Assembly (NCBI RefSeq): GCF_026627925.1
Contig: NZ_JAPNLE010000009.1
Span: forward strand, 992,001 to 1,056,000
Origin: Cupriavidus sp. D39
GTDB taxonomy: Bacteria; Pseudomonadota; Gammaproteobacteria; Burkholderiales; Burkholderiaceae
Direction: 5' to 3'
DNA length: 64,000 nt
A program made the position numbers and the translations under genes. Within the stretch, counting starts at the first letter, position 1, and each line of letters begins with the position of its first letter. Below the pieces are notes generated by a model that was given only the letters and a program-made list of their open reading frames with translations, ran no database searches and had not been told where the DNA came from. Of the stretch, positions 1 to 64,000 are shown one piece after another.

Positions 1-207
1 TCGAACGCCGGCTCCCTTCGGGATCGGTACGCAGACGAATCCGGTCGCAACCAGTCGCTTGTCACCGATGGGTCCGCTTCGAGGGGCATCCCTGCTGATG
101 GCGTTACAGGAAATATACTGGTAGTAGGCTTTTCACCCGCGAGGCGACCCTCATCCGCTGGTGACAGAAAGTTGTCCAAGAGACACGGCAGGGAACTCTG
201 TAGGTAT

Positions 208-227
208 GGCGGCCGCGCGCGGCCGCC
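208..227. repeat. 20-bp perfect palindrome in the leader of the sigma-54 activator gene
   Basis: Bases 208-227 read the same on both strands (GGCGGCCGCG followed by its reverse complement). The palindrome ends one base before the ribosome binding site AGGAG (229-233) of the gene starting at 240. It could be an operator or an mRNA hairpin limiting access to that site. Being pure G+C, it may also be fortuitous in a GC-rich genome. Confidence 0.6.
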
Positions 228-239
228 AGGAGATGCCAA

Positions 240-2278
240 ATGCACAAGACGGGCACGCCGATGGACTGGTTCTCCAGCCCGGATCACGAAGCGAGCATCA
301 TGTCCGCCTGGGAGCACTTGCTCAGTGGGGACGAATCGCGGTCCGCGGACTTGCGCGAGGTTGTCGGCGACTCGTGGCATCGCTGTCTGCATAGCCAGGT
401 CGATCCGGGGGTAAGCCGGGCGCAACCGCCGCTGGACGCGGATCAATTGAAGGAGTGGCGTGCCAGGCATGAACGCCTCGTCAATGCCAGTTCGCCCCTG
501 ATCGAGCAAACGCGGGATTTCCTTGCGCAAACCGGCACCATCATGCTGTTGACCGATCCGGATGGCATGATCCTCCAGCAGGAAGGAGACATGCGCATTA
601 TCGAGCCGGCGGGTGAGGTAGGACTTGTCCCCGGCTGCAACTGGAAGGAACGCAATTGTGGGACCAATGCCATCGGGACTGCCCTGGCATTGCAGCAACC
701 CGTGCAGATCCATGGCGCCGAGCATTTTTGCGCGGGCATAAAGCGCTGGACTTGTTCTGCCTCTGTGATTCGCGATCCGGTGGATGCTGGCGTACTCGGG
801 GTCATTGATGTGTCGGGCCTTGCCCAGACGTATAGTCGGCACAGCCTTGCCCTGACAGTCGCGCTGGCAGGGCGAATCGAGGGCCGCCTCGCCAAGTTTT
901 CGATGGAGCGCCGCCTGCACCTGCTTGATCGCTGCATGGCCTGTTTCGGTTCGGGGCGAAGCGATGGTGTGCTCGTCCTTGATGAGCGGGGGCGCCTGGT
1001 CAAGGCCAATCCGCAGGCCGCTTCCGCCCTAGCGCGGCTAGATGTGCACGCAGTATTGAATGATGCGTTTTCCGTCCCCGGCCTGGACATCGTTGCGAAC
1101 CCTGCCAAGGCCGGGCGTGCTCCCGAGTGGTTAAGCCTGGCACGGGTCGAAACCATCCACGAAGGACGGGACGTGCTTGGGTTCCTGGTCGTCATCCCCG
1201 CCGCCGTGCGTCAGGTCAGGTTGCCACCCACCCTCGGCGTGCGCGACGCTGGCAGCGAAGCAGCACCTGCGTTTAGCAGGGTTGTCGGAAAATGCACGGC
1301 ATTGCGTGCCGCCGTCGCGAAGGCACAGCGGTTGGCACCCTCGAAGGTTCCGGTGCTTCTGCTAGGCGAGACCGGTGTCGGCAAGGAATTGTTTGCCCAG
1401 GGAATCCATCAGGCCAGCGCCTGCGCCGACGGCCCGTTTGTCGCGCTCAATTGCGGCGGGCTATCGCGGGACCTGCTTGCAAGCGAGCTCTTTGGCTATG
1501 CGGATGGTGCCTTCACGGGTGCGCGCAAATCGGGGGCCGCCGGGAAAATCGAGGCCGCGAGCGGCGGCACATTGTTCCTGGATGAAATCGGCGAGATGCC
1601 CCTGGATATCCAGCCCCACTTGCTGCGGGTGCTGGAGGAGGGCGAGATCTATCGTCTCGGCGAGAACTCGCCGCGCAAAGTCGACTTTCGCCTGATCGCG
1701 GCCACGCATCGCAACCTGAGGGACGAAATCGCGGAAGGGAAATTCCGCATGGACTTGTTCTATCGGATTGCCGTGACCACTGTTTCGATACCACCGCTAC
1801 GTGACCGCAAGGACGACCTGCCTGGGCTGATCGCTCACTGGTTGACCCATCTTTGCGAGCGCTACGGCCTACCCGCGACTTCGTTCGACGACGAAGCCTA
1901 TGGGTGCCTTCTAACTTATGATTGGCCAGGTAATGTGCGCGAGCTGCGCAACGCGATTGAAGGCTCCCTGCTGATGGCGCAAGACGATGTGATCACCACG
2001 GACAAGCTGCCACCTGAAATCACTATCGGGTCGATCCTCAGCCGAGGGGTGCTGGGCAGGAAGCGACGCCACCATTCAGCGCAAAAAGCTGTTCACTGGA
2101 AAAGGCCGAAGCCGAATCAATCCGGGAGGCGCTCGCCTACAACGGCGGCAATCTGACCAAAACCGCTTTCCAGTTGGGCATTGCAAAAAGTACCTTATAT
2201 CAAAAGATCCGCAAATATGGGTTGCTCCAAGCTGTGAGTGAAACCCGCGGCAGACAAGGAAGTGGGTTGCTGGAGTGA
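240..2278 (+). pseudogene. sigma-54-dependent activator, AcoR-like, frameshifted just before its HTH
   Basis: This is an enhancer-binding activator that would remodel sigma-54 RNA polymerase holoenzyme. A GAF-type sensor region covers roughly residues 60-200. The AAA+ domain follows, with Walker A GETGVGKE near residue 374, the sigma-54 contact motif GAFTGA near 423 and Walker B FLDEIGEM near 446. The frame opened at 240 ends at 2156 in an unrelated basic tail. A canonical Fis-type helix-turn-helix (GIAKSTLYQKIRKYG) lies in another frame and ends with the TGA at 2276-2278. One base is therefore missing between about 2030 and 2095, where GGGG (2046-2049) and AAAAA (2083-2087) runs occur. The start is supported by AGGAG seven bases upstream. 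The domain order resembles acetoin regulators (AcoR), but no acetoin genes lie in the window, so the target is unknown. Confidence 0.88.
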
Positions 2279-2316
2279 GCCCAGCAGCAAGTCGAGACCG
2301 TACCGCGACAGAATCC

Positions 2317-3072
2317 CTACGCCAATCGCTGAAGCAAATGTGGCGCGGACGATGCCAGCAACGCAACCCCGGAGGCGGCGAGCAGGCTCAACACAATCTT
2401 GCGGAAAGTTGCTTCCGAAATGCCAACATACAGACGCGCGCCCAGGAGAGTGGGAATTAGCATCGCCGGCCCGACGATGGCAAACATCGGCAGCATTTCA
2501 CGTGTCACGATGCCCTTTTCCACGTAGATGGCCATCGTCACAAGCAGCAAGGCGAGATTGAAATTCTGAATGATCGCGCGCTGTTCATCCTTGTCGAATC
2601 CTCGCAACGTGCACCACAGTGTGGGAATTGTGCCGGTGAAGCCCCCGATGCCACCCATGATCCCCCCGACGCCACCCACGATCCCGTCGGCTACCCTCCC
2701 ACCCGCCGTGATCGTCGGCAGGTTTCGTGCCGCAAGCATTGTGGGGCACCACAGCACAAGGAACGTGCCCAGGAGAGCCTTGAAGAGTTGAAGGTCGAGC
2801 GCCGGAAGAATCGCAACGCCAATCGGTATGCCCACCAGGCCGCCGATCAAGAAAGGCAACAGCCTGCCCAGCTTCAATCCTCGGCGCATGGTTACCGCGG
2901 CGATGATCTGCCCCGTCAACGCTCCAAAGACGGCCATTGCCGCGGCCAGTTTTGGATCCAGCGACCAGGCCCAGAACGACATTGCAGTGAGTCCAAAGGC
3001 GAAGCCCGACAGCCCTTGAACGAAGCCCGCAACAATGGCTCCAATTGCAACAACCAAGATCACTGCATCCAT
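2317..3072 (-). CDS. TauE/SafE-family sulfite/anion exporter, integral membrane protein
   Basis: The 251-residue protein is almost entirely hydrophobic, with about eight membrane segments. Its glycine-rich N-terminal motif (GFVQGLSGFAFGL) and the central GGVGGIMGGIGGFTG match the two repeated halves of the TauE/SafE family, putative exporters of sulfite, sulfoacetate or other small anions. It converges on the sigma-54 regulator with 38 bp between stop codons, so it is not in that operon. No other organosulfur gene is immediately adjacent, but SorAB and YeiH lie further along the window. The substrate cannot be read from the sequence. Confidence 0.85.
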   Translation of the reverse strand: MDAVILVVAIGAIVAGFVQGLSGFAFGLTAMSFWAWSLDPKLAAAMAVFGALTGQIIAAVTMRRGLKLGRLLPFLIGGLVGIPIGVAILPALDLQLFKALLGTFLVLWCPTMLAARNLPTITAGGRVADGIVGGVGGIMGGIGGFTGTIPTLWCTLRGFDKDEQRAIIQNFNLALLLVTMAIYVEKGIVTREMLPMFAIVGPAMLIPTLLGARLYVGISEATFRKIVLSLLAASGVALLASSAPHLLQRLA

Positions 3073-3236
3073 GCGTAAAGGCCTATTCTTATTGGGGAGT
3101 CATCTGAGAATGCGCGGTCAATCGATGTAGCCACTGTAGTCGGCCATGTCATCTCCGTGGTTAAATGCCTGGAAATCTATTGTTAAGCTGAACTGAATGA
3201 TCCGAAGCCTGAGACCTTCCAGCGCGACGACCAGCA

Positions 3237-3437
3237 GTTGACACGCACGGGGTGCCCCAGGTGCCCCGCGATTTGCTGGCGCATGCATGCATCTGCATCC
3301 GCGAAAACGATGAGGACGTGACACTGTGGCATGTTCGCCTGCTGGCCGACTGGCAATTCGACAGTGCCCCCGTCGCCCTTCTGGTTGCGACGCGCAAGGG
3401 CCCCACCGCCCGCGTGCAGGCGCTTCTGCAAACGTGA
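3237..3437 (+). pseudogene. LysR-family regulator remnant, effector domain with internal deletion
   Basis: The translated segment VDTHGVPQVPRDLLAHACI resembles the mid effector domain of LysR regulators (usual form 'YL..HG.P..P.DL..H.CI'). It then jumps to LLADWQFDSAPVALLVATRK, followed by a typical LysR C-terminus (ARVQALLQT, stop at 3435-3437). The roughly 60-80 residues normally between these motifs are missing, and no N-terminal helix-turn-helix exists upstream. I read it as a dead fragment. The identification rests on family motifs alone. Confidence 0.45.
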
Positions 3438-3753
3438 GCGCATTGTAGGTGGCTCATTGACCTCTCGCGAGAGGTCCTGATCTTAGCCCCCGCTTTGGCG
3501 CGCTCTCGACCATCACGGCGATGGCCACCGGCGAGCTGAGCTCGAACCGCTCGTACGCGGTGATGCCGGCCTCACGCAGGTGCCGGTCGGCCTGCTTGTA
3601 TCCAAATATCTTCTTTGGATTAAAGAAAGACTTGGATGGTTTATCTTTGCGCCGGCGTGACCCACACTTCCGCATACGCTCCCCTAACGGCTCTGGTGCA
3701 AATCGTGGGGGCCGGTGGGTGATGCTCGGGTTTTTGACTAGCGCGAGCCCGCA

Positions 3754-3925
3754 ATGAGTACGCTGAGAGCCATCGACTGGTTGTTCAACAGGTGGCACTT
3801 CGACCGCGAAGTCATCGTCCTGTGCGTGTGCTGGTACATGCGTTACAAGATCAGCCTTAAAGGCGATCAAAAGGCTAGAGCTCGCTCCAAAGACCATTAC
3901 GCTGGACGGTTACGTGGCGTCCAAG
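3754..3925 (+). mobile_element. IS6-family transposase relic with internal deletion
   Basis: Codons from 3754 encode FNRWHFDREVIVLCVCWYMR, matching the conserved start of IS6/IS26-type transposases (RHFDREVIVLCVRWYLRYKL). About 10 bp after homology is lost, the segment 3866-3925 encodes AIKRLELAPKTITLDGYVAS in another frame, matching a later part of the same family (TITLDGYAASHRAV). The intervening catalytic DDE region is gone, so the element is dead. No terminal inverted repeats were found on either side. Confidence 0.65.
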
Positions 3926-3986
3926 TCTATCAACTTGCCGTCTGAGCGAGCTCGCGCCCGTTTGGCTGATCATTGGGAATTTCATC

Positions 3987-4889
3987 ATGAAAATTGGATT
4001 TGTAGGACTTGGCTCGATGGGTGCCGCGATTGCGATTAACCTGATCGAGTCCGGGCATGACGTACATGTCTTCAATCGCAATCCCGCCCGCGCCGAACCT
4101 CTGCGTGCGGCAGGTGCTAGCATCGCGACAAGTCCTGCGCAGGCGGCGATGTCGGCCGACGTCGTGTTCACGATGGTGTCCGACGACGCCGCGCACGTAG
4201 CGGTCACCTTCGGCGAGGCGGGTATCGCCACAACGCTGAAACCGGGCGCGTTGCACATCTCGATGAGTACCATCAGTGTGGCAACCGCACAGGACCACGC
4301 AGCCACGTACCGCGGAGCCGGTCTTGGCTTCGTGTCGGCACCAGTGTTTGGCCGGCCCGATGCAGCGGCGGCGCGCAAGCTGTTCATTATGGCCGCTGGT
4401 GCGGATGAGCACCTCAAGGTTGCCGTGCCGCTTCTTGAGCTGCTTGGGCAGTCGGTCGGCATTGTCGGCGAGGATCCTTCTCAGGCCAACCTGGTCAAGC
4501 TCATCGGTAATTTCATGCTGTCCGTGATTATCGAGACATTAGGCGAGGCATGTGCGGTTGCGGGCAAGGCGGGCCTTGACCCTATGCGCCTCGTTGAATT
4601 GTTGACGAGCGCAAATTTCAATGCGCCGCCGTACAAGATCTATGGCCCGCTGATCGCATCGCAACGATTCCAGCCGCCTGGCTTCTCGTTGCCGCTTGGC
4701 CAGAAGGACAACCGCCTGATGCTCGCGGCCGCCGAGGCGCTTGGCGTTCCCCTACCGCTTGCGAGCCTTGTCCATGACCGATTCTTGAGCTTACGCTCAC
4801 AAGGTATCGGCGCTGAGCATGACTGGTCCGCGATTGCGCTTTGTGCCTTGACCGACGCGGGCTTGAGCAAACAACTCTACGGCGGCTGA
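3987..4889 (+). CDS. NAD(P)-dependent beta-hydroxyacid dehydrogenase (3-hydroxyisobutyrate dehydrogenase family)
   Basis: This 300-residue cytosolic oxidoreductase would interconvert a beta-hydroxyacid and its semialdehyde or keto form. The N-terminus carries the Rossmann signature GFVGLGSMG, residues 110-130 hold SAPVFGRPDAA (substrate loop, family form DAPVSGG), and the catalytic lysine lies in NLVKLIGNFML near residue 173. Length and motif order fit 3-hydroxyisobutyrate, tartronate-semialdehyde or glyoxylate reductases, and I cannot separate these. Nearly 300 bp separate it from the next gene on the same strand, an SDR, so co-transcription is uncertain. The region upstream is an IS and LysR graveyard, which may have left it without its original promoter. 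Confidence 0.85.
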   Translation: MKIGFVGLGSMGAAIAINLIESGHDVHVFNRNPARAEPLRAAGASIATSPAQAAMSADVVFTMVSDDAAHVAVTFGEAGIATTLKPGALHISMSTISVATAQDHAATYRGAGLGFVSAPVFGRPDAAAARKLFIMAAGADEHLKVAVPLLELLGQSVGIVGEDPSQANLVKLIGNFMLSVIIETLGEACAVAGKAGLDPMRLVELLTSANFNAPPYKIYGPLIASQRFQPPGFSLPLGQKDNRLMLAAAEALGVPLPLASLVHDRFLSLRSQGIGAEHDWSAIALCALTDAGLSKQLYGG

Positions 4890-5182
4890 GCGTAGTCGAT
4901 ATGAGGCGGCTTGCCTGGGAAACCGCGGTTCTTTCTAAGGTGCCGTCCCGGCTTGTGGTGCAATTCAGCACGGGGCGGGAAGCCGCCCGTTTCTGGAGCC
5001 GAGCTTGTAACGTAGCTACCCACGCACGAAAAGGACTAAAACTTCGCGATCAAGGTGGCGCCCGTTGAACAACCTGTCGATGTCTTTGCGTTTGCCCATC
5101 GGCTCGCGCTCTCCAAAGTATCAGACCGGCACGTCCGAATTGCACCGCAACCCCGGCAGCCAAGAACAATGAAGGACCATTG

Positions 5183-6037
5183 ATGACACACTTTGCGTTC
5201 ACGCCCGGATCCGTCGCCGTTATCACGGGCGGGGCTGCCGGCATTGGGCTCGCCGCTGCCAAGCGGTTCGCGCAGCGCGGACTTCGCGTCTGCATCGCTG
5301 ATCTCCGCGCGGACCGACTCGCTCGCGCGGCCCAAGAGGTCGCCGTTCTTGCGGCCAACGGAACAGCCGACGTGATGGCGTTCGAGACGGACGTCAGCCG
5401 CCTCGAAGACCTGCGTCGGCTCGAAGCTGCAGTCCAGGATCGTTTCGGCGGCACAGATGTACTCGTGAACAACGCCGGCATTCAGCCTGGCAGCGGCCTG
5501 TTCGGGCCCGGCGCGAACTGGGAACGGGTGCTTGACATCAACCTGTGGGGCGTCATCCGCGGCACGCAGACCTTTGTGCCCGCAATGATCGCGCGCGGAC
5601 GCCCGGGTCTGGTCATTAACACCGGTTCGAAGCAGGGCATCACCACGCCGCCTGGCGACCCGGCCTATAACGTCTCCAAAGCTGGCCTGAAGGCCTTTAC
5701 CGAGGCGCTACAGCACGAGCTGCGCAATACGCCGAACTGCCGGATCAGCGCTCATTTGCTGATTCCGGGTTTTGTTTTCACGGATCTTGCTGCCCGAGGT
5801 CGTACCGAGAAGCCGGCCGGTGCCTGGACGCCAGAGCAAACCATCGATTTCATGATGGACCGGTTGGGGGCCGGTGACTTCTACATTCTCTGTCCCGACA
5901 ACGATGTGCCGCGTTCGCTCGACGAGCGACGCATCCTCTGGGCTGCAAGAGATATTGTCGAGAACCGGCCGCCGCTTTCGCGCTGGCATCCGGATTACGC
6001 GAAGGCATTCGAGGTCTTCAGCCAGAAGACAGACTGA
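5183..6037 (+). CDS. short-chain dehydrogenase/reductase (SDR)
   Basis: The protein is a classical SDR of 284 residues. It has the coenzyme motif TGGAAGIG near residue 14, NNAG near 97 and the active-site YNVSK near 160, followed by a longer than usual C-terminal arm. I use ATG 5183, preceded by the ribosome binding site GAAGGA at 5171-5176; a TTG lies one codon upstream. It follows the beta-hydroxyacid dehydrogenase on the same strand. The alcohol substrate is unknown. Confidence 0.85.
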   Translation: MTHFAFTPGSVAVITGGAAGIGLAAAKRFAQRGLRVCIADLRADRLARAAQEVAVLAANGTADVMAFETDVSRLEDLRRLEAAVQDRFGGTDVLVNNAGIQPGSGLFGPGANWERVLDINLWGVIRGTQTFVPAMIARGRPGLVINTGSKQGITTPPGDPAYNVSKAGLKAFTEALQHELRNTPNCRISAHLLIPGFVFTDLAARGRTEKPAGAWTPEQTIDFMMDRLGAGDFYILCPDNDVPRSLDERRILWAARDIVENRPPLSRWHPDYAKAFEVFSQKTD

Positions 6038-6240
6038 TGATCGATTGCGCTGTACGTCGAATCCGACGACAGCGAGCTATGTGCCGCTGCCGTGTCGAGC
6101 GCGCAAACACGCAGGACATTGCTGCCCGCTGCGGTCCACGGCTACTCGGCGCTGCTATGGGACAGCATCAATGGCGCCGGCGCCTGGGAGACAAATCCCT
6201 GGAGATGGGTGGTGGCGCTCGGGAGGCCCAACGAATGACG

Positions 6241-6494
6241 CTATTCGTTTCTGAGATCCATCCCAAGGCCACCGGCCAACTCACAGTCAATGACACCGGC
6301 TGCATATGCGAACAGCCATGCTTCCGCTTCCTCGGCCGTCTTGGGGGCTGGATCCAGTCCGGCGTAAATCGAACCCCGACACTCTGATCCAGACCGGAAA
6401 TCTGCACCCGGCCATAGTGTTCACCAGCATTGACGGCATCTGGCATGACAAGCCTAACCTTGAACCCTTTGTACGACTGTTCTCTTTCGCGCAT
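6241..6494 (-). pseudogene. small conserved-type hypothetical protein, frameshifted
   Basis: Two overlapping reading frames join into one plausible small protein of about 84 residues. The first frame starts at 6494 with MREREQSYKGFKVRLVMPDA and includes GEHYGRVQISG. The second frame, entered near 6375-6400, gives GLDPAPKTAEEAEAWLFAYA and ends VIDCELAGGLGMDLRNE with a stop at 6241-6243. The 'TAEEAEAWLFAYA' ending resembles small uncharacterised proteins I associate with Burkholderiales genomes. A single missing base reconciles the frames. The function is unknown. Confidence 0.45.
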
Positions 6495-6895
6495 GCGAAT
6501 CTCCAGGAATGTGAGACGAGCCTAGCACCAGCATCACGCGTGAAGTTGAGCCGAGTCAAGTCACATCAATGCCAGTTTGTGGACGCGGCAGCACAACGGT
6601 TCATCGAATTGACCCGCCGGGACTGGCGGATTGGAGAATGAGGTGAGCACGTATCTCGCGGTGAATGAGATTGCCATGCACCGGGAGCCGTCACCAGACC
6701 GAGTCCGCGACTTGTGCGTGCAACTGCGCACTCAAGTGCATTGGCGAAGACGTCAGCGCGGCTCCGGCAGCCACATTGCGGCCGGAGCAAACCAGTCCTG
6801 ATAGGCTCCAATAGTGGAGGCCCTCCTCTTCTCATCAATACTTCTTACTGATCGCAACTTGATCAGATGCCTCTATTGGCAGCCTGCCGAGGTAC
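6495..6895. other. intergenic region, no gene recognised
   Basis: About 400 bp between the small hypothetical gene and the 3' end of the AraC gene. Short open frames exist on both strands, but none has a recognisable domain. Near the AraC end, CTGATC and GATCAG form a 6-bp inverted repeat around 6848-6866, too weak to call a terminator. Confidence 0.5.
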
Positions 6896-7939
6896 TCACC
6901 CGTCACGGTCCATGAAGGGTGGTGCAGCCTGGCCTGCCATCCGCTTGCGCCAGTCCGTGGCGCTGCAGCCAAAAGCGGTGTGGAACCAGTGGCTGAAGCT
7001 GCTTTGCGCCGAAAAGCCCAACAGGCTGGCAACCTCGGCGACCGGCAGGTCGCTCTCTTTCAGGTGGCACATCACCAGTTCCGAGCGCACCTGGCTAAGC
7101 AGGGCTGAGAATGTCAGCCCTTCCGCGCTGAGGTAGCGGTGCAGCGTGCGGCGATCGATGCGAAGAAGAAGCGCCACCTGCTGGGTAGTGCAGCGCCCTC
7201 CCGGGAGCAAGGCCAGCATCAGTTCCCGGCATGATTCGCGGACGCCTTCATCGCGGCGCCGCAGCGCCGCCTCAAGGTAGTCCCGTGCGAAACGCGCAGC
7301 GCCCGGATTGTCAGGCGTGCGCGGCATCAGCAGATCGGCCGCCGCGCAGACCAGCCCGTTGAATGGCTGATTGAACTTCGGGCTGCGGCCGAAGAAGGCG
7401 CGGTGGGCCGACACGTCGACCGGCGGGCGATGCGTGAAGCAAACCTCCAGCGGCCGCCACCGGGGCCCGATCAGTTCGCGCAGGGTGCGGAACTTCACGC
7501 CGACCGCCAGTTCCATTGCCTGCCGCGTGGCCAGTCCGGGGCTGGGCAGAAGATCTTCGCGGATGATGACGGCCTGCCCGGCATCCTCGATGCGGGTGAT
7601 CAGCGTGGCGCTAAGCAGCTTCAGGTAGCGGCACAAGGTATCGAGCGCCTGCCGTGGGGTAGGCTCTTCCTTCAGCACCAGGCTGATGGGCCCCAGGTTA
7701 GAGAAGGTGCGCCGCGCCGCCAGCCGCAGGGCAAGGTCTTCCACGCCGGTAGCGCGCGCGGTGACTTCGAGCAATTCGCGCACGGCGTGGCTGGGGATGA
7801 GCGTCTCAGGGTTTTCGAGCAGCCGTGCTGACAGCCCCACTCCTCGCAGGAAAGCGTAGGGATCGCGCCCGAGCGACTCCATCAGCTCGATGTAGCCGTT
7901 CAGGCTGGCACTGCGAATCAGTTTATCGACGTGTTGCAT
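6896..7939 (-). CDS. AraC-family regulator with PF12625-type N-terminal domain
   Basis: This is a 347-residue transcription factor. Residues 1-200 match the 'arabinose-binding' N-terminal domain of OruR/ArgR-like AraC proteins (opening MQHVDKLIRSASLNGYIEL, then FSNLGPISLVLKEEPTPRQA). The last 90 residues form the double helix-turn-helix (LLRIDRRTLHRYLSAEGLTF and VASLLGFSAQSSFSHWF). I start it at ATG 7939 inside a longer open frame, because the upstream part is out-of-frame debris of a truncated ligase gene. Cognate AraC genes of the same subtype lie at 12290 and, as a fragment, at 10653. It probably controls the Bug-receptor and ligase genes beside it. Confidence 0.85.
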   Translation of the reverse strand: MQHVDKLIRSASLNGYIELMESLGRDPYAFLRGVGLSARLLENPETLIPSHAVRELLEVTARATGVEDLALRLAARRTFSNLGPISLVLKEEPTPRQALDTLCRYLKLLSATLITRIEDAGQAVIIREDLLPSPGLATRQAMELAVGVKFRTLRELIGPRWRPLEVCFTHRPPVDVSAHRAFFGRSPKFNQPFNGLVCAAADLLMPRTPDNPGAARFARDYLEAALRRRDEGVRESCRELMLALLPGGRCTTQQVALLLRIDRRTLHRYLSAEGLTFSALLSQVRSELVMCHLKESDLPVAEVASLLGFSAQSSFSHWFHTAFGCSATDWRKRMAGQAAPPFMDRDG

Positions 7940-9304
7940 AGGTTCCGCCAACGCCCCGGAGCACCACGACGCCCCAATAACCCTTGAATACCTGCGGTCC
8001 GCTGACGATGATTTCACCGACTTCCCCGACCGGCAGTACCGTGAGCGTCGTCGGGTCGACCACGCGGGCTTCAGTGTTGAAGGTCGGCAGACCGAGACAT
8101 TGCTGCTTATGCCGATGGCTCGGATTGTTGTGTGTGGCGGCCATTGTTTCCGACAGGCCGTATCCTTCCAGGTAACTGAGCCCGAACTGTTGGTCCAGAC
8201 GTTCAGCAACCGCTTGCGGCATGGCCGCCCCTCCCCGCCAACGTGGCGCAGGGTCGTGAGATTGAATCGCTCAAGATTCGCGCTGGCAAGGAGGTCGATC
8301 ACCATGGTCGGATTGCCCATCCAGTGTGTAACCCCATGCTGCGAGATGAGCTGGCCCGCCGTGTCGCGGTCCCAGCGGGGCAGCATCACAATCGTGGCCC
8401 CGCAGTAGATCGGTGCGTTCATGCCATGCTGCATGCCGCTCACGTGAAACAACGGCAGTACCGAAAGTACAACCGATTCGGCCCCGCATGCCGACCAGAG
8501 GCAGTTGCCGATCGCGTTATGCATGACGGATCGATGCGTATGGATGCAACCTTTGGGAGCGCCCGTGGTGCCGGAGGTATAGGGCATGACAGCCATGTCG
8601 TCGACTTCGGCGTCATGCCGTGCAGGGACATACCGTGCCGCAAGCGCATCGGACCAAAGCGATACCTTGCCGGCAGCCCACACAGGCAGCTCATACGCCT
8701 GCGTCATCCACGCCGGCAGCGAAGGCCCGGGCGCAGCATCGACATCAGGTAGTCCGTCCGCATAGCGGGTCACCAGCACGCGTTGAAGATGGCCAGCCGA
8801 CAGCAGGTCCGCGCTAATGCCCGTTTCGAAGGCGTCCGCTGCACACACGACCATCCGAGCCTCGCTGTCCGTCACGTAATGATGGAACTCGTCAGCCTTG
8901 TTCATTGGGTTGACCGGCACAACAACCGCCCCGGCGCGCAGGATTGCGTAGTAGGCAACGATGAACTGCGGGCAGTTCTGCATATACAGCAACACCCGAT
9001 CGCCTTTCCCGACGCCGGCTTCATGCTGAAGCCATCCGGCAATCGCCAAGGCTTGCGCATGCAGATCGCGAAAGCTGAGCGCATAGCCATAGCAGTGAAT
9101 TGCGGTCTTGTGCGGGAAACGCTGCGCAGTGACTTCCAGGTTGTACCAGAGGGACGTTTCCGGCGACACAATCCCGGTGGATCCCTTGCCGGAATCTACG
9201 TGTGCCGGCGGAAAGTCCTGCCTTGTGTGCAACATCGCTTGCTCCCCCACGTCCTTGACACTCTGTCTGAGCCCCGGCCATCGTTTCGGCGTCTGAATCA
9301 TCAT
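7923..9304 (-). pseudogene. AMP-forming acyl-CoA ligase, frameshifted and missing its C-terminal domain
   Basis: The adenylate-forming fold is recognisable from residue 40 on, with the P-loop YTSGTTGAPKG near residue 265 and LPLFHVSGM near 305. Around 8226-8238 the frame breaks (HVGGEGRPCR instead of the expected HVGGGGAAM form), next to two CCCC runs on the plus strand. In the next frame it continues through GYGLSETMAATHN and VGEIIVSGPQVFKGYWG. Homology stops at about 7970. The hinge and the mobile C-terminal domain with the catalytic lysine, about 100 residues, are absent, and the sequence runs straight into the AraC start. Even with the frameshift repaired it could not complete thioester formation. 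The start overlaps the stop of the upstream Bug gene (ATGA), indicating former translational coupling. Confidence 0.8.
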
Positions 9305-10293
9305 TCGGGCTTGAAGTTGATCGAGCGCAACAGTTCGCCCTGACGTTCGGAGGATTCACGTACGTCTGCGGAAAGCTCTTCGCTGGTTGCCGGCGAACCG
9401 ATCTCCATACCGAGGTCTTCGATCTTCTTCCGGATGTCGGGCGATTGCATCACCTTGAGCGTGGCGTCGCGCATCCTGGCCACCACGGCTGGCGGTACGC
9501 CTGGCGCTGACCAGAGCCCCATCCAGCTGACTTCCTTTAGGGCGGGAAATCCCAGCTCGGCAAAGGTCGGTAGATCAGGAAGCGCGGAGATCCGCTTGGG
9601 GTAGGCAATGGCAAATGCCTTGAGCTTCCCTGCCTTGATGAATGGAAGCGAAGTTGCCGGACCGTCGAACATGAGCGGAACGTGTCCCCCCATTACGTCT
9701 TGCAGCGCAGGTGGCGATCCCTTGTAGCTCACGGTGCCCGTAGTTAGTCCGGCAAGACGATTGAATTGCACACCGATGGTCTGGCCACGCAAGCCGACAC
9801 CGAAATTCGCATAGTCGACCTTACCCGGGTTCGCCTTGACATACGTGATCAGTTCGCCCAGGTTTTTCGCGGGCAGGCCAGGATTGCCGACGAGTACGAG
9901 GCCCTGCCGGGTAAGCTGCGCAATTGGAACTATGTCCTTGAACGGATCGTAAGACATCTGCATGGTGTGGGGCACTTCCGAGGCAATGCCCTTTTGAATC
10001 AACAGGAATGTGTATCCGTCCCGTGGCGCCGACAGCAGGCCATGGACGCCGATGGTTCCCGCTGCGCCGGCCTTGTTGTCGACGATCACAGCCTGTCCAA
10101 GCGGGCGTTGCAACTCATGCGCAAAGAGGCGCGCCACGATATCGGCCGTGCCGCCCGGAGGGGCACCAACGATGATCCGCACGGGCCTGGTCGGCCATTC
10201 GGCGGCATTCGCCGCTTGCGCGGTCGACAACAGCGGAACAAATGCAATCGTGAGCGCCAGGGTCTGGCGTGCAATCAGGGGGACGCGTTTCAT
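9301..10293 (-). CDS. Bug/TctC-family periplasmic solute receptor
   Basis: This is a tripartite-tricarboxylate-type extracytoplasmic receptor of 330 residues. A signal peptide (MKRVPLIARQTLALTIAF, cleavage near ANA-AEW) precedes the family opening WPTRPVRIIVGAPPGGTADI. DGYTFLLI and a GHVPLMFDG loop follow, all typical of Bug proteins binding carboxylates. I chose ATG 10293 over longer in-frame starts because it has AAAGGAA upstream and puts the signal peptide at the N-terminus. The gene is translationally coupled to the ligase pseudogene. Its closest relative in the window is the Bug gene at 42662, which shares the same SYKGSPPALQDVMGGHVPLM-type loop. No TctA or TctB partner is present. Confidence 0.9.
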   Translation of the reverse strand: MKRVPLIARQTLALTIAFVPLLSTAQAANAAEWPTRPVRIIVGAPPGGTADIVARLFAHELQRPLGQAVIVDNKAGAAGTIGVHGLLSAPRDGYTFLLIQKGIASEVPHTMQMSYDPFKDIVPIAQLTRQGLVLVGNPGLPAKNLGELITYVKANPGKVDYANFGVGLRGQTIGVQFNRLAGLTTGTVSYKGSPPALQDVMGGHVPLMFDGPATSLPFIKAGKLKAFAIAYPKRISALPDLPTFAELGFPALKEVSWMGLWSAPGVPPAVVARMRDATLKVMQSPDIRKKIEDLGMEIGSPATSEELSADVRESSERQGELLRSINFKPE

Positions 10294-10984
10294 CGCAGTT
10301 CCTTTCGTGGTGCCAGCGGCTTGCCGGCTGTGGTGGCGACTGGGTACTTCGGGCGGCAATGCCCCCGGGATCAGCCCGGGGCGAACAGGTGCGTCAGCCG
10401 GGGTGGGAACAACGGCGCGCACGGGGCAGCAGAGAGTCGTCGGGAAGCTGCATGTCTCACTCCAGGTGTTGATTGCGTTTCCTGGTTCCTGGGCCAACTT
10501 GCTTTGATGCAGCGGCCCGGCTCTGAAATGGCCTTCGATCAGATTCTGTGGGCTCACTCCTCCGGGCGCTTTGCTTCGCACGACAGAATCTTGCGGATCG
10601 CGACAATTGAGGTGCCCGACACCGCCCGGTCCAGACTTCACAAGGTGACTTCATGGGCGCGTTGGCGCGCAGCGCGCCTCTGATCTGGTACGCCGAGATC
10701 GCCCAGACCTTGGGCATCGTAGCCAGGGATGGCTCCATCGCTGGCGCTGGCACCTTGTCCCGAATAAGCAAATGAATGTCCCGGATCAGCAAGCGTTGAT
10801 TGCGGCTGCCGCAGATACTCAAGCCACCGGATCGAAGCCGGATGACGCAGACATACGCACGAAGCGGATGGCCGGCGCCTGCATGACGCTGGCGGGCCGG
10901 GCCCCGCACAAGGCGCCCGGCGAATGCCAGCCGGGCGACATTTCCTACCGAACCGACAGCAGCCCTTCCCCTTGGAGAACCACC
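10294..10984. other. intergenic region holding an AraC fragment and probable promoters
   Basis: This 0.7 kb stretch separates the divergent Bug and BKACE genes. It contains the AraC N-terminal fragment at 10653-10775. The rest shows no domain in any frame. It must hold the promoters of both flanking genes, but I found no convincing -35/-10 pair. Confidence 0.5.
10653..10775 (+). pseudogene. N-terminal fragment of a PF12625-type AraC regulator
   Basis: The 40-codon frame begins MGALARSAPLIWYAEIAQTL and ends at a TGA at 10773-10775. It aligns with the start of the intact AraC protein at 12290 (MSTLIRSALLVKYSEIARTL), sharing the RSA, Y-EIA and TLG positions, then loses similarity after about 22 residues. 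Nothing of the remaining protein is visible downstream. It is a relic, possibly of a duplicated regulator for this locus. Confidence 0.55.
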
Positions 10985-12043
10985 ATGAATTTCCTCGACG
11001 GCCACCTTTTTCCCGAAAACCAGCAACCGCTGATCATTACGGCTGCGCCCTATGCACCTGGTTGGTTGCCTGCTGACTTTCCTGAGGACATCCCGGTCAC
11101 GATGGAAGACCAGATCCAGAAGGCGGTGGACTGCTACAACGCGGGGGCCACGGTGCTGCATCTGCATGTGCGCGAACTCGATGGCCGGGGCAGCAAGCGC
11201 CTGTCCATGTTCAACGAACTGATCGCCGGCGTGCGCAAGGCGGTGCCTGAAATGATCATTCAGGTTGGCGGTTCCATCTCCTTCGCCCCCGAGAACGAAG
11301 GCCAGGCCGCCAAGTGGCTGGCTGACGATACCCGCCACATGCTTGCCGAGCTGGAACCGACGCCGGACCAGGTCACGGTGACCGTCAACACCTCGCAGAT
11401 GAACGTCACCGATCAGGCCGAAGATGCGGATTTCAGGGGCACGTCGCGCGCGAATCCCGCCATCTTCGACGCCTACAAGGAAATGACAGTACCTGCGCAG
11501 CCGGGGTGGGTAGAGGAGCACGTCCGCCGCCTGACGGCCAAGGGCATTCAGAGTGCATTCCAGTGCTACAACCTCAACAGCTTTGAGTCGGTGGAGCGGC
11601 TGATGCGCCGCGGCTTCTACAAAGGCCCGCTGGTCATGAACTGGGTAGCAATTGCCGGCGGCATGGACACTCCCAATGTCTACAGTCTCGCCAACTTCAT
11701 TCGCGCAGTGCCCGATGGCGCGGTGGTCACTGTGGAAAGCAACGTGCGCAACGTACTGCCGGTCAACATGATGGGCATTGCCATGGGCTTGCACGTGCGC
11801 TGCGGCACCGAGGACTGTCTGTGGAACCAGTCGCGCACGGAGAAGATGAGCACCGTGAAGCAGATCGAGCAGCTGGTGGGCATCTCGCGCGAATTCGGCC
11901 GCGAGATCGCCACTGCAAAGCAGGCGCGCGAGATCTCCAGGATCGGCGTTTTCTTCGACACGGTGGAGGAATCTCTGCAGGAGAACGGCTTCGCGCCCAA
12001 TCGCAACGGCGGCAACCAGGGCTTCCTGCGCAAGACGTTCTGA
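10985..12043 (+). CDS. BKACE-family beta-keto acid cleavage enzyme (DUF849, 3-keto-5-aminohexanoate cleavage-like)
   Basis: BKACE enzymes condense a beta-keto acid with acetyl-CoA to give acetoacetate and a new acyl-CoA. The 352-residue protein shows the family's TIM-barrel features: LIITAAPYAPG at the start, the zinc-binding pair H59/H61 in LHLHVRELDG, QVGGS near residue 97 and a conserved TVESNVRN segment near 250. The ATG at 10985 is preceded by GGAG. It stands alone on the plus strand ahead of an AraC gene. A close paralogue at 49683 shares long identical stretches, including about 32 identical bases around the HLH motif. The substrate is unknown; family members act on 3-keto-5-aminohexanoate, dehydrocarnitine and others. 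Confidence 0.88.
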   Translation: MNFLDGHLFPENQQPLIITAAPYAPGWLPADFPEDIPVTMEDQIQKAVDCYNAGATVLHLHVRELDGRGSKRLSMFNELIAGVRKAVPEMIIQVGGSISFAPENEGQAAKWLADDTRHMLAELEPTPDQVTVTVNTSQMNVTDQAEDADFRGTSRANPAIFDAYKEMTVPAQPGWVEEHVRRLTAKGIQSAFQCYNLNSFESVERLMRRGFYKGPLVMNWVAIAGGMDTPNVYSLANFIRAVPDGAVVTVESNVRNVLPVNMMGIAMGLHVRCGTEDCLWNQSRTEKMSTVKQIEQLVGISREFGREIATAKQAREISRIGVFFDTVEESLQENGFAPNRNGGNQGFLRKTF

Positions 12044-12145
12044 GCGCTGATCCGGGCGACGGGCGACGGGCGTTGCCAACTGGCGGTGGAACGCAGACCG
12101 GGCGAAGCAGGTGACATCTGCCAGGCCCAGGTGTTTACCCCAACT

Positions 12146-12187
12146 TCTATATAGGAGTCTTGACACAGCCCGTGCTCTTAAATACCT
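12146..12187 (+). promoter_or_regulatory. sigma-70 promoter with CTATATAG operator upstream of the AraC gene
   Basis: CTATATAG (12146-12153) is followed five bases later by TTGACA (12159-12164), a 17-bp spacer and TACCTT (12182-12187). Transcription would start near 12194, about 95 bp before the AraC ATG at 12290. The 12-mer TTCTATATAGGA (12144-12155) is the exact reverse complement of 27708-27719, where the same palindrome-promoter arrangement recurs. This suggests control by a shared repressor. Confidence 0.65.
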
Positions 12188-12289
12188 TCAGCTTCAGCAG
12201 CAGCCGCCCAGTGACGAATTGAGCGCACCGTTGCTCCTCGCCGACGCGGCGATGGATTCAGTTGCCAAAGGATTCGCCCGAGTGATCAT

Positions 12290-13291
12290 ATGAGTACCCT
12301 GATTCGCAGCGCCCTCCTGGTCAAGTACTCCGAGATTGCCCGGACCCTGGGCGTCGACCCGGAGCGCATGATCCACCACGTCGGTGCCGACCGGACATGC
12401 ATCCTTTCGCCGGACCTGCATGTTCCGGAATCATGGCTGGCGAAGGTGCTTGAATCCACCGAGCAGGCGTCCAGCTGCTCATCCGTCGGCCTGCTGATGG
12501 CTGAGGCGTGGCGGCTGTCCGATTTCGGTCCCATCAGCCTGCTGCTCCAGCACCAGCCGACGCTGCGTCATGCACTGGGGCAGGTGGAGACATACCGTCA
12601 TCTCCTCAGCGAGTCCGTCACTGTCCACGTTGAAGAAAGCGATGAGATCGCCGTCGTCCATCAGCATCTGACTACGGAGAGGCCGAATCCGGGACGGCAG
12701 CCTGTCGAGCTTTCGGTCGGCGCGCTTCTGTCGCTGATGAAATCGATGCTTGGGGGACGGTGGAAGCCGCGAAGCGTACACTTCTCGCATCCTGCGCCCG
12801 CAAGTCTCCATATTCACCATCGACTGTTCGGCACAAGGGTCGAATTTGGCTGCGGCTTTGACGGCATCGCATTGGACCGCCAGGACCTTGACCGGCCCAA
12901 TCCGCTGGGCGACGTGAGCCTCTCCCGCTATGCCAAGGAGTTTCTTGACCATAGCTCGGTCGGCAGGCAGGTTTCCATGGCCTCCAATGTCCGTCGCACG
13001 GTCCACTTGCTTTTGCCGCGGGAGCGAAGCGGTATCGACCAGGTTGGCGAGAAGCTCGGACTGAGCGCCCGCACGCTGCAACGACGGCTTGAGCAGGAAG
13101 GCGAAGAGTTCTCCTCCCTGGTGAATGACGTCCGGCGTGGCTTGGCCAGCCGCTACCTGGGGGATCATCGATATCCCGTGTCCCAGGTCGCGATCCTGGT
13201 CGGGTTCTCCGAGGTAAGCACCTTCTCCCGCTGGTTCAGCGCGCAATTTGGCAAGTCGCCGACTCGCTGGCGAGGTGACCTGCTCCAGTGA
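12290..13291 (+). CDS. AraC-family regulator with PF12625-type N-terminal domain
   Basis: The 333-residue protein has the same two-part build as the AraC at 6896. The N-terminal effector domain opens MSTLIRSALLVKYSEIAR and contains DFGPISLLLQHQPTLRHA. The C-terminal AraC DNA-binding domain contains KLGLSARTLQRRLEQEGEEF and VAILVGFSEVSTFSRWF. It lies between the BKACE gene and the MDR oxidoreductase gene and is the likely activator of one or both. Its own promoter carries the CTATATAG operator, so expression should be tied to the regulon controlled from 27.7 kb. The effector is unknown. Confidence 0.87.
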   Translation: MSTLIRSALLVKYSEIARTLGVDPERMIHHVGADRTCILSPDLHVPESWLAKVLESTEQASSCSSVGLLMAEAWRLSDFGPISLLLQHQPTLRHALGQVETYRHLLSESVTVHVEESDEIAVVHQHLTTERPNPGRQPVELSVGALLSLMKSMLGGRWKPRSVHFSHPAPASLHIHHRLFGTRVEFGCGFDGIALDRQDLDRPNPLGDVSLSRYAKEFLDHSSVGRQVSMASNVRRTVHLLLPRERSGIDQVGEKLGLSARTLQRRLEQEGEEFSSLVNDVRRGLASRYLGDHRYPVSQVAILVGFSEVSTFSRWFSAQFGKSPTRWRGDLLQ

Positions 13292-13623
13292 ATGGGCTGG
13301 CCTCATCAATACCACGGCCCTCGCCCCGACCGGGCGATCCGCATCGATATCCAGGGCCCGGCACAACCTATCAATACCCCCGTTTGACTGACGGCGGCCT
13401 CATTCACGGCTGCTGCCGGCATCCTTCGTCTGCAGGCACCTGACCGCAGCGCGCCGTTCGCTCGATTCCGACGGATGCATTCGCGCCTGGCGCGATTGGC
13501 CAAGTTGTGGCGTTTCCTGCCAAGCGGCGGCGGGTGGAACTGCTGAGAATCCCTAAGCGTCACGGCTCAGGAGCGCTGGTCTTCCATTTGTCAGATCTCC
13601 TGAGCCTTTAAACAGGAGACAGG
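13292..13623. other. intergenic region ahead of the MDR oxidoreductase
   Basis: About 330 bp without a gene. TCAATACC occurs twice, near 13306 and 13369, possibly half-sites for the adjacent AraC protein. The inverted repeat at 13564-13606 lies at the downstream end. No clear -10/-35 pair was found. Confidence 0.45.
13564..13606. repeat. 10-bp perfect inverted repeat in the leader of the MDR gene
   Basis: GGCTCAGGAG (13564-13573) is mirrored by CTCCTGAGCC (13597-13606) with a 23-base spacer. It ends about 17 bases before the ATG at 13624 and just upstream of the ribosome binding site AGGAGA. It could be an operator for a dimeric regulator or a leader hairpin. Neither MDR paralogue (28666, 47790) has it. 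Confidence 0.6.
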
Positions 13624-14598
13624 ATGAAGGCAGTACGCGTAATACCAGGCGCCGACGGTGGCCGGCTTGAGGTGCAGGATCTTCCCGTTCCAAATCCGGG
13701 TCCCAACGAAGTGTTGGTCCGAAATTTTGCGTCGGGCGTCAACTTTGGCGAGATCAAGTACATGCGGGAGCACCGGGCCGGCAACCCGATGACCGCTGGC
13801 GTCGAGTTTGCGGGCGAAGTCGTCCGCGTCGGCGAGCAAGTCAGCGGCTGGCGCGAGGGCGACCGGGTCATGGGCCATGGCCGCGGCTGCCATGCCCAAT
13901 ATGTTGTCGCTGCCCCGCTGGCGCTGATGCCGGTCCCGAAGGATGTCTCATGGATCGATGCAGCCGCCTTTCCCAATGTGTTCATCACAGCCCATGACGC
14001 GCTGATCACCAACGGCGAACTGAAGGCAGGCGAATCGGTCTTCATCAATGGCGCCTCCGGTGGTGTAGGCATGGCCGCCATCATGATTGCGGCCGCGCTG
14101 GGTGCTAGAACGGTGATCGCCTCGTCGCGGTCGGCGGCGAAGCTGGACCGCCTCGCCAGCTTCGGGGTGGATGTTGGCATCGATGCATCCCGTGATTCGC
14201 AGGTGGAGGCCATCATGGCAGCCACCGACAAGCGTGGCGTAGACGTCATCATAGATACCATCGGTGGCTCGGCATTCGAGGACCACATCAAGAGCCTCGC
14301 GGTAAAGGGGCGCCTTGTCAATCTCGCGAGACTAGGCGGGGCAAGCACTGCGCAGGTCGATATCAACCTGCTGTGGCTGAATCGCCTGAAGCTGATCGGT
14401 GCGACGTTCCGCACGCGCAGCGAGCAGGAGCGCCTCGATTGCATCCAGGCTTGCGCACGCGACCTGCTGCCGTTTTTCCGCGAAGGCAAGCTTCGCCTCC
14501 CGATCGACCGCACCTTCCCGATGGATTCGATCGCCGACGCCTATGCGTACATCGCGAGCAGCCAGCACATGGGCAAGATCGTGCTCGTTGCCGACTAA
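13624..14598 (+). CDS. MDR-family (quinone oxidoreductase-like) dehydrogenase
   Basis: This is a 324-residue NADPH-dependent oxidoreductase of the medium-chain superfamily. The N-terminal GroES-like domain (MKAVRVIPGADGGRLEVQD) lacks the catalytic zinc cysteines. The Rossmann domain carries NGASGGVGMAA near residue 144 and the quinone-oxidoreductase-like IIDTIGG near 215. A very similar protein is encoded at 28666; the two share most residues from start to stop, including the ending HMGKIVLVAD versus HVGKIVLVAD. It precedes a TauD-type dioxygenase gene, as its two counterparts do, but here an insertion-sequence scar enlarges the gap. The substrate is unknown. Confidence 0.88.
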   Translation: MKAVRVIPGADGGRLEVQDLPVPNPGPNEVLVRNFASGVNFGEIKYMREHRAGNPMTAGVEFAGEVVRVGEQVSGWREGDRVMGHGRGCHAQYVVAAPLALMPVPKDVSWIDAAAFPNVFITAHDALITNGELKAGESVFINGASGGVGMAAIMIAAALGARTVIASSRSAAKLDRLASFGVDVGIDASRDSQVEAIMAATDKRGVDVIIDTIGGSAFEDHIKSLAVKGRLVNLARLGGASTAQVDINLLWLNRLKLIGATFRTRSEQERLDCIQACARDLLPFFREGKLRLPIDRTFPMDSIADAYAYIASSQHMGKIVLVAD

Positions 14599-14667
14599 CT
14601 GCTGAAGCTGACCTGCTGCACCCGACAACCCGCCCACGACATCTCGCACCCGGAATCCTCCCCACCC

Positions 14668-14850
14668 GTGCGAACCGTGGCCAGTCTCGTTGCGACGCAA
14701 CGCCGAGCGGCGATCAGAGGTTTGATGACAAGTCCGGCGCGCGGGCTTGCACCTGTGGAGCGGTTTGGCGTGACCCGCCAAATTGTGGCGCGATGGGTCA
14801 AGCGCATGGGCAGGCCAGTGCCGACAATGGAATCCAAGCTATCCGCTACC
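14668..14850 (+). mobile_element. probable IS481-type transposase N-terminal fragment
   Basis: One frame encodes ATQRRAAIRG, then LAPVERFGVTRQIVARWVKR and PTMESK. This matches the helix-turn-helix start of IS481-like transposases, whose usual form is a 'TTRAEI' opening, then 'YGI..KTVAKWKKR' and 'MGPK'. No catalytic region follows and no terminal repeats were seen. The fragment sits exactly between the MDR and TauD genes, which are 10 and 41 bp apart in the other two cassettes but almost 300 bp apart here. Confidence 0.4.
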
Positions 14851-14894
14851 CGCTGGCGGGCCTGTCAACTTCCTACGTCAAAGGAAAAGTCGCT

Positions 14895-15736
14895 ATGCAA
14901 ATCAACCCCTCACCTGCTCGATTGGTGCCGAACTGTCGGGTGTGAATCTCGCCGATGTGGCGCGGAACGATTCGCTGTTCCCCGAGATCAAGGCACTACT
15001 GTTGAAACACCGGGTGCTGTTCTTCCGCGACCAGGACATTACGCGCGCCGACCATGTTGCTTTCGCCAGGCGCTTTGGTGACCTGGAAGACCATCCTGTC
15101 AACAATACGGTGCCGGGCTATCCGGGCCTGATCGAGATCTACAAGAGTGACAAGCGGGACCACTTCGAGAATACCTACCACACCGATGCGTCGTGGCGGG
15201 CGACTCCGCCCAAGGGCGCAGTGCTGCGCTGCATTTCCTGTCCGGAGGTGGGTGGCGACACCATTTGGGTGAACATGGTGGACGCGTACAAGAACTTGCC
15301 GGAAGAGATCAAGCAGAAGATTGCCGGCCTGCGTGCGAAGCACGGGATCGAGCATTCGTTTGGCGCGATCATGACGACGGAGGAGCGCGAGAATTTGGTG
15401 CGGAAGAACCCGCTGGTGGACCACCCGGTGGTCAGGACGCACCCTGAGACGGGAGAAAAGATCCTGTACGTGGGGCCATTCTCGACACACTTCATCAACT
15501 ACCACACGCCGGAGAATGTGCGCGTCGGGCAGGACAAGACCCCTGGCGCGAGCCTGCTGCTGAACTACCTGCTCAGCCAGGCGGCGATTCCGGAATACCA
15601 GGTGCGCTTCCGCTGGAAGCCGAACAGCGTAGCGATCTGGGACAACGTGGCGACACAGCACTACGCCGTGAGCGACTACTGGCCGGCGCCGCGCAGGATG
15701 GAGCGCGCGACCATCATGGGCGACCGTCCCTTCTGA
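14895..15736 (+). pseudogene. TauD/TfdA-family Fe(II)/2-oxoglutarate dioxygenase, start frameshifted
   Basis: The body of the protein is intact from LTCSIGAELSGVNLADVA to the stop at 15736. It has the iron-binding HxD in NTYHTDASW and the distal histidine in WDNVATQHYAV, as in TauD-type hydroxylases. The expected ATG at 14895 is out of frame with the body by one missing base within ATGCAAATC, where an AAA run (14899-14901) would read correctly as AAAA. No other good start exists in the body's frame. It is about 60% similar by eye to the dioxygenase at 48779. It is probably functional if the missing base is an error. Confidence 0.82.
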
Positions 15737-15931
15737 GCCTCCCAAGGACGGTGCGCGCCAGGCACTGCGCGGACGCTGCCGGGCGCAACCGCGTTGCCAC
15801 CAGACGCTAACCAGGCACGGCAACCCGTCGCCGCGCCAAGGCCAGCCAGTGCGTCCTCACGCTCAACGGCTCGCCACTGCTGGATGACCGCTTCGGCAAG
15901 ACATTCAATGCTAACGAGGAACTCGAATTCC

Positions 15932-16530
15932 ATGACCACCAGAAAGCCGCCGACGGTTGTGATTGTCCCTGGCCTTCGCGATCACATGCCGGATCACTGG
16001 CAAACGCTGCTGGCTGAGCGTATGCGAAAAATCGGAAGAGCGGTACACATCGTGCCCCAAATTGACCAGGACAAGATCCTGCGCAGCGCACGGGTGGCCA
16101 ACCTTGATCGGGCCGTGAACGGAATTGATGGCCCGATCATCCTGGTTGCCCACAGCGTTGGTGTCCTGATCATCGTTCACTGGGCGCAGCAAACGAAGCG
16201 CGAAATCGAGGGCGCGCTGCTAGCCGCGCCCCCGATTTCGACGCGCCGTTGCCGGCCGGCTACTCCGATCCGCAGACGCTGGCAAGGAACGGCTGGACGC
16301 CGGTGCCGCGCGAGCGCCTGCCGTTTCCAAGCATCGTCGTCGCCCGCCGCAATGACCCGATCGGCAACTTCGAGCGAATCCGCGAACTCGGGGACACCTG
16401 GGGCAGCCGCTTCGTCGACGCCGGCAACGTCGGTCATCTTTCGCCGGCTGATGGATATGGCACGTGGCCGATGGCTGAGGCGTTGATTCAGGAGTTGCAA
16501 GCAGCAGGGAGGGCTTCAGCGGTCGGGTGA
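15932..16530 (+). pseudogene. RBBP9/YdeN-like alpha/beta hydrolase, frameshifted
   Basis: The small hydrolase opens MTTRKPPTVVIVPGLRDHMP. The nucleophile motif VAHSVGV is at about residue 75, but the frame breaks after ALLAAPP at a CCCCC run (16229-16233). The next frame continues LPAGYSDPQTLARNGWTPVP, then RRNDPIGNF (acid) and GNVGHLSPADGYGTW (histidine). One extra C restores a protein of about 199 residues collinear with the intact paralogue at 52229. The family holds serine hydrolases of unclear substrate. It follows the TauD gene in the same orientation. Confidence 0.82.
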
Positions 16531-16859
16531 AACCTGCGTGGTACCGTCGGCCGCCAATGGATTCAATCCGGGGCCGGGCAACAGGGTCTACCGCGTGGAC
16601 TCCGGCGGCCTGGCCGGTTCCCGCTGGGGCCTGTGTGGCGTAGAGGACCCTGCCCGCCTCCTTCGCCTTCCCTGTGCTTCCTCTTTCCGCGTTGGCTTGC
16701 TGCGGCACCTCCGGGGCCACTTTGCACCCATGCGCTGAGATCTTCCTGCAATCCGGACAATCCCGCCCCCTGCCATTGGGGGGCACACGGTGCCTGGCTC
16801 TGAGCATGATGGCGGCGTAGTGATGGCCGTAAATAAAACAGACACGAGGAGAAAAGGTA
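16531..16859. other. leader region of the porin gene with a porin fragment
   Basis: Apart from the porin fragment at 16538-16660, this region shows no coding sequence. The immediate leader of the porin gene has a ribosome binding site (GAGGAG, near 16846) ahead of the GTG start at 16860. Confidence 0.5.
16538..16660 (+). pseudogene. porin gene fragment (partial duplication)
   Basis: The frame encodes VPSAANGFNPGPGNRVYRVD, then SGGLAGSRWGLCGVED. This matches residues 40-80 of the adjacent intact porin (VPTAANKFNAGPSNDVYRMN, then SGGLSGSRWGLRGAED). Similarity ends on both sides of this segment. It is a divergent remnant of a second porin copy, about 300 bp upstream of the intact one. Confidence 0.75.
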
Positions 16860-18065
16860 GTGAAATCATCCAGCAAGCTGAGCAAGCTTAATCTTGCACT
16901 CATCGCTGTGGGTGCAATCTGCGCCGGCGGCGCACACGCACAGAGCAGCGTGACGCTGTACGGCGTGGCGGACATAAACGTGGAGTACGCCAACCATGTT
17001 GGCGCCGTTCCCACCGCCGCCAACAAATTCAATGCCGGCCCGTCCAACGATGTTTACCGCATGAACTCCGGCGGCCTGTCCGGCTCGCGTTGGGGCTTGC
17101 GCGGCGCGGAGGATCTTGGCAACGGCCTGAAATCCGTTTTTGTACTGGAAAGCGGCTTTAACCTGGATACCGGCACGTCGCAGCAAGGCGGCCGCCTGTT
17201 CGGTCGCCAGGCCTACGTGGGCATCCAAAGCATGCAGTTCGGCCAGGTGACTTTCGGCCGTCAGTACACCTCGATGTTCGAGAGTATCGCGAACTTCGTG
17301 CCGGCTGCGTTTGCCACGCAGTATGAGCCGATCGTGATGCTGACCGGCGCGAACTTCCGCGAGGACAACACCATCAAGTACTCCGGCCAGTTCGGTGCCG
17401 TGTCCGCCCTGGCACACTGGTCCTTCGGTACCGGCCTGGCATTGCCCACGACGGTGGCCAACGGTCCGTTGCTCGGTGGCAACGGCGAAGTGCCGGGCCA
17501 GTTCCGCCGCGACACCGCCTATGGCGCAGCGTTGACCTATATCTCTGGCCCTGTCGGTGTGGCCCTTGCTTACGACCAGTTCAACCCGACCATTTCCAAC
17601 CCATTGACCGCTGCTGCCCTCGGTAGCGGCAGCTTCAAGAAGGCGACCGTCGCGGCAAGCTATGCGTTCGGCCCGGCAAAGATCATGGGCGGCTATCGCT
17701 GGGGCCAGAACAAGGACCAGAATGGCAGCCTGATCGAGCGCGACGACTTCTACTGGATCGGCGCCACCTACCAGGTGACGCCGGCGCTTGGCCTGACGCT
17801 CGAGTACAACTACGACAACGTCAAGAACTTCTTCGCCAGCACGTCGGTGCCGAACCCATGGCAAGTTGCGTTTATCGCGGACTACACGCTTTCCAAGCGG
17901 ACTGACATCTACCTGACCACGGCATATGCAAAGAATGCAGGTCTGGGACTGGACTCCCCGATGATCGGCTTTGCCAACAGCCTATCCCTTGGCAATAGCT
18001 ACACGCTTGCCAGCGGCCAAAGCAATATGCTCGGTGTCGCCGTAGGTATTCGCCACAAGTTCTAA
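16860..18065 (+). CDS. Gram-negative outer-membrane porin
   Basis: This is a trimeric-type beta-barrel porin of 401 residues. A signal peptide (cleavage at AHA-QSS) is followed by SSVTLYGVADINVEY, then SRWGLRGAEDLGNGL and the long FGRQAYVGIQ strand. The C-terminus ends with the outer-membrane insertion signal GVAVGIRHKF (terminal Phe). GTG 16860 is the start, and a clear intrinsic terminator lies 100 bp after the stop, so the gene is likely monocistronic. Its position between cassette A and the MFS and Bug genes suggests a role in substrate entry. Confidence 0.92.
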   Translation: MKSSSKLSKLNLALIAVGAICAGGAHAQSSVTLYGVADINVEYANHVGAVPTAANKFNAGPSNDVYRMNSGGLSGSRWGLRGAEDLGNGLKSVFVLESGFNLDTGTSQQGGRLFGRQAYVGIQSMQFGQVTFGRQYTSMFESIANFVPAAFATQYEPIVMLTGANFREDNTIKYSGQFGAVSALAHWSFGTGLALPTTVANGPLLGGNGEVPGQFRRDTAYGAALTYISGPVGVALAYDQFNPTISNPLTAAALGSGSFKKATVAASYAFGPAKIMGGYRWGQNKDQNGSLIERDDFYWIGATYQVTPALGLTLEYNYDNVKNFFASTSVPNPWQVAFIADYTLSKRTDIYLTTAYAKNAGLGLDSPMIGFANSLSLGNSYTLASGQSNMLGVAVGIRHKF

Positions 18066-18163
18066 AGGCAGCCCAACGGCTGTGACAAGGCCTTGTTTGC
18101 GCAGCGGTCCTAGCAGGCCTGCGGATACGCTTACATGCATGCAGCCCCCGCTCATGCTCTTTG

Positions 18164-18186
18164 TGCCGCCTCGGCGGCATTTTTTT
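18164..18186 (+). terminator. intrinsic terminator of the porin gene
   Basis: A perfect 7-bp stem TGCCGCC/GGCGGCA (18164-18170, 18173-18179) with a two-base loop is followed by seven T residues (18180-18186). It lies between the converging porin and MFS genes. On the minus strand there is no T tract, so it serves the porin. Confidence 0.85.
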
Positions 18187-18245
18187 GGCACTGACGCAGC
18201 CCACACAGATCACTGTGCAACTACCGGGTCGAAAAGACCTCCTGC

Positions 18246-19572
18246 TCACGACAAACGCCGCCCCAACGTCTCGGGCACCATGGCGAGCCCGATCAGCGAG
18301 ACAACGCCGCAGCCAATGACATAGAGAGCCGGCGCGTTAGGGTTCCCCGTGACCTGGATCAGCATCGTCGAGAACAACTGCGCGAAGCCGCCGAACACCG
18401 CGATCGCCACGTAGTACGTGACCGACATGCCCGTTGCGCGTAGCCGCTGCGGCAGCACCTCGCTGACCAGTACCATCGTGGCGGGAGAGGTCATCGCCAT
18501 CGGTACGGCCAGCAGCCCTACCACGACTAGCAAGCACGTTAGGGATGGAAAGCGGTTCAGGAGCGAGAAGGCAGGATAGATCATGACGAGCAGCGCCACC
18601 CGGGACCACCACACCACTTTCCGGCGCCCGATGCGATCGCAGAGCCAGCCGGACAGCGGTGCGAACACCGCCAGCACCAGCGAGGCGACGAAGCCTGCCC
18701 AGATGGCGTCACCGCGCGAGATATGCAACTGGAAGGTGGCGTAGTTGGCCAGGTAGAAGGCAATGATGTGGACCGAGGCCGCGAGGCCGATCATCAGCAG
18801 CACGCTCGCCAGCAGTTCACGCCAATGTGCCTTCAGCAACTTGCGGCCGCCGTCCTTTTTCGTGGCCTTCTTCGGCTCCAGCACCAGCGTCTCTTCCAGA
18901 CGGCGCCGGATGATCTGGCCGATCGGAATGACCAGGATGCCAATCAGGAAGGCGACGCGCCACCCCCAGGACTCGAGTGCGGAAGGCGGCAGCGCATGAC
19001 TGAGCACCAGTGCAACCAAGGCAGCGAAAACAGCGGCAACGCCCTGGCTGGACGCCTGCCAGCTGGTGTAGAAGCCCCGCGATCGCTCATCCGCATACTC
19101 GAGCAGCATCGCGCTGGCAGAGCCCATCTCGCCGCCGATGGCGAAGCCCTGGATCAGGCGGGCAAGAATCATCAGCACGGGGGCAAGGACGCCAAGTTGC
19201 GCATAGGGTGGCGTCACCACCAAAATCAGCGCACTGAAGGCCATCAGCCACATCGAGAGCACCACCGCCGGCTTGCGGCCTACGCGGTCGGCATACGCAC
19301 CGATAACCAGGCCGCCCAAAGGCCGCATCAGATAGCCCGCCCCAAATGTGCCGAAGGACAACAGCAACTGGCCGAGAGGATTGCCGACTGGAAAATACAG
19401 GGGAACGATCAGGAGGGCGAAGAAGTTGTAGACACCTGAGTCATACAAGCTCCAGCGCGCCACCGATGGTAATGGCGGAAACGGCCGAAACCTTGGATAG
19501 CGGCTTGGGCGCGGAGGTGTTCGGCATGGCGCGTGGGGATGTGGCTCCCATCGCAGTCGGATCAGAGGGCAT
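18246..19572 (-). pseudogene. MFS metabolite:proton symporter (MHS-like), frameshifted near the N-terminus
   Basis: The carrier has about twelve membrane segments, with the MFS loop motif ADRVGRKPAVV and IPIGQIIRRRLEETL typical of the metabolite:H+ symporter group. The open frame starting at 19463 lacks the first part. An ATG at 19572 with AGGAGA upstream opens a frame ending AITIGGALEL, directly contiguous with YDSGVYNFFALLI in the other frame. One extra base at 19446-19449 (minus-strand CTTG where CTG is expected) separates them. The true protein is about 440 residues. It is last in the minus-strand run beginning at 27611 and likely imports the pathway's substrate. Confidence 0.85.
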
Positions 19573-19672
19573 TGGTGTCTCCTGCCTTGCGGCGGTGGAT
19601 CAGCAAGTACATGGCTCGCTGCCGGTAGTCGTTACTGAGGGGATGGGATTTGCGCATCCGCACCGGTATCCG

Positions 19673-20650
19673 CTAGTCCAGGCGCACCCCCGATTGCTTG
19701 ACCACGATGGCCCACTTCTTCTGCTCAGCGGCGATAAACGTGCTGAACTGCTCGGGGGTGCTGCTGGCCGGTTCATAGCCTCTGCCGACCAACTGATCGC
19801 GGACACTTGGCATGTTCAGGGCTTTCGCAATCTCCGTGCTGAGGCGAACCACGATCTCCTTCGGCGTCCCGGCAGGTGCCACCAGGCCATACCATTCGCT
19901 CGCCTCGACCCCGGGGAATCCCGCTTCCGCCATCGTTGGCACATCCGGCAGCATGCTCAGGCGCTGCTTGCTGGCTACCGCGATGGCTCTGATCTGCCCG
20001 GATTTCACGAACGGCAGCACTGCGGGAAGGCCGTGAAACATCATCTGGATATGGCCGCCGACCATGTCGGTCAGTGCCTGCGGCCCGCCCTTGTAAGGGG
20101 CGTGGATGACGTTGATGTGGGCTGCTTCCTTGAACGACTCTCCGATCAGGTGCTGTTGGGTTCCCGGCCCTGGCGACGCATAGCTCATGAGCCCCGGCTC
20201 CGATTTGGCGCTGGCCACCAGTTCCTTCACCGATTTCGCCACCGTCGGATTCACCACCAGCACATAGGGTGAACTGGCCAGCAGGCTCAGCGGTGCAAAA
20301 TCCTTGCTCGTGTCGAAGGGCAGGTTGCTGTAGAGGCTTGGGTTGATCGTCATCGGTGCGCTTGCCACCAGCAGCGTATAGCCATCCGGTGCTGCCTTCG
20401 CGCCCATGCCCGCACCAATATTGCCGGTGGCGCCGGGCCGGTTGTCCACCAGGACCTGCTGGCCAAGGCTGATGGAGAGTTTCTCCGCCACGGTACGGGT
20501 GACGGAGTCGACGCCGCCGCCGGCCGGCCACGGTACGATGATACGGATCGGCTTGTTTGGGTACCCACCCTGCGCCCACGCGCAGGGGACGGTAGCAGCC
20601 AGTGCAATGGCAGACAGAAACAGGCCTGCACGGCGTAGTACGAAGTTCAT
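19673..20650 (-). CDS. Bug/TctC-family periplasmic solute receptor
   Basis: This receptor of about 325 residues has a signal peptide (cleavage after CAWA, before QGG) and the family opening YPNKPIRIIVPWPAGGGVD. DNRPGATGNIG, DGYTLLVASAP and PYKGGPQALTDMVGGHIQMM follow. ATG 20650 is preceded by GGAGA; a GTG lies one codon earlier. It sits between the IorAB-type gene and the MFS permease on the same strand, and so is a plausible sensor or scavenger of the operon's substrate. Confidence 0.9.
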   Translation of the reverse strand: MNFVLRRAGLFLSAIALAATVPCAWAQGGYPNKPIRIIVPWPAGGGVDSVTRTVAEKLSISLGQQVLVDNRPGATGNIGAGMGAKAAPDGYTLLVASAPMTINPSLYSNLPFDTSKDFAPLSLLASSPYVLVVNPTVAKSVKELVASAKSEPGLMSYASPGPGTQQHLIGESFKEAAHINVIHAPYKGGPQALTDMVGGHIQMMFHGLPAVLPFVKSGQIRAIAVASKQRLSMLPDVPTMAEAGFPGVEASEWYGLVAPAGTPKEIVVRLSTEIAKALNMPSVRDQLVGRGYEPASSTPEQFSTFIAAEQKKWAIVVKQSGVRLD

Positions 20651-20742
20651 CACGGTCTCCAGACTTTATCGTGTTTTGATGATGCTCTACGCGCAATCTT
20701 GCTTGCCTCGCCCCGGGTGCGCGCCGGTATGCTGCCTCTGGC

Positions 20743-23700
20743 TCAAGCCTTGGCCTTGCGTTTCGGCCCGGCTTCGCTCTGGGCACCAAGGGCGCTACGC
20801 CACTCGGTCATCAAGCGCTCCCATCTGGCCCGGACTGCGGCCAAATTTCGCGCCTTGACGTGGCCGTACCCGCGAACGTCTTCCGGCAGGCGCGCGATTT
20901 CCAGTGCCAGGTCGAGATTCCGTTGCGACAGCGTTTGCAGAAGCTCTTCGATACTCTTGCAGTACTCCCCGATCAGTGCCCTCTCCACCTTGCGTTCCTC
21001 GGTGTAGCCGAACGCATCGAACGGGGTACCACGCAGGCCTTTGAGCTTGGCCATCACCCGGAACGCGGTGCGCATCCACGGGCCGAATGGCCGCTTGACG
21101 AGTTCGCCCTTCTCGTTCTTCCTTGCCATCAAAGGCGGCGCCAGATGGTGGACCAGCTTGAAGTCGCCCTCGAACATCGCGGCGACCTTGCCGATGAAGG
21201 CCGGGTCGGTATGCAGCCGCGCCACTTCGTACTCGTCCTTGTAGGCCATCAGCTTGAACAGGTAGCGTGCGACCGCTTCGGTGACCTTGCTGCTGCCAAA
21301 GCGCGACTCCACAGCCTGGACCTTGGCAACAAAGTCCTCATACTGCGCGGCATAGGCGCGGTTCTGGTAGCTGGTGAGGAACTCGGCGCGCTTGCCGATG
21401 ACATCGCCGATCGAAGGCTTCCTGACGAACTGAACCACCTGGGCATCGGCGGACCGCACGGGCACCTTGGCCAGATCGTGCGCGCAGTGCCGGCCCCACT
21501 CAAAGGCCGCCTTGTTGTTGTCGACCTGCACGGCATTGAGTTCGATCGCGCGCATCAGCGCTTCACGCGACAGCGGCACCCTGCCCTTCTGCCAGGCGTA
21601 GCCGAGCAGCATCAGGTTGGAGTAGATCGACTGCCCGAGCAACTGCGTCGCCACTTGTTCGGCATCAAAGATGCCGATCTGGCCGGCCTCGACGCCTTGC
21701 GCGATCGCCGCGATGGCCTGGTCGCTGTGAGACTGCCAGTCCGGATCGAGGACAAAGGCCGAAGTCGGTGTCACGTGGCTGTTGAGCACGACGAAGGTGC
21801 GGCCGTGCGACATGGTCGCCAGCGTTGCCTTGCTGGCACCGACCACCGTATCGGAGGCGATCACGAGGTCCGCCATGGCGACATCGACGCGCGTTGCGTG
21901 CAGGGCGTCGGCTTCGTTGGCAATCTGGATGTGGCTCCAGGTGGCGCCACCCATCTGCGCCATGCCGGTGGCATCCTGCGTGCTCACGCTCTTGCCTTCC
22001 AGGTGGGCCGCCATGCCGAGTACCTGGCCGATGGTCACAATCCCCGTCCCGCCCACGCCCGCCACCACGATGCGCTGCGCCTTGGCGGCATCCGGCAGCT
22101 TCGGCTCGGGAAGCGCCGGCATATCGGATAGCTTCGCCTTGCGCGCCGCCTCCGGCTTCTTGAGCTTTCCACCCTCCACCGTGACGAAACTCGGGCAGAA
22201 GCCCTTGACGCAGGAAAAGTCCTTGTTGCAGGTGTTCTGGTTGATCTCCCGCTTGCGGCCGAACTCGGTTTCGAGCGGCTGTACTGCTACGCAGTTGCTC
22301 TCGACCGAACAATCCCCGCAACCTTCGCAAACCAGTTCGTTGATGATGACGCGCTTGTCCGGATCGGACATGGTGCCGCGCTTGCGTTCCCGCCGCTTCT
22401 TGGTAGCGCACGCCTGGTCATAGATGATCACGGTGGCACCCTCGACCACCCGCAACTCGCGCTGCACGGCATCCAGCTCATCCCGGTGGCGTACGGTGAC
22501 GCCAGGCGCCAGGTCCTTGACGACAGCATACTTCTGCGGCTCGTCGGTCACCACGACAATGCGCTTCGCCCCCTCCGACGCCAGTTCGCGCGTCATGCCC
22601 GGCACGTCCAGCTGCCCGTCGACCGGTTGCCCGCCCGTCATGGCAACGGCGCTGTTGTAGAGGATCTTGTAGGTGATATTGACGCCGGCATTGATCGATT
22701 GCCGCACCGCCAGCGACCCGGAGTGGTTGTACGTGCCGTCGCCCAGATTGGCGAACATGTGCGCGCGCTTGCTGAACGGCGCCTGCCCCATCCAGGGCAC
22801 GCCCTCGCCGCCCATCTGTGTCCACGACGTGGTCGAACGGTCCATCCAGACCACCATGCCGTGGCATCCGATCCCGGCCATGGCAATGGATCCGTCCGGA
22901 ACACGGGTGCTGGTGTTGTGCGGGCAACCTGGGCAGAACCACGGCAGACGGTCGGTGCCGCGGCTGTCGCCGGAGGGGAACTGGCGATCCTTGGCCTCGA
23001 TTTGCGCCAGGTGCACGTCCATCCGTGCGGCGACATCCGGGGGCACGCCCAGCTTCTTCAGGCGGCTCGCGATGGCCTTGGCGATCAGCGCGGGGGTCAG
23101 GTCGGCCTTGGCGCGCAGCAGCCAGTCTTCTGCCGGCTTGCGGTGGCTCCATTCACCGCCGGCGCCTTCACCGTCGGCCGGCTCGTACTTGCCGATCACG
23201 GCAGGCCGTGCGTCGGCGCGATAGTGGTACAGCTCATCCTTCACCTGCTGCTCGATGATCGGGCGCTTCTCCTCGACTACGAGGATTTCGCGCAGGCCGT
23301 GCGCGAATTCGCGCACGCTCGTTGGCTCGAGCGGCCACACCACGCTCACCTTATGTAGCCGCACGCCAATCGCGCGGCACAAGGCATCGTCCAGGCCAAG
23401 GTCAGCCAGCGCCTGCCGGGTATCGCTGTAGGCCTTGCCGCTGGCGATGATGCCGAGACGGTCATTCGACCCTTCAATCACGTTGCGGTTGAGCCGGTTT
23501 GCGCGGACATAGGCAAGCGCCGCCGGCCACTTGATCTCCATCATCCGCGCTTCCGCCGCCAGCGGATCATCGGGCCAGCGGATATGCAAGCCGCCCTGCG
23601 GCGTGGCGAAATCTTCGGGCAGCAGGATGCGCACCCGGTCGGCATCGGTGACCACCGACGCGCCCGCCTCCACCACCTCCTGCACGGTCTTCATGCCAGC

Positions 23701-24321
23701 CCACAAGCCACTGAAGCGGCTCATGGCCAAAGCATGCACACCCAGATCCAGAATATCCTGCACGCTGGCGGGAAAGAACACCGGCAGCCCGCAGGCGATA
23801 AACGTATGGTCGCTCTGGTGCGCGAGCGTGCTGCTCTTGGACACGTGGTCGTCTCCGGCCAGTGCGATCACACCACCCAGCGGCGCGGTGCCTGCCAGAT
23901 TGGCGTGCTTGAGCGCGTCGCCGCTGCGGTCCACCCCCGGGCCCTTGCCGTACCAGATACCAAACACCCCGTCGTACTTCTTGCTCTCGGCATCGAACTC
24001 AAGCTGCTGCGAGCCCCACACCGCGGTCACGCCGAGTTCCTCGTTGACGCCGGGCTTGAAGACGACATGATTGTCCGCGAGGTGCTTCTTGGCCTGCCAC
24101 AGCGCCTGGTCGTATCCGCCGAGCGGAGAACCCCGGTAGCCGGAAATGAACGCGGCGGTATTATGGCCGGCCAGTGCATCGCGTTTGCGCTGCAGCAGCG
24201 GCAGGCGCACCAGTGCCTGGACGCCGCTCATGAAAGCACGCCCCGTGTCCAGTGCGTACTTGTCGTCGAGCGTGACGATTTCCATGGCCTTGCGTGAGGC
24301 GTCTGAGAGAGGGGCATTCAT
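20743..24321 (-). CDS. fused indolepyruvate ferredoxin oxidoreductase family protein (IorA-IorB type)
   Basis: The 1192-residue enzyme would oxidatively decarboxylate aryl- or branched 2-oxo acids to acyl-CoA using thiamine diphosphate and iron-sulfur clusters. The N-terminal pyrimidine-binding half begins YALDTGRAFMSGVQALVRLP. The TPP-binding part has WFCPGCPHNTSTR and GDGTYNHSGS. A ferredoxin-like stretch near residue 667 (CEGCGDCSVESNC, CVKGFC) precedes the gamma-type domain (VAGVGGTGIVTIGQVLG). ATG 24321 (MNAPLSDAS) is preferred over an upstream in-frame start lacking homology. Length matches the fused proteobacterial form. It lies downstream of the dehydratase and dehydrogenase genes, suggesting that they generate its 2-oxo acid substrate. 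Confidence 0.92.
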   Translation of the reverse strand: MNAPLSDASRKAMEIVTLDDKYALDTGRAFMSGVQALVRLPLLQRKRDALAGHNTAAFISGYRGSPLGGYDQALWQAKKHLADNHVVFKPGVNEELGVTAVWGSQQLEFDAESKKYDGVFGIWYGKGPGVDRSGDALKHANLAGTAPLGGVIALAGDDHVSKSSTLAHQSDHTFIACGLPVFFPASVQDILDLGVHALAMSRFSGLWAGMKTVQEVVEAGASVVTDADRVRILLPEDFATPQGGLHIRWPDDPLAAEARMMEIKWPAALAYVRANRLNRNVIEGSNDRLGIIASGKAYSDTRQALADLGLDDALCRAIGVRLHKVSVVWPLEPTSVREFAHGLREILVVEEKRPIIEQQVKDELYHYRADARPAVIGKYEPADGEGAGGEWSHRKPAEDWLLRAKADLTPALIAKAIASRLKKLGVPPDVAARMDVHLAQIEAKDRQFPSGDSRGTDRLPWFCPGCPHNTSTRVPDGSIAMAGIGCHGMVVWMDRSTTSWTQMGGEGVPWMGQAPFSKRAHMFANLGDGTYNHSGSLAVRQSINAGVNITYKILYNSAVAMTGGQPVDGQLDVPGMTRELASEGAKRIVVVTDEPQKYAVVKDLAPGVTVRHRDELDAVQRELRVVEGATVIIYDQACATKKRRERKRGTMSDPDKRVIINELVCEGCGDCSVESNCVAVQPLETEFGRKREINQNTCNKDFSCVKGFCPSFVTVEGGKLKKPEAARKAKLSDMPALPEPKLPDAAKAQRIVVAGVGGTGIVTIGQVLGMAAHLEGKSVSTQDATGMAQMGGATWSHIQIANEADALHATRVDVAMADLVIASDTVVGASKATLATMSHGRTFVVLNSHVTPTSAFVLDPDWQSHSDQAIAAIAQGVEAGQIGIFDAEQVATQLLGQSIYSNLMLLGYAWQKGRVPLSREALMRAIELNAVQVDNNKAAFEWGRHCAHDLAKVPVRSADAQVVQFVRKPSIGDVIGKRAEFLTSYQNRAYAAQYEDFVAKVQAVESRFGSSKVTEAVARYLFKLMAYKDEYEVARLHTDPAFIGKVAAMFEGDFKLVHHLAPPLMARKNEKGELVKRPFGPWMRTAFRVMAKLKGLRGTPFDAFGYTEERKVERALIGEYCKSIEELLQTLSQRNLDLALEIARLPEDVRGYGHVKARNLAAVRARWERLMTEWRSALGAQSEAGPKRKAKA

Positions 24322-24409
24322 AGGGCAGGTACTCGCCAATTGTGTTGTGGGGAGGGCGACCAGCGCCCGCCGGGCTCGCAAGGACCCGGTACGTGTGGCG
24401 CTTCGGTGC

Positions 24410-25456
24410 TTATTCTGGTGCTGATGTCGGAAATCGCACGCCGAGCCGTTCGCCAAGCACGCTTAACTCCTGCGCGATCGCGGCAGGCAGCGCAATCCCG
24501 TGCTCGCGTGCCTCGCGCTCCAGTGCGTCGCCACGATTGCCGGGCAGCCGCGCTTCATCGCCGCCTGCGCAAAGGTAGGTCTCGGTCCATTGACTCATAT
24601 ACTCGCCAAAGGGCGCCTGCCCGGCGAAGGATTCCGGCTTTACCATCCAGAGGAACCCGTCCTGCATGGCGGCGGCACGGCCAGGCAGGAGATTGCCCGG
24701 CGCCGGTGCGTGAGACGCCGTGGTTGCCGCCAGGGCACCGGCGAGGCACTCCACCATCATGGCAATGCCGATGCCCTTGTGGCCGCCCATGGGCAACAGT
24801 GACCCGCCCAGCGCGCGCTTTGCATCGGTGGTTGGCCGGCCGTCCGCATCCAGCGCCCACCCTTGCGGGATCGGCTTTCCCTCGCGTGCCGCGAGCAAGA
24901 TATGGCCACGCGCGGCCACGCTGCAAGCCACGTCGAATACGATCGGGGCCTGCCCCGGCAGCGGGCAACCGAACGCAATCGGGTTGTGCCCGATCGCCGC
25001 GCGCGGGAATCCCTCCATGGCGAGCGCCGGCGGCGTGCGTTGCCCGATCATGGAGAAAGCACCGGCCTCCGCCGCCAGCAGGGCGTGGATGCCGAGCGCC
25101 CCCAGATGGCCGCACGATTGCAGCACGATCAGTACGGAAGCGCTGGTCTCCAGGGCTTCCAGTCCCAGGCGCACCGCATAAGGACCGGCGATCTGCCCCA
25201 TGGCGCCATCGGCCTGCAGCACGATGCCGCCGGGGAAGGACCGATATGCCATCTCCGGCCTGGGATTGAACTCGTTCGCCCGCAGCCGCTCCACGTAAGA
25301 CGCCAGGCGAGTCATGCCGTGCGTCTTATAGCCCTGCAACTCGCTGCGCACCAGGATGGCGGCGGCTTCGGCAGCTTGTTCCTGCGGCACGGAGCAGCCT
25401 TCGAATACCCGGGTCGTCCACTGCTCAAGCGCCTGAACGTTCCAATGCGTGCTCAT
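24410..25456 (-). CDS. Ldh2/MDH2-family NAD(P)-dependent oxidoreductase
   Basis: This 348-residue protein belongs to the malate/L-lactate/ureidoglycolate/sulfolactate dehydrogenase family, which has a non-Rossmann fold. It shows RSELQGYKTHGMTRLASYVE near residue 40, the histidine motif CGHLGALG near 120, GHNPIAFG near 155 and LPMGGHKGIGIAMMVE near 225. The ATG overlaps the stop of the GntR gene (ATGA), so the two are translationally coupled. The enzyme probably oxidises a 2-hydroxy acid in the pathway of the flanking lyase and IorAB-type enzymes. Sulfolactate and malate are among possible substrates, and I cannot choose. Confidence 0.87.
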   Translation of the reverse strand: MSTHWNVQALEQWTTRVFEGCSVPQEQAAEAAAILVRSELQGYKTHGMTRLASYVERLRANEFNPRPEMAYRSFPGGIVLQADGAMGQIAGPYAVRLGLEALETSASVLIVLQSCGHLGALGIHALLAAEAGAFSMIGQRTPPALAMEGFPRAAIGHNPIAFGCPLPGQAPIVFDVACSVAARGHILLAAREGKPIPQGWALDADGRPTTDAKRALGGSLLPMGGHKGIGIAMMVECLAGALAATTASHAPAPGNLLPGRAAAMQDGFLWMVKPESFAGQAPFGEYMSQWTETYLCAGGDEARLPGNRGDALEREAREHGIALPAAIAQELSVLGERLGVRFPTSAPE

Positions 25457-26157
25457 GAGGCCTTCTCCCGCACCACCATCAGGCGCTCGGAAAACGGGCC
25501 GGAATAAACCGTCTGGTAGTACAGCGGCCGGTCGCGCAGCGTATAGCCGCGCAGTTCCATGACGAAGCCCGGCTGCCCGGCTTCGAGACCGAGCTCGCGG
25601 GCCGCTACCGACGGGATTTCGTCGAATCGCATCCACTGGTCCACGCGCAACGTCGGGAGCGCCAGGCGCTGCCCGAGCAGCTCCCGCAGATTCTTCTCGA
25701 GATCATCGCGTTCAACGCCGCCCAGTTGCGCGAAGTCCTCCTCGCGCAGCCAGAACTCGCTGTACAGGTCGAAGCGCCCGCCCACATTGATGATGCGTTC
25801 AATGCGAACGAAGGCTTCGCCCTCGAGAAACTCCGACCACGGCCCTTTGCGCTTGAGCCGCTTGACCGAGCGCGCATGGACGTAGGAAGGCAGCTCGTTG
25901 CCCTCGGCATCGCGAAAGCGCAGGTAGCGCACATCGGCAGGCGCGACCCTGGCGCCCGAGACGAAGGTGCCGCGGCCCTGCTCGCGGGTGATCAGTCCGG
26001 AGTGCGAAAGACGTGCCAGCGCCTTCTGAATGGTGCCCACGCTGACGCCATGCGCCGTGGCAAGCTCTCCCTCGGAAGGCAACCTGTCACCCTCGCGCAG
26101 CGCACCGGATTCAATGGAACGGATAATGGCGTCGGAGACGCTGATCAGCTTTGTCAT
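25453..26157 (-). CDS. GntR-family repressor, HutC subfamily (UTRA domain)
   Basis: The 234-residue regulator has an N-terminal winged helix (GDRLPSEGELATAHGVSVGT, then ALARLSHSGLITREQGRGTF). A UTRA ligand-binding domain covers residues 85-225. It lies inside the minus-strand operon, six bases after the large lyase subunit and overlapping the Ldh-type gene. HutC-type repressors commonly bind palindromes with a central TATA. CTATATAG occurs at both promoters of the 27.6-27.8 kb divergent region heading this operon and again at 12146. I infer that this protein binds those sites and represses its own operon. Confidence 0.88.
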   Translation of the reverse strand: MTKLISVSDAIIRSIESGALREGDRLPSEGELATAHGVSVGTIQKALARLSHSGLITREQGRGTFVSGARVAPADVRYLRFRDAEGNELPSYVHARSVKRLKRKGPWSEFLEGEAFVRIERIINVGGRFDLYSEFWLREEDFAQLGGVERDDLEKNLRELLGQRLALPTLRVDQWMRFDEIPSVAARELGLEAGQPGFVMELRGYTLRDRPLYYQTVYSGPFSERLMVVREKAS

Positions 26158-26163
26158 GTTGGC

Positions 26164-27316
26164 TCAGAGGCTAAGTGCAAATCGACTGATTGCGGTTTCC
26201 CTGATGTCCAGCACCTCGCTGCTGAGACGGGTGCCGGACGCCACATCCATGGCGTAGGCATACAGCCGATCACCGACATCAGAGATCTTTTGTCCCTTCT
26301 CGAGGATCCCGCTTGCGTCGAAATCAATGTTATCGGCCATGGACTCCAGCGTATTGACGTTGCCGCAGACCTTGACCGTCGGAGCGACCATGCTGCCGAT
26401 CGGATTGCCCACCCCCGTGCCAAAGAAGGTGAGCTGGCAACCGCCGGCGGCAAGTGCACTGAGATTTTCCACTGCCGCCGCCGGAGCGTCCATGAAATGC
26501 AGGCCTTTTTTCCCGGGGCTTCGCCATAGCGCAGCACGCCAACCAGTGGACTCGAGCCAGCCTTGGCCATCGCGCCCAGGGCTTTCTCCTCGACCGTGGT
26601 CAGCCCGCCGCGCTTGTTGTCGGGCGAGGGCTGGGATTCGCGCATATCCACGCCACGGGTAATCGCGAGGTTCTCCATGCCGCGGACCGCCCTGACGAAG
26701 GCATCCCTGACCGAATCGTCGACGGCGCGTTCGGCAAAGAGGTGCTCCGCGCCAATGAACTCAGACGTCTCGGAAATGATGATGGTGCCCCCTCTTCGAT
26801 CACCCGGTCGGCCAGACGGCCGATCGTCGGATTGCAGCTCAGGCCGGAGGTGGTATCAGAACCGCCGCACTCGACGCCCAGGACCAGCGACGACACCGGG
26901 CAGGGTTCGCGCCTTGCACGCGAGGCCGCAAGCGAAAGCCTCAAGGCCTTTCGGGTGCCGGCGGCAATGCAGTCGATCGTGCCGTTCGGTTGCAGATGCA
27001 CCGTTTCCACGGGTTTCCCCGTGGTCCTGATACGGCGCGCCACCTCCTCCGTCGACGAATCTTCGAGCCCCACCAGCAGGACTGCGGCGACATTGGGATT
27101 GCGTCCCAGTCCTGCCAGCGACTCATAGGCGAAATCCAGGTCGGCGCCGAACTGCCCACGGACAAACAACGTGGTGACCGGGATGCAGCCGCTCACGGTC
27201 TGCGCAATGGTGCGCGTAACCGGGTTGCAGTTGTCCATCACGGAAATCACCGCCACCCAGTTGCGTACGCCAACTGTGTCGTTCTCGCGGCGGTAGCCAA
27301 GGAATGTCATTGCCAT
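26164..27316 (-). pseudogene. UxaA-family (altronate/galactarate dehydratase-like) large subunit, two frameshifts
   Basis: The protein starts MAMTFLGYRRENDTVGVRNW. Conserved segments include VLGVECGGSDTTSGLSCNPT near residue 185, GSMVAPTVKVCGN near 310 and a GILEKGQKISDVG ending. Three frames carry successive parts: break one is at a CCCCC run (26788-26792) after RVIEEG, and break two at a TTTTTT run (26506-26511) after EAPGKK. One base added at each gives a single product of about 385 residues, the family's usual length. It follows the small SAF-domain subunit by four bases. The family dehydrates sugar acids or, in SuyAB, eliminates sulfite from sulfolactate. The actual substrate is unknown. 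Confidence 0.82.
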
Positions 27317-27320
27317 TTGC

Positions 27321-27611
27321 TTACCTCTTTTCCAGATCGCCGCGGGCGCGGGTCGACTCGATGTTGTGCACGTGCATGTGTTCGCCAACCTTCAGGTTCC
27401 GGCTGGCCCGCCCGATGACCTGCCCGTACTTCAGGACACTGGCGCTCAGCGGGGTATCCGCGATACAGACCTTATGGCCGAATGGCACATCCTGGAGCAG
27501 CGTCATCTGTCCCGATGCCTCTCCTTGAAGGGTGCAGGGCTCGCCGGCACGGCCGGCATCGAGCAGCGTGGCGACGTTGTCCGCCTGGTTGAGTACGATG
27601 GCACGTGGCAT
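27321..27611 (-). CDS. UxaA-family small subunit (SAF domain)
   Basis: The 96-residue protein is the separate N-terminal SAF domain of altronate-dehydratase-like lyases. It has FGHKVCIADTPLSASVLKYG and the ending VGEHMHVHNIES, both characteristic of this domain. ATG 27611 is the start, with AGGAA upstream inside the operator region. It is the first gene of the minus-strand operon and is followed after four bases by the large subunit. Two-gene lyases of this kind include SuyA/SuyB and GarD/UxaA-like enzymes. Confidence 0.87.
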   Translation of the reverse strand: MPRAIVLNQADNVATLLDAGRAGEPCTLQGEASGQMTLLQDVPFGHKVCIADTPLSASVLKYGQVIGRASRNLKVGEHMHVHNIESTRARGDLEKR

Positions 27612-27622
27612 TTGCTGGATTC

Positions 27623-27671
27623 CTATATAGGTGTTTGATGTACTGTAGTTAATCGAAAGCCAGCATGTCAA
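27623..27671 (-). promoter_or_regulatory. promoter and operator of the minus-strand lyase/GntR operon
   Basis: On the minus strand, TTGACA (27671-27666) and TACAGT (27647-27642) are 18 bp apart, predicting a start near 27635. The palindrome CTATATAG (27630-27623) falls just downstream of that start and overlaps the region ahead of the first ATG (27611). This is a standard position for repression by blocking polymerase. The operon's own GntR protein is the best candidate binder. Confidence 0.68.
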
Positions 27672-27709
27672 GGTTTACTGGGGCAATCCACTACTCTCCC
27701 ACGTAAGTC

Positions 27710-27752
27710 CTATATAGAAGTTCTTGACAGCAACACGCACTGTGCCTATCTT
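27710..27752 (+). promoter_or_regulatory. promoter and operator of the divergent plus-strand operon
   Basis: CTATATAG (27710-27717) is followed six bases later by TTGACA (27724-27729), a 17-bp spacer and TATCTT (27747-27752). The predicted start is near 27759 and the first ATG is at 27800. The layout matches the promoter at 12146-12187 almost base for base. Together with the site at 27623 it makes a two-operator divergent control region. Confidence 0.7.
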
Positions 27753-27799
27753 CACAACAAGGGCGGCACAGCAGTGCCCGCGAATTCAGGAGACAGAGA

Positions 27800-28261
27800 A
27801 TGAAGGTGGCTTCCCACATGGAGAAGATTGCGAAGCTGGAAGCATTGCGCGAACGCCTCGATCCTCTTCAGGACTTCGAACTGTGGTTCTGGACCGGGAT
27901 GACGGCTGGCACGCACGCAGTCAATGCGGCACTCCATCATGCCGCCGTCACGCTGGACGACGACGTGTTCCCGACGCAGCCAGGCGCCTACCTGGTGCCG
28001 CAGCCGGACGGCTCGCTGCGTGCGGCATTCGGCCCGCTGGGCGATGTGCTGCACGTGGGCAGGCCCAAGATCGACGCCCCCGTCCCGGACGATGTGGCGG
28101 CGATGATGCATGAGATGGAGATCGTCGAACGCCATCGGGATCCGTGCCTGCGCGAGGGGCTGGCGCCGACGGCGGCCATTGCCGGGGAATGCGATGCTGC
28201 CCTTGGCCGTTGCCTGCGGCTATTGGCCAGCCGGATGCATGGAGGCAAAGATGCACGTTGA
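27800..28261 (+). CDS. small protein of unknown family, paralogue of the next gene
   Basis: I do not recognise this 153-residue, soluble, mildly acidic protein. Its central motif FWTGMTAGTHAVNAALHHAA followed by DDDVFPTQ aligns with AAMLAGTHWLNAALHRVR and DSDVFHTY in the following gene, so the two are paralogues, perhaps subunits of one complex. There is no signal peptide and no cysteine-rich site; the conserved His and Asn in AGTHxxNAALH could be functional. GGAGA precedes the ATG. It is the first gene of the plus-strand operon driven from the CTATATAG control region, and it overlaps the next gene by 11 bases. Confidence 0.75.
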   Translation: MKVASHMEKIAKLEALRERLDPLQDFELWFWTGMTAGTHAVNAALHHAAVTLDDDVFPTQPGAYLVPQPDGSLRAAFGPLGDVLHVGRPKIDAPVPDDVAAMMHEMEIVERHRDPCLREGLAPTAAIAGECDAALGRCLRLLASRMHGGKDAR

Positions 28262-28616
28262 CGCCCACATCGCCATCGCGCGCCGGATCGAGCGCTCGCT
28301 GCAGAAGTGCGGCCCAGCCGACTACGAGATCAAGATCGAGGCCGCCATGCTGGCAGGCACGCACTGGTTGAACGCCGCGCTGCATCGCGTGCGTGCGAAC
28401 CGGCCGGACAGCGACGTCTTTCACACTTACCTGCTGATCATCAACGAGTTCCGACGGCTCAGCATCGCGGACGGCGAGTTGATGCAGATGCTGGCCGAAA
28501 TCGAGGATATCCGGCCGCCCTTTGTCCGCGGCAACCTGGCGGGCGGCGAGCGCGCCGCCGAGCGCGCCCTTGAATTGCTGGCGCGGATCCGTACGAAGGC
28601 CCTCGCCAGCGAGTGA
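28251..28616 (+). CDS. small protein of unknown family, paralogue of the preceding gene
   Basis: This 121-residue protein begins MHVDAHIAIARRIERSLQKC and carries AAMLAGTHWLNAALHRVR and DSDVFHTYLL, shared with its upstream neighbour. The C-terminal half is predicted helical (LMQMLAEIEDIRP, RAAERALELLARI). The 11-base overlap with the previous gene implies coupled translation and a matched dose. The MDR oxidoreductase and TauD genes follow, so it may belong to that enzyme system. I know of no characterised homologue. Confidence 0.75.
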   Translation: MHVDAHIAIARRIERSLQKCGPADYEIKIEAAMLAGTHWLNAALHRVRANRPDSDVFHTYLLIINEFRRLSIADGELMQMLAEIEDIRPPFVRGNLAGGERAAERALELLARIRTKALASE

Positions 28617-28665
28617 TCAAACGAGTGATCAAACTACTGCAGCACCATATGAAAAGGAGACAGCA

Positions 28666-29637
28666 GTGAAAGCAGTACGTGTCATACCGAGCCCTACTGG
28701 CGGCAAAGTGGAAATACAGGACATCCCCATTCCAGTCGCTGGCGCCGGCCAGGTTCTGGTCAGGGTGCGAGCCGCCGGTCTCAACCGGGGCGAAATCAAC
28801 CAGGCGCGTGAGTTGCGCACAGGCAATACGATCACCGCGGGCGTCGAGTTTGCCGGGGAGGTGGCAGCAGTCGGCGACGGCGTGAGCGGATGGCGCAAGG
28901 GGGATCGGGTCATGGGCCACGGTCGTGCGTGCCAGGCCGAGTATGTGATTGCCGATCCACTGGCGCTGATGGCCGTGCCCGATGGTCTTTCCTGGATCGA
29001 CGCCGCGGCATTCCCCAATGTCTTCATCACGGCCCACGACGCAGTGATGACCAATGGCCGCCTGCGTGCCGGCGAAGCGGTACTGATCAACGGCGCATCA
29101 GGCGGCGTGGCCATGGCCGCGATCCAGATCGCGTCGCTGTTTGGCGCCAAACCAGTGATCGCCACTTCACGCTCGGCCGCCAAGCTCGATCGCCTGAGCC
29201 AGTTCGGTGTGGACGTGGGCATCAATGCATCGAGCGAATCGCAGGTCGATGCCGTCATGGCTGCCACAGGCAATCATGGCGTCGATCTCATTATCGACAC
29301 CGTGGGCGGCCCGGTCTTCGAGGCAAATATGCAGAGCCTCGCGGTCAAGGGACGGCTGGTCAATATTGCCCGGCTGGGTTCGAGCACGGCGCAGATCGAC
29401 CTGAGCCTGCTCTGGCTCAAGCGGCTGACGCTGGTTGGCGTGACATTCCGCACGCGCTCAGAGCAGGAACGGCTGGAGTGCATCCAGGCTTGCGCGCGCG
29501 ACATGCTGCCCTTCCTGGCGGCTGGGCGGATCCGTCTGCCGATCGACCGCACCTTCGCAATGGACGCCATTGGCGAAGCGCACGCCTATATGCAGCTTGA
29601 CCAGCACGTCGGCAAGATCGTTCTGGTCGCGGACTAA
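28666..29637 (+). CDS. MDR-family (quinone oxidoreductase-like) dehydrogenase
   Basis: The 323-residue oxidoreductase is a close relative of the one at 13624. It has the GroES-like start VKAVRVIPSPTGGKVEIQD, AAFPNVFITAHDA, NGASGGVAMAAIQ near residue 143 and IIDTVGGPVFE near 211. The start is GTG 28666 after AAGGAGA. The TauD dioxygenase gene follows after 41 bp. Compared with the 13624 copy, the nucleotide-binding loop reads GGVAM rather than GGVGM. It probably works with the dioxygenase and the two small proteins in one pathway. Confidence 0.9.
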   Translation: MKAVRVIPSPTGGKVEIQDIPIPVAGAGQVLVRVRAAGLNRGEINQARELRTGNTITAGVEFAGEVAAVGDGVSGWRKGDRVMGHGRACQAEYVIADPLALMAVPDGLSWIDAAAFPNVFITAHDAVMTNGRLRAGEAVLINGASGGVAMAAIQIASLFGAKPVIATSRSAAKLDRLSQFGVDVGINASSESQVDAVMAATGNHGVDLIIDTVGGPVFEANMQSLAVKGRLVNIARLGSSTAQIDLSLLWLKRLTLVGVTFRTRSEQERLECIQACARDMLPFLAAGRIRLPIDRTFAMDAIGEAHAYMQLDQHVGKIVLVAD

Positions 29638-29677
29638 TTCATCCTTTTGAGTTTTCAAGAACGAACAGGAGACATTC

Positions 29678-30472
29678 ATGGGTATCCAGGTCACACCGCT
29701 CACCGGCTCGGTTGGCGGGTCGGTGGAAGGCATCGATTTGAACCAACCGATTGACGATGCGGCCTTCGAAGTGTTGCATCAGGCGTTCCTTGAATATGGC
29801 GTGCTGGTCTACCGCGGCCAAAGGCTCCAGCCCGAGGCCCAGATCGCATTTGCCAAGCGCTGGGGTAAGCCGGTGCAAAACAATCCGCTGCTGAGAGGGC
29901 TGCCGGACTTCCCGGAACTCGCCCAGGTCACCAAGATTCCCAAGGAGACGGCATCTACCGAGGCCTGGCACTCCGACTCCATCTATACCGAGGTGCCGCC
30001 CAAGATCTCGATTCTCTCCGCGGTGGTGGTACCGCGCGGCGGAGACACGATGTGGTGCAATCAATATCTGGCCTATGAGCGCCTGTCTCCCGCCATGCAA
30101 CGCATGCTCGAAGGCCTGCGCGTACGCTTCACGGGATTGCGGCTCGCCAGGATGACGGGGTCGGATTCGGTGCCCTCGGCGGTCCACCCGCTTGTTCGCA
30201 CCCATCCGGAGACACACCGCAAGGCGCTCTATGTGGGGCATCCCGACACGGCACACTCCATCGAAGGCATGACGCCCGCCGAAAGCCGGCCGCTCCTCGA
30301 CTTTCTCTATGAACACTCGACCAGCCCCGATAACGTCTACCGCCATATGTGGCAGCAAGGCGATGTCGTGATGTGGGACAACCGTTGCACCATGCACTAT
30401 GCCGTGCACGACTATGGCGAGGCCGAGCGCATCCTGAACCGGGTGACGCTGGAAGGCGAAGTCCCCTGTTGA
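29678..30472 (+). CDS. TauD/TfdA-family Fe(II)/2-oxoglutarate-dependent dioxygenase
   Basis: The 264-residue hydroxylase has the facial triad H98-x-D100 in AWHSDSIY and H240 in DNRCTMHYAV. The 2-oxoglutarate-binding arginine is expected in the segment that follows (NRVTLEGEVPC). It starts MGIQVTPLTGSVGGSVEGID, the usual TauD opening. The family couples decarboxylation of 2-oxoglutarate to hydroxylation, releasing sulfite when the substrate is taurine, but relatives act on many carboxylates. It forms an operon with the upstream MDR gene; this pairing occurs three times in the window. Confidence 0.9.
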   Translation: MGIQVTPLTGSVGGSVEGIDLNQPIDDAAFEVLHQAFLEYGVLVYRGQRLQPEAQIAFAKRWGKPVQNNPLLRGLPDFPELAQVTKIPKETASTEAWHSDSIYTEVPPKISILSAVVVPRGGDTMWCNQYLAYERLSPAMQRMLEGLRVRFTGLRLARMTGSDSVPSAVHPLVRTHPETHRKALYVGHPDTAHSIEGMTPAESRPLLDFLYEHSTSPDNVYRHMWQQGDVVMWDNRCTMHYAVHDYGEAERILNRVTLEGEVPC

Positions 30473-30713
30473 CAAGCAGCGGGCCCGGCTGCGGAACATG
30501 CGCGGCCGGTGCCCTGGTTGCCGGCGGCTTCCTTCCCGCCGGTCCGGATCGAATCCCTGTCCCCAGATGCTAGTCACGGCTTCACGCGCGCTACGCGGGT
30601 TTCCAGTGCCCCGCCATGGTCCCGCGTGGGGAAGCGCTTCTTGAACTGAAGGTGCCCGGCAGCCCGGTCACGAGGCCGCCGGGCGACAAGACAAGAGCAT
30701 AGGAGAATACACA

Positions 30714-31832
30714 ATGCAGATGGGTATCCCGACAGAAGTTCGGGCAGGCGAAGCACGCGTTGCCGCCACCCCGGAGACAGTCAAGAAATATGTTGCACAG
30801 GGCCACCAGGTTACCGTGCAGGCCGGTGCGGGATTGCGCGCCAGCCAGCCCGACGCCGCCTACGAGGCGCTCGGCGCCCGCATCGGCAGCGCCGCCGACG
30901 CCTTGGGCGCGCAGTTGGTGCTCAAGGTCCGCGCCCCGACCCCGGCCGAGCTGGCCCGGATGAGCGAGGGCTCGGTGCTGGTCGGCATGCTCAACCCCTT
31001 CGATGCCGAGAACAAGGCCCGCATGGCCGCCGCCGGCATTGTCGGCTTCGCGCTCGAGGCGGCGCCGCGCACTACCCGCGCGCAGAGCATGGACGTGCTC
31101 TCCTCCCAGGCCAATATCGCGGGCTACAAGGCGGTGCTGGTTGCCGCCCACCATTACCAGCGCTTCATGCCGATGCTGATGACCGCCGCCGGTACCGTCA
31201 AGGCGGCGCGCGTGCTGATCCTCGGCGCCGGCGTGGCCGGCCTGCAGGCCATCGCCACTGCCAAGCGCCTGGGCGCCGTCATCGAAGCCTCCGACGTGCG
31301 CCCCGCCGTCAAGGAGCAGATTGAATCGCTGGGCGCCAAATTCCTCGATGTGCCCTTCGTCACTGACGAAGAGCGCGAGATCGCCCAAGGGGTGGGCGGC
31401 TATGCCCGGCCGATGCCGGCGGACTGGATGCGGCGCCAGGCCGAACTGGTGCATGAGCGCGCCAAGGGCGCCGACATCGTCATCACCACCGCGCTGATCC
31501 CTGGCCGCCAGGCGCCGGTGCTGCTCAAGGAAGAGACCGTGCAGGCGATGAAGCCGGGCTCGGTGGTGGTTGACCTGGCTGCGGCGCAGGGCGGCAACTG
31601 CCCGCTCACGGTGGCCGACGAAGTGGTGGAGCGCCATGGCGTCACGCTGATCGGCCACACCAACCTGGCCGGCATGGTTGCGGCTGACGCGTCCGCGCTC
31701 TACGCGCGCAACGTGCTCGACTTCCTCAAGCTGATCATCGACAAGGATGGCAAGCTCGCCATCGATATGAACGACGACATCGTAGCGGCTTGCCTGATGA
31801 CCAAGCGCCGTGAACTGGAATTGACAAGCTGA
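30714..31832 (+). CDS. pntAA: NAD(P) transhydrogenase subunit alpha part 1 (PntAA)
   Basis: This soluble NAD(H)-binding domain I of the proton-pumping transhydrogenase has 372 residues. It shows [20 protein letters not shown] at the start, the Rossmann motif [20 protein letters not shown] near residue 165 and the mobile-loop region [14 protein letters not shown] near 225. It belongs to the three-gene form in which subunit alpha is split. It starts about 240 bp after the TauD gene and 10 bp before pntAB. Located inside a catabolic island, it could balance NADPH for the reductases and dioxygenases nearby. Confidence 0.95.
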
Positions 31833-31842
31833 GGAGAAGTCG

Positions 31843-32178
31843 ATGGAAATGGTGAACCACACGGTGATCAACCTGATCATCTTCGTACTGGCGATCTACG
31901 TGGGCTATCACGTGGTCTGGACGGTCACGCCCGCCCTGCACACACCCCTGATGGCGGTGACCAACGCAATCTCGGCCATCATCATCGTCGGCGCCATGCT
32001 GGCGGCCGGCCTGACCGAGGGCCCCGTCGGCCGCACCATGGGCGCGCTGGCGGTGGCGCTGGCCGCGGTCAACGTGTTCGGCGGCTTCCTGGTGACGCAG
32101 CGCATGCTGGAGATGTTCAAGAAGAAAGAACCCAAGGCCAAGCCGGCGGGTGCCCATGGCAAGGAGGCCACGGCATGA
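31843..32178 (+). CDS. pntAB: NAD(P) transhydrogenase subunit alpha part 2 (PntAB)
   Basis: The 111-residue protein has about three to four membrane segments, with [20 protein letters not shown] typical of the domain II half carried by PntAB. It carries part of the proton channel. The stop overlaps the pntB start by four bases (32175-32178), so synthesis is coupled. Confidence 0.95.
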
Positions 32179-33644
32179 GCAATCTCGTGAGCATGAACCT
32201 CGTCACCCTGCTCTACCTGCTCGCCTCGGTGTGTTTCATCCAGGCGTTGAAGGGATTGTCCCATCCTAGCTCCGCGCGGCGCGGCAATGCCTTCGGCATG
32301 ATCGGCATGGCCATCGCCGCAGTGACCACGCTGGTGCTGATCGCCAAACTGAAGCACGACTTCGTGACGGCAAGCGCCGGCCAGTCGTCGGTCGCCGAAG
32401 GCCTGGCGTTGATCTTCGGCGCGCTGGTGGTCGGCGGCGGCATCGGCGCCTACGTCGCGAAGAAGGTCGAGATGACCAAGATGCCTGAACTGGTGGCCGC
32501 CATGCATTCGCTGATCGGCCTGGCCGCGGTCTGCATCGCGGTGGCCGCGGTGGCTGAGCCGGCCGCCTTCGGCATTGCGCCAACGGGATCGCACGACATC
32601 CCGCTGGGCAACCGGATCGAGCTGTTCATCGGCTGCTTCGTCGGCGCCATCACCTTCTCCGGTTCGGTGATCGCCTTCGGCAAACTGGCCGGGCGCTACA
32701 AGTTTCGCATGTTCCAGGGCGCGCCGGTGTCCTTCGCCGGGCAGCATATGCTGAACCTGCTGCTGGCGGTGGCCATGATCGGCTTCGGCGTGCTCTTCTT
32801 CCTGTCGCAGGACTGGCTGCCCTTCCTGCTGATGCTGGCGATTGCCTTCGTGCTGGGCGTGCTGATCATCATCCCGATCGGCGGTGCAGACATGCCGGTG
32901 GTGGTATCGATGCTGAACTCGTACTCGGGCTGGGCGGCGGCCGGCATCGGCTTCTCGCTCAACAACCCGATGCTGATCATCGCGGGCTCGCTGGTGGGCT
33001 CCTCGGGTGCCATCCTCTCGTACATCATGTGCCGCGCGATGAACCGTTCGTTCTTCAATGTGCTGCTGGGCGGCTTTGGCAACACAACGGCAGCTGCCAC
33101 GGCCGGCGGTGCGGAACAGCGCAATGTCAAAGCCGGCTCGGCGGACGACGCGGCCTTCCTGATGGGCAACGCCGAAACCGTGATCATTGTCCCGGGCTAC
33201 GGCCTGGCGGTGGCGCGCGCGCAGCATGCGCTCAAGGAACTCACCGAGAAGCTGGTCGAGAAGGGCGTGACGGTGAAGTACGCCATCCACCCGGTGGCGG
33301 GCCGCATGCCGGGCCATATGAACGTGCTGCTGGCCGAGGCCGAGGTGCCTTACGACCAGGTCTTCGAAATGGAAGACATCAACAGTGAGTTCGGCCAGGC
33401 GGACGTGGTGCTGGTGCTGGGCGCCAACGACGTGGTGAACCCAGCCGCCAAGACCGATCCCAACTCGCCGATTGCCGGCATGCCGATCCTGGAGGCCTAC
33501 AAGGCCAAGACTATCATCGTGAACAAGCGTTCGATGGCGGCGGGCTACGCGGGCCTGGATAACGAACTGTTCTACATGGACAAGACCATGATGGTATTCG
33601 GCGACGCCAAAAAGGTGGTCGAAGACATGGGCAAGGCGGCCTGA
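32175..33644 (+). CDS. pntB: NAD(P) transhydrogenase subunit beta (PntB)
   Basis: The 489-residue protein has eight to nine membrane helices (domain II) and then the NADP(H)-binding domain III. The membrane part includes [20 protein letters not shown]. The C-terminal domain has [18 protein letters not shown] and ends with the family's [14 protein letters not shown] segment (here [16 protein letters not shown]). Together with PntAA and PntAB it forms the inner-membrane pump that reduces NADP+ with NADH using the proton gradient. Confidence 0.96.
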
Positions 33645-33731
33645 GGCAGCTTTGGCTGGCCGCCTGCGCCCATTGGCGAGCGGTGGCCGGGAAACACCCG
33701 CATCCATTCTGGCAATCAAAGGAGATTTGGC

Positions 33732-34517
33732 ATGAAAGCGCATCCCGCCCCTAACCCGTTTGCCGACCTGGAAGGCAAGGTAGCGCTGGTGACCGGCGCC
33801 TTCGGCGGCCTGGGCCGGCACTTCGCCCTGACCCTGGCGCGTGCCGGATGCCGGGTTGCACTGGCCGGACGGCGCGTCGGCGAAGGCGAGGCATTGCTTG
33901 CCGCGCTCCGCGACGAAGGTGGTCAAGGCTGCGTGGTTTCGCTCGACGTCAGAGACGCGGCCTCGGTGGCGTCGGCCTTCGCGAGTGCGGCCAGCGCGTT
34001 GGGCACGGTCAATATCGTGGTCAACAGCGCAGGCATTGCTGTCACGCGTCCCGCCATCGAGGTGGCGGAGGACGAATGGCAGAGCGTGATCGACACCAAT
34101 CTGAGCGGCGCGTGGCGGGTGGCACAACAGGCGGCGAAAATGATGCGCGATGGCGGCAAAGGCGGCAGCATCGTCAACATCGCCTCGATCCTTGGTATGC
34201 GCGTCGCCCAGCAAGTGCCTGCCTACACCGCGGCCAAGGCTGGCCTCATTCACCTGACACGGTCGCTTGCGCTGGAATGGGCGCGTTATGGCATCCGCGT
34301 CAATGCGCTGGCGCCGGGGTATTTTGAAACCGACATCAATCGGAGCTTTTTCGAGACCGATAGCGGCCAGGCGCTGGTAAAGCGGATACCGCAACGCCGG
34401 CTCGGGCAACCGGAGCAACTCGATGGTGCGCTGCTCCTGCTGGCGTCGGACGCCTCGGATTACATCACCGGCGCCGTCTTGCCCGTGGATGGCGGGCACA
34501 TGGTCAGCACGCTTTAG
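33732..34517 (+). CDS. SDR-family oxidoreductase (FabG-like)
   Basis: This is a classical SDR of 261 residues: TGAFGGLGRHFAL near residue 20, NSAGIAV near 98, the catalytic serine in NIASILGMR and YTAAKAG near 170. The C-terminus with SDASDYITGAVLPVDGGHM is typical of FabG-like 3-ketoacyl reductases. A ribosome binding site (AAAGGAGA) precedes the ATG. It lies downstream of pntB and upstream of a kinase-like gene on the same strand. The substrate is unknown. Confidence 0.88.
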   Translation: MKAHPAPNPFADLEGKVALVTGAFGGLGRHFALTLARAGCRVALAGRRVGEGEALLAALRDEGGQGCVVSLDVRDAASVASAFASAASALGTVNIVVNSAGIAVTRPAIEVAEDEWQSVIDTNLSGAWRVAQQAAKMMRDGGKGGSIVNIASILGMRVAQQVPAYTAAKAGLIHLTRSLALEWARYGIRVNALAPGYFETDINRSFFETDSGQALVKRIPQRRLGQPEQLDGALLLLASDASDYITGAVLPVDGGHMVSTL

Positions 34518-34595
34518 CAGGCTTTAGCACGAAACGCACGACACAAGCAATCGAAGAGACCTCGTAGTGGATCGCGGATCCAGGAGACAGACACG

Positions 34596-35684
34596 ATGAC
34601 GCATGCCAGCGCGCAAAGCGAGACCGCCCCGGCGGATGAACACACGCTGGACCTGGATTGCACCAGACTGGCAGTCTTGATGCACGAACAGGGCCTGATC
34701 GAGCGGCCCTCGCTGATGGCGGAACGGCTGGCCGGCGGCCAGTCCAATCCCACCTATCGGATCTGGTGCGAAGCGCAACAATATGTGCTGCGCACCAAGC
34801 CGCCGGGCAAGCTGCTATCGTCCGCCCATGCCATTGACCGCGAATATCGCGTGATGCGTGCCCTGCAGGGCAGCGAAGTACCCGTCCCGCGGCTCTTCCT
34901 CTACAGCGAGGATACGTCGATCCTGGGCAGCCCCTTCTACGTCATGGAGTTCCTGCAAGGCAGGGTGATGTTCGACCAGTCGCTGCCCGGCCTGTCGCGC
35001 GCAGAACGCACGGCGATTTATCGGGAAATGAATCGCGTGATCGCCGCCTTGCATCGGGTGGACTATCACAAGGTAGGCCTCGCCGACTATGGCAAAAGCG
35101 GAAACTACATCGCACGGCAAGTGAGCCGCTGGTCGCGCCAGTGCGAAGAAACCGGTACGGACGGCAATACGGCGCTGGCAGCCCTGGCGGACTGGCTTGC
35201 GCGCCATCTTCCGCCGGAACACCAGACCAGCCTTGTGCACGGCGACTTCCGCCTGGACAACCTGCTCTTTCATCCGACCGAGCCGCGCGTACTCGGGGTC
35301 CTGGACTGGGAATTGTCGACGCTAGGCCACCCGGTGGCCGACCTTGCCTACCAGTGCATGGGCTGGCACATCCCGGCGTCGCTCTGGCGCGGCATCGGCG
35401 GGCTGGACCTGCATGCTCTGGGCATTCCGGACGAGGCCACCTACATCCAGTGGTACGGCAACGCCAACGGCATGCAGGAGATGGAACATTGGGACTTCTA
35501 CCTCGCCTATAACTTCTTCCGGCTTGCGGCCATCATGAACGGTATCGCGCGGCGCGCAGAAGGCGGCAATGCGGCGGCAGCGGATGCGCTGGAAACCGGC
35601 CGCAAGGCAAAACCGCTTGCGGAACTGGGCTGGGAGTATGCGACCCGCTACGGGGCAACGCGGCCAGGGGCATGGGCGCGCTAA
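34596..35684 (+). CDS. aminoglycoside-phosphotransferase-like kinase (ACAD10-type)
   Basis: The 362-residue protein has the choline/aminoglycoside kinase fold. It shows GGQSNPTYRI near residue 48 and the catalytic loop VHGDFRLDNLLFHPTEPRVL near 213. The metal-binding LDWELSTLGHPVADLAY follows. It resembles the bacterial phosphotransferases found next to acyl-CoA dehydrogenases (ACAD10/11-like), thought to phosphorylate hydroxyacyl-CoAs or hydroxy acids. No acyl-CoA dehydrogenase is nearby. A strong hairpin lies about 90 bp after the stop. Confidence 0.87.
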   Translation: MTHASAQSETAPADEHTLDLDCTRLAVLMHEQGLIERPSLMAERLAGGQSNPTYRIWCEAQQYVLRTKPPGKLLSSAHAIDREYRVMRALQGSEVPVPRLFLYSEDTSILGSPFYVMEFLQGRVMFDQSLPGLSRAERTAIYREMNRVIAALHRVDYHKVGLADYGKSGNYIARQVSRWSRQCEETGTDGNTALAALADWLARHLPPEHQTSLVHGDFRLDNLLFHPTEPRVLGVLDWELSTLGHPVADLAYQCMGWHIPASLWRGIGGLDLHALGIPDEATYIQWYGNANGMQEMEHWDFYLAYNFFRLAAIMNGIARRAEGGNAAAADALETGRKAKPLAELGWEYATRYGATRPGAWAR

Positions 35685-36045
35685 TCCCGTGCAGCGGCCG
35701 CCAGCGGGCCCGCTTTATGTGTCCATCCCCGCAAGCGACGTGCCGGCACTTGAGCCGCGCAGACTAAGCAACGTGTGCCCCCCGCAGCGGGGGGCATGCA
35801 TCGACCTTGCGGAAGCTAGACTCGGCGTCGGGATCTTGGCATTCAGGCTCGCATTGGGGTTTCCGATGCTCGTACTCTCGGTGGCCCGAACGTGCCTGGT
35901 CGATTCAAGGCACGCGAACTACGGAACGGCGATGCCACATTCCCACTACCTATCGACATAACTGGTAAGGGATATCCAAATTTCCCGTTATGCCGATTAG
36001 GCCGAGCGCTCTACGCTCGCTCATCCACACAGGAAAGCCCCCTCC
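35685..36045. other. intergenic region ahead of the sulfur genes
   Basis: The first part holds the hairpin at 35776-35796. The last 100 bases contain an A+T-richer block (35959-35995) with the imperfect inverted repeat TAAGGGA ... TCCCGTTA, which may be the operator or promoter of the YeiH-SorAB genes. No coding sequence is recognisable. Confidence 0.5.
35776..35796. terminator. strong GC hairpin, probable transcription end of the kinase operon
   Basis: TGCCCCCCGC (35776-35785) and GCGGGGGGCA (35787-35796) are perfect reverse complements around a single base, so a 9-bp stem with a three-base loop can form. No T tract follows on either strand, so termination by this hairpin alone is uncertain. 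Confidence 0.5.
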
Positions 36046-37131
36046 ATGTCTTCGATCGCTCAAGCCAGCAGCCCCACTCTCTCCACTGCCCTGAACTTGC
36101 GGAACCGGCTGCTTACGCTTTTGCCCCTTGGATTTACTGCCTGGCTGGCGCTGCAGCTTTCAGAGCACCCAGCCATCGCCAAGACGGGCCTGAGCGCCCT
36201 GACACTGGCCATGTTCGCAGGCATGTTCGCCGGGAACACGTTGCCGCGCGGGTGGCTCACGCCGCTGGCGTCCGGCATGCAGGTCGCGCGGCATCACATG
36301 CTGCGCCTGGGCGTGGGGTTGTACGGCCTGCGCCTGACGTTCGATGCGATCGTTGCGCTGGGCCTGGCCGGCGTCCTGATTCCACTTGCCATGCTGGTCT
36401 CGACCCTGCTGTTGGGCACCTGGATCGGCGTCAAGCTGCTGGGGCTAGAGCGGCGCGAAGCGCTTGTGGTCAGCGCGGGCAGCGCCGTATGCGGTGCCGC
36501 TGCCGCCATTGCCATGGCCTCCGTGGTGAGGACCGACAATCGCCAGACTGCCGTTGCCGTGGCTACGGTCGTGCTGTTCGGGACGGTCGGCATGGTGCTC
36601 TACCCTTACCTGTTCGACCTCGCCGTGGGTCACATGCACATGGCGGTCAGCGAACGCACTTTCGGCATCTTCACCGGCGCCACCCTGCATGAGGTAGCGC
36701 AGGTCATCGCGTCCGGCAAGATGGTCAGCGATGCGACGGCCGATGCCGCCGTCGTCGCCAAGATGGTGCGCGTGCTGGCGCTCGGCCCCCTGCTGCTGAT
36801 CATGGCTCTGTGGACCCGCACAAGCGAGCGCAAGCAAGGCCTCGATACCGGGGCCGCCGGCTGGTCCGGTCTCCTGCGCTCGGTACCGTGGTTTGCCCTT
36901 GGCTTTGTTACCGTGATGGCCATCAACTCCGCCGGCATGGTGCCACATGCCTGGAAGCCCGGATTGATCGCACTGGACAACTGGCTGCTTGCCACCGCCA
37001 TGCTCGCGATCGGCCTGCAAACACGCTTGATCGACCTGGTCCGCACCGGCCGCGCGCCGATGATCCTGGCGGGCATGTTGTTCGTGTTCCTGATCGCAGG
37101 CGGTGCGGCGTTGTGCTGGTTCGCCGCCTGA
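36046..37131 (+). CDS. YeiH-family (UPF0324) putative sulfate exporter
   Basis: The 361-residue protein has about ten membrane helices. It matches the YeiH family through RLGVGLYGLRLTFD near residue 88, SAGSAVCGAAAAIAMASVV near 148 and FGIFTGATLHEVAQVIASG near 207. Members are often encoded beside sulfite-oxidising enzymes and are proposed to export sulfate. Here it lies 40 bp upstream of the sulfite dehydrogenase genes on the same strand, a consistent context. Transport direction and substrate have not been shown by anything in this sequence. Confidence 0.87.
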   Translation: MSSIAQASSPTLSTALNLRNRLLTLLPLGFTAWLALQLSEHPAIAKTGLSALTLAMFAGMFAGNTLPRGWLTPLASGMQVARHHMLRLGVGLYGLRLTFDAIVALGLAGVLIPLAMLVSTLLLGTWIGVKLLGLERREALVVSAGSAVCGAAAAIAMASVVRTDNRQTAVAVATVVLFGTVGMVLYPYLFDLAVGHMHMAVSERTFGIFTGATLHEVAQVIASGKMVSDATADAAVVAKMVRVLALGPLLLIMALWTRTSERKQGLDTGAAGWSGLLRSVPWFALGFVTVMAINSAGMVPHAWKPGLIALDNWLLATAMLAIGLQTRLIDLVRTGRAPMILAGMLFVFLIAGGAALCWFAA

Positions 37132-37170
37132 GCGCCGGCAGATAAAAAGACCAACCCCAGAGGAGAAGCC

Positions 37171-38424
37171 GTGGAGAACCATCAGAACCCTGATCAGATA
37201 TTGCCAGCGAGGCGCACATTCCTGCGGGGTGCGGCTGCAATTGGCGCACACGCCGCGCTTGGCGGCTTCGCGTTCGACGCAATGGCAGCCGCAAGTGCTA
37301 GCACGGTGGACTTGCCTTTCGATAACGGCACGCGCGAACTGGTGGCATTCCCCCAGAAACGCCCCCTGATCCTTCTGACCAGCCGTCCCCTGCAACTCGA
37401 GACGCCCTTCAGCGTATTCAATGAAGGCGCCATCACGCCAAACGATGCGTTCTTTGTGCGATACCACTGGAGCGGCATTCCCACGTCCATCGATGCAGAC
37501 AGCTACCGGCTGCAAGTGGGCGGCAAGGTTGCCAACCCGTTGGCGTTGTCGCTTGCGGACCTGAAGCAGATGGCCGACCCGGTCGAACTGGTGGCGGTCA
37601 ATCAGTGCTCGGGGAATAGCCGTGGCTTTCTCACCCCGCGCGTCAACGGCGGCCAGCTGGCAAACGGTGCCATGGGCAATGCCAGATGGATGGGGATTCC
37701 GCTGAGAAAGGTACTGGAAAAGGCTGGCGTGCAAGCCGGCGCCGTGCAGGTCAGCTTTGACGGACTGGATCACCCGCCGCTGGACAGCAGTCCGGACTTT
37801 GTGAAAGCGCTGCCTATCGATCACGCGCTGGATGGCGAAGTAATGCTGGCGTGGGGCATGAATGGCGCGGATCTGCCCTTGCTCAATGGCTATCCACTGC
37901 GGCTGGTTGTGCCGGGTCACTATGGTACCTACTGGGTGAAGCACCTTTCGAAGATCCAAGTGCTTGAAGGCGTCTTCGACAGCTTCTGGATGAACGCCGC
38001 CTACCGCGTTCCCGACAATGGCTGCGCATGCGTCGAGCCGGGCACGTCGCCCGCGCGTACGACGCCGATCGGCCGCTTCAACGTGCGCTCCTTCATCACC
38101 AGCCTGCAGACCGGGGGCAAGGTTCCGGCCGGCCATGAGACGGTCGTGCGCGGCATCGCGTTTGACGGCGGGTACGGTGTTTCCGAGGTGGCCTTCTCCT
38201 CCGATGGCGGGCAGACCTGGAACGCAGCGCGCATGGGCAAGGATCTCGGCCGCTACTCCTTCCGGGAGTGGAGCGTGGCCTTCCGCCCCTCGCGCAAGGG
38301 CAGCTACGATCTGCGCGTACGCGCCACCAATCGAATCGGCCAAAGCCAGCCGCTCAACGCGCTCTGGAATCCGGCTGGCTATATGCGCAACGTGGTGGAA
38401 ACCACCCGCGTCAGCGCAATATGA
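37171..38424 (+). CDS. sorA: periplasmic sulfite dehydrogenase, molybdopterin subunit (SorA-like)
   Basis: This is a sulfite-oxidase-family enzyme of 417 residues. A twin-arginine signal (ARRTFLRGAAAIGA) sends it folded to the periplasm. The molybdenum-ligating cysteine is C146 in VNQCSGNSRG. The Mo-cofactor domain runs to about residue 290, and the dimerisation domain ends the protein. It oxidises sulfite to sulfate and passes electrons to cytochrome c. The start is GTG 37171 after AGAGGAGA. The diheme cytochrome gene follows directly, so the pair fits SorAB. SoxC is an alternative, but no other sox genes are present. Confidence 0.9.
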   Translation: MENHQNPDQILPARRTFLRGAAAIGAHAALGGFAFDAMAAASASTVDLPFDNGTRELVAFPQKRPLILLTSRPLQLETPFSVFNEGAITPNDAFFVRYHWSGIPTSIDADSYRLQVGGKVANPLALSLADLKQMADPVELVAVNQCSGNSRGFLTPRVNGGQLANGAMGNARWMGIPLRKVLEKAGVQAGAVQVSFDGLDHPPLDSSPDFVKALPIDHALDGEVMLAWGMNGADLPLLNGYPLRLVVPGHYGTYWVKHLSKIQVLEGVFDSFWMNAAYRVPDNGCACVEPGTSPARTTPIGRFNVRSFITSLQTGGKVPAGHETVVRGIAFDGGYGVSEVAFSSDGGQTWNAARMGKDLGRYSFREWSVAFRPSRKGSYDLRVRATNRIGQSQPLNALWNPAGYMRNVVETTRVSAI

Positions 38425-38432
38425 GGTACAGC

Positions 38433-39068
38433 ATGATGTCTCCTAAACTGGTACGCGCCAGCCTCGCCGCCGCAATGGCAGTCGTGAGCGGCATTCCCGC
38501 TGCCTTTGCACTGGAAGTCACGCTACCCGCGGAAACCGCCAGCTATCGCGCTAGCGAACTCCCCGGATACCGCCTGGTGCAGCAGAACTGCATGACCTGC
38601 CACTCCGCCCAGTACGTGCAAAGCCAGCCGCCTTCTTCTACGCGCGCCTATTGGGAAGCCACGGTGAAGAAGATGAAGAAGCCCTTTGGCGCACCGCTGA
38701 AGGACGAGGACATGCCGGCCATGATCGATTATCTGGTCAAGACCTACGGCGCCGAACGGGGCAAGGACAGCCCGGGAACCGCCGGCGCGCATCCGGCCGT
38801 GCAAGCATCCACAGCGCCGCAGGATGCCAGGAGCCTGCTCAATGCGAACAACTGCACCGCTTGCCACACTGTCGACAAGAAGCTGGTCGGGCCAGCGCTG
38901 CACGATGTCGCGGCGAAGTACGCCGGAAAAGCGGATGCCACCACGCAATTGATGCAGAGCATCCGTGCCGGCGGAAGCGGGAAATGGGGCGCCGTTCCCA
39001 TGCCCGGGTTCCCGCAGCTAAGCGAGGCCGAATTGAAAACCCTGGCAAGCTGGGTGCTCACACAGTAG
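38433..39068 (+). CDS. sorB: c-type cytochrome, electron acceptor of sulfite dehydrogenase (SorB-like)
   Basis: The exported cytochrome has a signal peptide (LAAAMAVVSGIPAAFA) and two heme-binding motifs, CMTCH near residue 52 and CTACH near 145, so it is diheme and longer than the monoheme SorB I know from Starkeya. I chose ATG 38433, seven bases after GAGG. An ATG at 38421 overlaps the sorA stop but lacks a binding site. It would take electrons from the molybdenum subunit and pass them to the respiratory chain. Confidence 0.88.
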   Translation: MMSPKLVRASLAAAMAVVSGIPAAFALEVTLPAETASYRASELPGYRLVQQNCMTCHSAQYVQSQPPSSTRAYWEATVKKMKKPFGAPLKDEDMPAMIDYLVKTYGAERGKDSPGTAGAHPAVQASTAPQDARSLLNANNCTACHTVDKKLVGPALHDVAAKYAGKADATTQLMQSIRAGGSGKWGAVPMPGFPQLSEAELKTLASWVLTQ

Positions 39069-39311
39069 CAACAAGCCTGCGCGGGTTATCGGACAGATCA
39101 CCGACATGGACAACATGCTTGGTCACGCTTTACTCCTGGCTTGCGAGGGGGCGATACGCGGCGTATCTGGCACCACGGCATCCTCCTATTGCGTCGGGCC
39201 ATTACCGGGTCGAATACGAGCGCGCTGGGTTCATGGGGGTTCGATGCCGATACGCAGCCAGCGCACGCGCAGGCTGACCGCTCCGCTGCCTGCCGAGCCG
39301 CGTGGCGGGCG

Positions 39312-40549
39312 CTAGGAGCTACGAATGAATGCACGCACTTGCGGGTATACGCTCTCGCGCCAACGGCTGCCGGCAAAGATGCCATAGTGCCCGCAGCCTG
39401 CAGCGACAATATGTTGCTTGCGCCCGTCCGCGATACCGGTGCACAGTTCGTGCGCTGCCGCGGTCTGGCCAGCCCCCGAAATGTCGTCCAGTTCGCCTTC
39501 GATGGTCAGCAGGGAGGTGGCCGTGATGTCCTGCGGCCGAACCGGCAAACCGTCGATCTCCCAGTTGCCGTTCGCGAGCCGGAACTCCTGAAAGACGTCA
39601 CGAATCGAATCGAGGTAATACTCGGCGGCCATATCGAGCACCGCGTTGTATTCATCGTAGAAGCGCACGTGCGCTTGCGCGTCGTCTGCGGCGCCCTCGA
39701 CCAGGCTCAGGTAATAGTCGTAGTGCGACATCAGGTGACGGTCAGGATTCATCGCCACAAAGCCAGCATGCTGCAGGAAGCCCGGATAGACCTTGCGGCC
39801 GTGTCCTGGGTAGTTCGCCGGCACCGTGTGGATCAGATGATTCTCGAACCACGCGAACGACCTCTCCTGGCCAGGGAATTCACTGCGGTGGGACTGCGGC
39901 GCGCGTCGATCGGGCCGCCCATCATGGTCATGGTCTTGGGCGTCTTCTCGCCAGCGGAGGCCAGCAGGGAAATGGCCGCGAGCACCGGCACCGTGGGCTG
40001 GCTCACCGACACCACATGCAGGTTCTCGGCACCGACGTGGCGGATGAATGCCTGGATGTAATGGATGTAGTCAGCCAGATGGAAGGCGCCGTCCTCAAGC
40101 GGCACCATGCGGGCATCGATCCAGTCGGTCACATAGACCTTATGGTCCTGCAGCAAGGTCTTCACGGTGTCGCGCAGCAGCGTGGCGTGGTGGCCCGATA
40201 ACGGCGCGCACACTAGTACCACCGGCTCGTTCTTGAGCTGCCTGATGGTCTCAGGATCGTCCGCATAGCGCTTGAAGCGCACCAGCCTGCAGAATGGCTT
40301 CTCGATAATCGTCTGCTCGACGATTGGGATCTCGCGGCCATTGGAGCGGACCGACCGGATATCGAAGGACGGTTTCTCGTAGGCCTTGCCGAGCCGGTAC
40401 AGCAATTCGTAGCCGGCCGCCAGCCGAGTAGCGCCGGGTAGAAGGGAAAGCGGACTCGACGGATTGGTCAAGGTCTTGGCCGTTGCCTGCGCCCACGCGG
40501 TGAGTGGTTGTAACAACGAGCGCTGAAATTCATGCAACTGGTAAAGCAT
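39312..40549 (-). pseudogene. phaZ: intracellular polyhydroxybutyrate depolymerase (PhaZ1-like), frameshifted
   Basis: The sequence matches PhaZ1-type depolymerases of Cupriavidus from the first residues (MLYQLHEFQRSLLQPLTAWA) to GCGHYGIFAGSRW near the end. The frame breaks after SPTAVNSLA, at CC 39866-39867 on the plus strand. One extra base gives RSFAWFENHLIHT joined to VPANYPGHGRKVYPGF and a product of about 412 residues. The acid (VEGELDDISG) and histidine (CGHYG) of the triad are present, but position 183, cysteine in PhaZ1, is serine (SVSQPT). It would hydrolyse intracellular PHB granules. It stands alone on the minus strand. Confidence 0.85.
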
Positions 40550-40665
40550 ATTGATTTCCCGGTCGGACAGACTGGCCTGAAGCTAGATTGAAGATTACCC
40601 GCGTGGAAGCCCGGTGTGTCTGCAGCAATAGGCGCTAGCACACAGAAGGCAACGGAAAAGGCAAG

Positions 40666-40689
40666 GGAATCGGCAATGGAATCGGCAAT
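40666..40689. repeat. two tandem 12-bp repeats upstream of phaZ
   Basis: GGAATCGGCAAT occurs twice head to tail (40666-40677 and 40678-40689), roughly 120-140 bp upstream of the phaZ start, between phaZ and the acyl-CoA ligase. It could be a regulator site or chance. Confidence 0.55.
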
Positions 40690-40742
40690 GACGTTATATT
40701 GCAATCACGCGGCTGCCCACTTCCCTTGCCGGCCCTTTACCC

Positions 40743-42416
40743 CTATTCACCCTCCCCCTGCACCAGATCCCGTCGAAGCTGCTTCTTGTCGATTTTCCCG
40801 ACACTGGTCTTCGGGATCCCGGAAACAAAGACGATCCGCTGCGGATCCGGCACGGCATACCGGCTGATGCGCCTGGTTTCCACGTGGCGCTCCAGGTGAC
40901 GGCGAATCTGCTCGACAGTCAGTGCGCTATCGTCGACGCATACCGCGGCCATCGGCCGCTCGCCCCATTTGTCGTCCGGCACCCCGATCACCGCGCATTC
41001 ACGCACGCCGGGAATCTCGCAGATCAGGTTTTCGACCTCGATCGAGGACACCCACTCGCCGCCGGTCTTGATGACGTCCTTGAGACGATCCACCACCTGT
41101 ACGTAGCCGTCCGGGCGCATGACCGCCACATCCTGGGTATGCAGGTATCCACCGGCCCAGAGTGCCTCCGATGCCTCGGGCTGGCCAAGGTAGGACAGCG
41201 TCAGGTATGGCGAGCGCAGCACGATTTCCCCTTGCGTCTTGCCGTCACGCGGCACATCGCGCATCGCGCTGTCGACCACGCGGAAATCCACCAGGGGAAT
41301 CGGCCTGCCGGTCATGCAGCGCATGCGAACGCTCTCATCGATATCGTCGGGAGCGCCTCCGGGCGGGAATTGCGACAGCGCGACAATTGGCCCCGTCTCC
41401 GACATGCCATAGCCGGCAAACACATCGATGCCTTGCGTGACAGCGGCTTTGCAAAGCGAGGCCGATAGCGCGGAGCCGCCGATGACCATCTTCCATCCGC
41501 TAAGATCAGTCTGCTGCTCGCCGGCCTTTTGCAGCAGCATCTGGAGAATGGTGGGCACGCAATGGGAAAAGGTCACCTTCTCCGCCTTGCGCAGGCGTAG
41601 CAGGTTCTCCGGCAAGTAGCGCCCCGGGAGCACGATCTTGAGTCCGAGCATGACGGCAACGTAGGGCATGCCCCATGCCAGCACATGGAACATCGGCGTG
41701 ATGGGCATATAGACGTCTTCGCGGTGGAGCCGCTGGCCATCGCGCGGAGCACATAGCGTGGTCGCCGTGGCGAGCGTATGCAAGACGATCTGGCGGTGGC
41801 TGTAGCTCACGCCTTTCGGATCGCCAGTGGTGCCCGTTGTATAGAAGATGGCCGCCGTGGTCCTCTCGTCGAAATCCCGGAATGCAAACTCGGCCGGTGC
41901 CTGGTCGATCAGCGCCTCGTATTCCCCCGCGACCGGCAGGCTGATCTCCCGCAGCGCCTGACCATCTGCTATCACGATGATCTTGCGCAGGTAGCGCAAT
42001 TCCGAGCGTATCTGCTCCACCAGGGGCAGGAAGTCGGCATGGACCAGGGCTAACTCGGCACCCGAGTCGTTCAGCGTATAGGCAATCTGTTTGGGAGAGA
42101 TGCGCACGTTAACCGTGAAGAGCCTCGCGCCCATCATAGGGATGGCGAAATAGCTCTCCAGGTAGCGGTGGCTGTCCCAATCCATGACCGCAACGGTCGA
42201 CCCTTGTACGACACCCTGTGCATCCAGTGCGCAGGCAAGCCGCCCGATACGCTGGCGGAACTCGCTGAAGGTAAAGCGCCGCTCCCCGCAGTAATTGATT
42301 TCCTGGCTGCCATGGAGGCTGACCGAATTCAGAAGCAGTTGCCCAACAAGCAACGGATAGTCATACGCGGATGGAGTTGCCGACGCATGGCGCGCGGACG
42401 GTTCAAATGCTTGCAT
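40743..42416 (-). CDS. AMP-forming fatty acyl-CoA synthetase
   Basis: The complete 557-residue ligase has the P-loop FYTTGTTGDPKG near residue 193, FHVLAWGMPY near 245, GYGMSETGP near 340, the hinge region VVDRLKDVIKTGGEWVSS near 447 and the catalytic lysine in KTSVGKIDKK near the C-terminus. The start is ATG 42416 after GGAGA. It resembles medium- and long-chain acyl-CoA synthetases of the kind used for fatty or dicarboxylic acids. A Bug receptor gene diverges from it across a 245-bp promoter region, so receptor and ligase may serve the same acid. Unlike the ligase at 7923 it is intact. Confidence 0.92.
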   Translation of the reverse strand: MQAFEPSARHASATPSAYDYPLLVGQLLLNSVSLHGSQEINYCGERRFTFSEFRQRIGRLACALDAQGVVQGSTVAVMDWDSHRYLESYFAIPMMGARLFTVNVRISPKQIAYTLNDSGAELALVHADFLPLVEQIRSELRYLRKIIVIADGQALREISLPVAGEYEALIDQAPAEFAFRDFDERTTAAIFYTTGTTGDPKGVSYSHRQIVLHTLATATTLCAPRDGQRLHREDVYMPITPMFHVLAWGMPYVAVMLGLKIVLPGRYLPENLLRLRKAEKVTFSHCVPTILQMLLQKAGEQQTDLSGWKMVIGGSALSASLCKAAVTQGIDVFAGYGMSETGPIVALSQFPPGGAPDDIDESVRMRCMTGRPIPLVDFRVVDSAMRDVPRDGKTQGEIVLRSPYLTLSYLGQPEASEALWAGGYLHTQDVAVMRPDGYVQVVDRLKDVIKTGGEWVSSIEVENLICEIPGVRECAVIGVPDDKWGERPMAAVCVDDSALTVEQIRRHLERHVETRRISRYAVPDPQRIVFVSGIPKTSVGKIDKKQLRRDLVQGEGE

Positions 42417-42661
42417 AGGAAGTCTCCGTGTAGTGTTTGTGAGTAGCATGCTCCGCCAGCGACGTCGCGCGCCGGCCTGATGCGCTGGATTCTCCCCTAG
42501 TCCCACTCCGCACCCCCCAAGGCAGGGGGCGATGCCACGGACGCCAGGGTAAGAATGCTGGCAAGGGGCCGTTGGGCCTGGTATGCGTTGCCTACGTCTT
42601 TGCGCTTCTTGCAGTACGCAGCCACCAAGCCAGGGCCGCTATCAACAACAAGGAGACACTC

Positions 42662-43657
42662 GTGGAATGCATCAAGTGGTTTGACCGGGGCGGTCGTGCA
42701 CTCATGGCCGCCGGCACCGTGGTCCTGTGCCTCGCTGGCCAGCAGGCAGGCGCCGAAACCTGGCCTGCCAAGCCGGTTCGCATCGTCACGGCTGCGCCCG
42801 CGGGCGGCACCGCCGACATGCTCGCCCGTAGCCTGGCTGACGGGCTGACCAGGCAACTTGGCCAACCCTTTATCGTCGACTCCAAGCCGGGTGGCTTCGG
42901 CGCCATTGCAGTGCAAGACATGCTGGCAGCGCCGCATGATGGCTATACGCTACTGGTCATCCAGGATGGCATCGCGTCCGAAGCCCCTTTCCTGGCCAAG
43001 CAGCGGTTCGACCCCTTCAAGGACATCAAGCCGGTTGCGGAGCTGGCGCGCGGCGGGTTGGTGCTTGTCGGCAATCCCGCCTTGCCCGCCAAGACCCTTG
43101 GCGAGCTGATCTCCTATGTCAAAGCCCATCCCGCCTCGGTCAACTATGCGTCCTACAGCACAGGCATGCTCGGGCATACCATGGGCCCGCAGTTGAATGA
43201 GCTTGCCGGCATCGACATGAGCCATGTGGGCTACAAGGGATCTCCGCCGGCGCTCCAGGATGTGATGGGAGGGCATGTCCCCCTGATGTTCGATGGGACA
43301 GCGACTTCGCTGCCGCTCATCAAGGCTGGCAAACTCCGCGCCTTCGCCGTCAGTTCGCCGAAGCGCCTTGCGACGCTCCCGCAGGTACCCACGTTCACCG
43401 AACTTGGCTACCCTGCGCTTAACCAGCTCGCGTGGATCGGCGTCTGGGTAGCACCTGACGTGCCAGAAGCGATCCAGGACCGCTTGCGTGCGGCAACCCG
43501 CAAGGTGCTTGAATCGGCATCGGTACGGGATCGCATTGCCGAACTCGGCCTGGACGTTGGGGTTCCCAGGAGCCAGGCTGAACTGGGCGCCTCGCTGCGC
43601 ACGGCGCACGATCGCCAGGGCGCACTGCTAAAGGCGATTGACTTCAAGCCAGACTAG
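42662..43657 (+). CDS. Bug/TctC-family periplasmic solute receptor
   Basis: This 331-residue receptor starts at GTG 42662 after AAGGAGA. It has a signal peptide (cleavage near QAGA-ETW) followed by WPAKPVRIVTAAPAGGTADM. DGYTLLVIQDGIASEAPF and GYKGSPPALQDVMGGHVPLM are nearly shared with the receptor at 9301, so these two form a subgroup and may bind similar acids. It is divergent from the acyl-CoA synthetase. In both places where this subgroup occurs, an acyl-CoA ligase gene is adjacent. Confidence 0.9.
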   Translation: MECIKWFDRGGRALMAAGTVVLCLAGQQAGAETWPAKPVRIVTAAPAGGTADMLARSLADGLTRQLGQPFIVDSKPGGFGAIAVQDMLAAPHDGYTLLVIQDGIASEAPFLAKQRFDPFKDIKPVAELARGGLVLVGNPALPAKTLGELISYVKAHPASVNYASYSTGMLGHTMGPQLNELAGIDMSHVGYKGSPPALQDVMGGHVPLMFDGTATSLPLIKAGKLRAFAVSSPKRLATLPQVPTFTELGYPALNQLAWIGVWVAPDVPEAIQDRLRAATRKVLESASVRDRIAELGLDVGVPRSQAELGASLRTAHDRQGALLKAIDFKPD

Positions 43658-43765
43658 CCATACCCGCTCGTACACAATACCGCTAGCCAGGAACGCTTGC
43701 CCATGAACACGCCAAACACAAGCATGGATCTTGTGCCCAGCCTGACAATCGTGCTGTCATTCCCG

Positions 43766-46464
43766 CTACGCGTCGCGCAGCAGGCCTAGCAGTTGCGCCC
43801 TGCGCACGATTTGCTTGCGCGTGCCGGCATCGAGCTTGGCGGACAGATTCTTCAGGTGCCATTTGACGGTCTCTTGCCCGATGCCCATGGCAAGCGCGAT
43901 TTCCTTGTTGGCAAGGTGCCGGGCCAGCAGTTCCAGGACATTGCGCTCTTTCGGCGTCAGCACCATGCTGGGCGCCGCGCGCGGCCCGTCTGCGCCAGTC
44001 GCGGCGAGGGGACGTGCCGCCGGCGCCAGCGTGGCGGGATCAAGACGCCGGGCAACTGTGGATTCAGTCTCGATATCGCGCGCCCAGTCCGCCAGCGCGG
44101 GATGGACGTCGCGCACGCCGCGCGTCACCCCGTATGCCTCCAGCAGGTTCATGGCTTCACGCAGCAAGGCAAGGCTCTTCTCCCCGCAGCGGTCCATGGC
44201 CAGCGCCCGCAGCGCCATGATCTCGATGCGCACGACCTCGCGCTTCATCGCCTCGGCCCCTGCTTCCGCCCGCGTGAGCTGCTGCTGCGCCGCGCGCCAG
44301 TCCTGCTCGGCAATGCACGTATAGGCATGCGCCAGATCCTGAAGCAGGACCAGGTTGCGCTGCCGGATCGGAGACTCGGGCGCGGCGTTGTCTGCAACGA
44401 TCTCATCGATGCGCCGCCGCAGGGTCCGGCACGTCTCCGAGCGAAAACGCCCGCTATGCAGCCGCAACTGCTCTGTCAGGCTGGCCACGCACAGCCTGGG
44501 CAGGTTGCGGGCAATGCCAACCGCATACATGGTCTCGAGCAGGTCGAGAGCGCGATGCTCGACGCCCCTGGCGGCGGCGATGCGGGCCGCCGTGCGGTAA
44601 GCCAGCAGCACCGTGTCTGGCGTCCCGCCACGCTCCAGGACATCCAGGCGATTGGCCAGCAGCGCTGCCGCTTCGTCAACCTGGTCCCGCGCATAAGCGG
44701 CGGCGGCCAGCAAGCCGGCGATCATGCAGGAAAACGGATGGCGCCGGCCCAGCTCTTCGTCGGCGCGGGCCAGTGCCGGGCGCAGCGTGCGCTCCGCCAA
44801 TAGCACCTGTCCCTCGAACAGGTACCCCAGCCCGATGATGTAATCGCGCCAGCGGATCACGTAGCGGTAGGCAAGACTGGCGTCGCCGCGCGGCGCGTTC
44901 TGTTCGTAACGGCGCGCCTTGGCATACTCCCCTGCCGTCAGCGCGCGCACGGCCAGGCGGTTGGCATGCGCCTGCTGCAGCCACGCATCGTTGACGGGCG
45001 GTGCCTCCCCCAGCGATCGAACAGTGCCGCGACGCGGTCCGGCTCGTCCGCGTAGTAGGCCGCGGCGCTCAGGATCAGGTCGATCTCGTAGCGCATGGCA
45101 TCGTCCGGCGTCGCATGGCGCAGGATTTGCCGCACTTGCGCCTCGGCCTGCTGGTGGCGCTCGCTCAGCGCCAGCGCCCATGCCGCCGCTAGGCGCAGGC
45201 GTGGATGCCGGTCCAGCTCGGACTCGGGCAGCCATTCGAGCCATTCGAGCACGGCGGACAACTGGCCGCGCGTGGCGGCGTCATGCAGGCAGCGCTGCGC
45301 CAGGCCGTAGGCAGTCTCGCGCTGGCCGCTGGCGAGCGCGTGGCGCGCGGCAGCCTCGGTCATGCCATGATCGGCAAGCCAGTGCATCGCACGATCGTGC
45401 ATCCCGGCGAGCTCCTGAGCCGGGAGGTCCGCCAGCCGGGTGCGCAGCGCATCGCGTGCCATCGCATGCAGGCGGAACCACTCGCCATGCTGGTCCGAGA
45501 CGACAAACAGCGGCGTGTCACGCATCAGACGCTGCAAACGCTCCTGCGCATCCGGCAACCCCGTCACGGCGTGGCAAAGATCGGCATGCAGCAGCTCGAC
45601 GATCGAGATGCGCGTCAGGAACCCGGTATCCGCATCGGAAAGCCGGGCGAGCAGCGCGGTAACGAAGTGTTCTCGCATGCCTGCGGTACTGCTGGCGAAG
45701 GCATCAATGGCGGCAACGGGATCGGGAGCATGGGCGATTGCCGCCAGCGCGAGTTGCAGGCCGAGCGGCCAGCCCTCGGTCACGTCATGCAACCTGGCGC
45801 AGGCGTCGGCCTCCACGCTGGCCTCAAAGTGCCTGCCGATCAGCGCGATCGTCTCGTCCAGGCGGAAACGCAGCAAGCCGGTATCGACTTTCACGCACTG
45901 GCCATATGGGCCCAGCCGCTCCACGACCGTGTCGAAGCCGCCGCGGGCCGCCACCACGATGCGCAGGTTGGATGGCAAGTTGTTAAGCAGGTAGATCAGC
46001 GCATCGCGGCTAGCGTCCGGCAGCCGCTCGGCCTCATCCAGTATGAGCACGACATCCAGCGCAAGGTGGGCAACCTCGCCCAGCCATGCCGTGAACCCCT
46101 CCAACAGTCCATCGGTTGCCCTCTCGCCTTCCAGCAGCCGTCCGCCGAATGCAGCGCGCCCGCAGCCTGAGCGAATCGCGCTCGTGAGGCTCATCAGCAA
46201 CCGGCGGGGATCGTTGCCCTCATCCAGCGACACCCAGGCCACGGCGCTGCCGCGCATGATGTATTCGCGGTGCCACTGGATCAGCAGGGATGTCTTGCCG
46301 AAGCCGGCAGGCGCTTGCACGATCGTCACGGGCCGGTCAACGAACCGCTCGCTATCCGAACGCAGGCGCGACCGCGCTAGCAGGTGGCGCGGTGCGCGCG
46401 GTGGACTGGTCTTGAGCAGCAGTTCCGATGCTGCGATGCCAGTGCCACTGGTGGGATTTGTCAT
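43766..46464 (-). pseudogene. large LuxR-family ATP-dependent regulator (MalT/LAL type), frameshifted
   Basis: The N-terminal STAND ATPase has Walker A APAGFGKTSLL near residue 50 and a LILDEAERLPDA Walker B-like segment near 130. A long helical repeat region follows, ending in a LuxR helix-turn-helix (LTPKERNVLELLARHLANKE, then GIGQETVKWHLKNLSAKL). The frame breaks within LFDRWG at a CCCCC run (45007-45011). One added base yields about 899 residues, the usual size for this class. ATG 46464 (MTNPTSGTG) is the best start. It diverges from the Usp-hemerythrin gene and may control it or the neighbouring acyl-CoA ligase. Confidence 0.87.
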
Positions 46465-46774
46465 CAAGTAAGCCCGGCAGGCTATGCCGATCAAGTGGGT
46501 TGAGCGTATCCGGCGGGTCAGCCGAAGCGCACGGCCGATGCCGCGGATTATAGCCACGCCGGGTGCATTGCTGGTCGCTCTCAGGGATATCCCTGTGCCC
46601 TATCCCCCCGCTGCTGGGGGAGCCCCCACCGGCGCGCTCCTACCATTCAATCCACAATCAGGACGATCAAACAAGGGACGCAATGCCTGCAACCGACAAC
46701 CCAATCGCTACGACGCCCGGCGTCCATGCACCAACGTCGCCCTAACCCGCTCTAACCAGAAACCGGCCCAGACC
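46465..46774. promoter_or_regulatory. divergent promoter region with a small leader ORF
   Basis: This 310-bp region separates the LuxR-type and Usp-hemerythrin genes. A GC hairpin (TCCCCC ... GGGGGA) lies around 46603-46621. A 20-codon frame at 46683-46745, MPATDNPIATTPGVHAPTSP, has a good ribosome binding site (AAGGGA) and ends 29 bases before the Usp ATG, which itself lacks one. It may be a translational leader. Confidence 0.45.
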
Positions 46775-47722
46775 ATGTTCCGCCATCTGTTCGTCCCTGT
46801 CGACCCCCGCGACCACGACGCCAAAGCAACGCTGCAAGCGATCGCACTGGCCCGCAGCCACGGTGCGCGCATCAGCTTCCGGCATGCGCAGGATAGCTGT
46901 ACGCGTGGCCAGTCGCAGGTCCGCGAGGCGCTGGTCCGGGCAGATGCGGCGGCACGTGCACAGGGCGTAGCGAGCACGTTCGCCAGTCTCGTTGCCGAAC
47001 ATCCGGCGCGGGCCTTGCTGGCCGCGGCGGACCAGGCCGGTTGCGACGCGATTGTCCTCGCCCATGGCACGGGGGATCTCGCCGAGCCGGCGTCACCTGC
47101 CAGGGACATGCTGATGCATGCCCGCATTCCCGTGCTATCGATCGGGGCTGCTTGCGCACCCGCGCCCATTGCGGCAATCGATTTGCTGCACAACGCGTAC
47201 AGCCGCCTGGCCACGCTGCTGCACGCCTGGCTGCGCCTCGTCGAGGCGCCGCCGGTGGCGGGCGCGCCGATTGTCGCGGCTCCCATGCTGGCAGCCGTCG
47301 AATATGTGCACCAGACGATTCATCCGCTGCACCGGCGCAAGGAGGCCACGTTGTTTCGCCGCCTGAGCCAGCGCAGCGAAGCCCTGCGCGCAGAACTGGA
47401 CGAGCTGTCCCGCCAGCATTTGCGCCAAGAGAATCTGCTTGATGACCTTGCCGTGCAAGTGGAGCAAGCCGCTGCCAGCGCGTCCGCCTTTACAGCGCTC
47501 GCCCGGGTGGTCGAGCAGTATGCCCGCCTGGTATGGGAGTACAGGGGCCGCGAAGAAGGCGTGGTATTGCCGGCGGCGCGCCACTACTTCACTCAGGCCG
47601 ATTGGGATGCGCTGCATGTCGCGCTGACCCAGGCCATCGATCACCGCGCCGGGATTCGCTCCGACGCCACTTTTGCACAGCTGCTAGCCGCGCTTGCCCC
47701 AGCCGCACCGCCGGGTGCCTGA
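46775..47722 (+). CDS. fusion of universal-stress-type domain and hemerythrin (HHE) domain
   Basis: The first 135 residues follow the UspA fold (MFRHLFVPVDPRDHDAKATL; DAIVLAHGTGD; HARIPVLSIG). Residues 155-300 form a four-helix hemerythrin-like bundle with spaced metal ligands (EYVHQTIHPLHRRKEATLF, then WEYRGREEGVVLPAARHYF). HHE domains bind a di-iron centre and sense or buffer oxygen, NO or iron. The fusion suggests a stress-linked oxygen or redox sensor in the cytoplasm. It diverges from the LuxR-type regulator. Confidence 0.8.
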   Translation: MFRHLFVPVDPRDHDAKATLQAIALARSHGARISFRHAQDSCTRGQSQVREALVRADAAARAQGVASTFASLVAEHPARALLAAADQAGCDAIVLAHGTGDLAEPASPARDMLMHARIPVLSIGAACAPAPIAAIDLLHNAYSRLATLLHAWLRLVEAPPVAGAPIVAAPMLAAVEYVHQTIHPLHRRKEATLFRRLSQRSEALRAELDELSRQHLRQENLLDDLAVQVEQAAASASAFTALARVVEQYARLVWEYRGREEGVVLPAARHYFTQADWDALHVALTQAIDHRAGIRSDATFAQLLAALAPAAPPGA

Positions 47723-47789
47723 ACGCATCCCGGCGGATCGCCGCTAAACCGAATCAACCACATACTGAATATAACGAGGAGGAGTCAAC

Positions 47790-48769
47790 ATGCCACACGC
47801 CATTCGAATCCATGAAACCGGCGGCCCGGAAGTCTTGCAATGGGAGGAGGTCGCCGTGGGCGATCCGGGTCCCGGGCAGGTGCGCTTGCGCCATGAAGCC
47901 GTTGGCCTGAACTTTGCGGACACCTACTTTCGCTCGGGCCTGTACCCGATGCCACTCCCGGCCGGCATGGGCGTTGAAGCCGCCGGCGTGGTCGAGTCCG
48001 TCGGAGCCGGCGTCAGCCAGGTCGCGGTGGGCGATCGCGTCACCTATACGGGCTTTCTGAATACGCTCGGCGCGTACAGCACCGAACGCCTGATCCCGGC
48101 TGCGGCGCTGATCAAGCTGCCCGCCGGCATCGCCTGCGAGACAGCTGCCGCCATGACCATGCGCGGCCTGACTTCCGCTTACCTGATGCGCCGCATCCAC
48201 GCTTTCAAGCCCAACGACACCATCCTGCTGCACGCCGCCGCCGGCGGGTCGGCCTGATCGTCTCGCAATGGGCGAAGCTGCTCGGCCTCACCGTGATCGG
48301 CACGGTGTCGAGCGAGGCCAAGGCGGCCGTCGCCCGCGCCCACGGCTGCGACCATATCATCGACTACAGCCGTGAGGACGTGGCCAAGCGTGTGCGCGAA
48401 CTGACCGACGGCATCGGCGTCAACGTAGTGTTCGACAGCGTCGGCAAGGACACCTTCGAGGCTTCGCTGGATTCGCTCAAGCGCCGCGGCCTGATGGTCT
48501 GCGTGGGCACCGCCTCGGGCCCGATCCCGCCGTTCAACCCGCAATTGCTGGCAATGAAAGGGTCGCTCTACCTGACCCGCCCGGCCCTGGCCGACTACAT
48601 CGCCGACCCCGCCGAAAAGAGGGAACTGGCGGATGAACTGTTCGCCCATGTCGCGGCCGGCCGCATCCGGATTGAGATCAACCAGCGCTACGCCCTGCAG
48701 GATGCGGCACAAGCCCATCGGGACCTGGAGTCGCGCAAGACCACCGGATCCTCGATTTTCGCGGTCTAG
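47790..48769 (+). pseudogene. NADPH:quinone oxidoreductase (QorA-type MDR), frameshifted
   Basis: The protein opens MPHAIRIHETGGPEVLQWEE, the canonical quinone-oxidoreductase start, with NFADTYFRSGLYPMPLPAGM following. The frame breaks in the nucleotide-binding loop (LLHAAAGG) at GGG 48246-48248. One extra G gives the expected GGVGLIVSQWAKLLGLTVIG and a product of about 326 residues. It is a different subtype from the MDR proteins at 13624 and 28666. It is followed after 10 bp by a TauD-type gene, so the MDR-TauD pairing is kept. Confidence 0.87.
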
Positions 48770-48778
48770 GAGGGCATC

Positions 48779-49627
48779 ATGCGTGTCGAACAATTGACTT
48801 GCGCCATCGGCGCCGAGCTGACCGGCGTCAACCTGGCCGATGCCATCCACGATGGCGACCTGTTTGCGCAGATCCGGTCTGCGCTCATCCGGCACCGCGT
48901 GGTGTTCCTGCGCGACCAGGACATGACGCGCGCCGAGCACGTCGCCTTTGCGCGCCTCTTTGGCGAGCTGGAAGACCACCCGGTAGCCGGCAGCGACCCC
49001 GATCATCCCGGCCTGGTGCGGATCTACAAGAATCCGGACCAGCCGAACGATCGCTACGAGAACGCGTGGCACTCGGATGCCACCTGGCGCCCGGCCCCGC
49101 CCCTCGGCTGCGTACTGCGCTGCGTGGAGTGCCCACCGGTGGGCGGCGACACCATGTGGGCGAACATGGTCCTGGCCTATGAAAACCTGCCCGAGCACAT
49201 CAAGAGCCAGATCGCCGACCTGCGCGCGCGCCACAGCATCGAAGCCAGCTTCGGCGCCGCCATGCCAATCGAGAAGCGCCTTGCGCTGAAGGCCCAGTTC
49301 CCGGACGCCGAGCACCCGGTCGTGCGCACCCACCCGGAGACCGGCGAGAAGGTGCTGTTCGTGAATGGCTTCACCACGCACTTCACCAGCTTCCACACGC
49401 CGCAGCGTGTTCGCTACGGCCAGGACGGAAATCCGGGCGCTAGCCTGCTGCTCAACTACCTGATCAGCCAGGCCAATATCCCCGAGTACCAGGTGCGCTG
49501 GCGCTGGCAGCCCAATAGCGTGGCGATCTGGGACAACCGCTCGACCCAGCACTACGCCGTCATGGATTACCCGCCCTGCCATCGCAAGATGGAGCGCGCC
49601 GGAATTATTGGCGACACCACGTTCTAG
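48779..49627 (+). CDS. TauD/TfdA-family Fe(II)/2-oxoglutarate-dependent dioxygenase
   Basis: The intact 282-residue hydroxylase has the iron triad H98-x-D100 (AWHSDATW) and H258 (RSTQHYAVMDY). LTCAIGAELTGVNLADAI at the start and EHPVVRTHPETGEKVLFVNG match the paralogue at 14895. It lies between the oxidoreductase and BKACE genes in a compact plus-strand operon with spacers of 10 and 55 bp. The substrate is unknown. Operon logic suggests that it hydroxylates a carboxylate ahead of the other two steps. Confidence 0.92.
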   Translation: MRVEQLTCAIGAELTGVNLADAIHDGDLFAQIRSALIRHRVVFLRDQDMTRAEHVAFARLFGELEDHPVAGSDPDHPGLVRIYKNPDQPNDRYENAWHSDATWRPAPPLGCVLRCVECPPVGGDTMWANMVLAYENLPEHIKSQIADLRARHSIEASFGAAMPIEKRLALKAQFPDAEHPVVRTHPETGEKVLFVNGFTTHFTSFHTPQRVRYGQDGNPGASLLLNYLISQANIPEYQVRWRWQPNSVAIWDNRSTQHYAVMDYPPCHRKMERAGIIGDTTF

Positions 49628-49682
49628 GCGGTCGACAGGCTTAGCGCAATTGAATCTGCCCCAATCCGACATGGAGTAACAA

Positions 49683-50740
49683 ATGCAATTTCTCGACGAT
49701 TCCCTGCATCCCGAAAACCAGGACAAAGTAGTCATCACCGTGGCGCCCTACGGCCCCGAGTGGATGCCGGCGGATTTCCCCGAAGACATTCCGGTGACCA
49801 TGGAAGAACAGGTGCAGAAGGCCGTTGACTGCTACAACGCGGGGGCCACGGTGCTGCACCTGCACGTACGCGAACTCGATGGCAAGGGCTCCAAGCGCCT
49901 GTCCAAGTTCAATGAGCTGATCGCCGGCGTGCGCGCCGCGGTGCCCGACATGATCATCCAGGTCGGTGGCTCGATCTCGTTTGCGCCGGAAGACGACGGC
50001 CAGGCCGCCAAGTGGCTGTCGGACGATACGCGCCACATGCTGGCTGACCTTGACCCCAAGCCGGATCAAGTGACGGTAGCCATCAATACGACGCAAATGA
50101 ACATCATGGAGCTGCTCTATCCGGAATACCTGGAGGGCACCTCGCTGGCCAACCCGGCTTTCCAGACCGCCTACAGCGAAATGACCGTGCCGGCCGGCCC
50201 TGCCTGGGTCGAGGAGCACCTGAGGCGCCTGCAGGCCTCCGGCATCCAGCCGCATTTCCAGTTGACGGGCATCCATGCGCTCGAAACGCTTGAGCGCCTG
50301 GTGCGCAAGGGCGAGCCTACACGGGACCGCTGAACCTGACCTGGATCGGTATCGGTGGCGGCTTCGACGGTCCGAATCCGTTCAATTTCGTCAACTTCGT
50401 CCATCGCGCGCCGGATGGTTGCACGCTGACCGCCGAATCGCTGTTGAAGAACGTCCTGCCGTTCAACATGATGGCCATGGCGATGGGCCTGCACCCGCGC
50501 TGCGGCATCGAGGACACCATCATCGACCAGCACGGCAAGCGCATGACCTCGGTGCAGCAGATCGAGCAGTGCGTGCGCGTCGCCCGCGAACTCGGCCGCG
50601 AAGTGGCCAACGGCAAGCAAGCGCGCGAAATCTACAAGATCGGCGTGCAGTACAAGGATGCCGACGAAACCCTGGCAGTGCATGGCATGGCGCCCAACCG
50701 CAAACCGGGCCAGGTGAACCTGCCCTTGCGCGCGGCCTGA
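49683..50740 (+). pseudogene. BKACE-family beta-keto acid cleavage enzyme, frameshifted
   Basis: This is a paralogue of the enzyme at 10985, with zinc ligands H59/H61 (LHLHVRELDG) and QVGGSISFAPEDDGQAAKWL. The frame breaks after RKGE at CC 50316-50317. One extra C restores PYTGPLNLTWIGIGGGFDGP and the rest, through LPFNMMAMAMGLHPRCG, to the stop at 50740. The repaired protein has about 352 residues. Family chemistry is cleavage of a beta-keto acid with acetyl-CoA to acetoacetate plus acyl-CoA. It sits downstream of oxidoreductase and dioxygenase genes in the same operon. Confidence 0.87.
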
Positions 50741-50850
50741 CGCCAGCCTGGGCAAGCGGGTGGGCGAAGATGCCCGTCCGCTTGCCACAGATCGCAAAAT
50801 CTTCGCCTCATTCGCGACGCCATAGCGGCATCAGACCGCAGGAGACTTTC

Positions 50851-52191
50851 ATGGGACAGTACCTTTCCGAGACCGCCCCCGCGGACACGGATCTCACCGC
50901 CAAGCCGGCACGCTCGCATGCCTACGCGTGGCTGGTATTCGCCCTAATCTTTGCGCTCCTGCTGTCCGACTACATGTCGCGGCAGGTGCTCAATGCCGTC
51001 TTTCCTCACCTGCGGCTCGAGTGGGGCCTGTCCGACGCCAAGCTCGGCTCCCTCAGCGGCATCGTCGCGCTGATGGTCGGGCTGTTCACGGTCCCGTTCT
51101 CGCTGGTGGCCGATCGCTGGGGCCGCGTCAAGAGCCTGGCCCTGATGGCGCTGCTCTGGAGCTGCGGCACGCTGGCATGCGCGCTCTCCGCCAGCTACGG
51201 GCATATGCTGGCCGCCCGCTTTTTCGTCGGCATTGGCGAGGCTGCCTATGGCAGCGTCGGGCTGGCCGTGATCCTGAGCATCTTCCCGCCGTCCATGCGT
51301 GCCACCCTGACCGGCGCCTTTACTTCCGGCGGCATGTTCGGCGCGGTGCTCGGCATGGGGCTGGGCGGCGTCGTGGCGGCGCGCTTCGGCTGGCGCACGG
51401 CGTTTATGGCCATGGCCGTATTCGGCCTGGTCGTCGTGCTGATCTACTGCGTGACCGTTACCGAAGGCAGGCTCGCGCGCCGTGCGGCAGGGGCACCGGC
51501 CACGCGCCGTGCCGCGGTGCCAGGCCATGCGCGTACGCCCTTGCTGGCGACATTGCGTGGGCTCTTCTGGGCACCATCGCTGGTATGCGCCTATGTCGGC
51601 AGCGGCCTGCAGTTGTTCATCGCTTACGCGATCATGGCCTGGATGCCGAGCTACCTGAACCGTTACTACGACATGCCAGCCGACAAGGCCGCTCTGCTCG
51701 CCGCCGGGCTGCTGATCGTCAGCGGCGTTGGCATGACCTTGTGCGGGATGCTGACGGACTGGGCAAGCCGCAAGGCACCGGGCCGCAAGCTAACGCTCGC
51801 GATCACCTTCTGCCTCGTATCGTGCGTGCTGCTGTTGGCGGGCTTCCGCCTGCCGCCGGGTAGCGCGCAGTTGCTGCTGATCGCTTGCGGCTTGCTGCTG
51901 GCAATGGGTACCTGGGGCCCGGCCGGCGCCATGGTGGCGAATCTCACCCGCCCCACGACCCACGCAACCGCGCTGGCGATGCTGACGCTGGCCAACAACC
52001 TCCTTGGCGCGGCGCCTGCGCCCTACCTGACGGGCGTGCTCGCCGACAGGATCGGCTTGCTGGGTGCCCTGCAGCGGATTCCGCTGATGTCCCTGGGCGC
52101 TGCGGCGGTGTTCTTCATTGCCCGGTCGCGCTACCTGCGGGACCTGCGGCTTGCCGAGTCGCGCAATGAAGCGGACAACGCCGCAACCTGA
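50851..52191 (+). CDS. MFS transporter
   Basis: The 446-residue carrier has twelve membrane segments and begins MGQYLSETAPADTDL, with a cytoplasmic N-terminus. DYMSRQVLNAVFPHLRLEWG and the loop-2 motif LVADRWGRVKSLA are typical of organic-acid and aromatic-acid MFS permeases. It starts after AGGAGA, 110 bp downstream of the BKACE gene, and is probably part of the cassette C operon, importing its substrate. It is a different MFS subfamily from the permease at 18246. Confidence 0.9.
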   Translation: MGQYLSETAPADTDLTAKPARSHAYAWLVFALIFALLLSDYMSRQVLNAVFPHLRLEWGLSDAKLGSLSGIVALMVGLFTVPFSLVADRWGRVKSLALMALLWSCGTLACALSASYGHMLAARFFVGIGEAAYGSVGLAVILSIFPPSMRATLTGAFTSGGMFGAVLGMGLGGVVAARFGWRTAFMAMAVFGLVVVLIYCVTVTEGRLARRAAGAPATRRAAVPGHARTPLLATLRGLFWAPSLVCAYVGSGLQLFIAYAIMAWMPSYLNRYYDMPADKAALLAAGLLIVSGVGMTLCGMLTDWASRKAPGRKLTLAITFCLVSCVLLLAGFRLPPGSAQLLLIACGLLLAMGTWGPAGAMVANLTRPTTHATALAMLTLANNLLGAAPAPYLTGVLADRIGLLGALQRIPLMSLGAAAVFFIARSRYLRDLRLAESRNEADNAAT

Positions 52192-52228
52192 GCCCTCCGA
52201 CAATGCCTTTATCCGTTGAGTAGACAAG

Positions 52229-52831
52229 ATGCATCACATGGAAATGCCCCCGAACGTCATCGTTCCCGGACTGCGCGAGCACGTGCCGGAACACTGGCAG
52301 ACCTTGCTGGCCGAGAAACTACGCACCGCCGGGCGGCAGGTCTGCATCGTGCCCCCGCTGGAGCAAGACAAACTTGACTGCGCCGTGCGCGTCGCGGCCC
52401 TGGAACGCACGCTGGCGAGCCTGCGGGAGCCGGCCTTGCTGGTGGCCCACAGTGCCGGCGTCATGATTACGGTGCACTGGGCGCGCCGTTCCGCGCGCCC
52501 GGTACGCGCCGCCTTGCTGGCCGCGCCGCCCGACTTCGATCATCCGCTGCCCGACGGCTATCCGGACCAGGATGCGCTGCGCCTGAACGGCTGGACGCCG
52601 GCACCGCGCACAACATTGCGCTTCCCGAGCATCGTAGCGGCCAGCCGCAACGATCCGCTCAGCCGCTTCGAGGAAGCCGCAGGCCTCGCCCGTGCATGGG
52701 GCAGCCAGCTGGTCGACCTGGGTAACGTAGGTCATCTCAACCCCGCCTCGGGATATGGCGAGTGGCCACGTGCCGAGTCGCTGCTCAGGGAGCTAGCCGA
52801 ACTGTCCGGGCTGGAACCGCGGAAAGACTGA
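52229..52831 (+). CDS. RBBP9/YdeN-like alpha/beta hydrolase
   Basis: This small serine hydrolase of 200 residues starts VIVPGLREHVPEHWQTLLAE. Nucleophile S75 is in VAHSAGV, the acid in SRNDPLSRF, and the histidine in GNVGHLNPASGYGEW. Proteins of the RBBP9/YdeN group are serine hydrolases with mostly unknown substrates. It is collinear with the broken paralogue at 15932; both lie in a cassette with a TauD dioxygenase and a BKACE enzyme. The MFS gene ends 38 bp upstream, so it is probably co-transcribed. Confidence 0.88.
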   Translation: MHHMEMPPNVIVPGLREHVPEHWQTLLAEKLRTAGRQVCIVPPLEQDKLDCAVRVAALERTLASLREPALLVAHSAGVMITVHWARRSARPVRAALLAAPPDFDHPLPDGYPDQDALRLNGWTPAPRTTLRFPSIVAASRNDPLSRFEEAAGLARAWGSQLVDLGNVGHLNPASGYGEWPRAESLLRELAELSGLEPRKD

Positions 52832-53213
52832 CAGGCCAGGCCAGCCCCCCGATCGCCAGCGTGCGTCAAGCCGGATCTCTCGCTTAGCTTCGGCTCGATC
52901 TGTTCCTGACCTCTGGCGTCTATCGCCGCTACGCCGAGCGCTTCATGCGCCCAGAACAGATCGATGAAGTTGATATTGCGCTGTTTGTGGCTAATGGTGT
53001 ACGGAGCGGTCAAGCAACAGCTTGACGCATAGCGAACACTCAGTGCCTGGGGCCACTACGCCACTGACGTATGGTGTTGAGGGAAGCCGTTAAAAAGCCT
53101 GGGACGCCAGCGTACACCGGAGTATCGTCTTCGTAAAAACGGGCGCTGCCATGCGATGCACGGTCGAGTGATCGACCGGGACGAGACAAAGGGCAAACGG
53201 CAACGAGGCCGGA
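52832..53213. other. intergenic region, no gene recognised
   Basis: About 380 bp between converging genes. A minus-strand frame (roughly 52850-53010) reads NINFIDLFWAHEALGVAAID, which might be debris of a mobile or regulatory gene, but I cannot place it in a family. No terminator with a T tract was found. Confidence 0.4.
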
Positions 53214-54197
53214 TCAACGTTCCGCACGCACGCCGGTAGTCTGGGCGATCTGCTGCCAGCGGGCAGCATCGTCCGCCAGGTATTCCGCGAACTTGGCGCT
53301 GGGCAGCGGCGTGACGATGCTGCCTTCGCGCGCCAGCCGGTCGCGCACCGCGGGAAGCTGCATGATCTTCAACAGGGCGCCGTTGAGTTTTTCCACGATC
53401 GCCGGGGACGTGCCCGCCGGTGCCAGTACTCCCGACCAGAAGCTCACCACGAAGCCCGGCTGGGCTTCCTGGATCATGGTCGGTACCCTGGACAGGGCGG
53501 GCAACGGTTCCTTCGTTGTGACAGCTAGCGCGCGCACGCGGCCATTCTTGATATAGGGCAGCACGGGCAACACATTGCTGAACATCACTTGCACCTGCCC
53601 CGCCATCAGGTCCGCCATGGCCGGGCCGCCGCCCTGGTAGGGCACGTGCGTCCAGTCGAGCCCCGCCTTCTTCTTCAAGAGTTCCGTGGCGAGTTGCTGC
53701 GGCGAGCCAACACCGGTGGAGGCATAGTTCACGGCGCCCGGGTGCGTCTTTGAATAGCTCAACAGTTCAGCGAACGATTGGGCCTCTAGCGTGGAAGACG
53801 CGACCAGCACGAACGGCGACTCGGACAATAGCGTCACCGGCACGAAATCCTTCGTCGGATTGACCCGGCTCTTGGCGTCGACGGCCGGGTTGATCGTCAC
53901 GTTGGCGGTTGCCATCAGCAAGGTGTAGCCATCGGGAGCGGCACGCGCGGCGGCTTCGGTGCCGATCGCGCCGGAGGCGCCGCCGCGATTGACGACCACG
54001 ATGGGCTGGCCGAGCGCCTTCGACAACTCAGCCCCCACCACGCGCGCCAGGATGTCCGTTCCGCCCCCGGGCGGGTAGGCGACAATCATCTGAATCGGCT
54101 TGGTCGGGTAACGAGCGTCGTCTTGCGCCACTACGGGCTGCACGGTCGCCGCCAGCGTGGCGAGCGCGGCCGCCATGCCCCATTTCGCATATGTCAT
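53214..54197 (-). CDS. Bug/TctC-family periplasmic solute receptor
   Basis: The 327-residue receptor has a signal peptide (MTYAKWGMAAALATLAATVQ, cleavage near VVA-QDD). It opens YPTKPIQMIVAYPPGGGTDI, followed by NRGGASGAIG, DGYTLLMATANVT and PYQGGGPAMADLMAGQVQVM. ATG 54197 has GGAGA upstream and is preferred over one four codons earlier. It forms a tandem with the next Bug gene, 46 bp away. The two differ substantially and so may bind different acids. Confidence 0.9.
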   Translation of the reverse strand: MTYAKWGMAAALATLAATVQPVVAQDDARYPTKPIQMIVAYPPGGGTDILARVVGAELSKALGQPIVVVNRGGASGAIGTEAAARAAPDGYTLLMATANVTINPAVDAKSRVNPTKDFVPVTLLSESPFVLVASSTLEAQSFAELLSYSKTHPGAVNYASTGVGSPQQLATELLKKKAGLDWTHVPYQGGGPAMADLMAGQVQVMFSNVLPVLPYIKNGRVRALAVTTKEPLPALSRVPTMIQEAQPGFVVSFWSGVLAPAGTSPAIVEKLNGALLKIMQLPAVRDRLAREGSIVTPLPSAKFAEYLADDAARWQQIAQTTGVRAER

Positions 54198-54243
54198 CGT
54201 TGTCTCCATATTCCATTCTTCGCGCTATCCGGACTCATGTCGG

Positions 54244-55230
54244 CTATTCCGCACGGATGCCGGACTGCTTGACGATCTGCGCCCACTTGCGCACCTCCTC
54301 GCGATGGAAGGCGGCAAATTCCGCCGGCGTATCGACCACGGGATCCACATATAGTGCCGCGATTCTTGCCCGGACGTCCGGGGTGGACAGCACCTTGGTT
54401 ATCGCACTGTTCAAGGCGGCCACCACCTCCTGCGGCACCTTCGCCGGCGCAAACACGCCGAACCAGCCTAGTTGCTGCAGCTCGGGCATGCCCTGCTCAC
54501 CGAACGTCGGCACCTCGGGCAGCAACGGCGAGCGCTGCGCCGAGTTCACCGCAATGGCCCGCACCCTGCCGTCCTTGATAAAGGGCATCACCGCACCGGT
54601 CGTCACCACCATCGTGCTGATCTGGCCGCCGATCAGGTCGGTCAGCGCAGGGTTGCTGCCGCGGTAAGGCACGTGGCGCATATTCACGCCGGCAAGCTGC
54701 GCCATGCGATAGCCCAGCAGGTGCTGGGGCAACCCGATACCGGGAGAGCCGTAGGTCATCGCGCCGGGCTGGGCCTTGGCAGCCGCCAGCAGTTCACGCA
54801 GCGACTTGATAGGCGAGTTCGCCGCCACCACCAGCACTTCCGGCGCAGTTGCCACCAGGCTGATCGGCGTGAAGTCGCTGACCGGGTCGTAGGGACTCGG
54901 ATGATGCATGGCCGGCACGATGGCATGGGTTGCGGCATGCCCGAGGATCAGCGTGTAGCCGTCCGCCGGCGCGGCCTGGACATATTTGGTGCCGATCAGG
55001 CCCGAGGCACCGGCGCGGTTTTCTACTACCACCGGCTGCTTCCACATGACGGACAGCCGCTCCGCCAGCACGCGGGCCAGGAAGTCGGTGCCGCCGGAGG
55101 GCGGACCCGCCACGACCAGCTTGACGGGCCGGTCCGGGAAGGTGCCCGCAATCGCCGTGCCGGCGGATGCCACCATCATGAGCGCGCCTAGCCCACGGAT
55201 CATCGCATGGCGCAGCTGGGTCGTATTCAT
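54244..55230 (-). CDS. Bug/TctC-family periplasmic solute receptor
   Basis: The 328-residue receptor has a signal peptide ending TAIA-GTF and the opening FPDRPVKLVVAGPPSGGTDF. ENRAGASGLIGTKYVQ, DGYTLILGHAATHAIVPAM and PYRGSNPALTDLIGGQISTM follow. ATG 55230 is preceded by AGGAGA. It is transcribed after the MLE-type enolase gene and before the second Bug gene, giving a catabolic enzyme-receptor-receptor operon. Confidence 0.9.
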   Translation of the reverse strand: MNTTQLRHAMIRGLGALMMVASAGTAIAGTFPDRPVKLVVAGPPSGGTDFLARVLAERLSVMWKQPVVVENRAGASGLIGTKYVQAAPADGYTLILGHAATHAIVPAMHHPSPYDPVSDFTPISLVATAPEVLVVAANSPIKSLRELLAAAKAQPGAMTYGSPGIGLPQHLLGYRMAQLAGVNMRHVPYRGSNPALTDLIGGQISTMVVTTGAVMPFIKDGRVRAIAVNSAQRSPLLPEVPTFGEQGMPELQQLGWFGVFAPAKVPQEVVAALNSAITKVLSTPDVRARIAALYVDPVVDTPAEFAAFHREEVRKWAQIVKQSGIRAE

Positions 55231-55291
55231 CGTTGTCTCCTGAAGCCTCTGCGTGCGCCTTCTGCGCGGCGCTATGCCTTGTCGCACCGCT

Positions 55292-56443
55292 CTAGCGTCG
55301 CGTAGGCGACGCGGGTCGCGCGTGGAACGCCTTGCTGTCGCGGGTATGGAAAGCGAGCACCTCGCGATCGATCTCCGGCCAATACCCGGCGCGAAGCCGG
55401 ATGGCCCCCTGGCTGAATGGCAGCGGATTCGCAAACAGCCGCTGGCGCACTTTCAGGAAACCGTTCATCTCGCCGGCGTTGTCGATGGTGTGCGCTGCCA
55501 CGCAGGCCTCCATCCAGCAGCCGATCTCGATGGAAACGCCATCGCCCATCACCGGCGTCATGCCAAGTTCGCGGATGCGGTGCAGCGCATCGCGCAGCAT
55601 TCCGGCATTGCCCACCTTCTTGAGCTTTAGCTTGACGAATCCGACATTACCGATACCCGCCGCGCGCTCGATTTCCTCCATACCGTAGATGGATTCGTCG
55701 AGCATGACCGGTACCGTCGATACCGCGGCCACGGCAGCGTTGTCGTCCCAGTCGTCGGCGCCGCAGGGCTGCTCCAGCAGCTCGATGCCGTGCGGCTGCA
55801 AGCGCCGCGCAAAGGCGATGCCATCCTTGCGGCTGAAGCCGCGGTTGGCGTCCAGCCGCAAGCTGGCGCGCCCCGCCACCGCCGCCTGGATCGTATCCAG
55901 CCGGTCCAGATCGTCCTGCCAGGCGTAGCCGACCTTCACCTTGAGCGTGCAAAAGCCCTGGGCGATCAGGCTGTCGACCTCGTCCCGGATGCGGGCTGGC
56001 TCATGCTCCTGGCAAGGCGCCAGCAGCGGCACGTCCACGTCGTGGCCAGGATGCAGCATCGGCTCGCCACCCAGCATGTCCAGCGCGGCCAGGATGGCGC
56101 TGACCACGCCTGGATTGGGCAGGATCCAGGCCGTCACCAAAGCCGCGGCCTGGTCCAAGCGCAGCCCGACAATCCGCTCGGCCAGGGTGGCGGCCACTTG
56201 CCAGGCGCCCTCAATGGACTCATGCGTATAGCCGGGGATGATCAGTGCCTCGCCCCAGCCGCAGCGCCCTTCGCTGTCCCGGATCTCGATCACGATGGGA
56301 TCGAACAGCCTCAGGTCGCCCGACGATAGGCGGTAAGGCGCGATCAGTGGAAAGGCGAGTTGGTGCACGGTAACGCAATCGATGCCCACGGCGGCGCTCC
56401 AGGGAAAATTGGCTGTATGCGTCACATCGGGTAGTGCATGCAT
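55292..56443 (-). CDS. enolase-superfamily enzyme, MLE (muconate-lactonizing) subgroup
   Basis: The 383-residue protein has the capping domain followed by the barrel with MLE-type catalytic residues. The KxK motif is in CTLKVKVGY, the metal ligands are in LRLDANRGFS, ELLEQPCGADDWD and MLDESIYG, and the second lysine is in FVKLKLKKVG. Such enzymes abstract a proton alpha to a carboxylate (cycloisomerases, racemases, dipeptide epimerases, synthases). ATG 56443 follows GAGGAGT. It lies between a TauD-type gene and two Bug receptors on the same strand. The specific reaction is unknown. Confidence 0.88.
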   Translation of the reverse strand: MHALPDVTHTANFPWSAAVGIDCVTVHQLAFPLIAPYRLSSGDLRLFDPIVIEIRDSEGRCGWGEALIIPGYTHESIEGAWQVAATLAERIVGLRLDQAAALVTAWILPNPGVVSAILAALDMLGGEPMLHPGHDVDVPLLAPCQEHEPARIRDEVDSLIAQGFCTLKVKVGYAWQDDLDRLDTIQAAVAGRASLRLDANRGFSRKDGIAFARRLQPHGIELLEQPCGADDWDDNAAVAAVSTVPVMLDESIYGMEEIERAAGIGNVGFVKLKLKKVGNAGMLRDALHRIRELGMTPVMGDGVSIEIGCWMEACVAAHTIDNAGEMNGFLKVRQRLFANPLPFSQGAIRLRAGYWPEIDREVLAFHTRDSKAFHARPASPTRR

Positions 56444-56454
56444 GGCCCCACTCC

Positions 56455-57338
56455 TCACACTACCGCCTCGCCGGTGATCTGCGTGCGGTACATCAGGCGC
56501 CGCGTGAACGGATCGAAACTGTCGCGCCGGTGCATCGTGCAACGGTTGTCCCACAGGATCATGTCGCCGAGCTGCCACTGCTGCCCCCAGACAAATTCCG
56601 GCTGCGTGGCATGGGCCCAGAGCGCATCAAGCAGCGCCTCGCTCTCTTCGAGCGGCAGGCCGGCCAGGTAGGCGTTGCGGCGACGCCCGAGAAACAGGCA
56701 ACGCCTGCCCGTGACCGGATGGGTGCGCACGACCGGATGCACGGCGCCCACGGTGTGACGGGGATCCGTGATGTCACGAAAGCCTACGCGCAGCTCCCCG
56801 CGCTATTGCGGCTGGCGTCATGTACGCAGCGCAGGTGATCCGCGCGTTCCTTGAGCTCGCCTGGCAGGGTTTCGTAGGCGCGATACATATTGGCGAAATG
56901 GGTGTCGCCGCCTGTCGGCGGAATCTCCACCGCATAGAGCGCGCTGCCCTTGGGCGGCGTCGCGTTGTAGGTCATGTCCGAATGCCACACCGCCTCGTAC
57001 GATCCCAGGCCGCCGACCGGTTTGCCGTCGACAAGCACGTTCGAGAGCACTGTGATCTCCGGATGCTGCCAGGCGAAGTCCTGGCCCATCTTCTGGCTGG
57101 CCACCGGGGCGCGGTCGAGGTCGCCGAACAGCCGGGAGAAATCGGCGAGCCGCTGCAGCGGCACTTCGCCGTTGCCCCGAAAGCGCAGCACCAGGTGCTC
57201 GGCCCAGGCCTGCCTGACCTGGCGCAACTGGTCGGCGGACAAGTCCTGCCGGATGTCCACGCCAATGACGTCGGCGCCGAGCGCCTTGCCGGAGGGGACG
57301 ATTTCGATCGAGGCGACAGCGAGAGCGGCTTCGGCCAT
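56455..57338 (-). pseudogene. TauD/TfdA-family dioxygenase, frameshifted
   Basis: The first frame covers MAEAALAVASIEIVPSGKAL to CVHDASRNSAG with the iron-binding HxD in AVWHSDMTYN. After a CCCC run (56796-56799, plus strand) the second frame supplies VGAVHPVVRTHPVTGRRCLF, then DNRCTMHRRDSFDP with the distal histidine, and the arginine in RLMYRTQITG. One extra base gives about 294 residues. It is the fourth dioxygenase of this family in the window and resembles taurine/2,4-D-type members rather than those at 14895 and 48779. It diverges from a LysR gene, its likely regulator. Confidence 0.85.
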
Positions 57339-57391
57339 GGCGGATTTCCTTGCGCTTGGTGGTTGGGAATGGCTCCACAGTAGGCCTGGCG

Positions 57392-57446
57392 GATTTATCC
57401 GTCCAATTTCATTATGTGATAGATTTATTTGTCAACGATATAAATC
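57392..57446. promoter_or_regulatory. LysR-type binding sites between the divergent dioxygenase and lysR genes
   Basis: GATTTAT and ATAAATC form a 7-bp inverted repeat (57422-57428 and 57440-57446) with an 11-base spacer, fitting the T-N11-A LysR box. A second copy, GATTTATCCGTC (57392-57403), repeats GATTTATTTGTC (57422-57433) exactly 30 bp upstream, about three helical turns. The layout suggests a recognition and an activation site. Confidence 0.6.
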
Positions 57447-57447
57447 C

Positions 57448-58374
57448 ATGAAATCGAAAATCACGCTGCGCCAGCTGGAAGCCTTCCTCGCCGTGGGCCG
57501 TACGCTCAGCTTCAGCGAGGCCGCCCGGCAGGTCCACTTGTCCCAGCCAGCGCTGAGCGCCACCGTGCGCAAGCTGGAAGAAAAGGTCGATGCGCAGCTC
57601 TTCGACCGCACCACGCGTCACGTGGCGCTGACCCCCGTCGGTGTGGAACTGCTCGGCATCGTGGAGGGGCTGTTCGAGAACTTCGACAGCGCATTCGCAG
57701 CCGTGCGCGACTTTGTGGACGGCAAGCGCGGCCGGCTGGCAATTGCGGCATCGCCCTCACTGGCGGCGGCATTCCTGCCAGAGGTGATCGTCGCATTCGA
57801 GGCGGCGCACCCCGGTGTCGTCGTGCAGGTGCATGACGCCCTGTCGGACGTCTCGATCGAATTGGTGCGCCAGGGCACAGTCGACCTGGCACTGGCTCCG
57901 GTCAAGGCCGACGAGCACGACCTGCTCTACCGCGAGCTGTTTCAAGATAGCCTGGTGCTGCTATGCCATACCGAGCATCCGCTCGCGCAGTCACGCACGG
58001 TGACCTGGCGGCAAATGCAGCCCTACCGCCTGATGTCCCTGAAGAGCACCAGCAGCGTACGCCACCTGATGGAAGCCGCGTACCTGCAGCAAGGCCGCGC
58101 ACTAGCCCCCGCCTTCGAGGTGGAGCATGCTAGCACCGTCATCGGCTTTGTCGCCAACGGCCTGTGCGTGGGGGTGTTGCCGCTGTCCCTGCTGCCGCTG
58201 CTCAGGGTTGGACAGGTCACCTACCGGCGTATTACGCATCCCGAGATACAGCGCACCATCTGCGCGATTACGCTAAAGGCGCGCACGTCGTCTCCGGTCG
58301 CCAGGGCATTTCTCGAGCTCTGCGGCGAGTTCGCGCAAAAGAGAAAGGGCCCGGTAGCCAATGCCGGTCGCTAA
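57448..58374 (+). CDS. LysR-family transcriptional regulator
   Basis: The 308-residue regulator has an N-terminal winged helix (MKSKITLRQLEAFLAVGRTL, then EAARQVHLSQPALSATVRKL). The two-lobed effector-binding domain starts about residue 90 (GRLAIAASPSLAAAFLP). ATG 57448 follows directly on the T-N11-A box, so the regulator probably represses its own gene. It diverges from the dioxygenase, enolase and Bug operon and is its likely activator. The family's coinducers are small acids. Confidence 0.9.
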   Translation: MKSKITLRQLEAFLAVGRTLSFSEAARQVHLSQPALSATVRKLEEKVDAQLFDRTTRHVALTPVGVELLGIVEGLFENFDSAFAAVRDFVDGKRGRLAIAASPSLAAAFLPEVIVAFEAAHPGVVVQVHDALSDVSIELVRQGTVDLALAPVKADEHDLLYRELFQDSLVLLCHTEHPLAQSRTVTWRQMQPYRLMSLKSTSSVRHLMEAAYLQQGRALAPAFEVEHASTVIGFVANGLCVGVLPLSLLPLLRVGQVTYRRITHPEIQRTICAITLKARTSSPVARAFLELCGEFAQKRKGPVANAGR

Positions 58375-58526
58375 CGGCGATATACCGAGATCGCAGCACG
58401 GGCAGGCGTACTTGACGCGAGCGCCGACCATCCCGGGTGCGCCTCACCGCCAATAACTCTGAGTCCTTCTCTGTCAGTTCAACCTCACAAAGCTGCGCTT
58501 CAAAGAGCAAGCCGGGCCGCGGTGCT

Positions 58527-58550
58527 GGCCAGTGCCTCGGCGCACTGGCC
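58527..58550. repeat. 9-bp hairpin-forming inverted repeat
   Basis: GGCCAGTGC (58527-58535) and GCACTGGCC (58542-58550) are perfect complements around a 6-base loop. It lies in the 290-bp gap between the LysR gene and an IS6 relic. No T tract follows, so I do not call it a terminator. Confidence 0.5.
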
Positions 58551-58665
58551 GCGCCATACGGCGGGTTCGCATATGACGGACCAGCAGCTGGACCTGCGTT
58601 TCGTAAGAGACAATTTCGGGCCCGCATCGTGCCACGTTGCCGTAGCGGCCGAGTAAGATGGCGCG

Positions 58666-58960
58666 ATGAGCAAAGCTAAATCGCTCTATCACGGCCATCG
58701 GTTCCCCGCGGCAGTGATCAGCCACGCCGTGCGTTGGTGTCTCCGCTTCAACCTGAGCCTGCGCAACATCGAAGAGCAGTTGTTCGAGCGCGGCGTGGTC
58801 GTGAGCTATGAAGCGACTCGCCGCTGGTGTGACAAGTTCGGCGCGGGCTTCGCGCCGCAAGCCCGACTGAACCTGGCATCTCGACGAGGTGTTCGTGACG
58901 CTGCGCGGCGAACCCTACCTGCTGTGGCGCTGCTGTGGCGCACCGTCGATCTGCCGATAC
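58666..58960 (+). mobile_element. truncated, frameshifted IS6-family transposase
   Basis: The frame opens MSKAKSLYHGHRFPAAVISH, then RNIEEQLFERGVVVSYEATR and WCDKFGAGFA, the standard N-terminus of a group of IS6-family transposases. Near 58868 part of the linker is lost. WHLDEVFVTLRGEPYLLWR, carrying the first catalytic aspartate, appears in another frame before similarity ends around 58960. The rest of the DDE domain is missing. This is a different IS6 subgroup from the relic at 3754. Confidence 0.75.
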
Positions 58961-59004
58961 TGCGGCCCGTGATCGTCAACGTGACAACGCCTGCGGTACT
59001 CCTC

Positions 59005-59433
59005 TCACTTCGTCCCAACAATTATGCAAGTTGCAGTGGCGGTGGCAACAAGCCTGCCATCCTGCAGCAGTTCCCCACTGACGTTGCACACTTCCTTGCC
59101 CCGGCGAACCAGGCTGGCACGCCCAAGCAGAGGACCAGTTCGCGCTGGGCGCAGGAACGAGACATTGAGGTTCAGCGTGGCGCAAAATTCATGTTCGGCC
59201 AGCGTGGCTGTAACCAGGAAGGCCGTCACATCGTCCAGCATCGCACTAAGCATGCCGCCCTGCACTTGCCCGGCCGGGTTCAGAAAAGCGGCGGTCGCCA
59301 CATACTCCGATTCGAGCGTCCCTGCGCTGAGATCCACTGCGACAATCCTTCCGCCCAGCGTGGTCGAAATCGGCGGTGGCGCAATAGCGCCGCGCTGCAG
59401 TCTGGCGAAATAGCTATCCAGCGACATCGTCAT
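59005..59433 (-). CDS. PaaI-like hotdog-fold thioesterase
   Basis: The 142-residue acyl-CoA thioesterase has GQVQGGMLSAMLDDVTAFLV, where HGG is usual (Gln replaces the His before GG), and the beta-strand core LNLNVSFLRPARTG. ATG 59433 is preceded by GGGAGGA. It is the last gene of the minus-strand CoA operon, 22 bp after the enoyl-CoA hydratase. It may release CoA from dead-end thioesters. Its 3' end abuts the IS6 relic. Confidence 0.82.
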   Translation of the reverse strand: MTMSLDSYFARLQRGAIAPPPISTTLGGRIVAVDLSAGTLESEYVATAAFLNPAGQVQGGMLSAMLDDVTAFLVTATLAEHEFCATLNLNVSFLRPARTGPLLGRASLVRRGKEVCNVSGELLQDGRLVATATATCIIVGTK

Positions 59434-59455
59434 GAAATCCTCCCGGCTCTCGCCA

Positions 59456-60226
59456 TCAGCATCCCCTAAACCGCGGCGCGCGCTTTTGCTGCCACGCCAG
59501 CGCGCCTTCACGCAAATCATCCGACGCGTCGGCCTGTGCGATATCGCGGGCTATCTCGTCAGCGTCCAGCCTGCCCGCGGCGATCCGGTTGAGATGCTTC
59601 TTCATGCCCAGCAGCGCGAGCGGCGCCATGCCCGCGAGCGTGCCGCTCAGTTCCACAACCATCTGTTCCAGTGCGTCGGCTGATGAAGCCAACCGGTCCA
59701 GGAAGCCACAGGCCAGCATCTCCTGCGCATTGAACTTGTCTGCCATGAGCAGCAGCCGCTTGGCTGTCGGCAAGGCCAGCCTCGACACATAACGCTCCAG
59801 TCCGCTACGGTAGAACAGCAACCCCAATCGCGCCGCCGGCACAAACATCTCGCAGGCGGGCACCCCGATGCGAAAGTCGCAGGCCAACGCCAGGTCCGTG
59901 GCGCCCCCGTACACGCCGCCGTTCAGCACGGCGATGGTGACGGGCCGCGCCTGCTCCAGCGCGTTGGCCAGTGCCTCGAAGCGTGCGCCGGCGTCGTCCG
60001 CGGCCACATTGCCGATATTGAAGCCGCTGCAAAAATGCCGGCCCATCGCGCCAAGGCGCAGCACGCGCACCTCATGGCGAGCATCGATGGCTGCCAGGTG
60101 CGCGCGCAGCAAGTCAAGATCTTCAAGCTCAAGCCGGTTTGCTACCGCCGGACGCCGCAGCGTGATGGTGGCCACATGGCCGTCGATGACAAGCTCGGGC
60201 GCCTGGCCAGTGACAGTTGTGCTCAT
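59456..60226 (-). CDS. enoyl-CoA hydratase/isomerase family protein
   Basis: The crotonase-fold protein has 256 residues. The first oxyanion-hole segment is GRHFCSGFNIGNV near residue 63 and the second is NGGVYGGATDLALACDFRIG near 102. At the usual catalytic glutamate positions it has AARLGLLFYRSG, so hydratase chemistry is not assured; isomerase or hydrolase activity is possible. It lies seven bases after an RraA-family gene in the minus-strand operon. Confidence 0.87.
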   Translation of the reverse strand: MSTTVTGQAPELVIDGHVATITLRRPAVANRLELEDLDLLRAHLAAIDARHEVRVLRLGAMGRHFCSGFNIGNVAADDAGARFEALANALEQARPVTIAVLNGGVYGGATDLALACDFRIGVPACEMFVPAARLGLLFYRSGLERYVSRLALPTAKRLLLMADKFNAQEMLACGFLDRLASSADALEQMVVELSGTLAGMAPLALLGMKKHLNRIAAGRLDADEIARDIAQADASDDLREGALAWQQKRAPRFRGC

Positions 60227-60232
60227 GCGGCC

Positions 60233-60901
60233 TCAGTGAAAGCCATAGATCTGCATGGTGGACTCGCCCGCCTCGACGCGCGCAAGGATTGCCGCCTCGT
60301 CGGCTTCGCGCCGCCGGGCTTTTTCCACTACCTCGGCGGCCCCGCCGCGCGGCAGCACAACGACACCGTCGCTATCGCCAACCACCAGGTCGCCCGCCGC
60401 GATCCGGCAATCGCCAATCAACAACGGCTCATTGAGCCAACCGATCGCGCCATAGTCCTTGCCGGTGCCGCGAATGCACAAGCCGCGCGCAAAGACCGGG
60501 AATCCGATCTGCTCGAGCAGCACGCCATCGCGCACGCACGCGTCGATCACCAGGCCTGCCAGGCCGCGCACCTTGGCGGCGGTGGTCATGATCTCGCCCC
60601 AGTAGCCATGTTCGTAGACGCCGCTGGCGTGGACGACCAGCACGTCGCCGGGCCGGGCGAGGTCGAGCGCCCGGTGCAGCCAGAGGTTATCGCCCCCGGG
60701 AGAATGCACCGTCAGCGCCGGGCCACACAGGCGGAACTCAGGCGCGACCGGCTTGATGGCCGAAGGCAGAGCGCCGATCTTTCCGCCCGCCTCGTGCAGG
60801 GTCGCGGTCGGCAGCGCGCGCGCCGCCTCGACCACGTCAGGCGCCACGCGTGTGAACTCGCGGCGGGTGGTACTTTCAGCGTCATGCTCTTTCATACTCA
60901 T
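60233..60901 (-). CDS. RraA/HMG-aldolase family protein, copy 1
   Basis: The 222-residue protein resembles 4-carboxy-4-hydroxy-2-oxoadipate (CHA/HMG) aldolases and oxaloacetate decarboxylases. It shows the conserved ALTVHSPGGDNLW, a VVHASGVYEHGYWGEIMTTA segment and the substrate/metal motif GLVIDACVRDG (Arg-Asp). CHA aldolase acts in 4,5-cleavage of protocatechuate or gallate, splitting a keto acid into pyruvate and oxaloacetate. The start overlaps the stop of copy 2 (ATGA). It shares the operon with a LigB-type dioxygenase, supporting an aldolase role. Confidence 0.87.
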   Translation of the reverse strand: MSMKEHDAESTTRREFTRVAPDVVEAARALPTATLHEAGGKIGALPSAIKPVAPEFRLCGPALTVHSPGGDNLWLHRALDLARPGDVLVVHASGVYEHGYWGEIMTTAAKVRGLAGLVIDACVRDGVLLEQIGFPVFARGLCIRGTGKDYGAIGWLNEPLLIGDCRIAAGDLVVGDSDGVVVLPRGGAAEVVEKARRREADEAAILARVEAGESTMQIYGFH

Positions 60902-61559
60902 GCCTCCCTGGTCTGCAACTGGTGATAGTGGAACTGCCGGCGCGCTTCATCGAGCCGCATGCCGCCGCGCACCGCTTCGCGGATCGCGTTCTCCGCTCGT
61001 TCCACCTCTTCCGCTGTGTCAAGCACCCTGGCTTCGTGCTCCTTTGGGATCACCACCACGCCGTCGGCGTCGCCGCGCACGATGTCGCCGGGCTGCACCC
61101 GCGCGTCGCCAATGTTGACCGGGATATTGACGGCTTCGACCTGCACCCGGTCCTTCCCGGTACGCATCCAGTGGTCTTTACTGAACACCGGGTAGCCCAG
61201 CTCCGTGCACAGGGCGACGTCGCGGCACACGCCGTCGATCACGGTGCCGGCGATGCCGCGGCGATGCGCGATCTCGGTCAGGATGTCGCCCCATACGGTG
61301 GCATTGTCCCGCCCGCCGTTGTCGAGCACGAGCACGTGCCCGGGGGCACGTCGTCGATATAGTCGCCCACCGTACCCGGCGGATTGGATGCCGGACCGTA
61401 CAAGAGCGTGTACGCGCGGCCAGCCATGCGGAAGCTACCGCTGCCTGGCTTGATCCGGTAGCACTGGCCCACAATGCCCAGCTTGTCGAGGGCGTCGCTC
61501 AGGGTTGCGGTATCGAGCTTGCCGGCGCGTTCGACGTTGATATCCTTGGTATCGCTCAT
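60898..61559 (-). pseudogene. RraA/HMG-aldolase family protein, copy 2, frameshifted
   Basis: The gene starts MSDTKDINVERAGKLDTATL and runs to VGDYIDDVPPG. Its frame breaks at the CCC/GGGGG runs 61339-61346. The next frame supplies HVLVLDNGGRDNATVWGDIL, GIAGTVIDGVCRDVALC (the motif reads CRD where copy 1 has VRD) and ends at 60898. One extra base yields about 220 residues. It starts four bases after copy 3 and overlaps copy 1, so the three are translated as a unit. Confidence 0.85.
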
Positions 61560-61563
61560 TCTC

Positions 61564-62219
61564 TCAATCCGTAAGCATGTGTTCGTAGTTTCCCCCATCA
61601 CCTCACTGATCGGGGTTCCCGCAAGAATCGCCTTGGCCATCCTGGCTTCCTTCGCAACGATGGACTCCGCGGCCTCGAGCACGCGCTCGATGTCGCGTGC
61701 AGCGATAAAGATCACCGCGCTACGATCGGCCAGCACGTAGTCACCTGCCTTCACCTTGACCGCGCCGATCTGCACCGGCACGTTGGTTCCCTTTTCGACC
61801 ACACGACCGCGAGCAGTGAATGCGGTGAGGCTGCGGCTAAAGATGGGGAAGTCGTAGGCCAGGGCTTCGTCTATGTCACGCACCGGGCCGTCGGCCACCA
61901 CACCCGCGACGCCTCTCGCCTTGGCGCCCAGCGACAGCAGCCCACCCCAGCTACCAGCCTCGATGCCGCTCTGCTGTTCGACCACGATGATGTGGTCCGG
62001 CCCCGCCTCCTCGATGGCCGTGCATCCCAGGTGCCGGGGCGGGCCAGGTGGCGGCTCTCCGGTGCCGAGCCTGACCGTGACGGCCCGGCCCGCGATGCGG
62101 CCGGCGCCGGAGCGCTGCGGCAGCCCGGTAACCGCGCCGGGCAGTTGCAGCTTATCCAGCGCATCAGAAACCGCGCAGCAATCGAGCCGGCGCAGGCGTT
62201 GTACGTTGGTGTCTGTCAT
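61564..62219 (-). pseudogene. RraA/HMG-aldolase family protein, copy 3, frameshifted at its end
   Basis: The protein opens MTDTNVQRLRRLDCCAVSDA. It has HIIVVEQQSGIEAGSWGGLL near residue 85 and VVADGPVRDIDEALAYDFPI with the Arg-Asp motif. At a CCCCC run (61592-61596, plus strand) the frame slips. As written it reads through into copy 2, but one extra base gives the natural ending GGNYEHMLTD and a stop at 61564-61566. The apparent two-domain fusion is therefore an artefact. It resembles RraA-type decarboxylase/aldolases more than copies 1 and 2. The first two-thirds are collinear with copy 2. Confidence 0.82.
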
Positions 62220-62251
62220 AGCGGTGTCCTGTAGCGAATAAGATAACGGCA

Positions 62252-63250
62252 TCATGGCAAGGTGCGCCAGGCGGCGAAGCACAGGCCGGTTCCGGTCAGT
62301 GCCGGGCTGCGGTAGCCGGGCGTGTAGGACACCCATTCGAGGTCCAGCTCCTTGACCGCTTCGACGACGATCAGCCAATTGCGGATTTCCGAGCTGCCGG
62401 CCTGCAGCTGCCTCGGGTCCAGCGAAGCGAGATAGTCGATGTTCTTCTCGCTGATCGCTTTGATGATTGACTCGTCGAGCGCCTCGTCGACGACAAAGTG
62501 GCTCAGACCGCCGGAAGCCAGCACGCCGACGCGCAAATCTTCCGGGTAGGCGGCGATGACCTCGCGCAAGGCGGCCCCAAGCTGCACACAGCGGCGCGGC
62601 GTAGGCTGGTTGGGCGGATCGAACGTGTTGACGATCACCGGAACGATCGGCAGGCTGGTGTCCTGCAGATAGCGCCGGTGGATAAACGAGAAGGCGTGGC
62701 CCTCGAATTGCCCGTGTTCCAGTCCGTCCATGGCCGCGATGTCGAAGTTGCGATCGCACAGCTCGCGGATCATCCAGCGTCCCATTTCGCCATGCACCGG
62801 GTAGTCACGGTCGGCCTCGGGTTCCTGGCGTGCCATGCGCGCCTTCTTGTACCAGCCGTCCGACGTCCCCAGTTCGCTGCGGGCGTTGCGAATCGTCTCT
62901 CCGTAGTAGATGGCGAAGGCCGGGTTGTTGGTCGTGCGGAACAGCTCGGTCTGGTCGTCGCCGACCACAAGCAGCACGTCCAGCCTGGCCGCCCGGATGC
63001 GCTCGCGCAGTTCATCCATGGCCGCCTCGACGCGGTCGTAACGCTCGCCCATCCGGTCAGGCGTTACCATCGCCTCGGCCTCGGCGGGCGCGTTGGCGAG
63101 CAACGTCGCATACGTGGTGGGATTGCCAGCGCGATCGTAGTAATGCGGGTTCTTGGGATCGATCTGGCGGAAACCGTGTTGCCAGTCTTCGCGTTGGGAG
63201 ACCAGCATGATGCTGTGCGACGAGCCGAATGCGGCAACGAGTCTTGCCAT
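62252..63250 (-). CDS. class III extradiol ring-cleavage dioxygenase, LigB-type catalytic subunit
   Basis: The 332-residue protein opens MARLVAAFGSSHSIMLVSQ, with the expected iron ligand H12 of LigB-type dioxygenases. VLLVVGDDQTELF near residue 102 and the late segment LRVGVLASGGLSHFVVDEAL also fit the family. Such enzymes open catecholic or related rings between or beside hydroxyls using Fe(II). No separate LigA-type small subunit is visible. It is encoded between a CoA transferase and three RraA-type aldolases, suggesting a meta-cleavage route ending in aldol cleavage. The ring substrate is unknown. Confidence 0.85.
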   Translation of the reverse strand: MARLVAAFGSSHSIMLVSQREDWQHGFRQIDPKNPHYYDRAGNPTTYATLLANAPAEAEAMVTPDRMGERYDRVEAAMDELRERIRAARLDVLLVVGDDQTELFRTTNNPAFAIYYGETIRNARSELGTSDGWYKKARMARQEPEADRDYPVHGEMGRWMIRELCDRNFDIAAMDGLEHGQFEGHAFSFIHRRYLQDTSLPIVPVIVNTFDPPNQPTPRRCVQLGAALREVIAAYPEDLRVGVLASGGLSHFVVDEALDESIIKAISEKNIDYLASLDPRQLQAGSSEIRNWLIVVEAVKELDLEWVSYTPGYRSPALTGTGLCFAAWRTLP

Positions 63251-63266
63251 TGCTATGTCCTTGGAA

Positions 63267-64000
63267 TCAAACAATAAAACCGGCACGCAACGCTTCGATG
63301 CGCTGCTCGGAATAGCCGAGTTCGGCCAGGATCGCCTGCGTGTCGCAGCCCTGCTCGGGCGCCGGACGGGCCTGAGCTTCGCGCGGATGGCGCGACAGCC
63401 GAATCGGCTGGCCGACCAGCGAGATGTCGCCGAGTTCCGGATGCGCCATCGGCCACGCCATGGCCAGGTGCCGGACCTGCGGGTCGGCAAAGACCTGATC
63501 GATGTTGTGGATCGGCCCGCAAGGCACGCCGGCCTTGAGCAGGCGCTCGGTCCATTGCGCGGTGGTCCGGCCCAGCAAGGCCTCGCCGATGGCGGCATTG
63601 ACGCGCGCGCGGTTCTGTACCCGCTCCGGATCCGTTCCCAGGCCGGGCTCGGTCACCAGGTGCGAAACCTCCAGTGCCTCGCACAGCCGCGTCCACATGG
63701 TCTGCCCGATCGCTGCGATGTTGAGGTAGCCGTCCTTGGTGGCGAACACGCCGGTCGGCACGGTCAGGGGATGTTCGTTGCCGCTCTGCACCGGGACCTT
63801 CTTGTCGATCAGCCATTGCGCGGCCTGGAAGTCGAGCATGGCAATCTGCGCTTCCAGCAACGAGGTCTGCACCCACTGGCCCTCACCGGATGCTTCGCGC
63901 TCCAGCAGTGCCGTGAGGATCCCCATTGCGCAGAAGTGCCCCGCGCACAGATCGGCAATCGGTATGCCAACCCGCATCGGTCCCTCCCCTGGCTTACCGG
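63267..64000 (-). CDS. CaiB/BaiF-family CoA transferase, partial at the window edge
   Basis: Only the C-terminal part, about 244 residues, is inside the window; the reading frame is open to base 64000. GIPIADLCAGHFCAMGILTA is the classic family III segment. EWVQTSLLEAQIAMLD-type sequence (here GQWVQTSLLEAQIAMLDFQA) and LKAGVPCGPIHNIDQVFADP follow. These enzymes transfer CoA between carboxylic acids. It is first among the visible genes of this minus-strand operon. The upstream start and the catalytic aspartate lie beyond the window. Confidence 0.9.
   Translation of the reverse strand, partial: GKPGEGPMRVGIPIADLCAGHFCAMGILTALLEREASGEGQWVQTSLLEAQIAMLDFQAAQWLIDKKVPVQSGNEHPLTVPTGVFATKDGYLNIAAIGQTMWTRLCEALEVSHLVTEPGLGTDPERVQNRARVNAAIGEALLGRTTAQWTERLLKAGVPCGPIHNIDQVFADPQVRHLAMAWPMAHPELGDISLVGQPIRLSRHPREAQARPAPEQGCDTQAILAELGYSEQRIEALRAGFIV

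Follow-up and report, generated by a model that had tools for sequence, protein, structure and literature searches.

A widespread gene module of Pseudomonadota around a divergent BKACE-fold enzyme, with a TauD-family dioxygenase and a zinc-free MDR reductase

The analysed window, a stretch of 64,000 nucleotides from the soil bacterium Cupriavidus sp. D39, contains several places at which an MDR oxidoreductase gene stands directly before a TauD-type dioxygenase gene, and raises the question of what these pairs and their neighbours do together. The first-pass annotation had described three parallel cassettes (A, B and C), two of them with a BKACE gene and a small RBBP9-like hydrolase gene. Pfam confirms the MDR–TauD pairs at 13624/14895, 28666/29678 and 47790/48779, the BKACE-family genes at 10985 and 49683 and the Ser_hydrolase genes (PF06821, a family which we take to include RBBP9) at 15932 and 52229. 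The parallel among all three does not hold. Judged by sequence, cassettes A and C are of one kind and B is a separate MDR–TauD pair; its TauD belongs to another subfamily, Pfam finds no BKACE gene near it in the window and transhydrogenase genes come after the pair, so three equal cassettes are ruled out. A further copy of the A/C type lies elsewhere in the genome, and a fourth TauD gene in the window is split and on the minus strand (56482–57296). The chance of at least three adjacent MDR–TauD pairs in this genome is about 4e-5, calculated from 27 ADH_N (PF08240) matches and nine TauD genes (ten match rows, two of which are one split gene) with 7,000 genes assumed.

All genes of the three cassettes lie on the plus strand. 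Cassette A begins with BKACE_A (10985–12043; PF05853, 198 bits on ORF 10772–12043) and continues with an AraC-family regulator (12290–13291; PF12625 and PF12833), MDR_A (13624–14598; PF00107/PF08240), TauD_A (14895–15736; PF02668, 220 bits on ORF 14783–15736), the serine hydrolase HYD_A (15932–16530) and a porin (16860–18065; PF13609, 170 bits). Cassette B consists of MDR_B (28666–29637; Pfam match on ORF 28522–29637) and TauD_B (29678–30472; PF02668, 231 bits). In cassette C, MDR_C (47790–48769; matched by Pfam in pieces) is followed by an intact TauD_C (48779–49627; PF02668, 217 bits; a 572-bit match covers the whole of PDB chain 5vn6_A), BKACE_C (49683–50740; PF05853 in pieces), an MFS transporter with an approximate start (50854–52191; PF07690, 142 bits on ORF 50275–52191) and HYD_C (52229–52831; PF06821, 143 bits, residues 10–187).

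Four genes of cassettes A and C carry frame breaks. MDR_C is spread over two frames (47790–48257 and 48293–48769), as are BKACE_C (49683–50333, then the frame of 50294–50740) and HYD_A (PF06821 positions 1–95 in ORF 15794–16486 and 105–171 in ORF 16249–16530), and the ATG of TauD_A at 14895 is off by one base relative to the remaining frame, with a run of C adjoining. MDR_C and BKACE_C are both intact in Cupriavidus basilensis OR16. When positions 43748–51629 of the window are compared with OR16, 14 of 15 gaps, some of them between genes, are not multiples of three, and a homopolymer adjoins seven of these 14. The breaks could be either sequencing errors or real decay, and given them the cassettes of this window may not all be working here.

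The neighbourhood is conserved well beyond this genome. In the best 80 of 559 related places, where TauD_C is 83–97% identical, an MDR gene lies directly upstream of the TauD_C-type gene at 80 of 80, with BKACE (75/80), hydrolase (70/80), MFS (75/80) and AraC (61/80) genes nearby, and the linkage persists despite differing gene order. Burkholderiaceae and Pseudomonas both have it, and so does one genome from a different class of the phylum, where locus L161 reads AraC–MDR–TauD–BKACE–hydrolase–MFS at 37–74% identity. The lack of such a neighbourhood in other genomes would, by the first-pass annotation's own standard, have refuted it, and the proposal withstands that check. Among 398 genomes of the phylum, the TauD family occurs in 15, the BKACE clade in 16 and both in 13 (D39 included), compared with 0.6 expected, a figure uncorrected for kinship. 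The gene content and linkage of the module are plain from the comparison, as are the residue changes described below. The MDR gene does not occur at every locus: L172 has both TauD and BKACE, yet its 19.5 kb contain no MDR, and at 10 of 24 TauD places in the sample of 398 genomes none lies within about 1.5 kb. Nor is the BKACE clade tied to TauD everywhere, since in three of its 16 genomes (G385, G463 and G686) no TauD-family gene passes the threshold. Strict pairing of TauD type with BKACE type is not seen, as BKACE_A-type genes also occur beside TauD_C-type genes and the correlation of TauD with BKACE distances over 68 loci is modest (r = 0.41).

The TauD enzymes of the two kinds of cassette differ in their presumed anchoring residues. 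TauD_A and TauD_C are 64% identical. In both of them and in 125 of 125 relatives the ligands of iron and 2OG are conserved, as are His70 and Arg270 (TauD positions), the residues that anchor the sulfonate in TauD. The amine-binding positions are altered compared with TauD (Tyr73 to Ala or Asn, Asn95 to Glu). TauD_B has Asn at position 70 in place of the anchor His, which places it in another subfamily. All three score below the taurine dioxygenase cut-off of 313 (NCBIfam NF007104; A 245.1, B 209.5, C 250.5). TauD_B itself is matched at E ≤ 1e-60 in four of 150 genomes of the host's family, D39 included; an MDR–TauD pair adjoins at 83–85% in two of the four, one of which has a further pair (55–66%) at a second place, and in the fourth genome no MDR adjoins the match. 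Outside the family two of 185 genomes have a match at this threshold, neither with an adjoining MDR. C. basilensis OR16 has seven TauD_C relatives in one genome, one with an internal stop.

The MDR enzymes would not act as zinc-dependent alcohol dehydrogenases, a role that is ruled out by the absence of both catalytic zinc ligands tested (Cys46 and His67). MDR_A and MDR_B, which are PIG3-like and 70% identical to each other, have Asn and Val in these columns and score below the TIGR02824 cut-off of 296.8 (251.9 and 264.6, respectively). The pieces of MDR_C are only 28–30% identical to MDR_A. Its relatives have Asn at position 46 in 115 of 115 sequences and His at position 67 in none; a GHE string in two of the 115 lies outside the ligand column. 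Of four control genes, two were usable and showed Cys and His, one was in the wrong frame and one had neither ligand. The intact OR16 copy of MDR_C scores 372.1 against a cut-off of 348 for NADPH:quinone reductase (NF008024), which assigns MDR_C to the QorA-type NADPH:quinone reductases, a reductase family; its nearest solved structures are 9kuj, 3jyl, 1qor and 1wly. An MDR enzyme that has no zinc is not necessarily limited to C=C reduction.

The BKACE-like enzyme is a divergent member of its family. Both cassette genes match PF05853 above the cut-off, with the BKACE TIM-barrel fold, and the zinc ligands His46, His48 and Glu230 and Arg226 (Kce numbering) are each kept in 115 of 115 clade sequences. 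The base Glu (Kce E143, Paracoccus E171) is present in none of the 115, and 111 have Gln. By contrast, each of the 14 canonical BKACEs counted has this Glu, and the position was also compared by direct alignment; for this baseline 17 BKACE loci (L181–L197) were fetched, of which a motif filter passed 10 and dropped 7 before the count. E171 is the proposed catalytic base of the Paracoccus enzyme and its Leu mutant is dead; the mutants published at this position are Leu and Asp, not Gln (PMC11961710), and with Gln in its place a BKACE reaction, slow or altered, might still be sustained. At the position of Kce Y145 the clade has Thr in 87 of 115 (C type), Tyr in 21 (A type) and Ala or Gly in seven, so that the C type lacks an aromatic residue two positions past the base and the A type keeps Tyr. 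BKACE_A has Q143 and Y145, and the first piece of BKACE_C in the window itself has the Gln/Thr motif. In the canonical sample (n = 14) this position is Tyr in five and Phe in nine; Tyr is therefore not universal in this sample, contrary to a statement in PMC12871164. Scores against NCBIfam models of characterized BKACEs (123 and 126 against 382 at best) are far below the cut-offs. The cassette 'BKACE' enzymes belong to a clade separate from the canonical BKACEs. At E ≤ 1e-30, 6,464 database proteins match the clade, with residues checked in the 120 listed, and public records often name them after a lysine-fermentation enzyme.

How the cassettes work has several candidate answers. The first-pass annotation proposed that TauD hydroxylates a carboxylate and that the MDR enzyme turns the resulting alcohol into a beta-keto acid, which BKACE then cleaves with acetyl-CoA, yielding acetoacetate together with an acyl-CoA. 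Spelled out in full, this pathway would have TauD act at the beta position and the hydrolase serve as a thioesterase. The conversion of gamma-butyrobetaine to carnitine in bacteria is itself catalysed by a TauD-family 2OG dioxygenase, and the BKACE of carnitine degradation is canonical, whereas its base Glu is replaced in cassettes A and C. Like the cassettes, that route combines a dioxygenase, an oxidoreductase and a BKACE-family enzyme, and runs on via betainyl-CoA to glycine betaine; in Pseudomonas aeruginosa it uses carnitine dehydrogenase and BKACE, the former resembling 3-hydroxyacyl-CoA dehydrogenase where the cassettes have an MDR (PMC12482172). The further claim that no described pathway has this combination is too strong, because the sequence gamma-butyrobetaine, carnitine, dehydrocarnitine, BKACE follows the same logic. 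Deoxyribonate degradation also shares it, and its putative operon joins BKACE to MFS transporters and an oxidoreductase, but the oxidoreductase is an SDR and the passages on the operon mention no dioxygenase (PMC6365646). The fold and zinc site of BKACE and the frequency of the hydrolase fit the annotated pathway. The zinc-free MDRs, the quinone-reductase assignment of MDR_C, the missing catalytic Glu and the low NCBIfam scores all speak against it, and its order of steps is not supported; we regard it as improbable.

A little less improbable, though still unlikely, is that TauD cleaves a C–S or C–O bond of an organosulfonate or sulfate ester, as taurine dioxygenase does, with a YeiH/TauZ-type protein (we take TauZ and YeiH to be one family) exporting sulfite or sulfate and the other enzymes processing the carbon skeleton. 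The conserved His70 and Arg270 would suit this, although they may also bind a carboxylate. Of the best 80 of 559 places, 39 are from Pseudomonas, and 37 of these have a YeiH-like gene nearby (PF03601, by Pfam on one). Such a gene is also present in L161, L165, L166 and L171, but at just one of 41 Burkholderiaceae loci in the same set, and the L161 protein scores 169 against a YeiH cut-off of 232.6. TauZ is described as a sulfate exporter in taurine regulons (PMC5320631). The altered amine-binding residues and sub-threshold score of TauD_C argue the other way, and accessory genes in Pseudomonas (DUF1302, DUF1329, RND-, acyl-CoA dehydrogenase- and ligase-like) point to a hydrophobic acid. That common catabolic families merely sit together and are now decaying in this genome is very doubtful: four genes are broken in the window, but intact copies, strong linkage and high TauD_C identity are found elsewhere, and half of the frame-changing gaps adjoin homopolymers, as is common for sequencing errors. 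Chance adjacency as such is ruled out by the linkage in the best 80 of 559 places and the co-occurrence in 398 genomes.

We therefore favour, with some confidence, the interpretation that cassettes A and C and the further copy belong to a catabolic module that is widespread in Pseudomonadota, is built around a divergent BKACE-fold enzyme and includes an AraC regulator together with a transporter of the MFS or another type. A sulfonate is a lead for its substrate, as TauD keeps the sulfonate anchors and the YeiH-like exporter gene recurs in Pseudomonas. The module probably degrades some compound by chemistry so far undescribed, and we infer each catalytic step, the order of steps and the substrate as follows. 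TauD would oxidize an anionic substrate, bound through His70 and Arg270, and the product, hydroxylated or unsaturated, would be unstable. Using NADPH, the zinc-free MDR would reduce an intermediate that has a C=C bond or is quinone-like. The BKACE-fold zinc enzyme, without its glutamate base, would cleave or hydrolyse the beta-dicarbonyl-like compound that results, and its mechanism would differ from the acetyl-CoA retro-Claisen reaction of canonical BKACEs. A small serine hydrolase may then remove an ester or thioester, and the acid product may enter acyl-CoA metabolism via a ligase that is often nearby. The literature searched, with most subscription journals outside it, yielded no paper on this gene combination, and no measured activity was found for any cassette enzyme.

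Other enzymes invite comparison. Triacetate acetoacetate-lyase of phloroglucinol degradation is likewise a BKACE-family zinc enzyme of an aromatic-derived pathway; its pocket is largely conserved with Glu14 replaced by Trp, whereas the cassette C type keeps Glu14 and is changed at the base (PMC10470551). BsfD of flavophos biosynthesis (9zsc) is a DUF849 member with an altered active site and non-BKACE chemistry (PMC12871164, a preprint), but our alignment shows its Glu retained and a Phe at the Tyr position, whereas the clade here lacks the Glu. Epoxide-hydrolase-like catalysis was also considered because of the cis-epoxysuccinate hydrolase CESH[D] (5zmu, 5zmy; catalytic residues D115 and E190, PMC6429283), to which the sequence similarity is distant. 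A bolder reading, possible but tentative, is that the Gln-type clade has a new activity, as a lyase or hydrolase on a zinc TIM barrel that manages without the glutamate base and perhaps also without acetyl-CoA. The pathway it serves would be aerobic and so far undescribed: a TauD-family dioxygenase would remove the sulfonate from an anionic compound or hydroxylate it, and a zinc-free MDR would reduce what is formed.

The module occurs commonly in Pseudomonas, in relatives of Burkholderia and in Cupriavidus, and OR16 has seven TauD_C relatives; the module may therefore handle an abundant natural compound. Because one residue with published mutants in a relative sets the BKACE clade apart, a small number of purified proteins would suffice for a direct test. 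Models relying on the lysine-fermentation name for the clade would be wrong, as the catalytic base is gone, and if the new activity is true perhaps thousands of proteins named 3-keto-5-aminohexanoate cleavage protein are misnamed.

Pfam matches bear out the gene families that the first-pass annotation had named in the cassettes. Cassette A, built around the MDR-TauD pair at 13624/14895, contains BKACE, AraC, MDR, TauD, small serine hydrolase and porin genes; cassette B (28666/29678) consists of MDR and TauD only; and cassette C (47790/48779) contains MDR, TauD, BKACE, an MFS transporter and a small serine hydrolase. The genome is 7.74 Mb in size and contains a further related cluster outside the window (locus L170, C9:408000-427900) with hydrolase, TauD, AraC (in two frames), MDR, BKACE and porin genes and, by its appearance, a TctC-like receptor. 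TauD_C, the dioxygenase of cassette C, is 97% identical to its counterpart in Cupriavidus basilensis OR16, and close relatives are also present in other genomes with the same genus label.

Several of these genes are interrupted in the window sequence, through either sequencing error or real decay. MDR_C, BKACE_C and the hydrolase of cassette A each lie in two frames, and the ATG of TauD_A at 14895 is one base out of frame; in OR16 both MDR_C (326 aa) and BKACE_C (351 aa) are whole. Comparison of 43748-51629 with OR16 gave 15 gaps, 14 of which are not multiples of three, and seven of these 14 adjoin a run of at least four equal bases. The break within MDR_C adjoins such a run; that within BKACE_C does not. 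A LuxR/MalT-like regulator upstream of cassette C (43766-46557, minus strand) is likewise split over two ORFs, its OR16 counterpart being a single 900-residue protein.

The window also contains other genes. Directly upstream of cassette C, in a single ORF (46484-47722, plus strand), a universal stress domain precedes one of the hemerythrin type. On the minus strand, at 56482-57296, a fourth TauD-family gene is split between two frames; its neighbours are two TctC-type receptors (53214-55434) and a gene of the enolase superfamily (55292-56578). The protein encoded at 20743-24456 (minus strand), 1,237 residues long, carries POR and DUF6537 domains and resembles indolepyruvate ferredoxin oxidoreductase, and the ORF at 58666-59469 (plus strand) resembles an insertion-sequence transposase, as judged from its first residues only.

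To assess conservation of the neighbourhood, genome contigs were searched with TauD_C. The best 80 of 559 related places, comprising 39 Pseudomonas and 41 Burkholderiaceae records, are top matches from related organisms and hence are not independent. In every one of these 80, the gene directly preceding TauD is MDR, and the retrieved stretches also contain BKACE-family (75 loci), MFS (75), hydrolase (70), Rieske (63) and AraC (61) genes. Of the five loci lacking BKACE, three come from full-length stretches and the other two from short ones of 5.8 and 12.2 kb. The cluster is also present in the laboratory strain P. fluorescens FW300-N2E3 (L053). The order is MDR-TauD-BKACE-MFS in Pseudomonas and some Burkholderiaceae and BKACE-MFS-MDR-TauD-hydrolase in many Paraburkholderia; two Pseudomonas loci (L037 and L052) have a second TauD-BKACE pair in tandem. 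OR16 (L009, G714) has seven TauD_C matches at E <= 1e-60 over several contigs, one with an internal stop. This is a paralogue expansion, and several of the copies are adjoined by MDR, BKACE, CoA ligase or Rieske genes.

The association extends to a wider sample of 398 genomes drawn across the phylum. The TauD family is present in 15 (E <= 1e-80) and the BKACE clade, in which Gln mostly replaces the canonical catalytic Glu, in 16 (E <= 1e-60); 13 genomes, our own included, have both, compared with an expected 0.6 (hypergeometric P 7e-20, not corrected for kinship). By taxonomic family label, TauD occurs in four families and the BKACE clade in the same four and three more. Of the 24 TauD places inspected (three from the same genome as the window), 14 have BKACE at a distance of no more than about 1.5 kb, 14 have MDR that close, and six have neither (L227, L228, L231, L232, L233 and L236). 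Two of the six do show BKACE some kilobases away when wider stretches are considered (L228 in L170 and L231 in L171). The cluster at L161, from another class of the phylum, also has P450-, CoA ligase- and TonB-type receptor-looking genes, two alpha/beta hydrolase-like genes, a ChrR-like cupin gene and a second TauD relative; NCBIfam matches of those of its accessory proteins that were scanned were below cut-off. Public records give several BKACE-clade members among the listed database matches (for example P0015, P0027 and P0071) the name 'transposase', apparently an annotation error that has spread.

The residues of the enzymes bear on the chemistry. The zinc ligands Cys46 and His67 are absent from MDR_A, MDR_B and all 115 MDR_C-like sequences compared. 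The OR16 MDR_C scores as an NADPH:quinone reductase (372 bits against a cut-off of 348), the nearest solved relatives of MDR_C are quinone oxidoreductases and a 2-haloacrylate reductase, and MDR_A and MDR_B resemble the PIG3 family with scores below its cut-off. Judged by the known biochemistry of zinc-free MDRs, the window MDRs would be expected to reduce quinones or conjugated C=C bonds rather than to carry out the alcohol oxidation initially proposed, which the missing ligands do not bear out.

For the dioxygenases, we take the roles of the positions from work on taurine dioxygenase. The iron triad, the 2-oxoglutarate residues and the His70/Arg270 pair are kept in TauD_A, TauD_C and 125 of 125 relatives, while Asn95 is replaced by Glu in all 125 and Tyr73 by Ala in 117; TauD_A and TauD_C also score below the taurine dioxygenase cut-off. 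Judged by the kept pair, the changed positions and the scores, these enzymes probably accommodate an anionic group at one end and, at the other, something different from the amine side of taurine. A close homologue with a solved structure is 5vn6. TauD_B is without His70. Its relatives at E <= 1e-60 occur in four of 150 genomes of the taxonomic family and three of 185 across the class (own genome included in each), and the cassette B-type pair was found within the genus only among the genomes searched.

The accessory genes of the best 80 loci bear on the substrate. DsbA-like genes are present in 49 and YeiH-like (PF03601) exporter-type genes in 38. The 39 Pseudomonas loci contain DsbA-like (39), Rieske (38), YeiH-like (37), DUF1302 (31) and DUF1329 (26) genes; the 41 Burkholderiaceae loci contain CoA ligase (32), porin (30), Rieske (25) and the LuxR/MalT-like regulator (18). 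In two genomes the cluster extends into Ycf48-, RND transporter-, acyl-CoA dehydrogenase- and CoA ligase-looking genes; in one genome the NCBIfam matches of the first three were all below cut-off. The most specific lead to the substrate is a sulfonate. TauZ and YeiH belong to one family, and L161, L165, L166 and L171 have YeiH-like genes as well. PMC5320631 describes the TauZ of taurine regulons as exporting sulfate. However, only one of the 41 Burkholderiaceae loci has a YeiH-like gene, and the hydrophobic-acid genes point elsewhere.

The pathway logic of the first-pass annotation is the same as that of gamma-butyrobetaine/carnitine degradation, which includes a dioxygenase step. For Pseudomonas aeruginosa, PMC12482172 describes a carnitine route of carnitine dehydrogenase, BKACE and DhcAB. 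Because both the oxidoreductase family and the BKACE active site differ, we do not place the cassettes under that route. The literature searched, which is by no means exhaustive, gave no description of the gene set. What was observed is the gene content, the linkage and the residues; cassettes A and C are probably a catabolic module combining an oxidative TauD step, a reductive MDR step and a non-canonical cleavage or hydrolysis by a BKACE-fold enzyme. In such a module, oxidation by TauD would come first, MDR would provide the reductive step, the BKACE-fold enzyme would act in a zinc-dependent manner, and the hydrolase followed by CoA activation would come last.
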